Below, piece after piece: positions 1-64,000 of a DNA stretch of 64,000 nucleotides (positions are counted from its first letter, which is position 1; every line of letters begins with the position of its first letter). The notes under the pieces were generated by a model, which ran no database searches, was not told the DNA's origin, and worked only from the letters and a program-made list of their open reading frames with translations. A program made the translations under genes and the position numbers. Source of the DNA: Astropecten irregularis (taxonomy: Eukaryota; Echinodermata; Asteroidea; Paxillosida; Astropectinidae). The DNA is taken from positions 2,234,501-2,298,500 of the forward strand of contig OZ020256.1 in NCBI GenBank assembly GCA_963971285.1. Direction: 5' to 3'.

Positions 1-829
1 CCAGCCTGACTCGGATTTGAGCCAAGTAGAGCCAATGGCAGGTGAACATCTAACACTCCTCGACATTATCTTCCCCCAAGAGTGATCGCGTATCTTCTCC
101 TTAACCCTAACCCACATGCATACCACATTGTTAACCCTGACACTCTTCACTTACCAAACAAGACAAGAGCTGCTTACCACACCTTACCATAGTCTCCACA
201 GGAGAACTGGATCACAAACCATGTAATACCACACAAACCACACTGTATACCACAGGGAAAAACCATGTGTGGTAAACGGTCGTAAGCATATACACACTGT
301 ACAGTGTGCATGCATGGCACACACATTTTGAACAACACATCTACCAGTCTAATGATTAGGCATCTTTTACATGTATAACGACTTTCATGGATTAAAAAAT
401 CATCACGACTGATTTTATTTATTTATCACCATTGAAATAATGAATGGTTTATAGGTAACCTTTTAAAATCCCAAATATTACAACTGTCAATTTCAACACT
501 TTGATTTTTGATAATTTGCTGATGGTAGCGAGTGATCAAAAGTAAATAAAAGCAACCCCTCCACCCACTAAAATAAAATCCAAAACAAAACAAAATGGCT
601 AACTGAAATCAATTAAATCATAAAATAAACAAAGAAAAGGAAACTAGACTCATTCACAATAATTATGTGATCGGGGAGAAAAAAAGACAGTTGACCCAAG
701 CGGGATTCTAACCTTCAAAGTTAACCAGAACTGGCAGGTTCGAGTCCTGATTTGCGCGAGATTGAACTGTCCTCACCCCTCCCCTCCTCAAATGATGTCA
801 AATTCTACCAGTTTCTGAATACAGCTGAT

Positions 830-990
830 TCCAAGTCGTGCGCCACCAAGAGTTTGCAATGCGTTGGCCAATCACAAAGCGCGGAATCGGTTGACCGTTT
901 CCATATGCAAATTGGGTTGACAAATTGATTTCCATGCATTGTGATTGGACCAATGCGTTGCAAACTCGTGGAGGCGCACCTTGGTATCGC
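830..990. repeat. Imperfect inverted repeat, about 155 bp
   Basis: Left arm CCAAGTCGTGCGCCACCAAG with AGTTTGCAATGCGTTGGCC; right arm ends GCAAACTCGTGGAGGCGCAC then CTTGG. Arms of 50 or so bases fold back with a few mismatches, the form of a small non-autonomous DNA transposon. Confidence 0.6.
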
Positions 991-1375
991 CCGTATTGTT
1001 ATCAGAATTCTCATTTGGGAGACGGAGCGAATAATTGTCCCAAGTCTCTGTGCTAATAATATCTACCCTTGTTACACGTCGTAATTAGCACGAAGAGTTA
1101 TTAAGCCATCCAATAAACATGCACATATTACTAGTACAGTGTAGGATGGAATACATGATCTCCAAAAAAATTAAAAAAAATCCATTGTCTATTCTTCTTA
1201 GTACATTACAACTACGATGAAATCTAAGCAAAATCAATTTGAAAATCCACGAAATTTTGACACCTTAAAGATTATAAAGAGCAACCCCAGGCCTGTAAAT
1301 AACAATTAACTAGGCCTAGAGTACATCTATATTGACGCATTAAAGCAGATGATGCTCCGAATTAATCTGAGGGCC

Positions 1376-1640
1376 TTTGAGAAATCAGGCTCGAGACTAG
1401 GCTAAAGGCTAGGCTTGGGACTAATTTTGCTACCGTTATTTGAAGCCCACATAACGAAATGAAGGGAATGGGCCAAATGGCGAAGCCGAAGAAAGTCTAC
1501 AGCTTTGCCATGTAGTCACGTATGTACCTATAGTAAAGCTTCATTTCATTTAGGACACAAAATGGCGGTAGCAAATAAATCCCAAGCCTAAATAGCGGTA
1601 TGCCTAGCCTCAAGCCTCATTTTGACTGAAAGGCCCACAG
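1376..1640. repeat. Imperfect inverted repeat, about 260 bp
   Basis: AGGCTTGGGACTAATTTTGC near 1412 pairs with GCAAATAAATCCCAAGCCT near 1571, and the arms continue outward (AGGCTAAAGGCTAGG against CCTAGCCTCAAGCC). Probable miniature inverted-repeat element. Confidence 0.55.
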
Positions 1641-2523
1641 GTATCTATGACTTAAAGATACACTGTTTGTCAAACACATCTGTGGCCATTGTAACACACA
1701 GGAAACTTTCATGATACATTCTGAGCTCATTGTACTGCACTTGTAGGAATCATAATTTGGCTGGCAACGGTATATGAATTTCACAATATAACAAAATAGC
1801 TCAAGAAAAATACGTGTTGAGTTCTTTCGTTTTCATAATTATTAGCACACATTTCGATATTTCTATATTGAAAATAAGCACACCACCCCCCCCCCCCTCA
1901 AAAAAAGAAAAAAAAAAGAAGAAGAAGATTTTATCGTTGTTAGTATTAAACCTTGAACTTAATAGAAGCATTTTAATCAAATCAAGATAGTACAGTATCC
2001 CTTTTGTTTCAATATACTTCTTTCTGAAAGAACTTCTAATGTTCACAAACACATCTTCTTCACTAAGTAGCAATATAAATGATGATGAATTTGGCAATTT
2101 AGAAACAAATTTTTAAATTGGGTTTTAAAGTACTTAAAGTACTTAAAGTGCCTGAATCCTCATTGCTGGCATGGCTGGTCTAAGGAGGTGGTCGCCTGCC
2201 AGTACCCTCTAGCAATAGCATTCAATCCTTTTCCAATGTACTTAGTTAATGTACTTAGTTCTTATTGAATGCTATACAATTTCTTCCTCCATGATATAGC
2301 CTTTAAGCCCGCTTCTGGACTGTTATAACAGTACAGTGAAAATGCTTCAAACTTCTCTATTTGTGCCCGAAACGAGCCCTCAGTGGTTTTAATTTGGGTC
2401 ACTTTTCCCCCGTTTTGGGTTAAATTCATACAAGCATGTGTATGCTGCATGCAGCATTTTCGTATTAAACTTACAAACTAGCATTTTAAACAACAGAAAT
2501 CATTTCATTTTATAGGACAATTA

Positions 2524-2719
2524 CGAAACAGAGACAGTGGGCTCCGTTTCAGGCTCCAGCTCAATTTCGTGAATCCATTTTAAAATAACAGGTATAATCA
2601 AAATAGAGGTTTTTGACTGCTGTTCGAAGTAGATTCTCTGGTTTGAAAACCACAACCTATATTTTCAGCAATATGGATGACAGAGCTGGAGCCTGAGCCT
2701 CCGTTTCGTAAACGCCCTA
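2524..2719. mobile_element. Inverted-repeat element family M4 (about 200 bp), copy 1
   Basis: Ends with GGAGCCTGAGCCTCCGTTTC then GTAAACGCCCT. Related copies lie at about 8549-8757, 21888-22100 (the most complete, starting AGGGTGTTTACGAAACGGAG) and, more diverged, 47990-48240. Shared interior words include GTTGTGGT, CAGAATGGATTCACGAAA and AAAGCCTCTATTTTGATA. Interpreted as MITEs; no coding capacity. Confidence 0.75.
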
Positions 2720-4141
2720 TGCATAAATGGTAGTACTCTTTGAAACCAGAGAGGGTAAAACAAGGCAAAGGTTTGCATTATTCATTGCAGGACATCATAA
2801 TTCTCATAAAAAAAATACAAAAATAATAATTATACATATGGTTTTCCAAACCATGCAATCTAATTGCAAAAAAATAACAACCCTTTCCGGCAAAGATAAA
2901 AATAAAAAATCCATCGCAGGTTTTATAGTACATATACAACAGAATCAAATTCCTCAAACTTTTTCAAAGTTTTTCCATAACTGTACATTATAATGCATCA
3001 ATCACAAGATTACTGATGAAAATCTTTGTCTGTGCGACATTTATTGCTCTTTATCTGTATTTTTGTGTATTGTTGGTTTTGTGTAACATTCGCATGATGA
3101 AAGAAATAGAAAAACGAATTTTACTGAGAATATCTTTCATTTTGTTCATATATTCATTTATTTATTTGGAGTGGGGGGTTGTTAAGTACATTTTGGTACT
3201 CTGGTGAGCAGCTGTTGAGAGAATGTACCATCATCCTCAATTCATACACCTTTATCATTCATGTTTCATGGTCCAAATCTGGATTATTGTGCTTTCCCAT
3301 TTTATACGATTTTGTGGTTCCAGAATGACCATCCAATTCACAGTGACATTATATTGCTGTGTATCAATACACAAACAGCATGTAATTATCATGTCAGATT
3401 ACAAGTACTATGAAAATGTTGCACCAGCCTATCTACCAAGCCCCCATCCCACTCCAATGAAGCTTCCTTTTAGAATGTATCATAGGAGAATACACAAACT
3501 TGTACCACGTCCATGATGACAATGTACTGAGCAACACAATAATGATGAATGGCACACGTTTGTACTTATGATTTACACTGCATTGTGATTTGATCAAACT
3601 GATCTCAGCTGCCTTTACGTGTAAATCAAAGAGAGGAACGATATTCAAGCTCCTGGTTTACATTATTCAATGTAAATAACAGTCATCCGATGTAATCGGA
3701 TGTTTGAAGTGCATTCAAGGAAAGAACATGTCATACTTCTGCAAACTGCTTATAAACCCAAATAATGACCTGAAGTTCGCTTTGTTAATGTCTAGTATAA
3801 ACCACTACATTGTCAACAGAGGGCGACATACAGACGCACTGCTCAAAACGAATGTATGAAGTTTAACAAGTCATAACCAAAATACCCAACTTAAAGCAAA
3901 AGAAAAACAAAATAAAATTTAAAGACTTTAATACGGAAATCGCATGCATGACATACTCTCTTATTAAACAGATATTCAACTTTTAAAGACTACCTACAAA
4001 CAACTGAAAGAAAATTGTCTCAATGTCAATATTACAAAATGCAATTATGTGGGACGGTAAAAACGTACACGTATGTATTTTGTACGGGTATTAATTTTTT
4101 TCCCCTTTCCGTGGGGTAAATTCCTTTTATGTACCGTCAGT

Positions 4142-4336
4142 CAGTGGCGTCACCAGACTTTTGAGTCTGGGGGGGGGCACAAGGGGGGCACTAGCAATTG
4201 TTGGGGGGGCAAACGTTTTATATACTATATATTTTTTTCACCAACCCAAATTTCAAATGGGGGGGCACGAGGGGGGGCACAAGGTTTTCCAGGGGGGGCA
4301 CGTGCCCCCCCTGGCCCCCCCTTGGTGACGCCACTG
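4142..4336. mobile_element. hAT-type non-autonomous element with 8-bp target duplication
   Basis: Terminal inverted repeats CAGTGGCGTCACC at the left and GGTGACGCCACTG at the right bound 195 bp of G-rich sequence without coding capacity. It is flanked by a perfect 8-bp direct repeat CCGTCAGT (4134-4141 and 4337-4344). TIRs starting CAGTGG and an 8-bp duplication are diagnostic of the hAT superfamily; the intact duplication indicates a fairly recent insertion. Confidence 0.85.
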
Positions 4337-5272
4337 CCGTCAGTTTATAGTTTTTTTCCTACTTCAAGCTAGATGACTTTGTTATTGGTTGAGTTGACAA
4401 TTTATTGCAGTTGAAAAATCAAAAAAGACAATTATAACTGAAGTAAAATATCTACAGGCAAGTTTACTGTCCGGATTTTCAACTTATAAATCTTTAAATA
4501 TCTCACGAAAATACTGACCTTTTTTTTTACTTGGCAAGAGACTGGAAACTGGAAAGTTGTGAATACCACTTTTTTCTTCTTTTCTCATTTTTTTTTTTTG
4601 GGGGGGGGGGATATTTACAAAAATTCTGAAATTTTATTATCATGAATTTAGAATGCTTATTCCAGATTGAAAAAATGAACAAAACACCTTTGGCAATAAT
4701 CCTCTGATTGTGAAACCTTGACTAACAGCTAAACAAATCTTAAAATATTTCACCAAGACTGGTTTGAGTAGGGTGTTTTTTCCCGCTCGTTTTAGCACTT
4801 GTTTCTGATCATGAGACAACAGCTCAGTGTTTTGAGGTTATTTTGTATGCAGTGGGCATACATATGTTCCACATATGTGTATGACATCTTACACAATAGG
4901 AATTTAGCAATGTTACTGTTAAACCATCGATAATTTTATCAAAATATTGCATACAAATATTGGTAGAAAATTTCTGTATCCACTGGCCGGGTAGGGCCCT
5001 TGAATACATAGTACATTGTACACACAGTTCTCATTTGTGTCCAGAATTTTCATAATATTATAAAAGACACACTGTCTTGTGGTCGAAGGGTCATCTTTTC
5101 CCAAATATTTCACGGGAGCACAGGAATCTAAAAGCCACCAACATGCTAGGGCAGCGGATAGGAATTGAGACATTTTCCTTTCATAACCTAGACCTTGTAC
5201 GGCTCCAAATATAAAGGAGATTACCACAGAACGTCCACTCGGTCTCCCTGATCGAGTCTTGGAGTCTGCTCA

Positions 5273-5709
5273 TTAGCACGCACTCGTGCTGTTGGGAAAG
5301 GCATCAGATGCAACACTGTTGAACCTCTGGGACTTCCACACCGTCATCCCGTGGATGTGATGGAGAAATCGAGGGCAGACAGGGCAGTCTTTGTGAGCTT
5401 CGACCAGCATCCTGACAAAATCCTCGGCCCCCTCTTGCCTGTGCTGCTCCACGTGGCTCAGCAGGGCCTCAAAGGTGCAGTCGAGCTTGACCTCTGCTTC
5501 CAGAATCTCAAACAGGCACGAGGAATAATCCATGGAGCTGGCATTCTCAAAGACCTCCTTGCTGTGGCCCGCGAAGTGGAAAAAGCCTGAAATGGACTGG
5601 CGGAGCCGGTCACTGCCAGCCAGAATGTCACGCAGACGTCTACCGTGGGGAAAGTCATTTGAAAGGCTTTGCATTGTTCCAGTGCATTTCTCGTCTTCGT
5701 TTGCTGATC
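5273..5709 (-). CDS. Receptor A terminal exon: death-fold domain and stop
   Basis: Encodes 145 residues ending in TAA at 5273. A helical region from about residue 20 to 105 ([20 protein letters not shown] onward, then [20 protein letters not shown]) has the length and amphipathic pattern of a six-helix death fold. It aligns with receptor B at D(F/I)xHxRxL and at the tail [10 protein letters not shown] (B: CPACMRLLHM). The canonical death-domain Trp of helix 5 is not seen. A death effector or CARD subtype cannot be excluded. The domain would act as a cytoplasmic adaptor-binding module. Confidence 0.72.
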
Positions 5710-8700
5710 CTTGAGGGGTACAATGAACCAGGCACACTATCTTTTATTAGGCCAATAAAAAAATGGTCTGGCTACGGAAATATGACCTGCCTACGATTAA
5801 CGAAGCCCAATGTTGCGACTAAATAAGTTTATCCTAGTACCTTTTGCAATTTTATGCAACAAACGTAACAATTTTTCTACATTCTAAAAGCTCTGGGTCG
5901 AAAGATTTAATATAAAAAATCAGACCTTTTCAAAACTTATGTTGTTCCCAAAATGGAACCCCCACAGAAAAAACAACCCAAAACAAAAACATGTATTGTA
6001 GTACATGTTTAGTGTACAATGTACATTGTACAATCAAATAATTTCTGACCTACTTTTATGTTCCTGAAAAAACTTTCAGGTCATCTTCCAAGTTTCAGGC
6101 CACATTTTCTCTTGGCTTGACCTAGGCTTTGGTATGAAACAAGGTACAGGCCTGTTTCTTTAGGGCACCTTATTGCTCAATGAACAGGGGAAGCAAGAGA
6201 AACCAACTAGGGACCCACTGCCTCTAGGGGCCCCCTGGTCATTGCTTTACAAGCTTCCACTAACCCTGGTTAGGTATGTCCTTGAACTGTAGCACGTTTC
6301 TCATCAAAATCTCTGTGCTTTATAATTATCGGTATAAAACCGAACATGCCAAAAGAAAATGCAAAACGTGCTGCCAAGGCAAGTGTTGCAATTGCCTTTG
6401 TGAAGGTCCAGCTCTCTGTCCATGTAGACATGGAGGCAGGCGGGCTGGTCTGTACATGACCAAACCGAGTACTGACCAAAGAGGCAATTTAAATAAAAAA
6501 AAAAGCAAAACAGAGAAGGCATGAAAAAGAAGAGAGATCTATGAATCAAGAGACCTACCTTCCGGTACGCTGACGTCGCAATCGGCGATACTGGTTCCGC
6601 TCTCTTCACTGCCGCTGGTCGAGCCAAGTCTGAAAACTTCAAAGCTGTACGTAAACCCCTTGCGTAGACCAGACACTGGATACTCCTTTGTACCAGCCGT
6701 GATCTGTGTGGGAAACCCAGGCAGGCAACTGCAGGTCTGGATACTACACGGTGCTAGCAGATGTAAGCCCTTGAGTATGACGGTAGTCTCTCCGTCAAAC
6801 TCATACTCCAGTGGCTTACCTGTACACATAAAAATACAAAACAATTTTGAATATTCACCCAAAAATAACCCCCAAAATTACTTCAACTTCATTTGGGCCT
6901 CTGAGTATTAATAACAATTTTTTTAATTGTTTTTTTTTTGGGTGGGAGTATTATCAAAAAGTTGTGAATTACTATATAGGAGTCAGGTTGGCGTAACGGT
7001 TCTTTCCCCGCCTTTCACCCCTGTGGACCGGGTTCAAGTCCGGCTCGGTTCCCAAGTGGATTGGGTTTTCAGTCCCTACCTGATTCCATGGGTTTTACCC
7101 AGAATATTGCTCTGGGGTTTTCCTCCCACCTCTAAAACTGTATCTTCTTCTCATCATCTCTCCATAAAAGGTTTCATCAGGCTTGCAAGCTACAGCGCCT
7201 TGGCCGGGCACTTTTCAGGAATCCTTGGTGTCATTACCAGAAATTCATAATAATAATAATAATAATATGTAACTATTGGAAAAAGAAGTTGCATGTATTG
7301 TACATTAAAGTTATAGCAACACTAATAGTGTGCAGGCAGGCATTTACATGTAATACGTACATTTGGAAATCAGTGGCTACATGTATTTATGGACAAGTTA
7401 ATTTGCACGTTAAAGTCACAGTGTGATGTTAGACTAATTGTGCTTGACAAAAGAATTGAATCCGATTCAACAACAAACGCATGGAAATTCACAAAAAAAA
7501 GGGGAAAAAGAAGAGAAAGATTTGAGATTTGGCGTTAAACCACACGGAATTGCGGATGGCATCGTCTAAGTATTTGATCCTCAGTGAACAGAGCTACATG
7601 TAGGATGACCTGGGATGGTTTCATGAATAATTGATGACCAAAACTAATGGATTATCAGTAAATTTTTCTTTGTTCACTTTTCAATGATTAAAATAACTCA
7701 GTCAGTTTCCCTTGTGGTTATTTCACGAATATATTAATTAAAAAGCCGTATCCTCTTTGAGTGATCCCCCATGTGCCGTTCCCAGGTTGCAGCATTGTTG
7801 CGTGTATCATTGAAACGATCCCTGGGGTGTGGCGGTGTGTGCGTGGTTTCATGGCTTCTGACTGCCAAACGAACAAAGATAGTTGACTATTGGGGTCACC
7901 ACCAACATAGGGCTGGATGGCTCAGTTGGTAGAGCGCCTGTACGGTATTCAGGAGGTCGCCGGTTCGAATCCCGCTCCAGTCAATTTTTCTTTGTTCACT
8001 TTTTAATGGATTATCATTAATGGCGGAAAGCTCATGTGTATTTAGTAGGACGTATCACTGAGGTATTAACTACACGGGGAAAACACTGCTGATCTTTTGA
8101 CTGCACATATGCTCGTTTTTGATGTGAAAAACATTGATTGTACATCGTCAATTAGCGATCACCTTGACAAGCCCAGGGGCCAATTTCATAGAACTGCTTA
8201 GCACAAAAACTTTTTTAGCACAACATTTAGCTTGCCCAATCAAACAAACCACCAATGAAAATTCCACTTGATATTCATGGTCAGTGAACAACAGCCAAAG
8301 TACCAATTGCGAGTGATACACAACACATGGAAATTTTGTTGTTAATCCTGCTTTTACTAAGACAGAAATGTCATGCTTGGCAAATATTTGTGCTGAGCAG
8401 CTCTATGAAATTGGCCCAAGACCTGACTGGCTTTTTCAAGGGTCGGCTTGCATCAATTTACCACGACTTGCTTTGATTGTTGCCATGGCTACCTAAATAT
8501 GAGGACACAATGTTATTTCTTTGTATACCAGTTGTATACATGTAGATGGTTTACGAAACGGTGGCACAGGCTCATGCTTCGCCTCTGTCATCCATATTTT
8601 AAAAATATTGGTTGTGGTTTTTCGTTGAAGCTGAAGCTCAGTTTTTCTTTTCAAACCAAAGTATCAGTAGCTTATCCACTTCCCAGCCACAGCCAAAAGC

Positions 8701-11700
8701 CTCTATTTTGATATCCGTTTTTTTAGAATGGATTCACGAAAAGGAGGCGGAGCCTGAGTCTTAGCCTCCCATTCACTGCCATAGTGTCAATGAGTTAGGC
8801 GCAGAAGACAAATTTCTTTGGAAGTTCACAGCTAAATAGAAGGCAGCACTATGAGTTCACTATGGTGCCAGAGTATACATTAAAATACACTTTAACTTCA
8901 TGCAAATTAATATAAACTACATTGTACATGTATGAGTGGTAGACAAACACAAAATGACAAAACTGTAACAGAATTGGGTTAAATACGTACGTGTACCAGA
9001 GATTTTACGAATACCTGCCAAAATGTTCATAACGATAAAAAAAATAAACTGAAAATGAATACATGCGGTATGGTGGGGGTAAAGGAATGTACTATGTATA
9101 CACACAAAGGTGGGGCTAGCAAGGCAAATGAGGATTTACCAGGGGAGGGGAGGGGGTGACCACAAGGGGTTCATGGGAGGGTGTGTCCATGGGGGGTGTG
9201 TCCATGGGGGTGTGTCCATGAGGGTGTGTCCGTGGGGGTGTGTCCATGGGTTGCAGAGGTGCTCCTGTAATCCTGTGATGCATGCAGGCCGTACTGTGCC
9301 GCGGCGGCCGAAATTCAGCACAGAGAGCCACGGTTTCAATGCGGATATGCGCAGACACAAATAGTCACGTGTACACAGTATGCTGCTGTGCCTGACTGCA
9401 CGCAATGATCATTATTTCTCCACTAGCAAATGTTTCCACTGAGAAAATTAAACGTCCCTTCTGACAGGACCCACAGATCCCAAGTGGCAGCCAGGAAACT
9501 TCAAAGCCTGATTTTACAGCTAAACAAATTTTTTTTAAAATTTTTTCTTTGTCATAAGCACATTTTAATAATACACTTAAAAAAAAGAGTAAATTAATAA
9601 AATTACAGTTCGACTACGAAAATGTCATTAATGCAGTTTGGGCCAAAGTACAGTGTATCCCAAAGACATAGCGCCCTCGCTTGGCCAGCCACAAATATCT
9701 TTTTTTTTATAATTACTCACTTAAGAGCTGTCCACCACTGCTGCTGCTGTTTGAACATGTGAGTTTCCCTAGGCGTAGTCTACGGCGGCATAAACACGTC
9801 GTCAGTATCACACATAACACAATGATTGCAGCGATAGGAATACAAATGATCAGCCAGGATGGGAAGGTACCTAGAGAAAAAAATGACAGAGCAAAAGTTA
9901 GCATTCAAAAATCATCAAATAACCACAAGGGAAACTGACTGAATTTAAAGTCCTTAAAAAGTGAATAAAGAAAAAATGACTGGAGCATATTGATAAAATG
10001 ATGCTAGAGATATAAAGCAGTATTTGAGTGGTTTCATGGCTTCTGACTGCCAAACGAACAAAGATAATTGACTATTAGTATTAGGGACACCACCAACATA
10101 GAAATGGATAGCTTAGTTGGTAAGAGCACCGGTACGGTATTCCGGAGGTTGCTGGTTCGAATCCCACTCCACTCAGTTTTTCTTTGTTCACTTTTCAATA
10201 TTGAGGTGTTTACCTTATAAGTTTGGTATTGAAATTTGGCACTTATCACTTTCAGATCTACTCGTATTCAATGGCGTGTCATTCAACCATGAATAAATTA
10301 ATTATTTTCATTTGGGTGTCCGGGTCCTTGCACGGGAGAAGGGTTGTAACTTTACACATGATATGCAATAGGGTATGATGAGATTTTCAATTAAATGAAA
10401 AATACATATGTCTGAATTTTTTTTCCCAAAGTTATGTTTAGGAGTTGATATCCAGGCCAGTTAATTCATTAGAAGACTGACTGAAGCTAATCAAACACAA
10501 TGCCATCTCTACCCTCACAGGTACCCATTTTACACCTGGGTGAAGACGAGCAAATATGTTACAAAGCATCTTGCCCAAGGACGCAAGCACCACTAGCCCA
10601 TGGCTGGATTCGAACTCACAATCTGTAGATTGACCTACAATATCTTGAGTTCGACACTCCAGACCACTAGGCCACAGCACCTAATATTGACAGATATTTA
10701 AACAGACGTGACAGACGTACAAGTCGGGCTCCTTTTCCTTGCATGTGCCGTTGTTGCGACAGGTCTCTTCACAAGCATGTAGCCCTTTGACTGTTGGCAA
10801 CCAAACACATGTCATTGTTAGGATCAGGGCTTGATTTCAGAGATCTGCTTACTGTAAGCATTAAATTGGTGCTTACAGAAACGGGCAAATTTTAATTATG
10901 AGATCCTATTTCAAGGATTAGGGAAGAATTTTCAAACTTACACTGAATCTAATCACATTTATTTCAATGTTGACCTGTGTAAATGCACATTGTTGAGCGT
11001 TAATCAAGTAATTTACAATTTTTGATCAAAATACTAATAGTTACAGTCAGAGAAATGACATTCAAGTATTCATACAGGACAACATCTAGCTGTACAGGGA
11101 GAAGTGAAGCTTTTATACCCTGACGGTCTGAACTATGGACAGACAAGGACAAAGAATAAAAGGGACACTACAAAATCAGGCATTGACCAAAAAAAATATA
11201 TTTGGTATACAACAAAAAAACACGGTGGCCTCTGCAGTATGCGAGAACATTATAAAAATGTTTCATATTCACATTTTAAATTTCACATATGTATGCATAA
11301 TTTAAGTTTTTAGTTGCACGCTTGCATAGTTCGGGTAGCTAAGGATTTCTTGCTTATTCGGGTACACATGTAGTGCAGAAATTCAGTGCTAATAACACAG
11401 TAAGCAAAGAACGAGGATCATAAGCATACTGAATTCTGCTATTAGCAGAGACAGCCATGGAAATTGGGCCCGATTTGTTCAATGCTATCATAAAATGGCT
11501 TGTGAGCTTGTGGTGTTTCACCTTTTAATCGGGCATTCATTTGCATGTTGTAAGCTAGTCTATTTCATTCAACATGCCGCGAGTAGAATGCAGGTATAAC
11601 TACGAGCGTCCTATTTAATTCTTTATCTCCGTCCCATAGGGCAAGTGGTCATGAATTAACCGACACAAACAAGAAGTTTGGAAGGTTTGACGGATTCTAA

Positions 11701-14700
11701 ATGAAGATTTCTGTGCATACATGCGAGCATTCACTCATGACTATGCAAATTAGGCTTGCCCTAATTCTGCATGAGTTTAACCAACATGTTTTTACTGACG
11801 ATCACTCATTACAATCACATACATGTATGACTAGTCAAACAATTTGATTCTCAACGCTTCTTTATGTGGAATATGTCTGGTCAGGAGACAGGGTCCTTTA
11901 TCTGCAAATTAGATGTTCATACTCAATTCTGCAGGTGTTTTTATACAAACATGTATGAAACACAATCACGCATCACGAATACAACTTTACTTTGTTCGCA
12001 GTCAGTGCCCATGAAATTCTGGGGGCACTCGCAGGTGTAGGCACCCCTATCGTCACCCAAGCACGTCCCCCCATTCAGGCAAGGCTGGTTTGTCCAACAG
12101 TAATCTGAGCAAATCAATTTTCAAAAAGTGGAAACGAAGTCTGTAACAACCCATACCCATAAACAGCTTGGACCAATCATGGCTGACTGACTGTGTATCC
12201 AGTGTGTACACAGCTGAACAATCCACTGTATACATGTATTGTGAGCAGCCATAACTTGGACCAATCATGGCTGATTGCACATTTGGTGCAAGCAGAGCAT
12301 AGGGCCTGTTTGTTTCGCACACGAGATCCGTGATCTGCAGATCCACGTCCCATGCAGGATATGCTCAAATGGGATCCGGATCAGCAGGATCATTGATCTC
12401 ATGCACGAAACAAACCAGCCCATAGACACATGATTCACAGTGCACATAAAGAACTGCCATCTTTGGTCCGAAAATTGGACCAGGGGCCGATTTCATAAAA
12501 CTTACGACGTGTCGCAGAGTTAAGACGCATCCTTTCTCTATGGACTCACCGCATAGATGCGACGCATCGCAGCTAGGATGCGTCACAAATCAAATTGCGA
12601 CGCGTTGCAGAGCTTTATGAAATCGGCCCCAGTTATGGCTGATTGCGCTTTGAGATTCAAAAGCAGCCATCTTTGGTCCAATACATTGTAGCTATGGCTA
12701 TGGCTTGAACCTACCATATTCACAGTTCATTCCAGTGTAATGCTCAGGACACTTGCAGTTGTAGCTCCCTTGGTCATTATCATCTACTTCCATGCAGGTG
12801 CCCGCGTTCAGACAAGGCTGGTGGTTCCCACAATACGTCAGATCTGACCGATCAAAAAGGGTGAAGACCGAACATGTTAATCTAAACCTCCATTTTGGGA
12901 ATTCCTTTCAAGAATCATAACCTATCTGAGAAATTGCAGGGTTTTTTTAGGGGAAGGAAAACCCAAGATTCTAGGGAAAATCCACGGGACTCCAAACCCA
13001 ATCAACAGGTTGCCCTCAGGAGGATTCGAACTAAGGACCCCACAGATGGAAGGGGAGGAGAGGAAGAACCACCCCGAATCCCCTGTCATCCATCTCCCAA
13101 GCATAACTTGACTTCAACGTTAAAATTTACACCAGTTTTTATAGCGAGTTAGCAAGAAATCGAGGTCGTACATGTACATTTGCAAAGATAAAACACACTT
13201 TTGCTAGCAAGGAGCACCACAACATTAAGATATATCTTTTCCAATGCTTACAGTACAGCTAGCTGCCCCAGCCTAGGGCATGAACAAGAATTAAGAATAC
13301 ATTTTGCCAATGAGCATTATTGCTGTAAAGCTGGCCCCTTCATAAACACAGTAGGAAACATGAAAAATGAAGGAAAAACCATCAGATATACAGGAATATG
13401 AAGTGGGTCATTCTGTGTTACATCAACCAGTGGTCCCAGGTATGACGTTTCATTAGAATAATGGAATAATTATGTCCAGTATGAATACGTGCAAACAATT
13501 AATATCCTCCACCATGCAGCTTTTGACATATAAACCATCTGTCCTAAACATTTGGAGGCGACGACCATTTTTCAAATAATCATCACAAAAACATGTAAAA
13601 CCACTCTAACACGCCCAAAAATGGCCGTTGCTTCCAAATTTGGATGAACGACGTGGAGCATAACATTAATTTTTCTAATTTCATCATTCTCATGAAATTT
13701 CATCAAAATCTGAGGAGGGTCTTTTCTAGGATTTTTAAAGTAATTTGGTTGACTTTTCACTTTGACCAAACTGCAAGATTGTAGAATTGCATTCATAAAA
13801 AACATGGTGTGATTTATTACACTGACTGATGATACTAGGGATGAAGAAATAGCGAGAAAGATGCAGACCATGGGCCAGAGACTACTATGATTGAAAACGT
13901 AAGCTGAGCTGGAGAAAATGTAGATGAGCAGCCGACTGACTGCTGGCATCAACATCATAAGTAAATGATTTACTAGCTTGATTAATGACTAAACTAGATC
14001 CATTCACCATATGTTCACATTACCAATGTTAGTCAAACATGCGTGTGTTGCTTCATAGGTACCATGACTCACCATGCGGCTAGATGCTACAATGTATTAG
14101 GCAAAGAATATCTAATATGGAGAGCACAGAATATGAAATGAGCGTTCAAGTATGTAAATGAAATTGAGGTATTGTGCTGGGCTGCATACATACACACACA
14201 CATGGACTTGGCCCAATGCCAGCCATACATATTGTACCGGTACATGGTGTATGTTATAAATTAATCATATGTATGTACATATTTCCAGTAGACCCTATTC
14301 AAATAATGATCCCTGTCGCTAACTTAGTCTAAGGGAGCACCTGCCCTTTGCCCCTACCCTAGCCCCAAACCGGAAAACACCATAATTATCATACTCTAAT
14401 GAATGTTGCACAACTGACCAGAATTGCATTGCTCAAGCAGACAATTTATGCTGCATTTAAAAAAAAAGAAACATTTCCTTAACATTAATTGTGTGTTACA
14501 TAAATTTATTCTATTCTTCAAATGACGAGGACGTCATCAATAAATGAATTTTTTATTTTTTTTTAATTATCAATTGGTAATCTTTTTGTCTATAAATGTG
14601 CTACACCATTTATCTGGATGTATTTTGAAATTAACGGTAGGTAATAATATGAATCTAATTTGCATCTTCACCTTTTTGCGATAAAAATGAGAGGAAAAAG

Positions 14701-17700
14701 CGATAGCTAGCACTCATGTACTTGTAAAAAGTGGATTAAAAATTAAAAATGTAAGTAAGGAGTAAGGAGGGCCTGATGTTGCAATCCTGGCAGAATCTTT
14801 CTAAAAGCAGATTATTTCAAACTGTACACTAACTATGTTCACTGAAAGTTCCCTTCCTGTGACTGCGTAAACGCTTTGCACATGTTACACAATGCGTATT
14901 GCGATACTATTAAAGATAGGATGAAATGGTTTTTGAATTGCTTTGGGGGTGGGGGCGGTGAAACATGTCCACTCCCCAAGCGGTTGATTTTTGAAGAGTT
15001 ACCTCCGTCATCAATGCAGGTCGGGTTGGAGAAGCTAAGAATCAGCTCGGCCAGCAGACAAGAGCATGCATTGTCTGTAGGACTGAACCGTACAAATCAC
15101 ATACATGCACATGTATGCAAAGGTCTATGGGTAATTGGGTATCATGCAACAATATAATATTAAAACTAGAGTGAATGAACCCTGTGGAGATAATGGAAGA
15201 CTTTTGAGAACCAGTCTTCAAGTCAACAGTGCACGCGCACGCAATTGTGAGCATGCGCGCGTTGTTTTGCGCGTGCGCTGTTGTGCGTGCGGCACGCACG
15301 TGCGCTGTTGACTCAAAGACCGGTTCTCAAAAGTCTCCCATTAACAATGGAGCAGTCCAGACCAGTCATAACCCGGTGCACCGCGTGATTAACTCTTCTG
15401 AGGAGAGACCGTTCAGACAGGACTGAGAATTTCACCCGGGTATAATGATCCCGCCGTCTTAAGGAGATGAGGGCCACAGCATTCTGTCCAGATCGTCCAC
15501 CTGAAAGCTTGGTTTCTTTCAGAGCCACGCTGGTTCCCTAAGGCATCAGTTTTACAGTGCACCATCAACTGAATACTGTAGTACTGTGCTTTTCAGTGAA
15601 ATATGTACACAATCGTACGACTCTCTCTCTCTAAACAAAAAGCCCCATCTCAGTCCGAGTAAGCTTGCATGGCCAACAATGCAACTTCAAAGCGTTCATT
15701 CTTTTGTTTTTCAAACACTATTCCTTCGATGCTTTGTGTTTCGCTTCACAAATTGACAGATCTAAATTGATAATTACTAACGTGTGTTTTGTTGTTGCCA
15801 TCATGCATCTTTTTAGAACTGAATCTATTGGGCTGTTGGGACCTGTTAGTTTTGCGCACAGGATCCCACATCTGCGAATCCCCGTCCTATGCAGGGTACG
15901 CTTAAATGAGATCTGGATCAGCAGGGTCACTGATCTTGTGCATGAAGCAAACATGCCCTTCGACCTTTGCAATTCACATTTGAAGAATGTCTGATACACT
16001 GACTTCACTTCATTGCATACTGCACAAATCAATTCCAATTCCCCTGACTGAATACACTGTAGCTATGTCACACTACCAGTCTTCTTGAAGGTACTTTGGA
16101 GTACTGCTTTACATGTGGATATTAACAGATATGAATCGGTGTAACGTACCTTGATCACACAGAGGTCCTCCCCAGCCCACAGCGCAGATACAGTCTCCCG
16201 ACGTTGCGTTACAATGTCCGTTTACGCAGTCGTTGGAACACTGGTCACACAACTCCCCTTCCCAGCCTTGGTCACAACTGAAATTCATAAAATGTCATAA
16301 AATTCTGGTAATAAAAGCTGCACAAAATAAGCCAACTGAAAATACCAAACTCATCATAACTCATCGTTTTTCATTATCAATCGTAGGACTTGCATGTATG
16401 ATGCATTGCAGCCCTACGTAGGGTACAATGGGTTATAAATCCTTCATAACTCAAGTTACGATCGGTCATAGGGCTTCATGAAATTGACCCCAGGAATAAA
16501 CTATGAAGTGGTTTTTATACCATATGAATTAAAATTCAAGAAATTCAACTACAAAAAGTAAAATGCAACATTACTTGTGTTGTAATTTAAGTAATTAAAG
16601 GTTGGGTTAGACCTTGGGAATAGATACACTTTTAATTTTTCTACGACGAAGATACATGTCCATAACACTTACACGCATTCGCCTGAATTTTCACAGCCGC
16701 CATGTTGGCAACCCTCCTTGCAAGTAACAGGAACATCTACAGTGTAGCAGGATTTAACAAGACAAGAATTGAGTGATGAAGAATCCAAATAGAAACGTGT
16801 CGCAATATGAGTCTGAAACGTGTCACAGTTTGAGTCTGAAACATGTCACAGATTGAGTCTGAAATGTGTCGCAGTTTGAGTCTGAAACGTGTCACAGTTT
16901 GAGTCTTAAACGTGTCACAGTTTGAGTCTGAAGCGTGTCACAGTTTGAGTCTGAAACGTGTCACAGTTTGAGTCTGAAAAGTGTTACAGTTTGAGTCTGA
17001 AACGTGTCGCAGTTTGAGTCTGAAACGTGTCACAGTTTGAGTTTAAAACATGTCACGGTTTGAGTCTGATGCAAATTTGAATTTTGGACAACATGACCAT
17101 CACAGCGTCAGTTTATGAGCTGACACAGTACATGATACACAACATACCAAGGGATTAGATTGAGGAATTTCAAGCAGCTCTTATCTTGTGTGGTAGATGC
17201 AGAGGGTTAGGGTTAGGGTTAAAAGGAACATAAATCCAAACTTAAATGAAATCATCAATCAAAGAGCAACTGAACCTTGGGGCGTTGGTGGTGTGACACC
17301 GCTGCAGGAGCACATGGACCTGTTGGCCTTGGGTGAGATGCCATTACTGGAACAGGAGTTGGGGCAATAGCCTTGATTGACGCAGCCAGCCATGATGCTC
17401 ATCTTAGTCTCTCCCAACGAGGCCAGGGTGTAGGGGTCCGGGCAAGCTTCACAGGGTCGACATCGCTGTTCCAGACAGAAAAACCTGCAAACGTACAACG
17501 TACAGAGAGATGTCATTAAGGAAAGGTTTTATTTCATGCTTGAAATGTTCATGCTTGGAGTTAGAAGGATGCATTTCGATCATTAAGCCTTTGATAAAGA
17601 TTCTGTTAGGAAACAAGTCAGGCCCTCCTATAAACTTCAAACATTTGATAAATTACAGGTCATTATTTTCGCTGATGAAGCAGTTTGCAGTGGTATTAAC

Positions 17701-18042
17701 TCATCAAAGCTAATTACCGTTATGCCTTATATTTATCTTTTTTTGGGGCTAGCACACCGAGTCAGCTTATTGTAGTTTTTACTAGCCCCTACATGTATGT
17801 TGATCCACAACTTAACAGTTTTTATTATACATAAGTTTTAAAAATGAAAAACTGGGTCAAGATCATAACGTGTGCGCAGTATAGGACCACTCAGGCACTC
17901 ACCCTGGATTGCATTCTCTTGGGCAATATTCCTCTGGAATTTCTTCGATGAGGATATGCGGACAGGCAACTGAAGCTGACACTGACTGCAATAGACCTGG
18001 GAGCAGCAATACAGCCACGCTGCACAGAAGGACAAGCCCCAT
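5273..18042 (-). CDS. Receptor A: Cys-rich/EGF, TM, FN3-like, death-fold receptor (spliced gene)
   Basis: Predicted type I membrane receptor. Exons recovered, 5' to 3' on the minus strand: 18042-17903 (signal peptide), 17484-17276 (Cys-rich), 16736-16673, 16277-16150, 12843-12715, 12104-11991 and 10790-10721 (EGF-like), 9870-9721 (transmembrane), 6819-6559 (FN3-like), 5709-5273 (death fold, stop). All junctions keep frame except 10721 to 9870: the 10.7-kb exon appears to end in phase 2 and the TM exon needs phase 1, so a short exon is missing or the donor is misplaced. Recovered coding length is 1702 bp, about 567 residues. A gacag|gcc acceptor-like site lies just before the start ATG, suggesting an upstream non-coding exon. 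The closest relative in view is receptor B, the next gene upstream (22.3-32.1 kb). The family (EGF receptor with an intracellular death fold) is inferred from domains; ligand and pathway are unknown. Confidence 0.8.
6559..6819 (-). CDS. Receptor A exon: cytoplasmic fibronectin-III-like domain
   Basis: An 87-codon exon, phase 1-1. The ending [19 protein letters not shown] matches the FN3 F-G region (GLxPGxxYxFxVxA). The middle CSIQTCSCL matches CNALEVCSCL in receptor B (23446-23736), so these domains are orthologous in position. It lies C-terminal to the transmembrane exon, hence is predicted cytoplasmic, which is unusual for FN3 (integrin beta-4 is a known precedent). Assignment to FN3 is by pattern only; another beta-sandwich is possible. 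Confidence 0.75.
6980..7266 (+). mobile_element. tRNA-derived SINE family S3, copy 1
   Basis: Opens with a tRNA-like head (AGGTTGGCGTAACGGTTC as an A-box remnant, GGGTTCAAGTCCGGCT as B box). Then comes a body with ATTGGGTTTTCAGTCCCTAC and a tail of (ATA)n at 7246-7266. Body words recur at 31655-31925 and, in reverse, at about 12925-13090. Confidence 0.78.
7843..8010 (+). mobile_element. tRNA-derived SINE family S1, copy 1 (tRNA-like head 7911-7982)
   Basis: A tRNA-like core has A box TGGCTCAGTTGGTAGAGCG and B box GGTTCGAATCCC, with a 7-bp acceptor pairing GGCTGGA/TCCAGTC. The anticodon stem has a T-T mismatch and the loop lacks the invariant T33, so it is not a functional tRNA. The flanks TTTCATGGCTTCTGACTGCC and TTTTTCTTTGTTCACTTTT recur at 10.1, 48.8 and 57.0 kb, which shows a dispersed SINE. 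Confidence 0.8.
8174..8420. mobile_element. Inverted-repeat element family M5, copy 1
   Basis: Bounded by GGGGCCAATTTCATAGA and TCTATGAAATTGGCCCA. Related copies at about 30402-30644 and 53081-53328 share the termini, GCTTAGCACAAAAA-type words and TAGCACAA. Non-coding MITE family, all three copies in introns. Confidence 0.78.
8549..8757. mobile_element. Family M4 element, copy 2
   Basis: Begins GTTTACGAAACGGTGGCACAG and ends GCGGAGCCTGAG; interior shares CAGCCAAAAGCCTCTATTTT with the copy at 21.9 kb. Intronic in receptor A. Confidence 0.7.
9179..9250. repeat. GT-rich minisatellite, unit about 16 bp
   Basis: GGGTGTGTCCATGGGG-type units, about five copies with one- or two-base length changes. 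In receptor A intron. Not coding despite open frames. Confidence 0.8.
9721..9870 (-). CDS. Receptor A exon: transmembrane helix
   Basis: A 150-bp, phase 1-1 exon. About 23 hydrophobic residues ([20 protein letters not shown]) are followed at once by RRRLRL, a strong stop-transfer signal that places the C-terminal side in the cytoplasm. A short Ser-rich stretch (CSNSSSSGG) ends the exon. Acceptor CTCTAG, donor GTGAGT. The equivalent exon in receptor B is 25376-25513. Confidence 0.85.
10028..10200 (+). mobile_element. tRNA-derived SINE family S1, copy 2
   Basis: Same layout as the copy at 7.9 kb: TTTCATGGCTTCTGACTGCC, tRNA-like head with GCTTAGTTGGTAAGAGCACC and GGTTCGAATCCC, then TTTTTCTTTGTTCACTTTTC. 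It has an extra base in the D loop. Confidence 0.78.
10440..10685 (-). mobile_element. tRNA-derived SINE family S2, reverse copy
   Basis: Minus strand: GTGGCCTAGTGGTCTGGAG (A box), GAGTTCGAATCCAGCC (B box), then GGTGCTTGCGTCCTTGGGCA and CACCCAGGTGTAAAATGGGT. The complete copy is at 22913-23275. It ends about 35 bp from the receptor A exon 10721-10790. Confidence 0.8.
10721..10790 (-). CDS. Receptor A exon: partial EGF-like repeat 5 (3' end uncertain)
   Basis: Encodes [20 protein letters not shown] followed by EPD, with the C-x3-C-x5-C spacing of an EGF start. The best donor, GTACGT after the Asp codon, leaves phase 2, which does not fit the transmembrane exon (needs phase 1). Without that splice the frame runs on to YVCHVC and stops after about 13 more residues. 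Either a short exon lies unseen between 9.87 and 10.72 kb, or the transcript can end here as a secreted form. Confidence 0.6.
11991..12104 (-). CDS. Receptor A exon: EGF-like repeat 4
   Basis: One complete EGF module, 38 residues, phase 1-1: [19 protein letters not shown], then [17 protein letters not shown]. All six Cys and the Gly-x-x-Cys ending are present. Acceptor TTGCTCAG, donor GTAAAG. It matches the preceding repeat at C-x4-QPCLNxGTC. The intron before it contains two palindromic repeats (12301-12422 and 12482-12631). Confidence 0.88.
12301..12422. mobile_element. Palindromic element family M1, copy 1
   Basis: Starts AGGGCCTGTTTGTTTCGCAC and ends CACGAAACAAACCAGCCC. Interior repeats GATCCGTGATC and CATTGATC. 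Other copies: 15830-15960, 26598-26700 and 37212-37336. In the 12-kb receptor A intron. Confidence 0.8.
12482..12631. mobile_element. Palindromic element, about 150 bp
   Basis: Ends GGGGCCGATTTCATAAA and TTTATGAAATCGGCCCC; interior GACGTGTCGCAGAGTTAAGA against TGCGACGCGTTGCAGAGC. CpG-rich compared with the surrounding intron. Single copy in the window. Confidence 0.75.
12715..12843 (-). CDS. Receptor A exon: EGF-like repeat 3
   Basis: A single EGF module of 43 residues in one phase 1-1 exon: [20 protein letters not shown], then [16 protein letters not shown]. It has the six Cys, the CLNxGTC word and the aromatic-Gly before Cys 6 expected of the family. Acceptor CGGTCAG, donor GTAGGT. Its closest partner in the window is the next exon at 11991-12104, so these two probably arose by internal duplication. 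Confidence 0.88.
12925..13090 (-). mobile_element. tRNA-derived SINE family S3, truncated reverse copy
   Basis: On the minus strand it reads TAGTTCGAATCCTCCTGAGG (B box) followed by GATTGGGTTTGGAGTCCC and GGGTTTTCCTTCCCC, matching family S3 order. It lies about 80 bp upstream of EGF exon 12715-12843 of receptor A. Confidence 0.62.
15199..15337. repeat. GC-rich inverted repeat with alternating CG/CA core
   Basis: Arms AGACTTTTGAGAACCAGTC and GACCGGTTCTCAAAAGTCT fold back; the core alternates purine and pyrimidine (CACGCGCACG, GCATGCGCGCG, GCGCGTGCGC). In receptor A intron. Likely a MITE remnant. Confidence 0.7.
15830..15960. mobile_element. Palindromic element family M1, copy 2
   Basis: Shares GATCTGGATCAGCAGGGTCA and CTGATCTTGTGCATGAAGCA with copy 1; left end degraded. 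Intron of receptor A. Confidence 0.68.
16150..16277 (-). CDS. Receptor A exon: end of EGF 1 plus EGF 2
   Basis: Encodes [17 protein letters not shown] followed by [19 protein letters not shown] and GGPLCDQ: the end of one EGF repeat and all of a short second one (C-x3-C-x5-C-x-C-x8-C spacing). Acceptor ATTTCAG, donor GTACGT, phase 2 to phase 1. Gly-x-Gly-Trp turns before the last Cys are typical of tenascin/DSL-type EGF repeats. Confidence 0.82.
16343..16492. mobile_element. Inverted-repeat element family M2, copy 1
   Basis: Interior words GCATTGCAGCCCTACGTAGG and CTCAAGTTACGATCGGTC and end GGGCTTCATGAAATTGACCCC. Other copies: 23801-23945, 49877-49998, 50600-50738. Confidence 0.7.
16673..16736 (-). 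CDS. Receptor A exon: first half of EGF-like repeat 1
   Basis: A 64-bp exon encoding [19 protein letters not shown] and the next Cys, the first half of a tenascin-type EGF repeat. It starts in phase 1 and ends in phase 2 at GTAAGT. The adjoining exon (16277-16150) continues with [13 protein letters not shown] and completes the repeat. A 23-bp minisatellite sits about 60 bp upstream of its acceptor. Confidence 0.75.
16794..17072. repeat. 23-bp minisatellite, about 12 copies
   Basis: Unit GAGTCTGAAACGTGTCACAG plus TTT, repeated about 12 times with single-base variants (ACATGTC, GTGTCGC, TTAAAC). Lies in the receptor A intron between the Cys-rich exon and the first EGF exon, about 60 bp from the latter's acceptor. 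Confidence 0.9.
17204..17221. repeat. Interstitial telomere-type repeat, three units
   Basis: GGGTTAGGGTTAGGGTTA, three exact TTAGGG units, in the receptor A intron just 3' of the Cys-rich exon. TTAGGG is the usual telomere repeat of deuterostomes. Confidence 0.8.
17276..17484 (-). CDS. Receptor A exon: N-terminal Cys-rich domain
   Basis: Encodes about 69 residues with a pattern FFC-x4-RC-x2-C-x2-CPDPY, then C-x4-GYCP-x2-C. The same spacing and the CPDPY word occur in receptor B at 29313-29518, which shows the two heads are homologous. The Cys spacing is loosely TNF-receptor-like, but I cannot assign it to a named family. Acceptor TTTGCAG; donor GTTCAG is weak but is the only one that keeps the frame. 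Starts in phase 2 and ends in phase 1. Confidence 0.78.
17903..18042 (-). CDS. Receptor A exon: start codon and signal peptide
   Basis: The start is ATG at 18042 in a good Kozak context (gccATGG). The first 24 or so residues begin [18 protein letters not shown], a clear hydrophobic signal peptide with cleavage likely after the SVSA stretch. The mature N-terminus begins with a VACPH motif and has further Cys near its end (YCPREC). The exon ends in phase 2 at a GTGAGT donor, and the next exon supplies one G to make Gly. Confidence 0.82.
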
Positions 18043-19238
18043 GGCCTGTCAAGAACCAAACACAATGTTCAGCAAAACATCATTATTTTACGCTGCTGTT
18101 CATTTAATAAAAATCGAGTCGGGTTTTCGCTATTTTCCCGTGACTCAGATGTCAGATTGAGCTCAAATTTTCACAGGTTTATCATTTCATGTAAATGTTT
18201 GATCAGACAAAGTGTGAGTGCAGTCCTGTGACCTTTACCAATCATGTATTGTACCTTTAATCACTTTGTAAACAAATATTGTAAACTGTACGTTTGAACT
18301 CAGTTGCTGCAGCTGGTCATTGTTGGTGAAACTGAAATCAACTGAAAGCAAATAAACTCGATTTTTCTTATAAAACACGCAGAATAGTTTAGGGCCTACT
18401 TTAATCTTCATGTTTGTTCCAAAAATCGTTTGGATGAATGATCTTTGCCGGAATTAAAGACTCTAAATCTTGATTTGCTTGAAAAACCCAGCATATTCTG
18501 ATGAACCAAGATTTCCATTGGTGACTGTTTGCACTATTTACGAACTGTTGAGTCCATTCTCTGTCTCAATTTCAATAGTTTTTTTGGGAGGCCTTGCAAC
18601 GCTTCCTTTAGTACTAGGCCTTAGCCTACATCATGTACATCAGGCATATTGCCATTGGCATTGACTGACGTTGATTTCCTTGTCGAGTAACGAATTAGGC
18701 CCTACATTTCAATATTTGTTGATCATGTGGAAATGGTCAGCCTCAACTACACTATTATTTGTATCAATATTATCACCTATAATACTCACCTTTGCTAATG
18801 CCTACAAGTCATGCAAACAATGGCAACAACTCGTGAAAATTGAACCAGATCTCACTCACACCCATCCCACACTTCTTCCTCCATTTTTTTACCAAATTCC
18901 CCTTACACGTACACGTTGACGTTGTCTGCGTGCAGTGGATATGAGCAGTCGTGTTACCAGACCAATGAATCTGACTATTATTGATCCGCATTCTGCAGCA
19001 TTATGTCTGCAGCGTACAATCTCCAATATTTGCCTAACTCTCAGCGTGCATGTAGTAACGGTCTCCCATTGATCTGCCTAACTCTGTACTCTGCCGTAAT
19101 TAAAGGGCCTTAAAAAATAATAAGGTTAATAGGTCGTTGGTCCTGTGTCCCATGAATTGGTCCTCAGCGTGCTATAACCGGTATATCTTTTTGGGATAGC
19201 TTTTTTTCCATGGAAATAAAATGTTTTTCTTCATTTTT

Positions 19239-19573
19239 AAAGGTAATATCATACATTGGTTTTTGTCAAAGAAATACAGATTGGGCAAAAATATCAAGGA
19301 CGAAAAATTTCAGTCCCATACGGTGCCCACATAAACAGTGAAAAACGGCCACAGTATTTCTTAAGTCTTTTCTCTTTTATTTTTGATCTTTTAAAAGATC
19401 AAACAGATTTTCGGTCGTTGTTTTACTATTAATTTCTGGATAAATACACCATGTCAGGCGGAAACATTTTAATTGTATGTTTCTACCACCACCATCGATA
19501 AGACGCTGTAAGTTATAGGTAAATCTGTGACCATTTCTGTTTTGGTGTCTTACCAAAGTATGATACTACCTTT
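19239..19573 (-). mobile_element. 350-bp inverted-repeat element family M3, copy 1
   Basis: Reverse orientation to the 24.9-kb copy: AAACGGCCACAGTATTTCTT and TTTCTACCACCACCATC, ending ACCAAAGTATGATACTACC. Lies in the spacer upstream of receptor A. Confidence 0.82.
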
Positions 19574-20548
19574 AATGCAATGGAAACTTGCAAACTGCTC
19601 ATCAGCCAAAATAATCGGACCTGGCATTTATAAAATGCTTGGTGTTAGGAGGGCCTGATGCATTTCGGTCCTAGCAGGATCTTTATCAAAGGCTGAATGA
19701 CAAGAGGACACCATAATAAACAAGTTTGACATAATGGATGAAAGGATTATTTAGACAAGGGCGGGGCCAGGGGAGGCGGGAGGGAGGGTTCAGAGTAACC
19801 ATGCAAGGAGGGTGGGGTTGGTAAAGTGTGCATGGTCAGGTTAAAGGGACATTTTAGCGACCAAGAATGGACAAAAAAGGTGGACAATTTAGCAATGACC
19901 GTCAAAGGGGTGAAGAGGCATGCGTGGGGATGATGAGGGAACAGGCATGAAAAATTGAGGTGATTTATTAATGGGGTATAGAAAATAGGATGGAAAACTT
20001 GAGAAGAAGGTGAAACTTGTACACACAGCTGTCTTTCATCTTTTATTTAAGAAGTTTAATTCATATAACTCAATTTGCAGCAGATCACTCTAAGTTGAGG
20101 CAGTTAACCCCCACCCCCCCCCCCCCCATCATTTAAAAAGGACCTATCTACCTTTTTGCACTATTACATATATCAATGGATTCAATGGAATCTAGGTAAA
20201 AAGAATTTTGCTGCTGGTTTGTACTGTAGTATAGTGCAGCATTTCTTTACTATAGCTACAATTATGCTAGAGGGATGCTCAGGATGAACTTGTTCCCCAT
20301 GTGCTTACTACATAAACTGTATCTATCTCAACAGTGGTTCAGGCTCGGCATGTTTTATACAGTACAGCTATAGACTGGTGTATGCAGGATCCACTTACAT
20401 AATTGTACCAAAGTATAATTGTAGTTTTGATTACAATTATTTGTATAAACATTTGCATACTTGAACTCAATGGTGCTCACAAAAACAGGTGTTTATAGGG
20501 AGCACTGCATATACAATGTAGAAGCATACTGCCCATTTAAAATGATTT

Positions 20549-20900
20549 AATTTGTCAAAGGTGTGGCCTTAGTCTGCGAGATGGCCCCCTGTTAATGGCC
20601 GCCTTTCAGCCGAGAGGCGGCCATGCTGAAATTGTTATTACCAGACTATTAATGAAGAATATGAAATAAATCGATTTTAACAATATTTTCAACAATGAAA
20701 TAGGGGCCCTTGGAGAGAAGCATGATACATGTACCGACCATGAAACTAAATTTTGTCAAAAGGTTTGGCCTTGGTCTGCAAGATGGCCGCCTTTCAGCCG
20801 AAAGGCGGCCATGCTGAAGCCAGCAGTTTATATCAGCCTATTAATGAAGAACACGAAATAAATTGATTTAACAATATTTCAATATAACGATGAAATAATA
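20549..20900. repeat. Direct duplication, each unit with a GC hairpin
   Basis: Units at about 20549-20705 and 20750-20900 share GTCAAA, GGCCTT(A/G)GTCTGC, a hairpin, CATGCTGAA and AATGAAGAA. In unit 2 the hairpin (20782-20811) is perfect: ATGGCCGCCTTTC, loop AGCC, GAAAGGCGGCCAT. In unit 1 (20595-20624) it has one mismatch. Confidence 0.8.
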
Positions 20901-21887
20901 AGTGTCCATTAACACAATCATGACAATCCCAGAAATTATTTTGTTTTAAACACAAATATATGAATTACTCCCTATGAAATATTAAGTATAAACTTCCACC
21001 ATTTTATAAAAAAAAAATGTGATACCTATGAAAATCCTATGATACAATATAATTACAGTATTGCTAAATATACAGCTGATATGATTTATACATCTATATC
21101 TCAGTTCTCGACAATATATGCACAAAATATACTTATTTTATCCAATTCTATTTAGGATTTTAAGCATGATCATAAATAAGGGACCATGCAATGAAATGAT
21201 GTTCAAAATTGCATTACCAAGAAGATACATGTATGCTAGAATATAGGACTCGGCCTTTTACAATATAGGATAATTACTTCAGACTTTGGCACTTATGAGA
21301 TTCTTAGCTTACAGGGTTAGAACCAAAATTTCAATGCCAGCTAATTATAAAGTGAGAGTAGTTGCATGAACTGCACATGCACACATGAAAAATGTCATCC
21401 TTAGTCTATGAAATCTTGTACTATAAGCACGGAATGTATGTTATATTTCCGTAAGCGCTAATTCTCTGCTTAGGGTGAGCAGCATTAATACCTGGGCCAT
21501 GATAGAGCTAGGAGCCCAATTTATTTTAGTACAATGTAATGTTACAATGTACAGAAGGCACTTACATGTAGCTATCAAGGCACTATATATGGTGATATTT
21601 GTACACGACAGTCTTCTGGTGACAAGAAGACCATACAATGCCCGAATGGTTGTCTTAGCGGCTCTTCTCAGAGCCACACTACTTAGGCCGCGTCCGAAAC
21701 AAGCTTCCAGAGCTACGGCTATGTCTATTGTCTTTGTGTCTCCGCGTATTTCCAATGAAGCAAATCTTAGACATAGCTCTAGACATCAGATTCGGATGCA
21801 GCCTTAGTCTCAAAAGAGTCTAATTATGTATGTACATTAAGCCAGCAGATGACACTTTCTGTGCTATGCCACACTGCAGGCAATCAT

Positions 21888-22100
21888 AGGGTGTTTACGA
21901 AACGGAGGCTCAGGCTCAGGCTCCAGTTCTGTCATCTATATGCTGAAAATATAGGTTGTGGTATTACATTGAAGGTGAAGCTCTGTTTTCCTTTTCGAAC
22001 CAGAGAATGTACTTCAGAACCGCAGCCAAAAGCCTCTATTTTGATACCTGTTAATTCAGAATGGATTCACGAAATGGAGCCTCCGTTTCGTAAACGCCCT
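21888..22100. mobile_element. Family M4 element, most complete copy
   Basis: Begins AGGGTGTTTACGAAACGGAG and ends CTCCGTTTCGTAAACGCCCT, giving near-perfect terminal inverted repeats of about 22 bp. It lies about 250 bp downstream of the receptor B stop codon, within what may be its 3' UTR. Confidence 0.78.
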
Positions 22101-22351
22101 ACATCTTAAGTCAGGCTACTCTCCCGGATTTCAGAGATGGCCATCCAGTGTTGTCTGTCCATCGTGTTCATTCTTATTACCTCCACCTCCAAACCTCTTG
22201 TGACCAAAGCATGAGAAGATTATTTCCTCTAATAATGTCTAATGAAATGAATAAGGTGACCAATAATCTTGAATGGAGTCATGGAGTTTGAGGTATATTG
22301 TTAATGTTGAATGACACTCAAGCTATTGTATGAACAGCTCAGAATCCTCCA

Positions 22352-22794
22352 CTATACAGTCACTTTGGCAGTGTCAGGACTGGACGTTGGTTCCAAGGGG
22401 CTCATTACAGAATGCGACATGTGAAGCAGTCGCATGCAAGCCGGACAACTACGACCAGAACATTTAATGTTGGCCAATTTCCACACAAATTTCTCAGCCT
22501 CTGGGTATTCCGTGAGTTTATCCATGACTTCGTGGATTGGGATTGCTTGGCCTCTCTCAGGATAGGTTTCCAGAATTTCACCGAGTACCTCCAGCTTTTT
22601 ATGGTCTTCAGCATTTTTAACTCGGCGAAGATCGTCGCCTTCCAAACCGCATGAATGTGCAATCAGGGCCGCCAATCTCTGACGTTTCTTACCACTGATC
22701 TCAATCTCAAGGGACCTCGAGTGGGAAATATCCTCGATGACATCTCCAATAGTGGTTGTACAGTCATCCAGCTCATCCATCTGGCCAATGTCTC
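22352..22794 (-). CDS. Receptor B terminal exon: death-fold domain and stop
   Basis: Encodes 147 residues to TAG at 22352. After an acidic linker (MDELDDCTTTIGDVIED) comes a helical domain: RQRLAALIAHSCGLEGDDL, KKLEVLGEILETYPERG, then PIHEVMDKLTEYPEAEKFVW. The last is helix 5-6 of a death fold. The tail CSGRSCPACMRLLHMSH contains the CPxCxRxLH motif shared with receptor A. The final residues are Ser/Thr-rich. Subtype (death domain against other death fold) is not resolved by eye. Confidence 0.75.
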
Positions 22795-25700
22795 CTGAAA
22801 CTGAATGAATGTTACCTAGTCAATTCCAGACAAGAGACAACTTTCTAATAATTTTTGCACACACTTTTTATCTCTTTTTTTTTTTTCCTTTAGTAAATAA
22901 AACTGGAGTGGAGTGCCGTGGTCGAGTGGTCTGGCATGTCGGACTCAAGATCTTGTGATCAATCTACATATTGTGGGTTCGAATCCAGCCATGGGTTAAT
23001 GGTGCTTGCATCCTTGGGCAAGACGCTTTGTCACATATTGCTCCTCTTCACCCAGGTGTAAATGGGTACCTGCGAGGGTAGAGATGGTTTTGTGGTTTGA
23101 TTGGCCTCTGTGCACCTTATGGTAGCACGAGGCTGTATACTCCCCAGGGAGCTGAGATTGTTTCAGGAATGTAAATGGGCCCGATGACCAGGGATAATAA
23201 TAGTGTAAAGCGCTTTGATACCACTCTTGTGTGTGAGAGTGCTATATAAATGCCGATATTATTATTATTATTAAAACTATTCCACACTTAAAATATATAT
23301 CTGCATTAAAAATTTTGTTTGGATTTTCTTAATTGTCTCCATGGGGTGGGGGAAACTCTGGCCATCACTTTTCTTTCATCAAACCAAAGTAATAATGTTC
23401 TCCACTCCATTCAATGCACCAGAGATTCTGCAATTCAAGTCTTACCCGGTACTCTAAATGTTCCCTCTGCGACAAAGCGCTGGAATGCTTCACCAACGTC
23501 CTGCGTAAGAGAGTAACTGGACGGGTGAGCGACCCCGGCCCGCACCGTGTAGACGAGTCCTGGCTGGATGCCGGAGAGGTGTACTTCATCTGCTTTTGGT
23601 GAGATGTCAATCCACTCCTTGTCCCTATTCTGCATCAGGCAGGAACAGACCTCCAAGGCATTGCACTGAAGGCGCTGTAGACCACGCACTGTGGCCCAGC
23701 GGCCGCTTCTATCCACGTCTACACGGAGACTTTCATCTGTTCAAAACAAACAACAGCGCGTGTGGAATTTGTACATGTATATTACCTGATGTTAGTCCAA
23801 GGGTCAATTTCACCAAACTCATCGTAACATACGATGCATTAAATCGTAGAACTTATGATGCATTAAAACCCTACGTAGGATACGATGGGTTATCCTTCGT
23901 GACTCGAGTTACGATCGATCGTAGGGCTTCGTGAAATCGATCCCTGGGCCCACTTTTCTTGACCCTGCTCAGTGTTAAAGTTGGGATTGGGGTCCTATGG
24001 AATCAGAAAACTGCTTACATCCAATATTGTGAATCAGCAAGGAATTTCCTGTATTTTGCACAATTCAGCTTTTCTCCTCGATTCTCAGCTAGCAATTAGC
24101 ATAGAAATTTGGCACAAAATGATTAGTGTACGTGCAGAATTTACTGCGATAGAGTGGTGCAACGAAAACAAAAAATGGGCCCAGAGTGCATGTTATGAAC
24201 AAAATGTTTGCTGGTGGCTTTACCATGATCACGCGCCACGCGAGGCTGACCGTAACCCATTACAATCCCATGTATTGAAGCAGCTCTTCCGTGGCGGATC
24301 TAGAGGCGGGGTTTTCAAGGGTTGCACTCCCCTCACGCCCCCCCTCTCTTTCTCTCTTGGTACTTACACTTAGTGGATTCTTCTAGACTCTTAGCCTCCC
24401 GCCACGACTTTAACTCCTTCACGTTGAGCTTGATGGTGTAAGCGGTGCCGGGCTCCAAGTTGCTGAAGGTATGACGGGCAATGTGGTTGGGACTCTTTCT
24501 CAAGCTGCCCAATAAGATCTCCTGGGCCAGCGGACCATCATCGCTCTTCTTGCAGCTCAACTTGATTTTCTTCCTCCAGTGCTTTTTATTTTGAGCCGCC
24601 ACTTGGATTGTGAGGCTGGTCGGTGTTGCATCATTCACTTTCATTTCATCTGATATTAAAGAGACAACAAAAAACTTCATAAAAAATAATGCAAAGCAAA
24701 CAATTGTGCACATGCAGTGCTATAGGAAGATGTGTTCTTTTTTGTAGTGACACATTTTGACAAATTGTGACACTTTTAGCCCAATTTGACGGCTAAAATC
24801 GATTGAAATGTTACACAGATATTACAACTCTTGCCCCAAACCCTGGCAGGTTTTGAACATCCGCCCAACTGTAATGCTACATAAAAAAAAAACCAAAACC
24901 AAGATGCTCCCAAACCAAGACCAGCAACAGTATTAAGGGTAGTATCATACTTTGGTAAGAAACCAAAACAGAAATGTTCACAGATTTACGTATAACTTAC
25001 AGGGTATGAAGATGGTGGTGGTAGAAACCTACCGTTAAAATTATTCTGCCTGAAATTGTGTATTTATCCAGAAATCAGTAAAACAACGACCGAAAATCTT
25101 TTTGATCTTTTAAACGATCAAAAATAAAAGAGAAAAGACTTAAGAAATACTGTGGCCGTTTTTCATGATTTTCTCAAAAAGTGGGCAACGTATGGGACTG
25201 AAATTTTCACAGATGACTGTGACTGTATCTCCCTTGATATTTGTGCCCACGAATCTGTACATGTACTTCTTTGACAAAAACCAAAGTATGATACTACCTC
25301 AAGTTAAGGGAACGTTTCTTGAATGACAGTGAATGAAGATAAGATGATCAATGTTCCACAGCAACCCATACTTACATTCTAGGATCGGTGTTTCAACATC
25401 ACTTTTTTGACGTTTGTCGTTGCATATTATTTTCTTGCGGAAAATGAAGACAATAAAGCATGCGCATACTGTGCAAAGTACAGCAATGCCCATCCACACA
25501 TACCAATGAGTATCTGCTAAAAACAAAAAAGAGAGATTCAAAAATGAAACTGTTACGTGCCAAACGAGACAATCAACATCAATAATTTCATCATTTAGCA
25601 TCTTTCAAGAAATCAGAGATGTGAACTAAATATTGTCTTCACTGAAGAAAGAAAATGGATTTGGCTGTATAAAAGGCCCCCTGAAGTCGTCTGAAGAACT

Positions 25701-28700
25701 TCCGTCCAGTTTTTTTTACTAGATGTGAAAAAAAAAATGATTCATAACCTTTGAACTAACAACTTCTTGATTCTTACTCAGCAATATGTGATAACATTCC
25801 ATGGAACCTTTGTGGAATGAAACAGCCTTGTTTCACTTATCTTGTTGAAACAATACTGAACTTATGTTGCTACACCTATGTTATTTCTGATATGCACTGT
25901 ACATAACAATTCTTGGACGCATGCTACGATATTGCACATCAATGAATGCATATATAAAGTAATGATAAAGCTTGCCATCCCTATGTAAAATAACTGTCAG
26001 ACAGTGAATGTATCTATTACACCAGCACAACATGATGATTATTGAAACCTTTAATATTGCTGATGATGGGTAGAATTGCAACAATATCATTTCAGAAGAT
26101 TTCATGTTCACCATTGTAGCCCACTTTGGCTAATAAATACTGAGCAGATGTAAGCACCGTTGAAGAAAAATACAGCAAAACCTGGTTGACACTGCTCACA
26201 AAATAACCGAGCAAATTAAGCCAAATATGACTTCACAACACTGGCAGAATTATGAAACAACAAAATTGCTAAAAAAGTTCAACTTCCTGTCGAGATCTGT
26301 GCTGAAATGCCTATTTTATTTTTCTTTACAGCAATTTCACTTGAAACACTTGAACTGATGAGCCAGACTACTTGAAACGGAATAAAGCAGAAACATGTTA
26401 AATACAACAACTAACAAATGAAAATTTGACAGCCATGTGTCATATTCCCAAAATAGCAAGTTCTATCTATACTGTTGGGGGTAAAAATTTACGTCGCTGG
26501 TATCAATGACAAAAATAAAGTACTTTGTACTTTGTATCAGTACTTTGTGAATTCAAACCAATCCCCAAGATGTGGCTATAGGTAAAATGAATGCAGTAGG
26601 GCTTGTTGTTTGTTTCGCGCACGTGATCAGTGATCCTGCTAATCTGGATCCTGCATGGAGCGTGGATCACTGATCACATGCCTGAAACAAACAGGCCCTA
26701 CCGTCTTCCATGGGGTTGCTTACCTTCTTCGACAGGTGCTTTACTGCTAACGGGCACCGGTACCGGTATATCGTTACGTTTATCTGTGAGAAGGGAGGAA
26801 GCATCAATTGTGCAAGTCAGTATTCCGTTGGGTTAGTCAAGACGAGCACAAAAAGAAGTGTGTGAAGCCGGAATAGAACCTGTGACCTCTGAGTTGCTGT
26901 AACTGTGCTCTAGTTCGTTTGTTTGTTTGTTTGCTTGTTTTCTATACTTACCAGTGCATGTTAAACCCGTCCATTTGTCACTGCACAAGCACTGACACAA
27001 AGTCGTGTTTAGCGTGCCCAGGTTTTCACATGCCAGCTCACACTCTGGGAAAGAAACAAAAATGTGTTAAAAAATGAAACCATTCACGGTTTGATGAATT
27101 TACAAGTATTACAAGTAAGCAAAACGTACACAACTACAAATTTAATCGAAATTATGGCCTTTTATTATGGATTATGGTGTTATTACATGGCACAGACTAT
27201 CGGCAAGGAACGGAACTGAAAGGAAGACTGATGAGGTCCATGTCGCAAGAGGCAACGTTTACCAGCAACATGGAGGCAACCAGCTACACAGCATGCAAGA
27301 AGAAAAATAATGCAAACACAAAAGTAATTTTCTCTCCAGTTAGGAACTTACCAGAACAGTCAGGCCCAGCCCAGACGTCACTGCAAGTGCATTGACATGC
27401 ATCTGAATCCAGAGTTCCACCATTTAGACACGACAGGTTGCAGTCTAATTGAGCAAAGTACAGAGGGATGGCCCAACATTTAACAAGATCTACATTATAG
27501 TTCAATGTCAGGGTTACCCTATTTCATGGGCTTGGCTCAGTACACACCACAGCAAAGGTGGTCAATCTGACATGGATGCAATGTAAACTGGGACCGTGAA
27601 CATTTGACTCAACAATAGCCAACACAATACAGAAAATGAGAAGCTGGGGAACGATGGCGTCACCGTGACTGTTTCTTGACTGCCATGAAAAGCCAGTTGG
27701 AAACACAAGGCTGAAAATTGACTACGAAAAGAACACAAAGGTGGGTATGGACAAAGATCCTATAGCTGCGCAAGATACCTACACAGCTACCAAATTTAAT
27801 CGAAATTATGGCCTTAGAAGGATTATGGTGTTATTACATGGCACAGACTATCGGCAACGAATGAAACTGAAAGGAAGACTGAGGTCCATGTCGCATAAGG
27901 CAACGTTTACCAGCAACATGGAGGCAACCAGCTACACAGCATGCAAGAAGAAAAATAATGCAAACACAAAAGTAATTTTCTCTCCAGTTAGGAACTTACC
28001 AGAACAGTCAGGCCCAGCCCAGACGTCACTGCAAGTGCATTGACATGCATCTGAATCCAGAGTTCCACCATTTAGACACGACAGGTTGCAGTCTAATTGA
28101 GCAAAGTACATGAGGGATGGCCCGACATTTAACAAAATCTACATTATAGTTCAATGTCAGGGTTACCCTATTTCATGGGCTCGGCTCAGTACACACCACA
28201 GCAAAGGTGGTCAATCTGACATGGATGCAATGTAAACTGGGACCGTGAAAATTTGACTCAACAAAAGCCAAAGCAATACAGCAAATGAGAAGCTATAGGG
28301 AATGATGGCGTCACCGTGACTGTTTCTTGACTGCCATGAAAAGCCCTGGGGTAAAACACAAGGCTGAAAATTGACGAAAAGAACACAAAGTTGGGGTGTG
28401 TATGGGAGTGGGGATGCAACATACTAGTCTGGTTCCCGGACCCAAAAAGTTCCCGACTATTGTCTGTCAAGTATAGGGTCCAGTATCGGCTAAATTCACA
28501 AGAGGGTCACGTGACCAAAAAAGTCAATTTTTGACATTTTACGGAAAAATCTGAAACATTACGGACTCGTTTTCGTACAACTTCGGATAGTTACGTTGAC
28601 TGTCGGCTTTTTCCACCAGGTCACGGGAGGTCATGCACGTCAGAGAAAGACACGTCATGTAAGTATGTTTATAATTCCATGCTACAGTTAGCCAAAATTG

Positions 28701-31700
28701 AGCATACATTGTCCACATATAAGGGAGCACATATACGGATCACTCTTCCTATTATGCACTTTTGAGGAGTTTGTTGTATGGTTTTTTCCCACTCTTTGAA
28801 CTCTTATTCTGCCCAAATAAAATTGCATGTGCTTACAAAAGTGCAAAAGTGAATGCTAAAATGGAATCTCGCTAAACTCTAAAACTAGCTTCCGCGCCTG
28901 TGCAGACATGACAGCTGTGTCATGTTCTATTTTTAACCGTAGCCGATACCTGACCTAAGATTTGTAATAAGAGTCATCAGGGAATCTTTGGGCAGGGAAC
29001 CAGACTAGCAACATACATGCATGACATGCAGGCTGAACAGGCCATGGTGAGACAGTTGGTGGGAAAATAACTCTTGTCGACTTGACTTGTTCATACATTA
29101 GTGATCAAAGTCTCACAATATTATCCAATAAAGGCCGTTGATTTTCAAAGTCGAATTCAAACCTACAAGCCCCCGGAACACTGTACCAGTGCTCTTCCAA
29201 ATTAGCTACATGTATCCAGCCTTACATGTACATGTATGTTGGTGGTGAATGGTTTGAGGGTGGGGGATTCGTTTCATATATTCGTTTCGGTATTCATATT
29301 TTTTTTTCTTACCTGGCTTCTGTTGGAAATTCTCCCTTTCGCAGAAGGTCACATTGGCTGGTGGGCGGCCTCCTAAGTCCAAATTCCTGCAAAGCCTCGG
29401 GCAAAACCCATTGCGCTGGCATGCACGCACCACGTATATTTTCCTCTCAGTGCCGGAATAAGGATCCGGGCATGGGGAACATAGATGGCATTTTCGATCC
29501 AAGTCATCGCAATAGAACCTGAGTACAAAGATAAAGCAGTAAGGACATGCGTAAATTCATGAAATTGAATGAAAATGACGACTACATATGTGGCGGTACT
29601 GGAGGCAAAATTCTAAAAAATGCGGGTCTTTGGTGGGCATGAAAGGGTCATCGGCGGGTTTGTACAGTGCGATTTGTGAAATGCGGGTCACCTGGGAGGA
29701 GCTATGCATTCATGATACTAGGGAGGTTTCACATTGCGAACGGATACGCATATGCCTACGTTCAGCTATCCGTAAACATCAACAGCCAAACTGATGTTTC
29801 GTAAAGAAGTCTAGATCCGACAACGGAGAACATCCCTCACTTTGAGGCTAATTTTGTCTTATATTCTTAAGGCTTTGAAATACACTGTACATGGATATGA
29901 CAAGTACGTGTTCAGCAATTCCTTCCATCTTAGAATCATAAAAATGCACATGACAAAAAAAAATGAACAGGGAATTACTAGAAAACTGAAATTCACCACG
30001 CGTTTAATACTTACACATAGCAAGCAAGATATCCGTGCCTCATAACGGATAGCGGTAAAACAGTGACGTCATAAGTACGCAAAAACAAGTGACGTATCCG
30101 GCGTGCTAACCGTAAACCTCTACTGTTCTCAGACACCATGATATTGACCTACCCTTCTTCGTTATTGCACCCTGCACCGTTCTCACACAATGCTTCGTCC
30201 ATGTCGATGATTTCTGAGCCTATGTAAGCTGATACAAACAATCTTGAATGAAGAGATACAACCACACATACATGTAGAAAAACCTGTTTTGCACAAAGAA
30301 ATTGAAATAAAATAGAAACATAAAAATTAGGTCGAAATACATGAAATAAGTTGGGGCTAATTTGAAAGATGAAATCCAATCAGAGAAGCTAAAGATTATA
30401 ACCTGGGGCCAATTTCATAGATCTGCTTTAAAGCACAAAATGTGAAGAGTCTTCCTTGATCAAACAAGATTACAAAACCAAATTTTCATGTGATATGTTT
30501 TCTGCTTTTGACTTGTATTTAGCCATTGTTTGCTGAGCATAACATTCACAAGGAGTTTTGGCTGGCATACTGATTATATTTACCTTGGATGTTTTTGGTT
30601 TTTGGTGCTTACACAAATTTTGGTACTTATGAAATTGGCCCCTACAAGGTTTTAAGCGTTTTAATTAAGTTGCAATGAACTGTACCATTGAGATGACCTG
30701 GTTTTTATCAGGGTTGATAAAAATCATGATTTTTATAAAAAATAAAAAAAATCGGATTTATTTGATTTAAATCAGATTTTTTTGATTTAAATCGATTTTT
30801 TTGATTTAAATTAAAATCTTAATTGTTTTTACGTAATAACATTTTACTATCGTAACATTTTGCTTTAAAAAACCCAAAATGATGCCAAATTGCATCTTCT
30901 TGTCGCTTGGGCATTGTGGTAATTAAAATGTAGCAAAAAAATCCAAAGCAACAAAAAACAGAAAATGTTACTGACTGTCACTACAGGCATACTCTATTGC
31001 TTCCTTGCTGATGGGATGTTTAAGACCACATTCAAAGATGTTTCATGGTTTGAACATGTACCAGTGGTCCATTTGCATCTCAGTACATGTGTATTAGAGC
31101 TACTAATGGCAGTATTATTGTGCAAAGTCAAGATGTAGTGATGTACACAAACAAAAGTTAATTCTTTGCAGTTGCATACATGTGCATATTATTTTACTGT
31201 GTAATTCTATTCATTGTATAGATACTTGTAAATTACAAGTAATGCTGTACACATACATGTGTACATTGTACTTTGTTTCAGGATACTGCCTCATTTTTCA
31301 TACATGTGTGTATACGTGCATGCATATTTTGTACAGTAAAATTTCATTGTAATAACACAACATAAACTGTTTGAAGACACCCTTATAGTGGAAAAATTAA
31401 GCCAAAAGAATAATGCAAGTGTTCTTTCAGTAAGATATTCTGATTTTCGTTAAAAAAAATCATGAAATAATTAAAAAAATCATGATTGATTTTTATGAGC
31501 GATTTTTTTGATTTTTTTCCATTGATTTTAATCATGATTTAAATCAGTGATTTAAAATCAAACAACCCTGGTTTTTATAGCCCTGGTTTAATGTCAAATT
31601 GTAGCTTTGTGGAATTCAGCTGGGCTAATCTTGTGGAACAAAACATATTATTAGCTTATCTTTCCTTTCACTTCTGGCGGTCCAGGTTCGAGTCTGGCTC

Positions 31701-32069
31701 AGTCCACAACTGAGTGGATTGGGTTTTCAGTCCCTACAAGATTCTGTGGGTTTTGTCCAGAATATTACTCTGGGCGTTTCCATCCCTGATCATCTAAAGA
31801 ACTGTATCTTCTTCATTACCAAATCCATAAAAAGTTTCACCAGATTTTCGAGCTATACAGTGCCTAGGGCACCTTTGGGGATTTTATCTAGGGTGGTTTC
31901 ATTACCCGCCAGATAAATACATGAAATAGTGATGACAATAATTTTACTAATAATATGATTTTAACTTTTAACTGATTTCAAACAAACCTTTTGCAGTGCG
32001 GACAGAGGCAATTTCATCTTGAGAGATTGTGTCGCTGGCTCTAGAGGAAAACGCTAGCCCAAACTGCGC
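22352..32069 (-). CDS. Receptor B: Cys-rich/EGF, TM, two FN3-like, death-fold receptor (spliced gene)
   Basis: Paralogue of receptor A. Exons on the minus strand: 32069-31988, 30228-30153, 29518-29313 (Cys-rich), 28092-28000, 27444-27352 and 27044-26952 (EGF-like), 26783-26724 (Pro/Val linker), 25513-25376 (TM), 24649-24368 and 23736-23446 (FN3-like), 22794-22352 (death fold, stop). Every junction is frame-consistent; from the third exon on all introns are phase 1. The recovered coding length is 1857 bp, or 618 residues. The signal peptide exon (expected to end in phase 0) was not found between 32.1 and 35 kb. Relative to receptor A it has an extra FN3-like domain and simpler EGF repeats. Function is inferred as a death-fold signalling receptor; the ligand is unknown. 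Confidence 0.8.
22913..23275 (+). mobile_element. tRNA-derived SINE family S2, full-length copy
   Basis: Head GTGGTCGAGTGGTCTGGCA and GGGTTCGAATCCAGCC, body GGTGCTTGCATCCTTGGGCA with CACCCAGGTGTAAATGGGTA, 3' part AAAGCGCTTTGATACCACTC with GTGCTATATAAATGCCG and an (ATT)n tail. This is the typical form of invertebrate deuterostome tRNA SINEs. Intronic, between the death-fold exon and the second FN3 exon of receptor B. Confidence 0.85.
23446..23736 (-). CDS. Receptor B exon: second cytoplasmic FN3-like domain
   Basis: 97 codons, phase 1-1. The segment VRGLQRLQCNALEVCSCL aligns with [18 protein letters not shown] of receptor A, and LSGIQPGLVYTVRAGVAH gives the FN3 F-strand signature. So this is the domain shared by both paralogues. 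The Cys-x4-Cys-x-Cys cluster is odd for an extracellular-type FN3 fold and more in keeping with a reducing cytoplasmic setting or metal binding (inference). Confidence 0.78.
23801..23945. mobile_element. Inverted-repeat element family M2, copy 2
   Basis: GGGTCAATTTCACCAAACTC at the left, GGGCTTCGTGAAATCGATCC at the right, with CCCTACGTAGGATACGATGG in the centre. It lies about 65 bp upstream of the receptor B exon at 23446-23736. Confidence 0.78.
24368..24649 (-). CDS. Receptor B exon: first cytoplasmic FN3-like domain
   Basis: 94 codons in a phase 1-1 exon. It has an FN3 outline: ATPTSLTIQVAA (B strand), IKLSCKKSDDGPL (C strand), then FSNLEPGTAYTIKLNVKE (the F-strand LxPGTxYxxxV signature). 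Receptor A has no counterpart between its TM exon and its single FN3-like domain. Basic and Lys-rich in the centre (NKKHWRKKIK). Donor GTAAGT, acceptor AATATCAG. Confidence 0.78.
24937..25299 (+). mobile_element. 350-bp inverted-repeat element family M3, copy 2
   Basis: Bounded by GGGTAGTATCATACTTTGGT and ACCAAAGTATGATACTACC, near-perfect TIRs. Interior landmarks: GAAGATGGTGGTGGTAGAAA, GATCTTTTAAACGATC hairpin, AAGAAATACTGTGGCCGTTT. Other copies: 19239-19573 (reverse), 55531-55894 (same), 60150-60478 (reverse, one TIR lost). No coding frame. Confidence 0.85.
25376..25513 (-). CDS. Receptor B exon: transmembrane helix
   Basis: A 138-bp, phase 1-1 exon. The hydrophobic run VWMGIAVLCTVCACFIVFIF is followed by RKK, a stop-transfer signal that puts the following domains in the cytoplasm. 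The remaining residues are polar and acidic (KRQKSDVETPILE). Acceptor TTAGCAG, donor GTAAGT. Positional counterpart of 9721-9870 in receptor A. Confidence 0.85.
26598..26700. mobile_element. Palindromic element family M1, copy 3
   Basis: AGGGCTTGTTGTTTGTTTCG to GCCTGAAACAAACAGGCCCT with central GTGATCAGTGATCCTGC. Ends 24 bp from the donor of the 60-bp linker exon of receptor B. Confidence 0.78.
26724..26783 (-). CDS. Receptor B exon: Pro/Val juxtamembrane linker
   Basis: A 60-bp, phase 1-1 mini-exon encoding DKRNDIPVPVPVSSKAPVEE. The alternating Pro-Val stretch and the position between the last EGF and the TM exon suggest an extended extracellular stalk. Both splice sites are good (CTCACAG; GTAAGC). 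A palindromic element (26598-26700) begins 24 bp past its donor. Being symmetric in phase, it could be skipped without breaking the frame. Confidence 0.7.
26952..27044 (-). CDS. Receptor B exon: EGF-like repeat 3
   Basis: A 93-bp, phase 1-1 exon: CELACENLGTLNTTLCQCLC then SDKWTGLTCTG. Same length and Cys spacing as the duplicated exons upstream. Acceptor TTTCCCAG, donor GTAAGT. It contains one potential N-glycosylation site (NTT). Confidence 0.82.
27352..27444 (-). CDS. Receptor B exon: EGF-like repeat, copy 2 of duplicated pair
   Basis: Same 31-residue EGF module as 28000-28092, in the downstream unit of the tandem duplication. The Cys pattern C-x3-C-x10-C-x-C-x-C-x7-C with W-x-G before the last Cys is shared with the third repeat at 26952-27044 (CELACENLGTLNTTLCQCLC), from which it is clearly diverged. 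So the exon pair is a recent event and the third repeat an older one. Confidence 0.78.
28000..28092 (-). CDS. Receptor B exon: EGF-like repeat, copy 1 of duplicated pair
   Basis: A 93-bp, phase 1-1 EGF exon encoding CNLSCLNGGTLDSDACQCTC then SDVWAGPDCSG. It is identical base for base, as far as I can see, to 27352-27444, and lies in the upstream unit of a tandem duplication of about 650 bp. Acceptor CAATTAG and donor GTAAGT are also identical, so both could be spliced in, giving three EGF repeats in total. Confidence 0.75.
29313..29518 (-). CDS. Receptor B exon: N-terminal Cys-rich domain
   Basis: Encodes FYCDDLDRKCHLCSPCPDPY, then RACQRNGFCPRLC and a basic/polar tail. It aligns with the receptor A exon 17276-17484 at F(F/Y)C-x4-(R/K)C-x2-C-x2-CPDPY and C-x3-G(F/Y)CP-x2-C, with identical entry (2) and exit (1) phases. 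A single NVT site could carry an N-glycan. Acceptor TACTCAG, donor GTAAGA. Confidence 0.8.
30153..30228 (-). CDS. Receptor B exon: short acidic N-terminal exon
   Basis: Encodes YIGSEIIDMDEALCENGAGC followed by NNEEG. It ends in phase 2 at GTAGGT, like the first exon of receptor A, and the next exon supplies the G. The paired Cys correspond in position to YCPREC at the end of the receptor A signal exon. The acceptor is either TATCAG (used here) or TACATAG nine bases later; both keep the frame. Confidence 0.65.
30402..30644. mobile_element. Family M5 element, copy 2
   Basis: Termini GGGGCCAATTTCATAGATC and TATGAAATTGGCCCC; interior AAAGCACAAAATGTG. Between receptor B exons 30153-30228 and 31988-32069. 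Confidence 0.72.
30706..31572. mobile_element. 870-bp element with AAATC/GATTT-rich inverted ends
   Basis: Left end CAGGGTTGATAAAAATCATG and then GATTTAAATC iterations (to about 30815); right end from about 31440 repeats AATCATGATT and GATTTAAATC and finishes AATCAAACAACCCTGG. The unlike middle has no open frame of note. Interpreted as a non-autonomous DNA transposon in the receptor B intron. Confidence 0.65.
31655..31925 (+). mobile_element. tRNA-derived SINE family S3, copy 2
   Basis: Shares CAGGTTCGAGTCTGGCTC (B box), GATTGGGTTTTCAGTCCCTA and ACTGTATCTTCTTC with the copy at 7 kb. Head degraded, tail absent. It ends about 60 bp before receptor B exon 31988-32069. Confidence 0.72.
31988..32069 (-). 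CDS. Receptor B exon: N-terminal segment (weakly supported)
   Basis: Open in one frame only, reading AQFGLAFSSRASDTISQDEI and on to AKA at the junction. It has a good acceptor (TTTCAG) and a usable GTTTGT donor, and its phase-1 end matches the next exon. No Cys and no recognisable domain; it would follow a signal-peptide exon that I could not locate. It could be a false exon. Confidence 0.5.
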
Positions 32070-35000
32070 CTGAAATGAAGATTTATATCACAACATGATG
32101 TTAGACGATGGACTTGAACACTCATGGCACAAGGATATAGTATACATACAAGCATGCAAACATTTAATACAGCCTAAATTTGCAGCCATGCTTGCATACA
32201 AATGCGTGATGAGGGCAAACGGTCATAATTCTGTTCTCGCTACACTGGCCCTAGCACAAATCAGCACAGAAACCACGACTGTACGTGTAAGCATGTCCAT
32301 GCGACACAAGCCCAAAACTTTGCGAACAGTACCAGAAGATTTTTACATCATAAATTTCATATTTAAGTGAATTACGATAATGTCACAAATGAGAAAAGAT
32401 TGAACATCTTCAACTGTTTCAAGCTTGAACCTGTTCTTACCTGTACAGTTTGTACTTAATAGTAATTTAATTACAACCAACAAAGTTCCTGTGTGTGCAT
32501 GTGGCAGTGTGTGTACATGGACGTATGTACATCATGCACGGATGTACTTAGTACCAGTACATGATGTGCAACTTGTTTATACACCCAATAGTAATTCATC
32601 CTTCCCACTTCCACTTCCAGCATGTCCAGCAGGAAGTTTAGATCATACTGCAAATCATTTATTACAAAAAGACTTTTTGTGGTCGATCCTGTCCATATTA
32701 ATGTACATGGGTGGATGAAGGTAAACCCACATGTACAGTAAACATTGCACATTATTTTATCCCAAACATGCCAAAAGGTGACGTACATTTATGTACATCA
32801 TTACATGCACATGTATACAGTAGTAGTCTCCATCCTTATAATACTCCTTAATTTACAATTTTGACATGATATCGTCGTACATGTATATGACGATATCATG
32901 TCATAAAAATGATTGTCGTAATCTATAGGGCTATAGATCAGCGCGGAGTGACGTCATTCCAACTCGCCGACCTTGGAGCCGATGAAAACAATGCATTAAG
33001 TTGTACAGGTTTTAAGACAAAAAGCTGCCAGAATTCTTTAATCTTATTACAGGGTACTTCAAAGAAGGATATTGTCTGAGGAAAAACTATGACTCAACAA
33101 TGAAAGTCATACAGAATACAATTTCTGCTTCTTGACAAAAATATTCGAAAAACAATTCTCTACAAAGGGCGGTTTGTGCGTGATTTGTCCGTAGCTTGCG
33201 CCGGTTTGCGCCATATACACGTTAGTTTTCATCGGTTGTCAAGTTATGAGAATGAAAGTACCCGGATGTCCGCGCTGATCTATAGTACAGTTACTACAGC
33301 TAGCATAGTACATGTACATGCTAATTTTCTGCCATTGTTCAGGTGTTGTTAAGCCTTTTTAATACCAACAATTGACAAACCATGTTGATAATGATGTTAA
33401 TAATAAAAACTGTAGCCCTACATACATGTACAGTTCCCACTTCCTGGGTTTCAATTTATTGTACTTATACATGACAATGTACATGTACATAGAATCGAAA
33501 GTAAAATCAAATGTGAACTGAAAACAGTCATTTCCAGAAAGTCGCCCCGGGGATGTGAATTCAGCTGCTCTGTTTCTTCCGCATGTAATTTCCTGTCTTT
33601 GTCACAGGTGTCATCACCATGATCACAGCAAAAAAAAAAAAATAATAATAATAATATTATGCTGCAAAGGGCCTGTGACAAGGCCTACATGGTAGTAGTA
33701 CATCATGTACTAGTGCTGAAATGCACACATACCAATGGAATTGAGATTGTGCGCAAACAAAGAACATGAATTAAAAAAAAAACCAGATTGTGGGTCAATA
33801 ACAAATCCGAAAATATGCCTTCTTTGTTGTCATTTAGAGACATTTTCCGCGCGAGTACCGTGAAGTCCAATTCTCTGGGGCGCTAGACAAAATGTGGACA
33901 CCCAACATAAAAAAAAAAAGGAGTTTGATCAGCACCCCAGTTACTGGGTCCCTACATAGTACATACAGACTACATGTAGACCTGTGCTGCAGCGTTTCAC
34001 CCAAACAATCATCAATAAAAAATGTGGGCATTGTTTTAAAAATCTGTTACGGCACCCTGAAAGTGAAAATTGTGGCCTGGCTAGTAAAATTAATTCATGG
34101 ACTGATGGAGAAGACTTCTCCTTTTGTTCTAACATTAGTTCTACTTCTACTTTCTAGAGGTAATTAGCAATGTGCGAACCCTGGCCCTGTCCCCTAGATC
34201 AAAACCACAATGCAAAAAACAGGGAACCAGTTGCAAAAAAGCCCACAAACACATGCTTTTTACTTTTAGATGGTGACCAGTTCAGTTCAAGGTCAACATT
34301 TCCGCAAAGGCAAAGTAAAGTGATACATCAGTACTTCCTCTTCATCAATAACAATTAACAAATAGCAAAATACGTAATAATTGCCAACATGAAAACGCAA
34401 AAAGCATAACACAGATGTATGAGAATCGGGTTGAAATTATCTTAGGCGAATTCATAATGATCTAGGTGTAGAGTAAATGCTTCAAATTCAATGTTTCACG
34501 AAAATTTCATCTTTTTATGAGTATGATTGAAGTTGAACGATCATCGTAAAACTGGTTTGCATTTTTCTACTTTCTACCTCTAGAACTGTCACCAAAATGT
34601 AAGTAAATAACGACAAATTTTATTTACCGAGGCAGAAGCGAATAATCTTCACATCAAGATCAAGTCCCACACATGACGACGTAAAATTCGGCTCTTTTTT
34701 GACGTTTAAATGTCAAAAAAATTTCACGAACTGATGAATTTCGCAATGTTACACACTCGTTTCCGGGGAAATTCCCTTCAAATGCCCTTCACGAAATACA
34801 TCACGTGTTTGTAAACATTTATATACCGCCCTCTGTTGACAAAGCTAGACTTGAGTTCAAGTCTGCATTTGGAATTAGACTTCTTTATAATTAGTTCAAT
34901 AATTGGGACAAAAACCGGGGTGAAATGTTAAATTGTTTTTTTTTTTACATGAAAGTCACAGGTTGTAAAGATAATGGATAATGTATGTAGTGTTGTAGTA

Positions 35001-35318
35001 CGTGTTTGTATGGTGCATTTTTATGTTGCACCGTGAGAACTATAATTTTGTTTATTTAATTATAATTATTTATTTAATAAATTCATAATTTTTATTTATT
35101 TATTAATTAATTCATTTATGTATTTTTTCAATTACTTATTTATATTCATATACTTACATAATCTTTTTTCCACCAAACTTTTTTTTCGACCGACCGACTG
35201 ACCCTCCCTCAAGGTGGAAAAGAAATCAGAACCACAGTTATAAAAAGGGACGCCCTAAAGCTGTGTTATAAAAGTGACTCATTCCACAGAAACAATTACT
35301 AAACTCTCTGGTAAATAT
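32070..35318. other. Spacer upstream of receptor B; signal-peptide exon not found
   Basis: Holds the element at 32931-33285, a palindrome at about 32862-32905 (ATGATATCGTCGTAC against GACGATATCAT), an (AAT)n microsatellite near 33640, and a very AT-rich tract at 35040-35150. A strong donor CTGTACAG|GTAAGA lies near 32441 (minus) and another CTGCCTCG|GTAAAT near 34627, but neither follows an in-frame ATG compatible with receptor B. Confidence 0.5.
32931..33285. mobile_element. 355-bp element with perfect 17-bp TIRs
   Basis: CTATAGATCAGCGCGGA at 32931-32947 and its exact reverse complement TCCGCGCTGATCTATAG at 33269-33285. An inner pair CCGATGAAAAC and GTTTTCATCGG also folds back. No coding frame; MITE in the spacer upstream of receptor B. 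Confidence 0.8.
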
Positions 35319-35968
35319 TTATTTATTAATAATGACAACAGACCAGTACCACTGACAGCTCATGTTAGAATTTGTTCTTCTTTCCAATGATAATTTTTTT
35401 AATACAATCTTTTGTCACGGTGTATCTAACAACCTTTTCTAAAACAATAAGTCATTCAGTTTGTCATGGCTTGATTTCTTTCAAACTTTGAAATGGGTTT
35501 ACCCTTGGTTTCAAGTTGGAACATAGATTAAGTGTATTTTTTAAAAGAGGTTCCTTTGTGGCAATAAACAATACAAAGTACAAATACATCAAAATGAGCA
35601 CCATACTCCAAGAATTCTAACAGTATGTAGTCCGCCGCGGAAACAAAATGAATGACGGTGTCTCCATGTTTATAAACAGGCACTAGTTCAATAAGAAGAA
35701 GAGAACTCAGGTTTTCTCAGGAACTTAAAAACTTGTCCAGGAAAGTATGAGAGCCCGACTTCAGCAGATCACGGCAGAATTGACTATGGACGACTTTCAA
35801 AGACATTTTGGCATTTCCGAGGCAATATGACCACTCGCAATCACATGGTCAACGTATTACCAGATGCCAACAAATTGTGGACAGCGTATGACCAGATGCC
35901 AACAAATTGTGGACAGCGTATGACCAGATGCCAACAAATTTAGGACAAGGGCCACCTGTTCCGATCCT
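35319..35968 (-). other. CCDC158: CCDC158 3' UTR (probable) with polyadenylation signal
   Basis: Downstream of the TAG at 35969 there is no coding signal. A 32-bp tandem repeat occupies 35851-35945, immediately after the stop. The first convincing AATAAA on the minus strand lies in the AAATAAATA run at about 35318-35326. The UTR end is therefore likely near 35.3 kb; this is positional inference. Confidence 0.4.
35851..35945. repeat. 32-bp tandem repeat, about three copies, after the CCDC158 stop
   Basis: Unit GACCAGATGCCAACAAATTG plus TGGACAGCGTAT, three copies, the last diverging at TTAGGACAAGG. It ends 24 bp 3' of the CCDC158 stop codon in transcript sense, so lies in the 3' UTR. Confidence 0.88.
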
Positions 35969-38303
35969 CTAACGGCCTTTCTTGACCAGCCGCTGTGCCT
36001 GTTGTTCTTGCTCCTTGCACTTCTTGATTCGAGTATCCTGTCTTTTGATCATGCTGGCCATATCTGTTGGAATAAAAAAACAACCGAATTATAAATAACA
36101 AACTGCTGCTAATTAAAGGCTCATCGACCACAATAATGACCTGAAATATATCAAATGCTTAGAGTTATAGAAGGGCCTGACGGTTTGATTTTAGCATGTT
36201 TAAGATTGTCCTCTTCTACCTCTGTTCTCCTTCTGAAGATGTCCTCCCATCTGGTGGAGTTCCTCCAGCTTCTCTTGTAGGAGTCGAAGCTGCTCATGCT
36301 GGTCCCTCATCATGCCTTCACCCCCAACCTCTGACAGAAAAAAAATGCAAAAATTCAAAGTTTGAGACATGATAAAATCATTGATTCCAATCTCACAGAC
36401 CAGCAGCAGCACTTCAAGGCACTAGAGGCAAAGAAGAGCAACAAGAATATTCACCTTGAAATGACATAAGGCTACTTCCAGGCAAGCTGCCCTCGACACT
36501 CGAATCCAAGACGTCTGGTGTCCGTATCCTCCCTGTGCTTTCAAAGGGGGATAATTGGAGTGCGCCAGTCCGCAGGCTGCTGTTGTTGTGACTGATGTTT
36601 TCGCGGTCGGGCCTGTCAGCATCATAGGCACTGAACCCCAGTAGGCTAGTGACCGGGGAGCGGGGCCTTGATGACGCGTAGCCTGGTTCTGGAATGATCT
36701 GAAGGCCGTCATCACCCATTCCTGGGACGGAGGATAAGACACTCATGTCCACTGTTCGGGGTGATGGCTGTTTATCCAGCACTGGGGAGGAGGTTAACAG
36801 TGGTGACCTCATCACACCTGTAACATAACACATACAATATCAAAAATGTTCGCTGCCAATTTTATGGACATCCCAAATACCATCTCTACCCTTACTACGA
36901 TTGTTTAATAGAATGCATGGAAACTTTGAAGCATGCTCCGACTATTGGGAAAGATGCTAGTCACCATGAGTCCCCTAAATGCATTCTTATAAGATCTAAT
37001 TGTTTTCTTTTTTGATGAACGGCATAATTTGGTCTGTGAATGACAATCGGACCATATATTCAGATGCAAGTAGTCAACAGTCTGGTGAAATTTCAGCTTC
37101 TATCAAGAAGTAGCGGATGCGAAGCGACAAAGGTTGCTCCTATTTCCATGCGACAGAGACAGGGCCCAGGTTCTGAGCGCAGCGGTTAATCTGGGCCTTG
37201 TTAAGGGGGTAAGGGCCTGTTTGTTTCAGGCACGAGATCAGTGATCCTGCTGCACAGGGTCCCATTTACCGTATCCCGCATGGGACATGGATCTGCAAGA
37301 TCACTGATGATCATGTGCCTGAAACAAACAGGCCCTATGATTGTGACTAGCATCTTTGGGTTCCTAGTGTGCTGTTGCCATACCTGTTCTGCCTTGTCTT
37401 TCTGTGGACCTTGTTCTGTAGTCTGTTTCTACTTTGTTGCTTTTAACGGCATCCTGGGATCTGTTTCATTGAGAGAAAGAATTAAGCAGACCGTCAGCAT
37501 CCAAAATTGAAGACCTGATTAGCTAATTAATACACATGAACTGTCTGCTTATTACAAACAATTACTCTTTTGTTTAGATCACAATGGCTTGGAAAAATTC
37601 CATATTATGTGTCTATTTTTTAAGTTATTAGGCCTTGTGGGGTGATCAAGATCTTGCAATGTCTTGTGGTCAATCTACAGATTGTGGGTTCAAGTCCAGC
37701 AATCGGTTGGTGGTGCTTGCATCCTAGGGCAAGACACTTTCAGAAACTTTGATATTATTACCTTCTTGGAATGACTGTCGGAGAGGTCAGACTAGCAACA
37801 GTTGAAGACACACTCACGGGCTGAGTCTGAAAATGAGAGGAAGTTGAGGCTTTTGGAATGACGGGCTGGCTGGACACCACGCCATGCATCTCCAGGAGTA
37901 GGGATTGCAACTCCTCGTCGGTGAAGATCTTAGCCAGCGCCTCCCTCTGGGCTGAGATCGCTCCGGTCACCGTCCCACGAGAACGAGGCATCGTTCGGAC
38001 ATTAGACGTGATGGAAGACAGGCCTTCGACAGACTCGGGTGAATCGCTCGGCCGGTGTCTGGTGTTGGTGTCCAGGGCTCCCAGCGTATGAGCGACGGCA
38101 CTCCGAGGTCCTCCTCCGATGGGTGTCGCTCCAGCCTCTGTGTCCCGAGTCTTATCTGATCGTCTTCCATTGCCCGAAGTGGGTAGATTGTATGCTTTGC
38201 TCAAAATCACCTCTGTCTGTTTAGTTGGAGTGTTTGTTCTGCTCGAGGGTTTACCCAGATTTGTGGCTGATGGATCTGACCGATTAAACGTTCTCTGAAG
38301 CTC
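35969..38303 (-). CDS. CCDC158: CCDC158 exons 18-21: low-complexity tail and terminal helix
   Basis: Exon 38303-37762 is Ser/Thr/Pro-rich with one helical island (LAKIFTDEELQSLLLEMHGV), matching the vertebrate DLKQLLQELRSVI region. Exon 36807-36455 holds the DSSVEGSLPGSS word that corresponds to SSVEGS in vertebrates. Exons 36330-36220 and 36063-35969 form a short terminal coiled coil ending in KKGR and TAG. To keep frame, the 36807 acceptor must be GATGAG rather than the nearer ACAG nine bases upstream, so an unseen small exon is an alternative. Confidence 0.82.
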
Positions 38304-41300
38304 CTGATGATGTGCGATGAGGAGAAAAGGAAAGAGCAGAGCACAAATCTTGTCAGCCATAATACAACTATAAATTTAATTCAATTTCTGTTCGCATTGA
38401 ACATCTATTTCCAATTCCAATCAAATAGTGAACAACAGGGAAAACAATCATAACCCCCAAAAACATATCGTAACAGGCTTGAGAAATAGCAAAAAGGTGA
38501 AATTTCCAAATTCTACATGTATCTTCCCTAATCTGCACAGGTTTACTGCCTCCAAGAACGCCATCTTGATTTTGAGTCTGGTGCCTACCTTCATTTCCAG
38601 TTTGTGCTTGAGCTTCAGTCTCACTAAGTCTTGCTCCTGCCTCTCTATCACTGCCTTACACTCTGCATACTTCACAGCAGCCTAGACACAAAACAAAACA
38701 AACAATTAGGCACAGAATGTATCTGATGATTTTTTGAACATTCAGAAACATTCAATGGATATAAAAATGGTTGATGAATTTGCATAAAATTCTGGAACCT
38801 TTTTCAGTGCGTCTTCTAGTTTTGCCACCAGGGAGCTCTGCAATACTCTCTTGTCCTCTACGGCGCCTTGCTCTCGTCTCAGGTTCTGGTTGTTTTTGTC
38901 CATCTCGGATACTTGTGCCTTCAATAGGTCACACTCACTGCCTAGGGTAGATTTCTCCTGCAGGAGAAAACATTATCACATCAAAACATGAAGTCTACAC
39001 ACTTTTACTTAGTCGTGCTGTTTTTGCATAATGCTTAAATGAGTGGAATGGCATGGCCTCTGATCAATGCATGGAACTGCAATCTTTTCCAAAACCCCTT
39101 GTCCGTACCTTCCTGGTCGTATGTAGACACTCCTTCAGCCAGTGAACCTCACTCTGCAGGGCGTCTATCTCGCTCCGCTTGGCTGTTACCTGCTTCTGCA
39201 TGCTCTCTGCAACTTGCACCGCTGAAAGAGAGTCGCAAAACAACTATAGACCCATTGACGCATTGGAGACAAAGATGTCAAAGGGCAGAAGAAGTCCAAG
39301 CTCAAATCCCGCTTTACTTTATTTGATACAAAGTAATAAACTGCTGCAAACTGCTCATCAGCTAAAAAATGACCTGAAATTTATAAAAATGCTTGGAGTT
39401 AGGAGGCCCTGACCCGTTTCGATTTAGCTTTTGAGAAAGATCCTGCTACTGAGCATCGAAACGAGTCAGGCCCTCCTAACTCCAAGCATCTACTAAATTG
39501 AATTCAAACCTGTGTCAAGAGTTTTCATCTTCTACTGTCCTGCCTCTTTTGCTCACCTTTGCCGTCGGTAGCCGCTGTTGCCTTGATGGTTTTGTGGGCC
39601 GTGTGGAGCTCCTTCTGTAGGGTCTGCAGCTTGCCCCTGTACTTGTCCATCTCTCTCCGGTGGTTCACATCCTTCTCCAGGATGTCAGCTTTCAGCTTCT
39701 CCTTCTCGATGGTCACTAGATCCATCTGATGACGAGACAAGATTCAGATGCGGCCATCGGTTATTATGTGACGACAAAATGTATAGCCATATCCAAGCCG
39801 ATATTTACAATTTCAAACAAATTCACCCAAAAGCTACTTTACAAGACACTTGTTCATTTCATTCATAGTCGAATTAGGCACAACACAAACAACACACAAA
39901 ACATATCCCGACATCATCATAATTCTTTGGGGAGTATACAGCGCCAGTTGCCATTTAGATTTAAGTGTTTATCAGGCTTATCAAACCAAAATATAAGCCA
40001 TCTTCACATTTCTGGGGACTTTTTAATTCTTGGGAATGAATAATATAAAACAGCTTTCTTTGCATCCTTCATGAAGAGAGAAACCCTTTTACAGAGGTGG
40101 TTTATGAATTACGTGGCTTCTGACTGGCTTCTGAGTGCAGGCAGCCACCCTTAGTACCTGGGTCTTGGTCTGCTGGAGCTCGGTGCTGAGCTCTTCCCTC
40201 CTCCTGACAGCCGTCTGGGACTCTGTTGCCGTACCCTGGGCTGCCTCCTGGAGTCTCTTGTTGTCCTCCTCCACGCTCCGCAGTCTCCTCTCCCGTGCCC
40301 TCAGCTTCTTGCCCAGGTTGTCCTGGAGTAGCTTCAGGTCCTGCAGCTCCTAGGGAGTGGAGAAATGAAGATGAGAGGAAAAGGTTGTCGGAAAAAGTCG
40401 GAAAACTTCCTGCTGCGTGGTCGAGTACTATTAGGTCGCTAATGTCTGTGAACATGGTGTATAAACTCAGCATCAATCTGATGACCGGACATAAACGCAA
40501 ACCTTTTCTCGTGCCTCCGCCTGCTGCTGCATCTGTGAGCGCTCCAACTTCCAGTCCTCGCTGGTCTTCCTGGTCACTTCGGCCAGCTGTGCCATGCTGG
40601 ACGTCTGCTCCTGCAATCTCTGGCACTGCAGGTCTCTCTCGTTTACCTGTTCGCAGGACCACAGAGGAATCTCATTATGAACATCCCCAAGAAAGTCAAA
40701 ACTGTGCATCCACAAATAAAGGAACACAATCATTTTAGCAGTCACTGGATAAATATCTAGTTTAGAAACTGGATTATGCAGTTTACCGTGTAAGTTCTTT
40801 TCTAACCTGTGAACATTTCTGCCTTTCTATCTGAACAATCATTTGCTATCACTTTCACAGAGGAACGACACCTGGCTTAGGCGTATTGCCCACATTCTCT
40901 CAATACAGACCCCCCGACAAGTTGGTGCATGGGGATGTAATTAAGACAGCAAAGATGGGATGACAAATCCAACCTGCACTTGCAGTTGATCATTGATGCT
41001 CTGCACGGTGCCCAATTCGGTGTTTCTCTCCTCCAGCGATGCCGCCTTCCTCTCCGTCTCTCCTCGACTGACCTCCAGTTCCCGTTTCGTTTCATCTAGG
41101 CTGCGCCCCATGAGGGCCTTCTCCTCTGCCACCCGTCCCAGCTCCTGTTGGACCTCGGCGAGTCTCCCGGCCAGTGCCTCCCTGGATTTCAGGGCTTCCT
41201 CCAATGCAGCATCCCTCCCAGACAGGTCTGCTTCCAGAGCCTCACATCTCTGTGAGATGTTGGTGATCTGTGAGGTCATGTCACTGGTCAGGGAGTCAAT

Positions 41301-44300
41301 TTCATGCTTGCTGTTTTCTTGGACCATTAAAACCTAAAAGGGTAAAAATAAATAATTATATCTACTTGAATTCAACGAAAAACCTTTATAACAATACAAT
41401 CTGTAAAATGAAAGGAATATTGCATTTTCAAGACGGGCACAATATGCCAATCATAAGAATCAAATTACGTTTTTTGTGGGATAATACAAAGTTAGACTTG
41501 CACTACTTAACGAGTCATAGTTACTTGTTGAAGCATCCTTTGTTTTGAATGTGCTGTCAAGTCGATATTTGAGAAGTTAGTTAGTGCAAGCATTAAAGCA
41601 AAAACAAGAACGAAAACATTAGCTATGGCAGCGAGAGCAGCAACAACAGCAACATGTGCAGCAGTGGCAGCGACAACAGCAGCAGCAGCACAGCAACAAA
41701 CATGATAACAATGACGCAAAGTTAATGATGAGACTGTGATCTGGTAAACACAGCCAATGTCTTAGCATTACATTATTAAAATCGACTCCTTGTGCATTTT
41801 GTTCTGAGATGAAAGTCATCAAAGGGTTAGCTTCATAAGTGCAATCCAACATCAAAGATGAAGTTGATCATCTCTGTGTGACTCCTGTCTTACCCTCTGC
41901 TCAGCTTGCCTGGCTGATTCCTCCCTAGCCTCCGCTACCAGCCTGTTCAACTCCTCGCACCGGTTAGTCTTTCCCTCCAGCTGTGTCTGAAGGTCGTCCA
42001 GCCTGGCGATGGACTCTTGCTCCCGGCTGGAGAGTTGGCGGTTCTGCTGGTTCAAAGTCTCCGCAGATTCCTCTGCCTTGGATAACGATTCCTGTAGGGC
42101 AAACCATTACTGCCTTGAGCAACTTAATTCAACTGAACAATTCAGTTCATTGGGAAGAGTAAAGGAGGTAACAAGGTAGGGTCAAAGTGGCAAATAAGAT
42201 GTAAATCTTGTCCCATACAGTTACGTGTCCTACAACCAAGAAGACATCATATACATATAGAAACAATGTCATTCTACCTTCGCATCGTGTAGTTGCTGTT
42301 GCAGATGTTGTATTTGATCATGTAGATGGCTCTTTTCCTTCACCATTACCGATTGCTGCTGCTGTAAGGTCTCTAGCTCAGACGACAGCGTGTCACACTA
42401 AAAAGCAATCAAATAGTAAAAATAAAGTGTAACAAAAAAAAGTGTATCCAGTATCAATGCGGATCCAAAAGGACAAGCAATTCTATACCTACAATGCAGA
42501 CCTATACTGAGGCAAACTCACCTTGGTCTGCAGGGCGTTCCTGGTTCTGTTGGCTTCATCTTCTTGTTCCTCTAGTCGGCGTTGCAGCTCTGCTACTTGG
42601 CTTGTCTTTCCATCCAGCTGCCTTTGCATCTGTTCCCTGTCAAACATCAACGATAAAAAAAAAAATGGACTCAGACCCAGACCCAGACTCATACATACAT
42701 TGAATGAGAATATACCATCAATGAGCATAAAACGTGGCATCTACACTCTGTATGGTATTGTACCATCCTCAATACTACGCAAAATCTTCTAGCAGATAGC
42801 TAGCGTTATGCTGTATGGGTTTAAAAAGTTGGGCTCTTTTTTCTTTGTGCAAACTCACTGTGTTAGTGTCAGCTGAGACTGCAAACTCAGGGTTTGTTTC
42901 CGAGCATTCAACGCCCTCTCCGTAGCGGCAGACAGCTGGTGGTCTTGCTCTTCCTTGAGCTTCTGCAACCTGGAATGTCAAAAAGTAAAAATATGAGAAA
43001 GATCCAATGGAATGAAAATGTGGGTAGACAAGAGCTTGCTTGTTGACGGTTCCAAGATATGGAGGCCTTCGGAGGCCTGCGGTCAATCTCACAAAGCGCT
43101 ATTAGCTATAGATCTTAATTACCAAGCAAGGTTGGAATCAGCAAGCAAATCACTATGGTGACACTTACAACTCAACGTAAGATTAATCTTTGTGCAGTGT
43201 GAAATCCAGGGCTGGTAGCATGATCTCTATGAATTTTAAAAAGGATCTTGATTTTTGGATCATGCTCACATCTCCTTCTGCTCCTCTCCATTTTGTTTCC
43301 ACCGAGCAGCAAACAGCTCCTTCGCATCCGCCAGTTCCTTGGCTGCCTTCTCAACCTTATGCTCCATCCTATCCGACTCCTTCTCCGCATAGTCTAGCAC
43401 GTCCGTCAATGTATTGACCACTTGCTCTGCGTCCGCAGGGCCGGAGTAGTTTACCTTGCGCACCAGTGTGCGCCCTCTCTTGGCAGCATGGTGGATGACA
43501 AGGGTGTTGATCTGGGTCAGTGCGGCGTTGCAAGATTGTAGTTGTCCCTGGAGGCTGGAGACCTTGCAACCGGCATCCTGAAGTACCTATTCCAGACAAC
43601 ATGAGTCTGACTGATTCAATCACATTCCACAAATGATACACTTGCTGTGATGGGACTAAATGTAGGTAGCAGTCAACAACAAAACCAGAAGAGCTTTCAT
43701 TTAATACAAAAATTGAAAGAAATCGGCTAGGGTGTAATTCTACTACACTTTTTGGCTATTTGTCATAAGAATGGGAATTAAAAGGCCAGACTTGAAGTTT
43801 TATTGCTAATTATCAACTTTCATAGATTCTTAACATTTTTATTTTGTCAATGATCACATGAAGTAATGGACAAATTGTACAGTGAGCCAATTGCCCCTCA
43901 AATTGATTATAGGAGCTGCCAAATTATTCTGATGGTCAAGCAATGGCAATGATCAGCTTATTTGGTCGTTTGCAAATCTCTTGTATTTCTGCCTCTTGGT
44001 CATATGGAGTTCATCTGTAAATAGGTTGAACGTACCCGAGCCTGTTGCTCATTTGAAGCCTCTACATCGGCAAACGTCTTCTGCAGCTGATTGATCAGCC
44101 TTTCTTGGCTCTCACCCTCTCTGCGTCTGAGGGGAAGAGGGGAGGATTAATTGAGAAGAAAAGACAGATTCAGACAGATTCTGTGTGTGCCATAAATACC
44201 AGCTGACAACATCAAAACATTACCATGATCTTGACTCGAATGAACTTCTTCGGATATAATATTTCTTGTTTTGAAGGCGCAAATTGGGGCCCGGAGCTTT

Positions 44301-45690
44301 ATCTTAGACCCACCTGAGCTCCAGCACAGAGTTCCTGCCGACGATGGTGTCATTAAGCTTTGTCTGCAGGTCAATGATGGCCGTCCGGAACAACACCTTC
44401 TGCTGCTCACAAAGGTCATTGCACTATTAACAAGGAAAGAAAACCAAAAGGGTGGACTAGTCAAGTTGGCGTTTAAGTTCACTCAGCCAGGTCATGTAGT
44501 GACAGTGTTATTGGATGCAATTTTTCTATCTGAGGGACAGAGAATTCGTTCACCAACCTCTTTCAGTTTTGAATCTAGATGAAACACTCGGGCTTTTGTA
44601 TCTTCCAGCTGTTGCGCCAACTGGTTTCTGCACAGGGGAAGATACACACACAAGTCAAGAACAGGCCTAGCTTTAAACAGCAGTAAATTGCAACTTGTTG
44701 CTGGATAAAGATATAGACAGTACAGAAAATAACGGGGTCTAGATCTGTTCTATTGCACGGTGAAGACTTACTTGGACGTTGGGTATGTAGCTGGGTTGGT
44801 ATACGGAATGTCAGGCTGTGTTGATGTCCCTGTCCGATCACTGCTTGCCGATGAGGGGTCTACGACCACAGGATGTACAAGTACCTTCTGATGACTGCCT
44901 TCCCTGAAAGCACGGGCTCCTGAGAGGTCCTCATCATCAGCAGGGAACCTCCTTGGTGGGTACTCGCTGGGACTCGACTTGCTCAGAGTCAGAGGATGTG
45001 GGTCGCTCAAGATACCGCCGAGTTCCGGCAAGCTCTCCAACAGGCGGATGTCGGTCGTGATTAGTGACTCTGGCGAGCTTGCATTGTTACCAGCTACAGT
45101 ATGTGAGTTTGCTTTTAGGTGCTGATGGCCTGATGACGTTGTTGATGTTGATGATGCGTAGTCTTCGCCGAATGGCCTGGATATTGTGGCTTCAGCAGCT
45201 GAGAGGGCCTTTGCAATCGAGTCTCTGTTTTGCTGTGCTAACTGTCTCAGCTGCGATCTGAGGGAACAAGAACAATTTGATGAAATATTGCTTGACACGG
45301 ACAGGACTTGTGCCCCATTTCATGGCTTTCCTACCCAAACAAATTCCCAGTTACTACTGTTATCATTCTATACTTACTCTAGTTACAGAAAAATGTGTGC
45401 ACTGGTTAGTATGGCAAACATATTATGACTCATGAGTATCATAATGACAAATTGACAATTACATATTGACATACTTGAAGGTACTCAGTGCAAGTAACTA
45501 GTCTAGTTTTAATGATCGTAAGTTCAGTAATTAATAGTCCGTCAAGATTAAATGTCACCTTCAAGGACCAAGGGTTCCATTGTATTTTTTGTACTACTTA
45601 CTGCAAATCCAGAATGACTTGTTGTTCAAATGGAGCTGTTGTCGCTGCTGATTCTTTGGGCGAAGTTTCACCTGAGGCTGAGGTACTCAT
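35969..45690 (-). CDS. CCDC158: CCDC158-like coiled-coil protein (21 coding exons)
   Basis: Exons: 45690-45602, 45257-44772, 44627-44558, 44423-44314, 44126-44036, 43586-43270, 42969-42859, 42636-42522, 42397-42278, 42091-41894, 41333-40974, 40646-40503, 40349-40158, 39725-39557, 39221-39109, 38957-38799, 38681-38589, 38303-37762, 36807-36455, 36330-36220, 36063-35969. They sum to 4038 bp, exactly 1346 codons with the stop, and every junction is in frame. The orthology call rests on several blocks recalled from vertebrate CCDC158: the ERQEQDLVRLKLKHKL block, MQKQVTAKRSEIDALQS, the IIDLQTKLND block, and the last residues MASMIKRQDTRIKKCKEQEQ. The vertebrate protein is about 1100 aa, so this one is longer, mainly in the N-terminal and C-terminal low-complexity regions. 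Mostly coiled coil; no enzymatic domain. Molecular role not established. Confidence 0.9.
37212..37336. mobile_element. Palindromic element family M1, best-preserved copy
   Basis: AGGGCCTGTTTGTTTCAGGC at the left and GCCTGAAACAAACAGGCCCT at the right are perfect reverse complements over 20 bp; the interior ATCAGTGATC and GATCACTGAT continue the arms. CCDC158 intron between exons 18 and 19. Confidence 0.85.
37640..37745 (+). mobile_element. tRNA-derived SINE family S2, 3'-truncated copy
   Basis: Contains AGATTGTGGGTTCAAGTCC and GGTGCTTGCATCCTAGGGCA followed by AGACACTTT. It abuts CCDC158 exon 37762-38303 on its 3' side, within about 17 bp. Confidence 0.7.
38589..44627 (-). CDS. CCDC158: CCDC158 exons 3-17: continuous coiled-coil core
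   Basis: Fifteen exons encode about 750 residues of near-unbroken heptad pattern rich in Gln, Glu, Lys, Arg and Leu (for example ELEVSRGETERKAASLEERN in 41333-40974). Most introns from 42278 down to 39557, and again in 39109-38589, fall in phase 0, so coiled-coil exons could be skipped in frame. The exon 43586-43270 also carries a non-heptad stretch (NYSGPADAEQVVNTLTDVL). The exon 41333-40974 is the longest of the core (360 bp). Confidence 0.88.
39390..39489. repeat. Fold-back repeat in CCDC158 intron (dispersed family)
   Basis: ATGCTTGGAGTTAGGAGG and CCTCCTAACTCCAAGCAT are exact reverse complements. Half-copies of the same family are seen near 3745-3780, 14755-14815, 17548-17700, 19590-19690, 36130-36210 and 52190-52240, with words AATGACCTGAAAT, GGGCCTGA and AAACTGCTCATCAG. 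Confidence 0.75.
44772..45690 (-). CDS. CCDC158: CCDC158 exons 1-2: start and disordered Ser-rich head
   Basis: The start is ATG at 45690 (MSTSASGETSPKESAATTAP). Exon 1 is 45690-45602 (phase 2 exit, GTAAGT), exon 2 is 45257-44772. Exon 2 opens with a short helix (SQLRQLAQQNRDSIAKALSA) and then about 130 residues rich in Ser, Pro, Thr and Asp, likely disordered. No in-frame upstream ATG or signal peptide is seen, as expected for a cytoplasmic coiled-coil protein. Confidence 0.82.
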
Positions 45691-45982
45691 TTTGTCCTAT
45701 CAATCAGAATGCATCAAAACATCTAATATTTATGGCAAAAATTATAATAGCAATAAAACTATTAAAACTAAAAGGCATACATCTGACATTAGTACATGAA
45801 CGTATGTGTACATGACGTCCCCGTAAGGGTGTGCTTTTCTTTAAATTATTGAACCAGCATAACCCCCAAGGTCCATTTTATTTTGACATGTTTGAACGTG
45901 TGTGCCTACAAATCATGTCAAAACAAAATTTGAAAATACAAATTGATCTAGTCTAGCTAGTACTACTAGTACTAGCTGTAGT

Positions 45983-46070
45983 AACTGTAGCTCTATATTA
46001 CTCCTGACGTTGTTGTCCTGTATATGACAACAACGATCAGGAGTAATATTGGGCTACAGTTACTGCAGCT
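45983..46070. repeat. Long palindrome upstream of CCDC158
   Basis: AGTAACTGTAGCTC, ATATTACTCCTGA and GTTGTTGTC on the left pair with GACAACAAC, TCAGGAGTAATAT and CTACAGTTACT on the right, around a TGTATAT centre. Arms of about 40 bp with few mismatches, about 300 bp upstream of the CCDC158 start codon. Confidence 0.8.
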
Positions 46071-47989
46071 ACATGTTCAGTTACATTTACACTAACACAA
46101 CAGCAGCTAGGGCCTACATCACTGTCTAACGAGTAACCGTACTTACACTGACAAAAAAGTGACATTATTATCAGTCGATTACCACACAATTCCTTATTTT
46201 ATTTTCATCCATTTATGCGAAACACGAGCCACGGCCATACCTTGTATCATCCCCCGCAATATCGGGACGGGAATTATTCGTCAGCATCTACTGAAAAGTG
46301 AAAACATAAAAAATTTCCTGGAAACCATTATCCATCATGTTTGAATAAAACCGCTTCCATCGCGGAAGAACGTTTGTTTGTTGACAAAACCGCCAGCGCG
46401 TAAAATAGAGCGCCCTCCATTGACACAGGTTGGATAATGTGGCGCGCATGTGGGCGTGGTAGATGTGGGCGTGGCGGCTAGTACAAAATAATAAGTGAAA
46501 CTTGGGGTGGGGTGGAGATGAAGGTGGATGGGCATTTGTGTGGTTGGTGTGTTAGGTGGGGTGGTCTTTGGGCCAGGAAGATGTATGAGGATGGAATTAA
46601 AGTGATAAAATGGTTCGGCCGCAGATAGGCTTCTAGGTGAGGTCAGGGGGACTAGGAAAGTTCCGATTCGATCCTAGCTTCCACATTTTGGGGGATAGTC
46701 CTGCAGAAAATTGGATAATTTGCCAGATAATTATACCAGATAATAGTGTAATAGTTGTAAGAACTGTGGTCCTAATCGGTAGCCGATATATTATTGGACG
46801 TTTATCACAGATTAATGCACTTTGGCTCGAGGGATATATGATTTTACGCAAGATTTTTTTTCTCAGGAGTTTTTTTTTTCTTAAAGGAGAGCCTCCATCG
46901 AAGGCGATAAGAATCACGGTAGTAACCCCCTTTACTGAAAACTCTCGGCTACTGGCGCCTAAGTATAGGGCCTACGTGTCCATGTAGTGCTGCCTGCAGG
47001 GGTTGAAGAGAAATCTTGCTAATCTTCAGTTTGATATGAGGGCGGTCTTTATATCGGCCTGCCTGCCTGGCAAGATTATTATCATTAACTAGACTACTTT
47101 TCCCCCTAGGACACTAGACCGGTCATCAGTCCAAGATGTTTACTCTTACATTTTAGACAAAGAAATTAGCTATAATAAAACGCCCGATGGAATTGGCTAA
47201 AACCCAATATCGGGTTCACTTCATTTTTGCACAGAAGTAATTAACCTGACAGGAGACTTAAATTTGCCTAAAAAAGTCAACAACTGGGCAAAAGGTGATT
47301 TTTACTGTGATTCCATGATAACCTGTGGATTTTCAGGCGCAATGATGAGACCAAGAATTTGGGATATAATTAGCAGAGAAATAAATGACAGATAATTTAA
47401 ACAAATGAATCAAGCTGAACAGAAATGTAAAAGTTTCAAGTCATGATTTAATGAGCAATTCATTTTCATTTAAAAAAAAGTACAGTATTTTAATTAATTG
47501 CTTCACAATGGGAACAATTTTGGCCAAGAACCAAGACTAACGGTGTAAACATTCATCTTGTTGCAAACTTTGTTGTTAAAATTTTAAACAATTTGAGAAT
47601 AAATCTTTCAAAGATAAGAAAAAGAAGACAAATTTACTGGCAAAAAATAAACAGAATTCCCATTCCATGGTTGTTTTAGAATAAATCATACTTCGTACAG
47701 AGCAATAATTATATATTTCTGAAATGAGATGAAATAATTATTTGAAAGGCAGTAGGCCTACTGCTGAAATTGTCAAACAATGTGTGCCACACTGATGAAA
47801 ATTATACATTTATATGAAAATAATAAAACAAGGAGTAGAACCAATTATATTTAATTATGAAAACAAAACCTTTTTGGAACAATTCATTAAGCTTAAACAT
47901 GGATTTTTCTTTATAAAGCTGATCTTTGTTGTATAAATTGACATTTTCACACAAACTGCAGTATCCCCTTATCAGTTATACCTGGGGCA

Positions 47990-48240
47990 TTTTAAAGTTC
48001 TCTGTTCTGTCTCTGGCTTTGGCTCAATTTCGTACATCCATATTAAAGCTTATTAGTAACAAGTACCAAAACAGAGGCTTTTGGCTACGGCTTGGAAGAA
48101 GATATTCTGGTTGTGACCATGATAACTGAGCTTTAGCTTCAATAAAAAAATCTGCAGCCTATTATTTTCAGTATTTGGATGACAGAGACAAGCCAAAGCC
48201 GGACCCGGAGCCAAAGCCAAAGTTTTGAACAAAGCCCCCC
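47990..48240. mobile_element. Family M4 element, diverged copy
   Basis: Shares GTCTCTGGCTTTGGCTC, AACAGAGGCTTTTGGCT and GGATGACAGAGACAAGCC with the other copies, in the same fold-back form. It lies just beyond the ALG8 stop codon (48289) and may be part of its 3' UTR. Confidence 0.55.
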
Positions 48241-48288
48241 GCTCCTGGATTTTCTGAGCACACTGACTAGGAATTTTCTACACAAGTT

Positions 48289-51200
48289 TCAACTGGATTT
48301 GTCTGGTCTTCTGCCTCCTCTGCCTAGCGTCACCACATTGAGTTTCAGCCAGCAGTAGGTGATGCCCATGGCACAATAAACCGACGTAAGCATGAGCGGC
48401 AGGAATTCGTACCTGCGCAGCGAGGGCGCCATACTGTGCAGTAGGTTCTTGTAGACAAAGAGTGGCACCAGACCGAGGACATACAAGGTTTCCACAGAGG
48501 AGAGCAAAGGGAGACTGGGGAATAGACCAGCTGGCTTATTGGTGTATCTAGTAGAGAGATGAATGGACACATTTATTAATACAAACCTATCACACAAATT
48601 CAGTTATGCTTTAGTTGTCCGGATATTTTCAATAATTCCAGTAAGAGATTTTGTTCCATAATTTCATGAATCTTCTTTCTGGACCTCAAGGAGATGACAA
48701 TTTTCCATTGCCTTAGACAAAGAATTGTTTTTTTTCCATTGAAAAGTAAACACAGACAAATTGACTGGAGTGGGATTCAAACCGGTGACCTCCTGAATAC
48801 CGTACAGGCGCTCTACCAACTGAGCTATCTAGCCCTACGTTGGTTGTGTCCCTAATGGTCAATTATCTTGGTTCGTTTGGCAGTCAGATGCCATGAAACC
48901 ACTCCCATTCTACTATAATGATCAAATGAAAAATAATTTTGGAAATGCCCATCATCACTATTAATCTGAAAACAAGATTTTGCGAATGATCTTTAGATGA
49001 AAAAAAAAGGTTTTACAGTAATGGAATATAATTTAAATTTCACAAGAAATTGAATTCACTCATTCTAGCTAAGAATTAGACATACAACATGTTATTAAAA
49101 GGGGCCCACAATTTATCATAATGATCTGGAAATGATATCTGAGATTCAATCACCTATGAATGTTACTGAGACCGATGACAGCAATGACTGTGTAGGCTAA
49201 CATGAGGCAGACTTTGATTGGCGTTTCTGTCAAATAAACAACAACAAAATATATAAACAGGTCAACTTGATTGATTTCTACAACTACGATTTTATCTTCA
49301 AAGAGGGAGAAAAGTTTTGTTCATTTGTGGAATGAGCTGGTATTGCAGCTTTCTGGCATTGAGTGACATTTGGAGGGATATCTCTCCAATAATCAGGAGA
49401 AAAACCGAAGACCGTTCTGCAGATAAGCATCAAACTAGTGCATGCAGCCGCAGCCTGTCAAAATGTGTCCTTACTATTGACGCCTGGCAAAATTCCACTC
49501 ATTGAACCGCTGATGCAAACTTCCAACCAGTTTTTATTATTGGTATCTGACATTTAAAATCTACCTCTGTTACTCAGTTGAAATCTCTTCTGGGACAATT
49601 CTTAAAGATCTTAACAGTTCAAGTCAACAAACTAATGTCACAGCTGAAACGTAAAATGTCAAGGCTGATGATCTTGTCTGACGAGTCTTCACTCGACCAC
49701 TGGACCGTTGAAATTACCTTGGACAAGATCTTTCAAACGGTACGTGGAATTTGTGACAAATGATATTATCTTCCCGAGCAGTGTTGTTGAAGCTTGAGAA
49801 CTTCTGGAGACCTGAACAGCACAAGTCAGCACAAATCCTGTGTCTTAATATTACACTGGCCACGCTTATACGACATGGGGTCGATTTCACCAAACTCATC
49901 TTCGTCACTTACTTTCAATCATAAGACTTATGATGCATTGCAGTCCTACGAAGGATACAATGGGTTTTCCTTCATAACTCAAGTTACGATCACACTTATA
50001 TTATCCTGAAATTTGAGTTAATTGTCTTTGTGATTTATAACGTCATCACACTTAGCTCAAATGGCAATTAGAAATGGATACACTTCGTGATATCAACTCC
50101 TGACATCTATAGGCAATGAATGCCAAACGGCATGAGATCCTTTCCGCCTGACCTTACCTGCTTGAGTGAAAAGCAGTGGGAACAGTGAGTAATGGCCAAC
50201 CGTTGATGCCATGAGAAAGACCTGTGCATCTTTCATGCTGTCGACAGCTAGGAGGCTAAGGAAATATAAAAAACAACAACAAATAACTGAATGAATACAT
50301 AGCGAAGGAAGATTCCAACTCCAAACATCCAAAGTTTATGTAGAGGAATTTTGCTGTTCTGTGTCCCACTAATTCAAATTTACTAGACTGGTCAATTTAT
50401 CACATTGAAATGACACTCACTCTAGTTTCTTCTAATTTGTACCACTAATATAATCATCCGAAACAGAGCCATCACTTGACCAATAAGGTTTCCCATCCAA
50501 GTTCGAGACAATATTTATACAGCATTCAAGTCAGTAAATATGTTTCGTAGATTCCCCACTGACAAACCTTCCTACAAATGCAGTTGTTTTGATAGCCCAG
50601 GGTCGATTTCACGAAGCCCTACGAACGATCGTAACTTGATTTACAAAGGTTAACCCATCGTTTCCTACGTAGGGCTGCAATGCATCATAAGTCCTACGAC
50701 TGATATTAAGTTACGATGAGTTTGGTGAAATCAACCCCTGCACATCCTAAATGACACCCATGACATGAGTGACAGTATTTCAATTTCCTGGTCTAAATCA
50801 TTAATCTGATCCTCCTAGCTACAGGTCTACATACCTGAGAGGTATGATGACCAGCATGATGGCCTTCTCATGGACATGGTATCCAAACATGAAGGAGCTG
50901 AAGGCACAGAGTGTAAGGCATCGTATGAACCCCTTAGGCCCGCTGGGGTATCTCCAGAGGTGAAGAAGAGCCGGCTGCAAGAGGAAGAGAATACCCCCAA
51001 TCATTGAAATCAGTATATAGATAAAATGCAAATTTGAAATGGAAAGAATATTCTGATTTTGTATTTGTGTCATTGTGTCCCTGGCAATTGCCTTGGTGCC
51101 CTTGATTATTGCCTTGCTGCCCCAACTCCAGAATTGAATTGGTGCCCCTTGGAAATTGCCAAAGTGCCCATGAATATGAACTTGTTGCACATTATAACTC

Positions 51201-53778
51201 CCTAGCCTACTATCATTGCCTTAATGGCCAAAATCCTCGCTTCAGTGCCATTGATCATTGCATTGAAGTCATTATTGCCTTGGTGCTGCAGACCTGTCCC
51301 AAGCTTCATGCCCCTTAATGCCCATATCATTGACTTTAGTGCCTATGAGTACTACCTAGGTGCCCCTCCTTTATGCCCCTTAAACTAGTGCCCTTGTAAC
51401 TGCCCAAGTGCCCCCACCTTCATCACTGCCTTGGTTCCACCATGATGATCCATATAACATACCATTTTCCCTAATAGCCTCCGAGTGCCCATAACAAAGA
51501 GAAAATTACCGTAAAATCCAGTTGCCACTCCAATATCAAATTTGAAAACAAAAACCCAACAAATTCTCCTAATGGCTTAGATAGTAACACCTACCAGAGC
51601 TGTGAGTACTGTGAGGACCAAGGTAGCAATAGCAGGCACAGATGGCAGAACAGTGTGGTTGAACTCCTGTACCAGACCACCTGTCATAGAGGCTGGGTTA
51701 GCATGCAGGCTCTCCGCAGATACAACGCCTAGTCTTGACCCTTTACAGCAGTAAAACACAAAATGTTCACACAAGAGAAATTTATAACAAGATTGTACTG
51801 CTTGTGTACTGCATGCTGAAAATTTTTACCTATGGTATATGGTACACAGGTGCGGATCCAAGGAGAACATTTAGGGGTCAAACACGAATCGAGTGAATCT
51901 CCAGCCTCCTCAATATCAAAACTTTGAGGGGGAGATCCCTCCAGACCCTCTCAGGCACAGACACCTTCAGGGGAGGTCAGTGGACTCCCCCTTCCCCCCA
52001 CCAAACAAACCTGGATCGGCCCACCTTGCCAAAGGTGATCTTCCTAAGTCTGTTGACCGTTGATGACACCCACAAAAATTGGTTATTTAATGAAAGAAGG
52101 CTGTGCCACCAGCCTGGGGCACCAAAACAAACACCTGAGTGCCAAGGTAGAAATATCAGGTTCTCCTAACCCTGAGCATTTTGTGTACATTTCAGGTCAT
52201 TATTTCAACTGATGAGCAATTGGCAGGAGTTTATAACTTGTATTGAACAAATTGACAAACAATTAAACCCTACCTATCAGAGTGGCTGCCTTGTCTGCAA
52301 AGTTGTAGAGTGCCCAGAAGTTAGGAGCCCAGTATGAGTGGCAAAGACCTCGCTTGAACGGGAAGAGCCTAGCCAGAACTTGAGGCAGTTGACCCTAAGA
52401 AAATGACAAGAAGTTTCATCATTGCTTTGCCGTCAAGATGGCAGAGGGAGATAAAGTTGACACAGGGTTAAATAGGACACTGGTATGTCAATTAAAAGGT
52501 CTTGGGTTCAAACCCAGGCTGGACTGAATTTTCCATGAAAAATGGCGTCACTGTCAATGGCCTCGGACAATCCCCTTTAATTTGCAGAAATCATTCTAAT
52601 TGGAAGAACATCTGCGCCGTGAGTGTGCAGATTAGGATCATTAACCGATGGTTGATGATAGATGTGCAGATTCATGAAAGAAATCTGGGTCACTCCACCA
52701 AAATGAGGCATGAGTTAGTATTTCTTGTATATCTTATACCCTGCCATAGTGCCAGCTGTTTTTCACATTAAAGAATGAAAACTATGTGTGCCCTAACATG
52801 TCAAGAAAAGACATGAATTCTCATCTGAAGGAGATATGCATGGTTGGTGGGTCTACTCCCCCAAAGCAAGATTTTGTCAGCTCCGATACAAGTTCATACA
52901 ACTGCAAAACAATAACAATGCATGTTCGCTTCAAAGTGTAGTCCGGCTAATCACAAGACCAGCTGGGCAATGTGCGCACATTAATCAAAGGATATAGTGA
53001 TGTAGGCTTACAGATGTATTACATAGAACATTCCTGATGGGTCATTCCACCATGTTGGGATATAAGATATATATGAACAAGGTCCAATTTCACAGCCCTG
53101 CTTTTTAGCACAAAAATGTGTGTACCATGAAAGTTCTGTCTTCATAAAAACAGGATTAACAACCTAAATTTCCATGTGTTATGTACCACTTGTACACACG
53201 TTTTTTGGCTGTTGTTCGTTGACCATAAATATCAAATGGAATGTTTTTAATGGTGGTTTGCTTTATTGAGCAAGACATTTCATGCTAAGCATTTTTGTTG
53301 TGCTTAACAGCTCCAGGAAATTGGCCCCTGGAGTCCACGTGAAATGTGCATGTGCATACCAGCCTTGCCAGCTGTTTTTCAAATCAGGGCCAACTGCTCC
53401 CTAATAATACGGAACTATGCATTAGTGCTGATCAAGAGTCACAGTCCAGGACTGCCAGATGTATCAAATGTTTATGTTTCTGGCTAAAACAACACAGTCA
53501 AAAATCCCATCACAATATGGAATCCAGAACCGTATTGAATGACATGGATTCTGCAAAAGAGATTTCATTTTAACTACCATACGCTGTTATCTTTTAAGAA
53601 CCTGTACATTACAGACTGCATAGAGCATTATCTTGGTTTGGGTGGAATGACCCATTCTTTGGGAATTCAATTACCATGGCAACGAATGGACCAAAGGAGA
53701 CGGCAAAGACACTGATGACGATAGCACCGAGGCTGAAGAGTCTTGAGATTGACAGGCTGGTCCACTGTACTCCTCCAT
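48289..53778 (-). CDS. ALG8: ALG8 exons 7-13: C-terminal membrane domain and stop
   Basis: Seven exons from 53778-53675 to 48547-48289 give the remaining TM helices, including the [20 protein letters not shown] block in exon 10 and [17 protein letters not shown] in the last exon. The C-terminus is [12 protein letters not shown], short and basic, and lacks any visible KKxx retrieval signal, as is usual for this polytopic enzyme. Stop TGA at 48289. Confidence 0.92.
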
Positions 53779-56700
53779 CTGCAACGAGAAAGATGACGTG
53801 AGCAAGATAAAAGAAGGTTGCCTTAACAATGCCAGACTTCAAGGAGGTTACATGTAAATACATGACATAATTCATGTAATCTCATATTTGTGGGATTATA
53901 ATCATCAAAACGGAAAACATGCAATAGGTATACAATAATAATAAGGCAATATATTTTCAGTGAGCAGGGTTCCATTTCACAAAACATGGAGATTAATCTT
54001 AAGTCAGCAATCGAAATCACCATAGTGATTTGTAACAATGTTAACAACATCACACTCTTGATAAAGGCCAACAAATTCAATTATTATTCTATTTCATCAC
54101 ACATTTGCTCAGCAATTTGATTGCTTCGCATTTAAGATCAATCTTATTGCTTTCTGAAACCCAATTAACCCACGAGTCTGGATAAAGGAATTAATCAAAG
54201 GAAATCTTGACCAATATTATTCACCATCAAATTCAACAGCAGATCAGTCTTGCTAGGCGGACTGTGTGTAGACTTTGTTTAATAAAGAAGGTGATAAAAA
54301 AGAATGCTGCCTACCTCGATTGCTGCTGGTGAAACAGTAACTGCGGAGCAGATATATGAAGTAGGCTGGGGCAACATAGAGGTAGATGTGTTTGAAGTTG
54401 AGCAGTATGGCAAACCACAGGGCGCCCTCAAGATTACGACCCTGAAATGACGGGATAGACATATGAGAGTGAGGGTTACGGCAACGGATGCCTTACATGC
54501 AACGATGTACACAAGCAAACATAAGATAAGACTATTGTGCTATTCCTTGAAACATCTTTTATGTTTTGATCCAATTTCCTCAAAAGCCTTTTATAAAAAT
54601 TTGTATTAAAGTTCCATTCAGCGTTCCATTAAAGTTCCATCTACGAAAAATGGCGTCTGGGGCAAGTGCTAAAATTGCTCGCTAATTCCAACTTCTGATG
54701 GCAATGAAAAAAAACCCCAGATAATTTGAAATTGGAATCCTTCTTTGTTTGTGCATTGGATTAGAATTCCAGTAACTGCAAAAGTACAACAGGTACTTTT
54801 TTCTACTTTCCTTTGCTTTTTTTTGTGCCATCTAAAAAAAGCACAGCGGGCACGTGCCCTCCTTAATAACAACCCCGTGCCAACCTTTAGAAGCCACTAT
54901 ACATGTAGTTCCATCAAGTCCATTGCATAGTCAGGCTGAAACAGTGTACTCATAAACATGTGCAAAACGAGTCTAACTTAATATCAGTCTAAATTCTTGT
55001 CTTCATTAAATGTTGACATGGAGTGGACATAAAGAGCTGACAGTTGAGTATTGTTTAATCGTAAGCTCCTTCGTGTCATGGATATCTTCAAGAATGTTAG
55101 CGACGTGCAGCCGCATCCAGAAACTTGTTTTTACACATGTCCGCTCACCAGACACTCCTAGCTAGTTTACCTCACTGATCCGTGCAATCGATAACAGCAT
55201 GAGTCCGTACATGAAGCCATTGTACTGGAAGTGGATATCTGATCCACAGTTATTAAGGAAAGATGATAGGATACATACCAAGACGGCCCTGAAATCTTAA
55301 TCTTGGACATCAAAAATTGCACCCCTTGAAAATTTCCCCCACCATTAACAAAATATGAGATTGTTTCTCCAGTATTCCAAACATAACAATTTCTATCACT
55401 GATCACATCAACACTGAATCCCTTTAGGGCTAAAGAAAATAAATACAAATCTTGAAGATTGGAGTTTTTACTACAAGGTAAGTGGTCTGTTTAGTGGAAA
55501 GCCATCAGTACTGTCTGGCTGTGGTGTATTAAAGGTAGTATTATACTTTGGTAAGAAACCAAAACAGAAATGTTCAAAGATTTACGTATAACTTTCAGAG
55601 TATGAAGATGGTGGTCGTAGAAACATACCATTACAATTTTTCCGCCTGAAATGGTGTTTTTATCCAGAAATTAGTAAAAAAAACTACCGAAAATCTTTTT
55701 GATTTTTTTCTTAAGATCAAAAATAAAAGAGAAAAGACTCAAGAAATACTGTGGCCGTTTTTCACTGTTTTCTCAAAAAGTGGGCACCGTATGGGACTGA
55801 AATTTTCACAGATGACTGTTACTGTATCTGTCTTGATATTTTTGCCCATGAATCTGCATTTCTTTGATAAAAACCAAAGTACAATATTACCTTTAAACTG
55901 TGCACATGATCAACTGTACAGTAATCATGGTGTAAATTTACACCTCACACGTCTCATACAGCATATCGGTATACAATCATGTACACACATGATCTGTTGA
56001 TTAACAAAAAGTGCACTTGATACTGTACTACCCCCTATGCAGTATGCATGCAAAATTCACAACTGACAATAATATTACGACGGGTAGCAAGTACCATGCA
56101 AATGAACATTTAGCAGATGGTTTGGTTGCTGGGTAGGTTTTCCCTGGGTAGTGATCACTCCACTGACATACTGGCGACACAGAAATGTCATTACTCACAC
56201 GGTAGCAATTAGAAAAACCAAACTTCCTTCACCAAAAAAATAATAATGACTCTATGACAGTGACACAATCTTGTCCCTGCAAAGTATGCCATGTCCACTC
56301 TGTCGCAAATTAATCACCAAAGATTGAGTGCGTACACTGAACATCCTTAAGTTCCAGAGCTGAAGCCACTTGTCTTCTCTCCGTGCAATTTCCGATAAAC
56401 GCCCTAAATTCCTCGCCGCGCTTTATCAGTAACCCTAATCTGCCATGTGAGGTTTGTCATTATGCTCCATATAATTATTGATTCCCGGTCAAAGTGAATG
56501 ACGTGTCCGCGAGAATGACGAGTGCTACTGTAAAAAACCCTGGATTTGATTAATGGCATTGTGTGGTGGAGAATGCTTAATACCGTACATCAACTCCATG
56601 CCTATCAACTGTGGTGCCAGTTGATAAATTTTGCTCGAACCATGTTGAAAGTATGTGCTATAGTAACTTCCATCACAACCTTTGGGAGACAGAAAGTGGT

Positions 56701-59700
56701 ATCAAAATGAATCTTTAGGAAGAGGTATTGGACACTAGGGATATGTTTTAAAATCTTGCTAATTGCCCAACAGCTAAAGGATTGTGCTGAATGGGTAAAG
56801 TATTATTAACCATAGCTGGTCCTGTCAAACATCTGGCTGTCTCATCTTGAAAAGTCAGCTAAAAAGAAATGACTGGATTCGAACCAGCAACCTCCGGAAT
56901 ACCGTACCGGACCTCTTACGAACAAAGATAAGTGACAACTAGGGACACCAGCAACACAGGGCTGGTTGGTAAGAGCACAGGTGCTGCATTCCGTAGGTCG
57001 CTGGTTCAAATCCCGCTCTTTGAATTTTTAGATGTTAACTTTTCAATGACATAAAATTAACCAGTCAGTTTCCCCTGTGGTAATTTGATGATCAAAAAAG
57101 TTTGCCAGTAAGTCTTTCCTCTCTGCGTACAACTTTTCAACAGTAATCTCGTTAACTGTAATTTTAAACGGAAAAAAAATATCTCCACTTGCACCTAGTA
57201 GCTACATCAAAGCATGAATGTGATGCTGAATTAAGATACTGATCGGCAAGCAGCTTGCTCTGATGAGAAAAGTAGTCCATTATAATGTGCAATTTGGTGG
57301 AAAACCGATTCCCGGAACATAGAGAGTGCAAAGTATTATGAGACATCTGATACTGAAAGGGACAATTATGTTGCCATCATCAGATTATGCTGTATACTTT
57401 TTTCTTCACTTGAAGTTCATGATGGATTATAATTAAAACCAGAAGAGTTACAAAATCGATGCAGTAGCTAGGTTAATTGCTGAAAAGGGATCCTAAGTCT
57501 AAAAAGTCATATTTCGTATCAGACGAGGTAATCTCAATCATCAGAAATTCCGGCGTCGTGCCAAACAGACTAAACTGACAAGATATATTTGAGATATGTG
57601 AAATGTTTGGCGTCTGAAGCAATGAGGAGCGTCTAGACGTACAGGATGGTACAGGGGTCAGAGTCACTTAGAACGAGGGAGCAAAGTCCTTGATTTCAGG
57701 GGAGATTTTGGGCTATTCATGGTAAAAGTAGCAGGGATGGTTTGCGGTGACACCTTGCTAGAACTCTTTTATGAGGTTTCTGAGGAGAACCGATTAGACT
57801 TGAAACATTTTGGAGCAACTAGACTCTGTCGCTTCTAAGGAGAGACTAGTGGATGCCTCAGTCTCTTGCAAAGAAAATTCTTGTTCTTTTTAGAGCAATT
57901 TCACTTATAAATGCTAGTATTACAAGCACAATTTGGGTATTAGGGAGACAGGTTAGTGTCCGAAAGTGAACATTTGGGCGACATCAGGTTATCAGCTTAT
58001 TTTTAAAGACATATTTTTATGTCCATATTTGAACATGTTGAATAGAAGACACATAATGCTATAAATATGAACCTTCCTCAACCTTTTCAAATTCATTGGT
58101 TTTGAGGATGATTAGAAATAGGTGAGTAAAGTTTGTGAAAAGCCTTATGGAAATGTCGCCCTAATGTAGTAATTAGACACGTTAGAGGCACACATGTAAT
58201 TAATATTATCATTATTATTGTAACCTGAAAGAGATGTGCAGTGTGTATAGGACTCCAGCCATGCCAGCACAACAATATCATTTGTGCAATTTAATGTTAA
58301 TAAGATGTGCTACTTCAAGCTGTTCCATTAGGCCTAACAGTGAGAAAAAAAACCTGCAAAAATGTCCAGTATGATAAGAAGTTGAAAAGTAGAGAGGAGG
58401 CACTCTATGAAAAATAACATGGATGCATTCATTGCCACTGGACATACAGGAGTATCGGGTAATCAAGTGCACATGGGAGTAACATGTACATGTGTATGTT
58501 CTCTATCAGCAGTGATCAGAGAACAGAGAATCTCTGGTGCAGGGTTGATCATTTCATCGTCTAGTATCTGCGGCTGTTATTTCTTCCTCTTTCATGTCAT
58601 TTATCAGTCGGCAAAATGGATTCTTGTCTGGCGCCACATGCCGACCCATTTACAGCGTTTAGAAATCGGAGCCAGTCCTGAGCCATTGGCGGAGCATTAT
58701 AGGGCACATTTACAATTGCAGTTTAAACATGCCGACTACTATTTTCCACTCTTCTCCTCTACATTAATACTTGGCTTGGCAAGTGTTTGTGGCAGTAACT
58801 AGTGTTTGAAGAGTAGCAGGTATATCTGGGTCAAGAACTCTAACCCACAATGCCAGGAGCATTATGAAGTTGATAAGTGAATTTGATATCCACTGGGAAA
58901 GAGGGGGAATTGTTACCGCTTCGAAACCAGGATTTATTAATTATGAGTCTTGATGATCTATCCACTAAAGAACTACAGTAACAAGTTGAACACAAATGGA
59001 AGAAACTAATAGGCCTATCTGCATTTAAATTTAAATTTAAATCATTTTCATAGTACAAATTTGTATAAAATTTATAATAGTCAATTATTTCTGACTATAA
59101 ATTTTTGTGTGAGTGTGTTTTTTGTTGTTAAATTTTTTGTTTTTTGGGGGGTAGTTAATATTATGATTTTCATATTAATTTTAATCATTAATTAATTTGG
59201 TATTACATGTATTTTAGATAAAAACTGAGTAAGATGTGACCTTAATTTCATGTACATTACTACTTATATTAGTTATTACTCAGATAGGTATTAGATATTG
59301 AGACATATTGTAGTTCTAGGGCACTAATGGGACTAAGCAATATATAGATCTTTCTTTAAAAGTACTGACTGAGAAAAGGATACGGTCCACAAGAATAAGT
59401 CCAAAATTACCAACTAGCAGAACAGCCAAAATGAACTGGGGCTTTTCTAGTAGTTGAGCATACTCCCTCCGACCACTCCATTTGGCCAGGGAACTGCAGT
59501 ACCTGTAGAGAGCAAATAGCAGGGACGGTTGTACAAGAGGGTGGGGGGGTGTGGGGTGGTTGTGGGGGGGGGGGGTGGGGATTGCATTAGAAGGGTCAAT
59601 TGCATGCAATTTTTTCATGCTCAATCAGTATCGCAAATATACATTGTAAGGGTTGATTTCACTATGCCAACCATCCCGCAGTTTTCTAAGTACAGAGTAG

Positions 59701-62700
59701 AGCAGGTGGGGAAATAAAAAGGGACTCTTGATATTTTGAACAACCGTAAATTTTGAGTCTTGCAGAGCTCTATACAAGTAATCAAGTCCAATGTAAGAAT
59801 TCTTCATATTCAAGTCCACAAATTTTAATTTTTTTTTTGAAAATCAAAATCGAGGTAGGATTATCACTCTCACTTTCAATTTGGGATTTACCCAAATTAA
59901 TCTCTGTTGCCTAGGGCAACCCGGAAATCACCTGGGCAACTGACATCAAGATGAAAAGCTTTCATTTCGTTCTCAATTACTAAAAAAAAATTTATTTGGT
60001 AGGCCTAGTTAAGAAGTTAACATCAAGGCAATCATTCTGTTATGTCTGTTGTTTTCTCAGGGATTCTTTTTATTTTCATGATTTATTGTGAAGCTGTAAT
60101 GTGTGAGATTGGACAAATTGTTGAAATCCAGCACCGAGTCTGTTAAAGATTACAGATTCATGGGCAAAAATAGCAAGGAAGATACAGTCATAGTCATCTG
60201 TGACAATTTCAGTCATATACAGTGCCGCACTTTTTGAGAAAATCGTAAAAAACGGCCACAGAATTTCTTAAGTCTTTTCTCTTTTATTTTTGATCTTTTA
60301 AAAGATTAAAAAGATTTTCAGTAGTTGTTTTACTAATTTCTGGATAAAAACACCATTTCTGGCTGAAATATTATAACGGTATGTTTCTACCACCACCATC
60401 TTCACACCCTGTAAGTTATACGTAAATCTGTGAACATTTCTGTTTTGGTTTCTTACCAAAGTATGATACTACCTTTAAAGAGGTATGTATGGCATTGGTG
60501 ACGTGGTCTGGTGCACATTATTACAGATTCCAGTCAAGCTATTGTATGCATACATGTAGTGCATATGTGTCCATGAACAACACACTTTTCATTTCTTCTC
60601 ACACAAATAAGAATATATTAAACAATAAATGCCCAGGGCTCCACTTTGTGGGCTACATATACCTGACTACTTTGTGGAAATGTACACGTGTTCCTGGCAG
60701 GGGAGTTCAGATTGTTTATGGATGGAGTAATGAATTTGGCCTCTAGATGTCATACTGCGTCTTTTGTTTTTACCAAGGCACGCAATCAATGCTGACCATG
60801 TTTAAACATCTCAAGTCAATGGCACACAGGGGCCAAATTTCATGGAAACCGTTATGGCCTTTTTTAATGCTAACGGGCACTGCTATGCATGATACCTATT
60901 TCATGGAATCCATAAGCAAGACTAAAGGTTAGTGAAGAAATTCTAGGGTAACCGAGATCATTTTCTGCTAACGCCTTGTCGTATGCATTCTGCAGGAATT
61001 CCTTGCTTTATACTGTTACCAAAAAGAAAACAATCCCATGAAATACGCTAACCGTAACCAAAAAAGTATGCTACCGTAAGCGAAGAAGTTTTGGTAACTG
61101 TAACGGATTCCATAAAATTGGGTCCTCGTCAGTAACCTGGTACATACAGTAGGCCTACATAATAGAATCACTCACTCTTTAATGGCATATATGAAGACAA
61201 AGTCAGTGACAACGACGGACAACCTCTGAAAGATGACAGTAGCCGGGGATGCATAGTTCAGGTTGGTCAGTACCAGCATTGACGGGTCAACGTACTGAGC
61301 TAACTGGGACAGGCCAAACTCAAACCAGGCAAAGAACGGTGGATAATCCAACGTCCACTCCGAGGTGTCCTGTTTGATGAGCAGAGGAAGAAAAAAGGTC
61401 CTTAGATATGAAGGTACTATGAGGGACAAATATTGGTTCAATTAAAAGCCACTCCATCCCTACCTAAGCCCATGCAAAAAGAAATATCCATGATTGTGTA
61501 CAACAAAAAGCTGCCAAGTACCACTAAAGGCCAATGCCACTCGAGGCAATTTACAGGCAATCAGTTCCACACAATTTCCAAGAAGATATACCGTATTCAT
61601 CTTGAAATTGTCATGAATGAATGTTATTTCCTTGGGGACAGTGACAAATTACCAGAAAAAAATTATGTTTGTAGTAGCAAGATTTGTCCAATTGTCTGAT
61701 TGTGGTTTGGTTGCCTCCAAAGTTGCCCATAAAAGTGGCCCTCCCAAGCAACATGCAACTCGCATGAAAATTTGAAATTGGATAAAATTACAAATTTTCA
61801 CTGAGGAGCAACCATCAAACGGACTGGCTCCTCCTGGTGTCCATAGCTAATTAATCTATAGGCATTGTGTTCATCATTCATTGCTACATTTCGTTCTTCT
61901 AGGCCTATATACTGCAATATGTCTGGTTGCAGACTCACCGAGGCTCTACATACATCAAAGGATGTCAGGGCATCATTGAGCCATGTTGTTTCAGGGTTTA
62001 AAATTATCTCTTCCCTACCAGCCTACTCGAAGGCTAGAAACAGCCAATAATACATACAGAAAATTTGCTGCACACAAATTATAAAAAAATGTTATAACTT
62101 AAGTCACATTTCAAAGGCACAACTCACCTCATAGTACCACTGAGAAACAGGCCGAGAGTATGTGACTGCCAACCAATTTCTGTGAACTTCGAAGTCAGTA
62201 GATCGACTGCAGCAAATGATGCAAATTTATAACAAAGTGACCCGGACTCAATTTCAGTCTTTATGAAGTTTTTTGGGAGAGCAAAACTGCACGGTACTTT
62301 GACACATTATTCGTGGAATAACTGTTTGTCTCTACGGGAATTTACATTATGAATATGATACCATCAAATCAAACCCTGTGCATAAACATTATGATTATGA
62401 TCATGATGATGAGCGATCAAGAACGACATTTCGGGTTCAATGAGGGAGAGGTGAGTAGCGATGTTAACCAGTTGATGCTAATGTTAACCAGGCATGCAAG
62501 GGCCCAGGGCCAAAGCCCAGGCCCCAGCGAAGGTTTCAGGCCAAACGACTTGCCCACGGGCAATGTCCACTGCCAGACTGCACAGTGCACGCAGTACACA
62601 CACTCTGTCAATGACACTGACTTCAACGAAAACGTTTAGGCCTATGTTTTTAAATCATCACACCACCCAACAACGATCGCAAAACAGAGAATGATAGCAA

Positions 62701-63037
62701 ATCATTACAGAATAATAATATTGGCATTAGTGTAGTTTACGCCACCCATATTATTTTCAGTATTTATTTGGGTAAGAAACTGTTTTGTTTTCACTGAAAT
62801 ATTGCCGAAATAAGTTCATTTTAGGGTTTCAGGACCCATGAATAAATTTGCTTTAAGTAACGAATCTCATTTTGGAACAGAAGAAGGTAAATGAATACTG
62901 AAAATAATATGGGTGGCGTAAACTACACTAACCCCATAATATTCAAGGAAAATAACTTACTATGCAGGGAAAAGAAGGGTTTTCAGCAGTGTAACGAACG
63001 CAACGATGGGCCAAAACGAGTACATGGAGGCCGCCAT
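48289..63037 (-). CDS. ALG8: ALG8, dolichyl-P-glucose alpha-1,3-glucosyltransferase (13 exons)
   Basis: Exons: 63037-62961, 62206-62128, 61369-61176, 59502-59384, 55238-55171, 54441-54315, 53778-53675, 52394-52274, 51740-51595, 50974-50835, 50255-50158, 49226-49154, 48547-48289. Total 1605 bp = 534 aa plus TGA; vertebrate ALG8 is 526 aa. All junctions are in frame. Signatures of the ALG6/ALG8 family: [10 protein letters not shown] (the Asp equivalent to the catalytic Asp of yeast Alg6), [14 protein letters not shown], the IHFQYNGF block, [22 protein letters not shown] and [11 protein letters not shown]. It is a polytopic ER membrane enzyme. It uses dolichyl-phosphate glucose to add the second glucose to Glc1Man9GlcNAc2-PP-dolichol in the ER lumen. 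ALG8 is chosen over ALG6 because of the [11 protein letters not shown] and [13 protein letters not shown] blocks. Confidence 0.95.
48745..48905 (-). mobile_element. tRNA-derived SINE family S1, reverse copy
   Basis: The plus strand shows GGGATTCAAACCGGTGACC (reversed B box) and CTCTACCAACTGAGCTATCT (reversed A box), then GTTTGGCAGTCAGATGCCAT. In the last ALG8 intron. Confidence 0.78.
49877..49998. mobile_element. Inverted-repeat element family M2, copy 3
   Basis: GGGGTCGATTTCACCAAAC, then TATGATGCATTGCAGTCCTA and CATAACTCAAGTTACGATCA; right terminus lost. ALG8 intron 11. Confidence 0.72.
50600..50738. mobile_element. Inverted-repeat element family M2, copy 4
   Basis: GGGTCGATTTCACGAAGCCC to GGTGAAATCAACCCC with CCTACGTAGGGCTGCAATGC inside, in the opposite orientation to the copy 600 bp away. 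ALG8 intron 10. Confidence 0.78.
51075..51475. repeat. ALG8: Degenerate TGCC/CTTG-rich repeat in ALG8 intron
   Basis: Words such as TTGCCTTGGTGCC, GTGCCC, ATTGCCTTG and TAGTGCC recur every 10-20 bp over about 400 bp, with no fixed unit. Probably an ancient, decayed minisatellite. Confidence 0.6.
53081..53328. mobile_element. Family M5 element, copy 3
   Basis: Termini GTCCAATTTCACAGCCC and GGAAATTGGCCCC; interior TTTTAGCACAAAAATGTGTG. In the ALG8 intron between exons 7 and 8. Confidence 0.72.
54315..59502 (-). CDS. ALG8: ALG8 exons 4-6: membrane core
   Basis: Exon 4 (59502-59384) reads [20 protein letters not shown] and uses an uncommon GTATCC donor, which is required to make VDHIHF with exon 5. 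Exon 5 (55238-55171) reads [20 protein letters not shown]. Exon 6 (54441-54315) reads [20 protein letters not shown] then [17 protein letters not shown]. All align without gaps to the vertebrate protein as recalled. Confidence 0.92.
55531..55894 (+). mobile_element. 350-bp inverted-repeat element family M3, copy 3
   Basis: AAAGGTAGTATTATACTTTG to CCAAAGTACAATATTACCTT with TATGAAGATGGTGGTCGTAG and TGTGGCCGTTTTTCACTG. In the large ALG8 intron, about 290 bp upstream of exon 5. Confidence 0.82.
56865..57090. mobile_element. Two S1 SINE fragments in head-to-head inversion
   Basis: 56872-56915 is a minus-strand half (TGGATTCGAACCAGCAACCT) joined directly to a plus-strand unit at 56922-57052 (CGAACAAAGATAAGTGACAA, GGTTGGTAAGAGCACAGG, GGTTCAAATCCCGCTC). 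Both lie in the ALG8 intron between exons 4 and 5. Confidence 0.65.
60150..60478 (-). mobile_element. 350-bp inverted-repeat element family M3, copy 4 (one end lost)
   Basis: Contains AAACGGCCACAGAATTTCTT and TTTCTACCACCACCATC and a right end ACCAAAGTATGATACTACCT, but the left TIR is missing. ALG8 intron between exons 3 and 4. Confidence 0.78.
61176..63037 (-). CDS. ALG8: ALG8 exons 1-3: start, catalytic loop
   Basis: Start ATG at 63037 ([20 protein letters not shown]): first TM helix. Exon 2 (62206-62128) supplies [17 protein letters not shown], the first luminal loop with the predicted catalytic Asp. Exon 3 (61369-61176) supplies [20 protein letters not shown] and the following TM region. 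Intron 1 contains a 200-bp inverted-repeat element that ends about 27 bp from the exon 1 donor. Confidence 0.93.
62733..62933. mobile_element. 200-bp element with long near-perfect TIRs in ALG8 intron 1
   Basis: TTAGTGTAGTTTACGCCACC and ATATTATTTTCAGTATTTA on the left; the exact reverse (ATGAATACTGAAAATAATAT, GGGTGGCGTAAACTACACTA) on the right. Arms about 38 bp. It stops about 27 bp before the donor of ALG8 exon 1. Non-coding. Confidence 0.85.
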
Positions 63038-63050
63038 TTTGTATAGTCTG
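63026..63050 (-). promoter_or_regulatory. ALG8: YY1-like motif overlapping the ALG8 start codon
   Basis: The minus strand reads ACAAAATGGCGGCCTCCATG, a strong match to the YY1 consensus (AANATGGCGGC) centred on the initiator ATG. YY1-type sites at the 5' end of housekeeping genes are well known in animals. Function here is inferred from the match only. Confidence 0.5.
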
Positions 63051-64000
63051 CAGAGTGGAGCGTTCAAGAAGTCAAGGTACACGACGGGTCAAAGGTCATA
63101 ATCATGACCAATGGAGATCAATGGTCATAATTGATTCGTCTGCCCAATTTTGGAATAAACTGGAAATTATAAATGCAATCAATGATACAAAGTCACAAAC
63201 TACCATGTTTTTCTCTTCATAATATCTATTTAAATATCATTTGTAAGAAAAAGATGCACGTCTTGATTTAATATTGTTTTTTCTTCTTTTTTTTTACTCT
63301 TGGAAGTAAATAATTAACAGAGAAAACAGGAGTTTCTTGTTCAATGGGACACATCACAAAAAGTAGTGCAGTATCCTTACGCAGATTAATGATAGACTTT
63401 TTTTCCATGAGGCTAGGAATTTTAACCTAGTTTCAGTTTTAGCAAAATGTGAAAAAAACACAAATTAAAAAAAGTAACACTGACATTTGAGCTGTCAATA
63501 CTGAACAGTATGACGGGGAAAATAATGATTAGGCCTACTAATTCATTACGGCGAATGGATTTCGAAGTTCATTTTGTGAATGGGTACTCAGTCCTCGAAC
63601 CGTCTGCAAAATCTGCACAAGTGAAACTTTCTGTAAGACGGATACTGATGAACGTTTACGAGTAATAAAGATATCACCTCGTTTAGAATTTCATACACGA
63701 AGAATGAAATTACACACGAACAGGACTGATAAGTTTCAGACGAGAAGGTATGTAATTAGTGTCATCACACTGGCAATTTGTTTGTTTTTTAAACATCAGT
63801 ACTAGGCCTAGTAGTACTAAACCTAATCTGTTTTCGTTTCTGAATTTATCCTATTAATATTAGTTTAATGGAGCCCTACATAATTGTTATAGTGTTCCAG
63901 TTATTGAGTTAAAGGCCAACGTACTAAAAAAAAGGAATGTATTTTTATAATAATTGTCTAGCCTATACCCCCACCACGAGGCATCGTAGTCGTAGTTTAT
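63038..64000. other. ALG8 5' flank; possible divergent exon
   Basis: The ALG8 promoter should lie here. On the plus strand, a short frame starting MKLHTNRTDKFQTR runs into a GAAG|GTATGT donor near 63746, which could be the first exon of a divergently transcribed gene beyond the window. There is no other support. Confidence 0.35.

Follow-up and report, generated by a model that had tools for sequence, protein, structure and literature searches.

The FN3 domain of nephrin is extracellular, and the ectodomain of integrin beta-4 is a Cys-rich EGF-like stalk. A cytoplasmic FN3 domain has been ascribed to nephrin (PMC8294545), contrary to the former placement, and FnIII domains are described in the cytoplasmic part of integrin beta-4 (PMC4452579), which provides a precedent for FN3 modules on the cytoplasmic side. 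Further systems for comparison are the single-CRD members of the TNF receptor superfamily, among which are Fn14, BCMA, and Grindelwald (PMC8024323), the ZU5-UPA-death proteins UNC5 and PIDD, and the hybrid immune receptors of amphioxus (TNFR-caspase and others), in which domains are joined in unusual ways (PMC2575513, main text).

Using stop-to-stop frames, splice-site scoring, and model assembly, we found a tandem gene pair, both on the minus strand, within a 64-kb window (the whole stretch of DNA that was analysed). The exon order in both genes is Cys-rich, EGF repeats, a single transmembrane (TM) exon, FN3-like exon(s), and a terminal exon; this predicted order is unusual yet repeated in two paralogs. 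The source animal is an echinoderm, probably a sea star: its mitochondrial COX1 (contig C168) has AAA at conserved Asn positions, AGA for Ser, and ATA for Ile, in keeping with the echinoderm code, and frames read as ND1 and ND2 run on the other strand from COX1, the arrangement of sea stars. Amphioxus was rejected as the source. An earlier note on this DNA had read the pair as receptors with FN3-like modules between the membrane helix and a death fold, an order that it held to be without any described class. The latter statement is too strong, given the cytoplasmic FnIII domains of integrin beta-4 in the account cited above.

Comparison with Described Systems

Like integrin beta-4, the predicted receptors have a Cys-rich EGF-like ectodomain, one TM segment, and putative cytoplasmic FnIII-type modules; unlike it, they are far smaller, their spliced proteins have no Pfam integrin-head or Calx-beta match, and their tail consists of a helical exon and a Cys/His motif. 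With the single-CRD TNF receptors (PMC8024323), they share a signal peptide (gene 2), a short CxxCxxC Cys-rich head, a predicted type I TM segment, and a weak TNFR_c6 match, but differ from them by a below-cut-off Cys-rich exon, EGF repeats, and the probable cytosolic FN3-like modules, and differ from TNF receptors by having no recognised death domain.

In gene 1, the membrane segment is followed by two beta-type modules and then a helical region, which is analogous to the arrangement in UNC5 and PIDD; unlike these proteins, the window genes match no ZU5 or UPA, and the last exon has no death-domain match. The earlier suggestion that the FN3-like modules serve as a scaffold in the manner of the ZU5-UPA-death part of UNC5 is an analogy at most, because the FN3-like exons match neither ZU5 nor UPA. 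The amphioxus hybrid receptors are likewise deuterostome receptors with unusual domain joins, but the words "fibronectin" and "fn3" occur 0 times in the main text of PMC2575513.

In the literature searched, which was covered by titles and abstract openings with few subscription papers, we found neither a receptor combining a TNFR-like or EGF ectodomain, a TM segment, FN3, and a helical end nor a cytoplasmic FN3 in a TNFR-like receptor. If transcripts confirm the models, a small receptor would carry FN3-like modules in its intracellular half, where integrin beta-4 is known to have them.

Structure of the Two Genes

The gene 2 model extends from 18042 to 5273 (minus strand) and joins nine exons into one open frame of 535 aa, which begins with an ATG and a signal peptide and closes with a stop. 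The gene 1 model, from 30219 to 22352 (minus strand), joins nine exons in frame to a stop (575 aa) without a signal exon. The earlier note had extended gene 1 to 32069; no signal-peptide first exon above the set thresholds was found in 30160–36000, and for this reason the model begins at 30219. As had been claimed, there are one or two FN3-like exons per gene, namely, two in gene 1 and one in gene 2. The terminal exon is about 145–153 codons long across the two genes, and in both models every join downstream from the last EGF exon is in phase 1. The exons are as follows.

Gene 2
17903..18042, minus strand: exon 1 with ATG, signal peptide, and Cys-rich start; hydrophobic N-terminus, donor 6.0, ends in phase 2, which fits the Cys-rich exon
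17300..17484, minus strand: exon 2, TNFR-like Cys-rich; 37% identity to the gene 1 counterpart, 3' end uncertain
16673..16736, minus strand: EGF exon a; phase 1 to 2, weak acceptor (−0.6)
16150..16277, minus strand: EGF exon b; phase 2 to 1, EGF_Teneurin 27.9 bits (cut-off 24.3)
12715..12843, minus strand: EGF exon c; PF00008 30.4 bits (cut-off 21.5)
11991..12104, minus strand: EGF exon d; PF00008 28.7 bits (cut-off 21.5), weak acceptor (−0.4)
9721..9870, minus strand: TM exon, stop-transfer CRRRLR; KD 2.99, acceptor 5.2, donor 3.5
6559..6819, minus strand: FN3-like exon, from own-genome fn3 profile comparison and PDB
5273..5709, minus strand: last exon with helical region, CxxC-x4-HxxH tail (5386-5351), and stop

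Gene 1
30153..30219, minus strand: first exon found, Cys-rich start; ends in phase 2
29313..29518, minus strand: TNFR-like Cys-rich exon; TNFR_c6 12.8 bits, under the cut-off of 29.4
28000..28092, minus strand: EGF exon 1; DNA identical to EGF exon 2
27352..27444, minus strand: EGF exon 2, a recent duplicate; EGF_2 14.3 bits, under the cut-off of 22.1
26952..27044, minus strand: EGF exon 3; EGF_2 19.5 bits, under the cut-off of 22.1
25376..25516, minus strand: TM exon, stop-transfer FRKK; KD 2.67, acceptor 4.7, donor 5.3
24368..24649, minus strand: FN3-like exon a; Pfam fn3 E 1.7e-4, 22.2 bits (cut-off 25)
23446..23736, minus strand: FN3-like exon b, corresponding to the single FN3-like exon of gene 2
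22352..22815, minus strand: last exon with helical region, CxxC-x4-HxxH tail (22447-22412), and stop

Three acceptors fall outside the top 10% of the AG sites on the minus strand of the window: in gene 2, those of EGF exons a and d, and in gene 1, that of the last exon (0.1). For the Cys-rich exon of gene 2, the donor lies at 17300 or 17276, both candidates being weak (−3.3 or −4.1). Gene 2 also contains, near 10790, an EGF-like segment that has no consistent donor and was omitted from the model.

The paralogy of gene 1 and gene 2 holds at the Cys-rich exons (37% identity, E 4e-9) and at the terminal exons (26%, E 4e-5) in a within-window tblastn; FN3-like exon b matches its gene 2 counterpart weakly, with 27% identity along 48 residues (E 0.09).

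FN3-like Exons

Control profiles were built from domains of the same genome: 25 fn3 domains from 150 hits (150 of the 845 candidates were scored), 47 death domains (from 48 loci among the 86 hits, after removal of one that contained a stop), 6 of 6 CARD, 10 of 13 DED, 11 of 14 TNFR_c6, 8 of 11 ZU5, and 3 of 4 UPA hits, the last as two rows. The ZU5, UPA, and CARD templates hold 8, 2, and 6 sequences, respectively, and one UPA row merges two hits and may include an intron.

Among the FN3-like exons, Pfam fn3 matches exon a only, below its curated cut-off, with no fn3 match for exon b or the gene 2 exon. Against the own-genome fn3 profile, the single exons scored 67% (exon a), 22% (exon b), and 26% (gene 2 exon), A3, which pairs exon b with the gene 2 exon, 70%, and A2, with all three exons together, 85%. 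None of 80 shuffles reached the score of exon a, and none of 80 that of A3; exon b alone, the gene 2 exon alone, and A2 were scored without shuffling. The reversed FN3-like sequences fell to 0.08–0.12%. The matches span 19–29 columns of the profile, and the profile-profile match is specific and lies around an LxGLxPGxxY-type turn; this turn motif occurs in all three exons, and a looser pattern of it in 23 of the 25 own fn3 domains. In PDB, fibronectin or engineered FN3 proteins make up 8 of the 10 matches of exon a (best E 0.009) and 3 of the 3 weak matches of A3 (E 0.46–0.81). Since held-out true fn3 domains score 96.6–99.0% (7 of 7 tried), the FN3-like exons are diverged.

The same exons scored at most 0.56% against the ZU5, UPA, DD, DED, and CARD profiles, with at most 0.51% for own-genome ZU5 and 0.23% for UPA; for ZU5, UPA, and CARD, these values come from small templates that lack a positive control. 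A ZU5 or UPA identity of the post-TM modules is not supported, there being no Pfam match and low scores against these small own-genome profiles.

Overall, the sequence comparisons support an FN3 character of these exons, for which the full seven-strand beta sandwich is putative. The profile comparison that the earlier note had called for came out in favour of its FN3-like modules, with matches lost on reversal and shuffling (exon a, A3), and left its death fold unsupported.

Transmembrane Exon and Topology

In both genes, an exon with a TM helix and stop-transfer Arg/Lys precedes the FN3-like exons, as the earlier note had stated; this is seen in the DNA and in the in-frame models. Both gene regions were scanned for phase 1-1 exons of 75–330 nt with a 19-residue KD mean of at least 2 and acceptor and donor scores of at least 3. 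The scan gave three rows, two of them alternative acceptors of the same exon, so that at these thresholds, below which weaker exons are possible, the two proposed TM exons were the only ones.

The number of Lys/Arg residues rises across the TM segment from 1 in the 15 residues before it to 6 after it in gene 1 and from 0 to 5 in gene 2, and Cys falls from 15.0 and 15.4 per 100 aa before to 2.7 and 4.3 after in the two models. No second hydrophobic stretch follows the TM segment (the top 19-residue mean there is 1.2), and the post-TM part of gene 1 is high in Lys. A cytosolic FN3-like part is favoured because of the Cys density, the charge, and the absence of a second hydrophobic stretch. On these grounds, a type I order with the FN3-like modules inside is probable, and this part of the earlier reading, namely, a receptor with post-TM FN3-like modules, remains the best one.

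Phase 1-1 exons are typical of shuffled extracellular modules. This phase in the FN3-like exons counts against the cytosolic reading. Sequons number two before the TM segment and three after it in gene 2, and four before and none after in gene 1; the three post-TM sequons of gene 2 speak against a cytosolic placement.

The TM exon and the EGF and FN3-like exons flanking it are all phase 1-1, and skipping of the TM exon would therefore preserve the frame. The exon could then be a cassette that the main FN3 transcripts leave out, giving secreted proteins with extracellular FN3-like modules, with which the two sequons in the gene 2 last exon would agree. We consider this quite improbable: both TM exons have good splice sites and the same position in two diverged paralogs, Cys is low after the TM segment in both genes, and gene 1 has no sequon and much Lys there.

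The introns between the TM and FN3-like exons, which measure 726 bp (gene 1) and 2.9 kb (gene 2), and a possible read-through of the TM exon to a stop would be compatible with two transcription units per locus, one for an EGF-TM protein and another for a separate cytosolic FN3-helical protein. Good splice sites with matching phase 1 on either side in both paralogs make such a division very improbable. With the TM and FN3-like exons joined in one type I receptor, phase 1 exon shuffling would, if this is true, have moved an extracellular module across the membrane merely by the placing of a TM exon upstream.

Last Exon

The earlier note had ended both genes in a death fold. Nothing above cut-off was found for the last exons in Pfam, where the best matches are to unrelated families (E 0.15 at best), NCBIfam gave no match, and PDB gave no death fold among five unrelated matches with E of 0.48 or worse. 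PYD was compared through Pfam alone; DD, DED, and CARD were also compared by own-genome profiles. Against the own-genome profile of 47 death domains, the last-exon pair (A1) scored 11% and its core 18%, and each last exon alone 1.2–1.5%, whereas held-out divergent true death domains scored 91–98.5% (8 of 8 tried).

These data bear on the alternative that the genes encode a divergent TNFR-type death receptor, in which the last exon encodes a genuine death domain and the FN3-like modules lie between it and the membrane. The alignment register is sensible, the score of A1 exceeds those of all 80 column shuffles and that of its core those of all but 1 of 400, the last-exon pair scores below 1% against the DED, CARD, and fn3 profiles, and the genome holds 86 PF00531 matches. 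Against it, neither last exon is among these 86, reversed A1 scores 13% and is thus not below the forward 11% (the core was run forward), five of the held-out true domains fall to 0.2–2.5% on reversal, and the single-sequence HMM scores were equalled by 157 and 55 of 2000 shuffles. With neither Pfam nor PDB giving a death-fold match, we regard a true death domain as unlikely; what is left of the earlier death fold is a helical signature only. A CARD or DED identity of the last exon is not supported by its own-genome profile scores (<1%).

Alpha periodicity of the whole last exon was reached by 2 of 300 shuffles in gene 1 and none of 300 in gene 2; in the trimmed core, it was not significant in gene 1 (49/300) and was reached by 1 of 300 shuffles in gene 2. 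FN3-like exon b is also somewhat helix-periodic (15/300).

The C-terminal CPxCxRxLHxxH is conserved in both genes, and CxxC-x4-HxxH arose in 5 and 6 of 20000 shuffles of the two genes. Judging by this motif, the Cys/His tail possibly holds a metal ion; it is a concrete site for testing.

Proposed Mechanism

The preferred reading is that of two tandem paralogous single-pass type I receptors. The TNFR-like/EGF ectodomain would bind a ligand or matrix partner, leading to receptor clustering; the cytosolic FN3-like modules would act as a spacer and protein-binding platform, as in the cytoplasmic part of integrin beta-4; and the helical end, whose Cys/His tail may hold a metal ion, would recruit a cytosolic adaptor after clustering, in the manner of the TNFR family. 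Adaptor recruitment taken separately is a tentative proposal, and the whole reading (paired type I receptors, FN3-like modules inside, adaptor recruitment) appears to us evenly balanced.

A further reading, rather doubtful, is a new receptor class with TNFR-like/EGF modules outside, a TM segment, a cytosolic FN3-like scaffold, and a new helical signalling domain with a metal-binding CxxC-x4-HxxH tail, perhaps distantly related to the death fold; one tandem pair would represent this class in the echinoderm genome examined.

Family Size and Ectodomain

Four exons served as protein queries against the same genome, namely, FN3-like exon b, the two last exons, and the Cys-rich exon of gene 1; at the sensitivity of these searches, they revealed no further family copies. 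Two extra Cys-rich matches (E 0.27 and 0.41) both contain stops, and within 25–26 kb around them there is no other family exon.

For the Cys-rich exons, the sole Pfam match is TNFR_c6 in gene 1 (E 0.16, below cut-off), with none in gene 2; PDB searches with these exons and a plasmid-collection search gave nothing informative. The Cys-rich pair (A4) scored 21.7% against 11 own-genome TNFR_c6 modules, compared with 0.8% when reversed and at most 0.31% for four EGF exons. No full shuffle of 80 reached the A4 score, yet 3 of 80 Cys-fixed shuffles did, and the match is driven by CxxCxxC. A TNFR-like identity of the Cys-rich exon is plausible from these comparisons. The EGF profile is above cut-off in gene 2 exons b, c, and d (33.6 bits for spliced gene 2), and all gene 1 EGF exons are under it. 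To the left of the window, 3 kb away, a plus-strand gene has two above-cut-off TNFR_c6 matches (G000:C20:2231270-2231527).

Repeats and conserved tail within the two putative receptor genes

Gene 1 carries a tandem duplication in which each copy, of about 620 bp, holds an EGF exon.

Window 27124-27745, one copy, with EGF exon
Window 27777-28395, the other copy, with EGF exon

In DNA comparison, the copies are 93.6% identical, and because their EGF exons (93 bases each) are identical in DNA, gene 1 seems to have recently gained one EGF repeat.

A CPxCxRxLHxxH tail, placed C-terminal to the helical region, is conserved in the last exons of both genes and is a candidate metal site that goes unmentioned in the note.

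Window 22412-22447, minus strand, tail of gene 1
Window 5351-5386, minus strand, tail of gene 2
Window 16792-17069, tandem repeat in a gene 2 intron (23-bp unit, 12 copies)

Neighbouring genes

Frames that resemble a coiled-coil gene lie at about window 36200-45300, between the upstream neighbour and the putative receptor genes.

Window 48278-61441, minus strand, upstream neighbour gene with two matches to Alg6_Alg8 (2.8e-23 and 1.9e-9)
Contig C20, 2231270-2231527, plus strand, TNFR_c6 gene, lying 3 kb to the left of the window's edge

The TNFR_c6 gene has two matches to this family over the cut-off and is oriented towards gene 2. By reading of the frame, a TM-type frame at about 2232909-2233286 was assigned to it, and its later exons may sit in window 1-5000.

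Other matches in the source genome

The predicted death-domain set of the genome is large, with 86 PF00531 matches, many of them clustered on contigs C8, C9, and C12. COX1 also turned up at the places below.

Contig C25 (14.4 Mb), 9951047-9952018, COX1 copy with seven TGA codons
Contig C131, 32162-33484, COX1 without interruption

The former is likely a nuclear mitochondrial insert, and C131 is possibly a bacterial contig.
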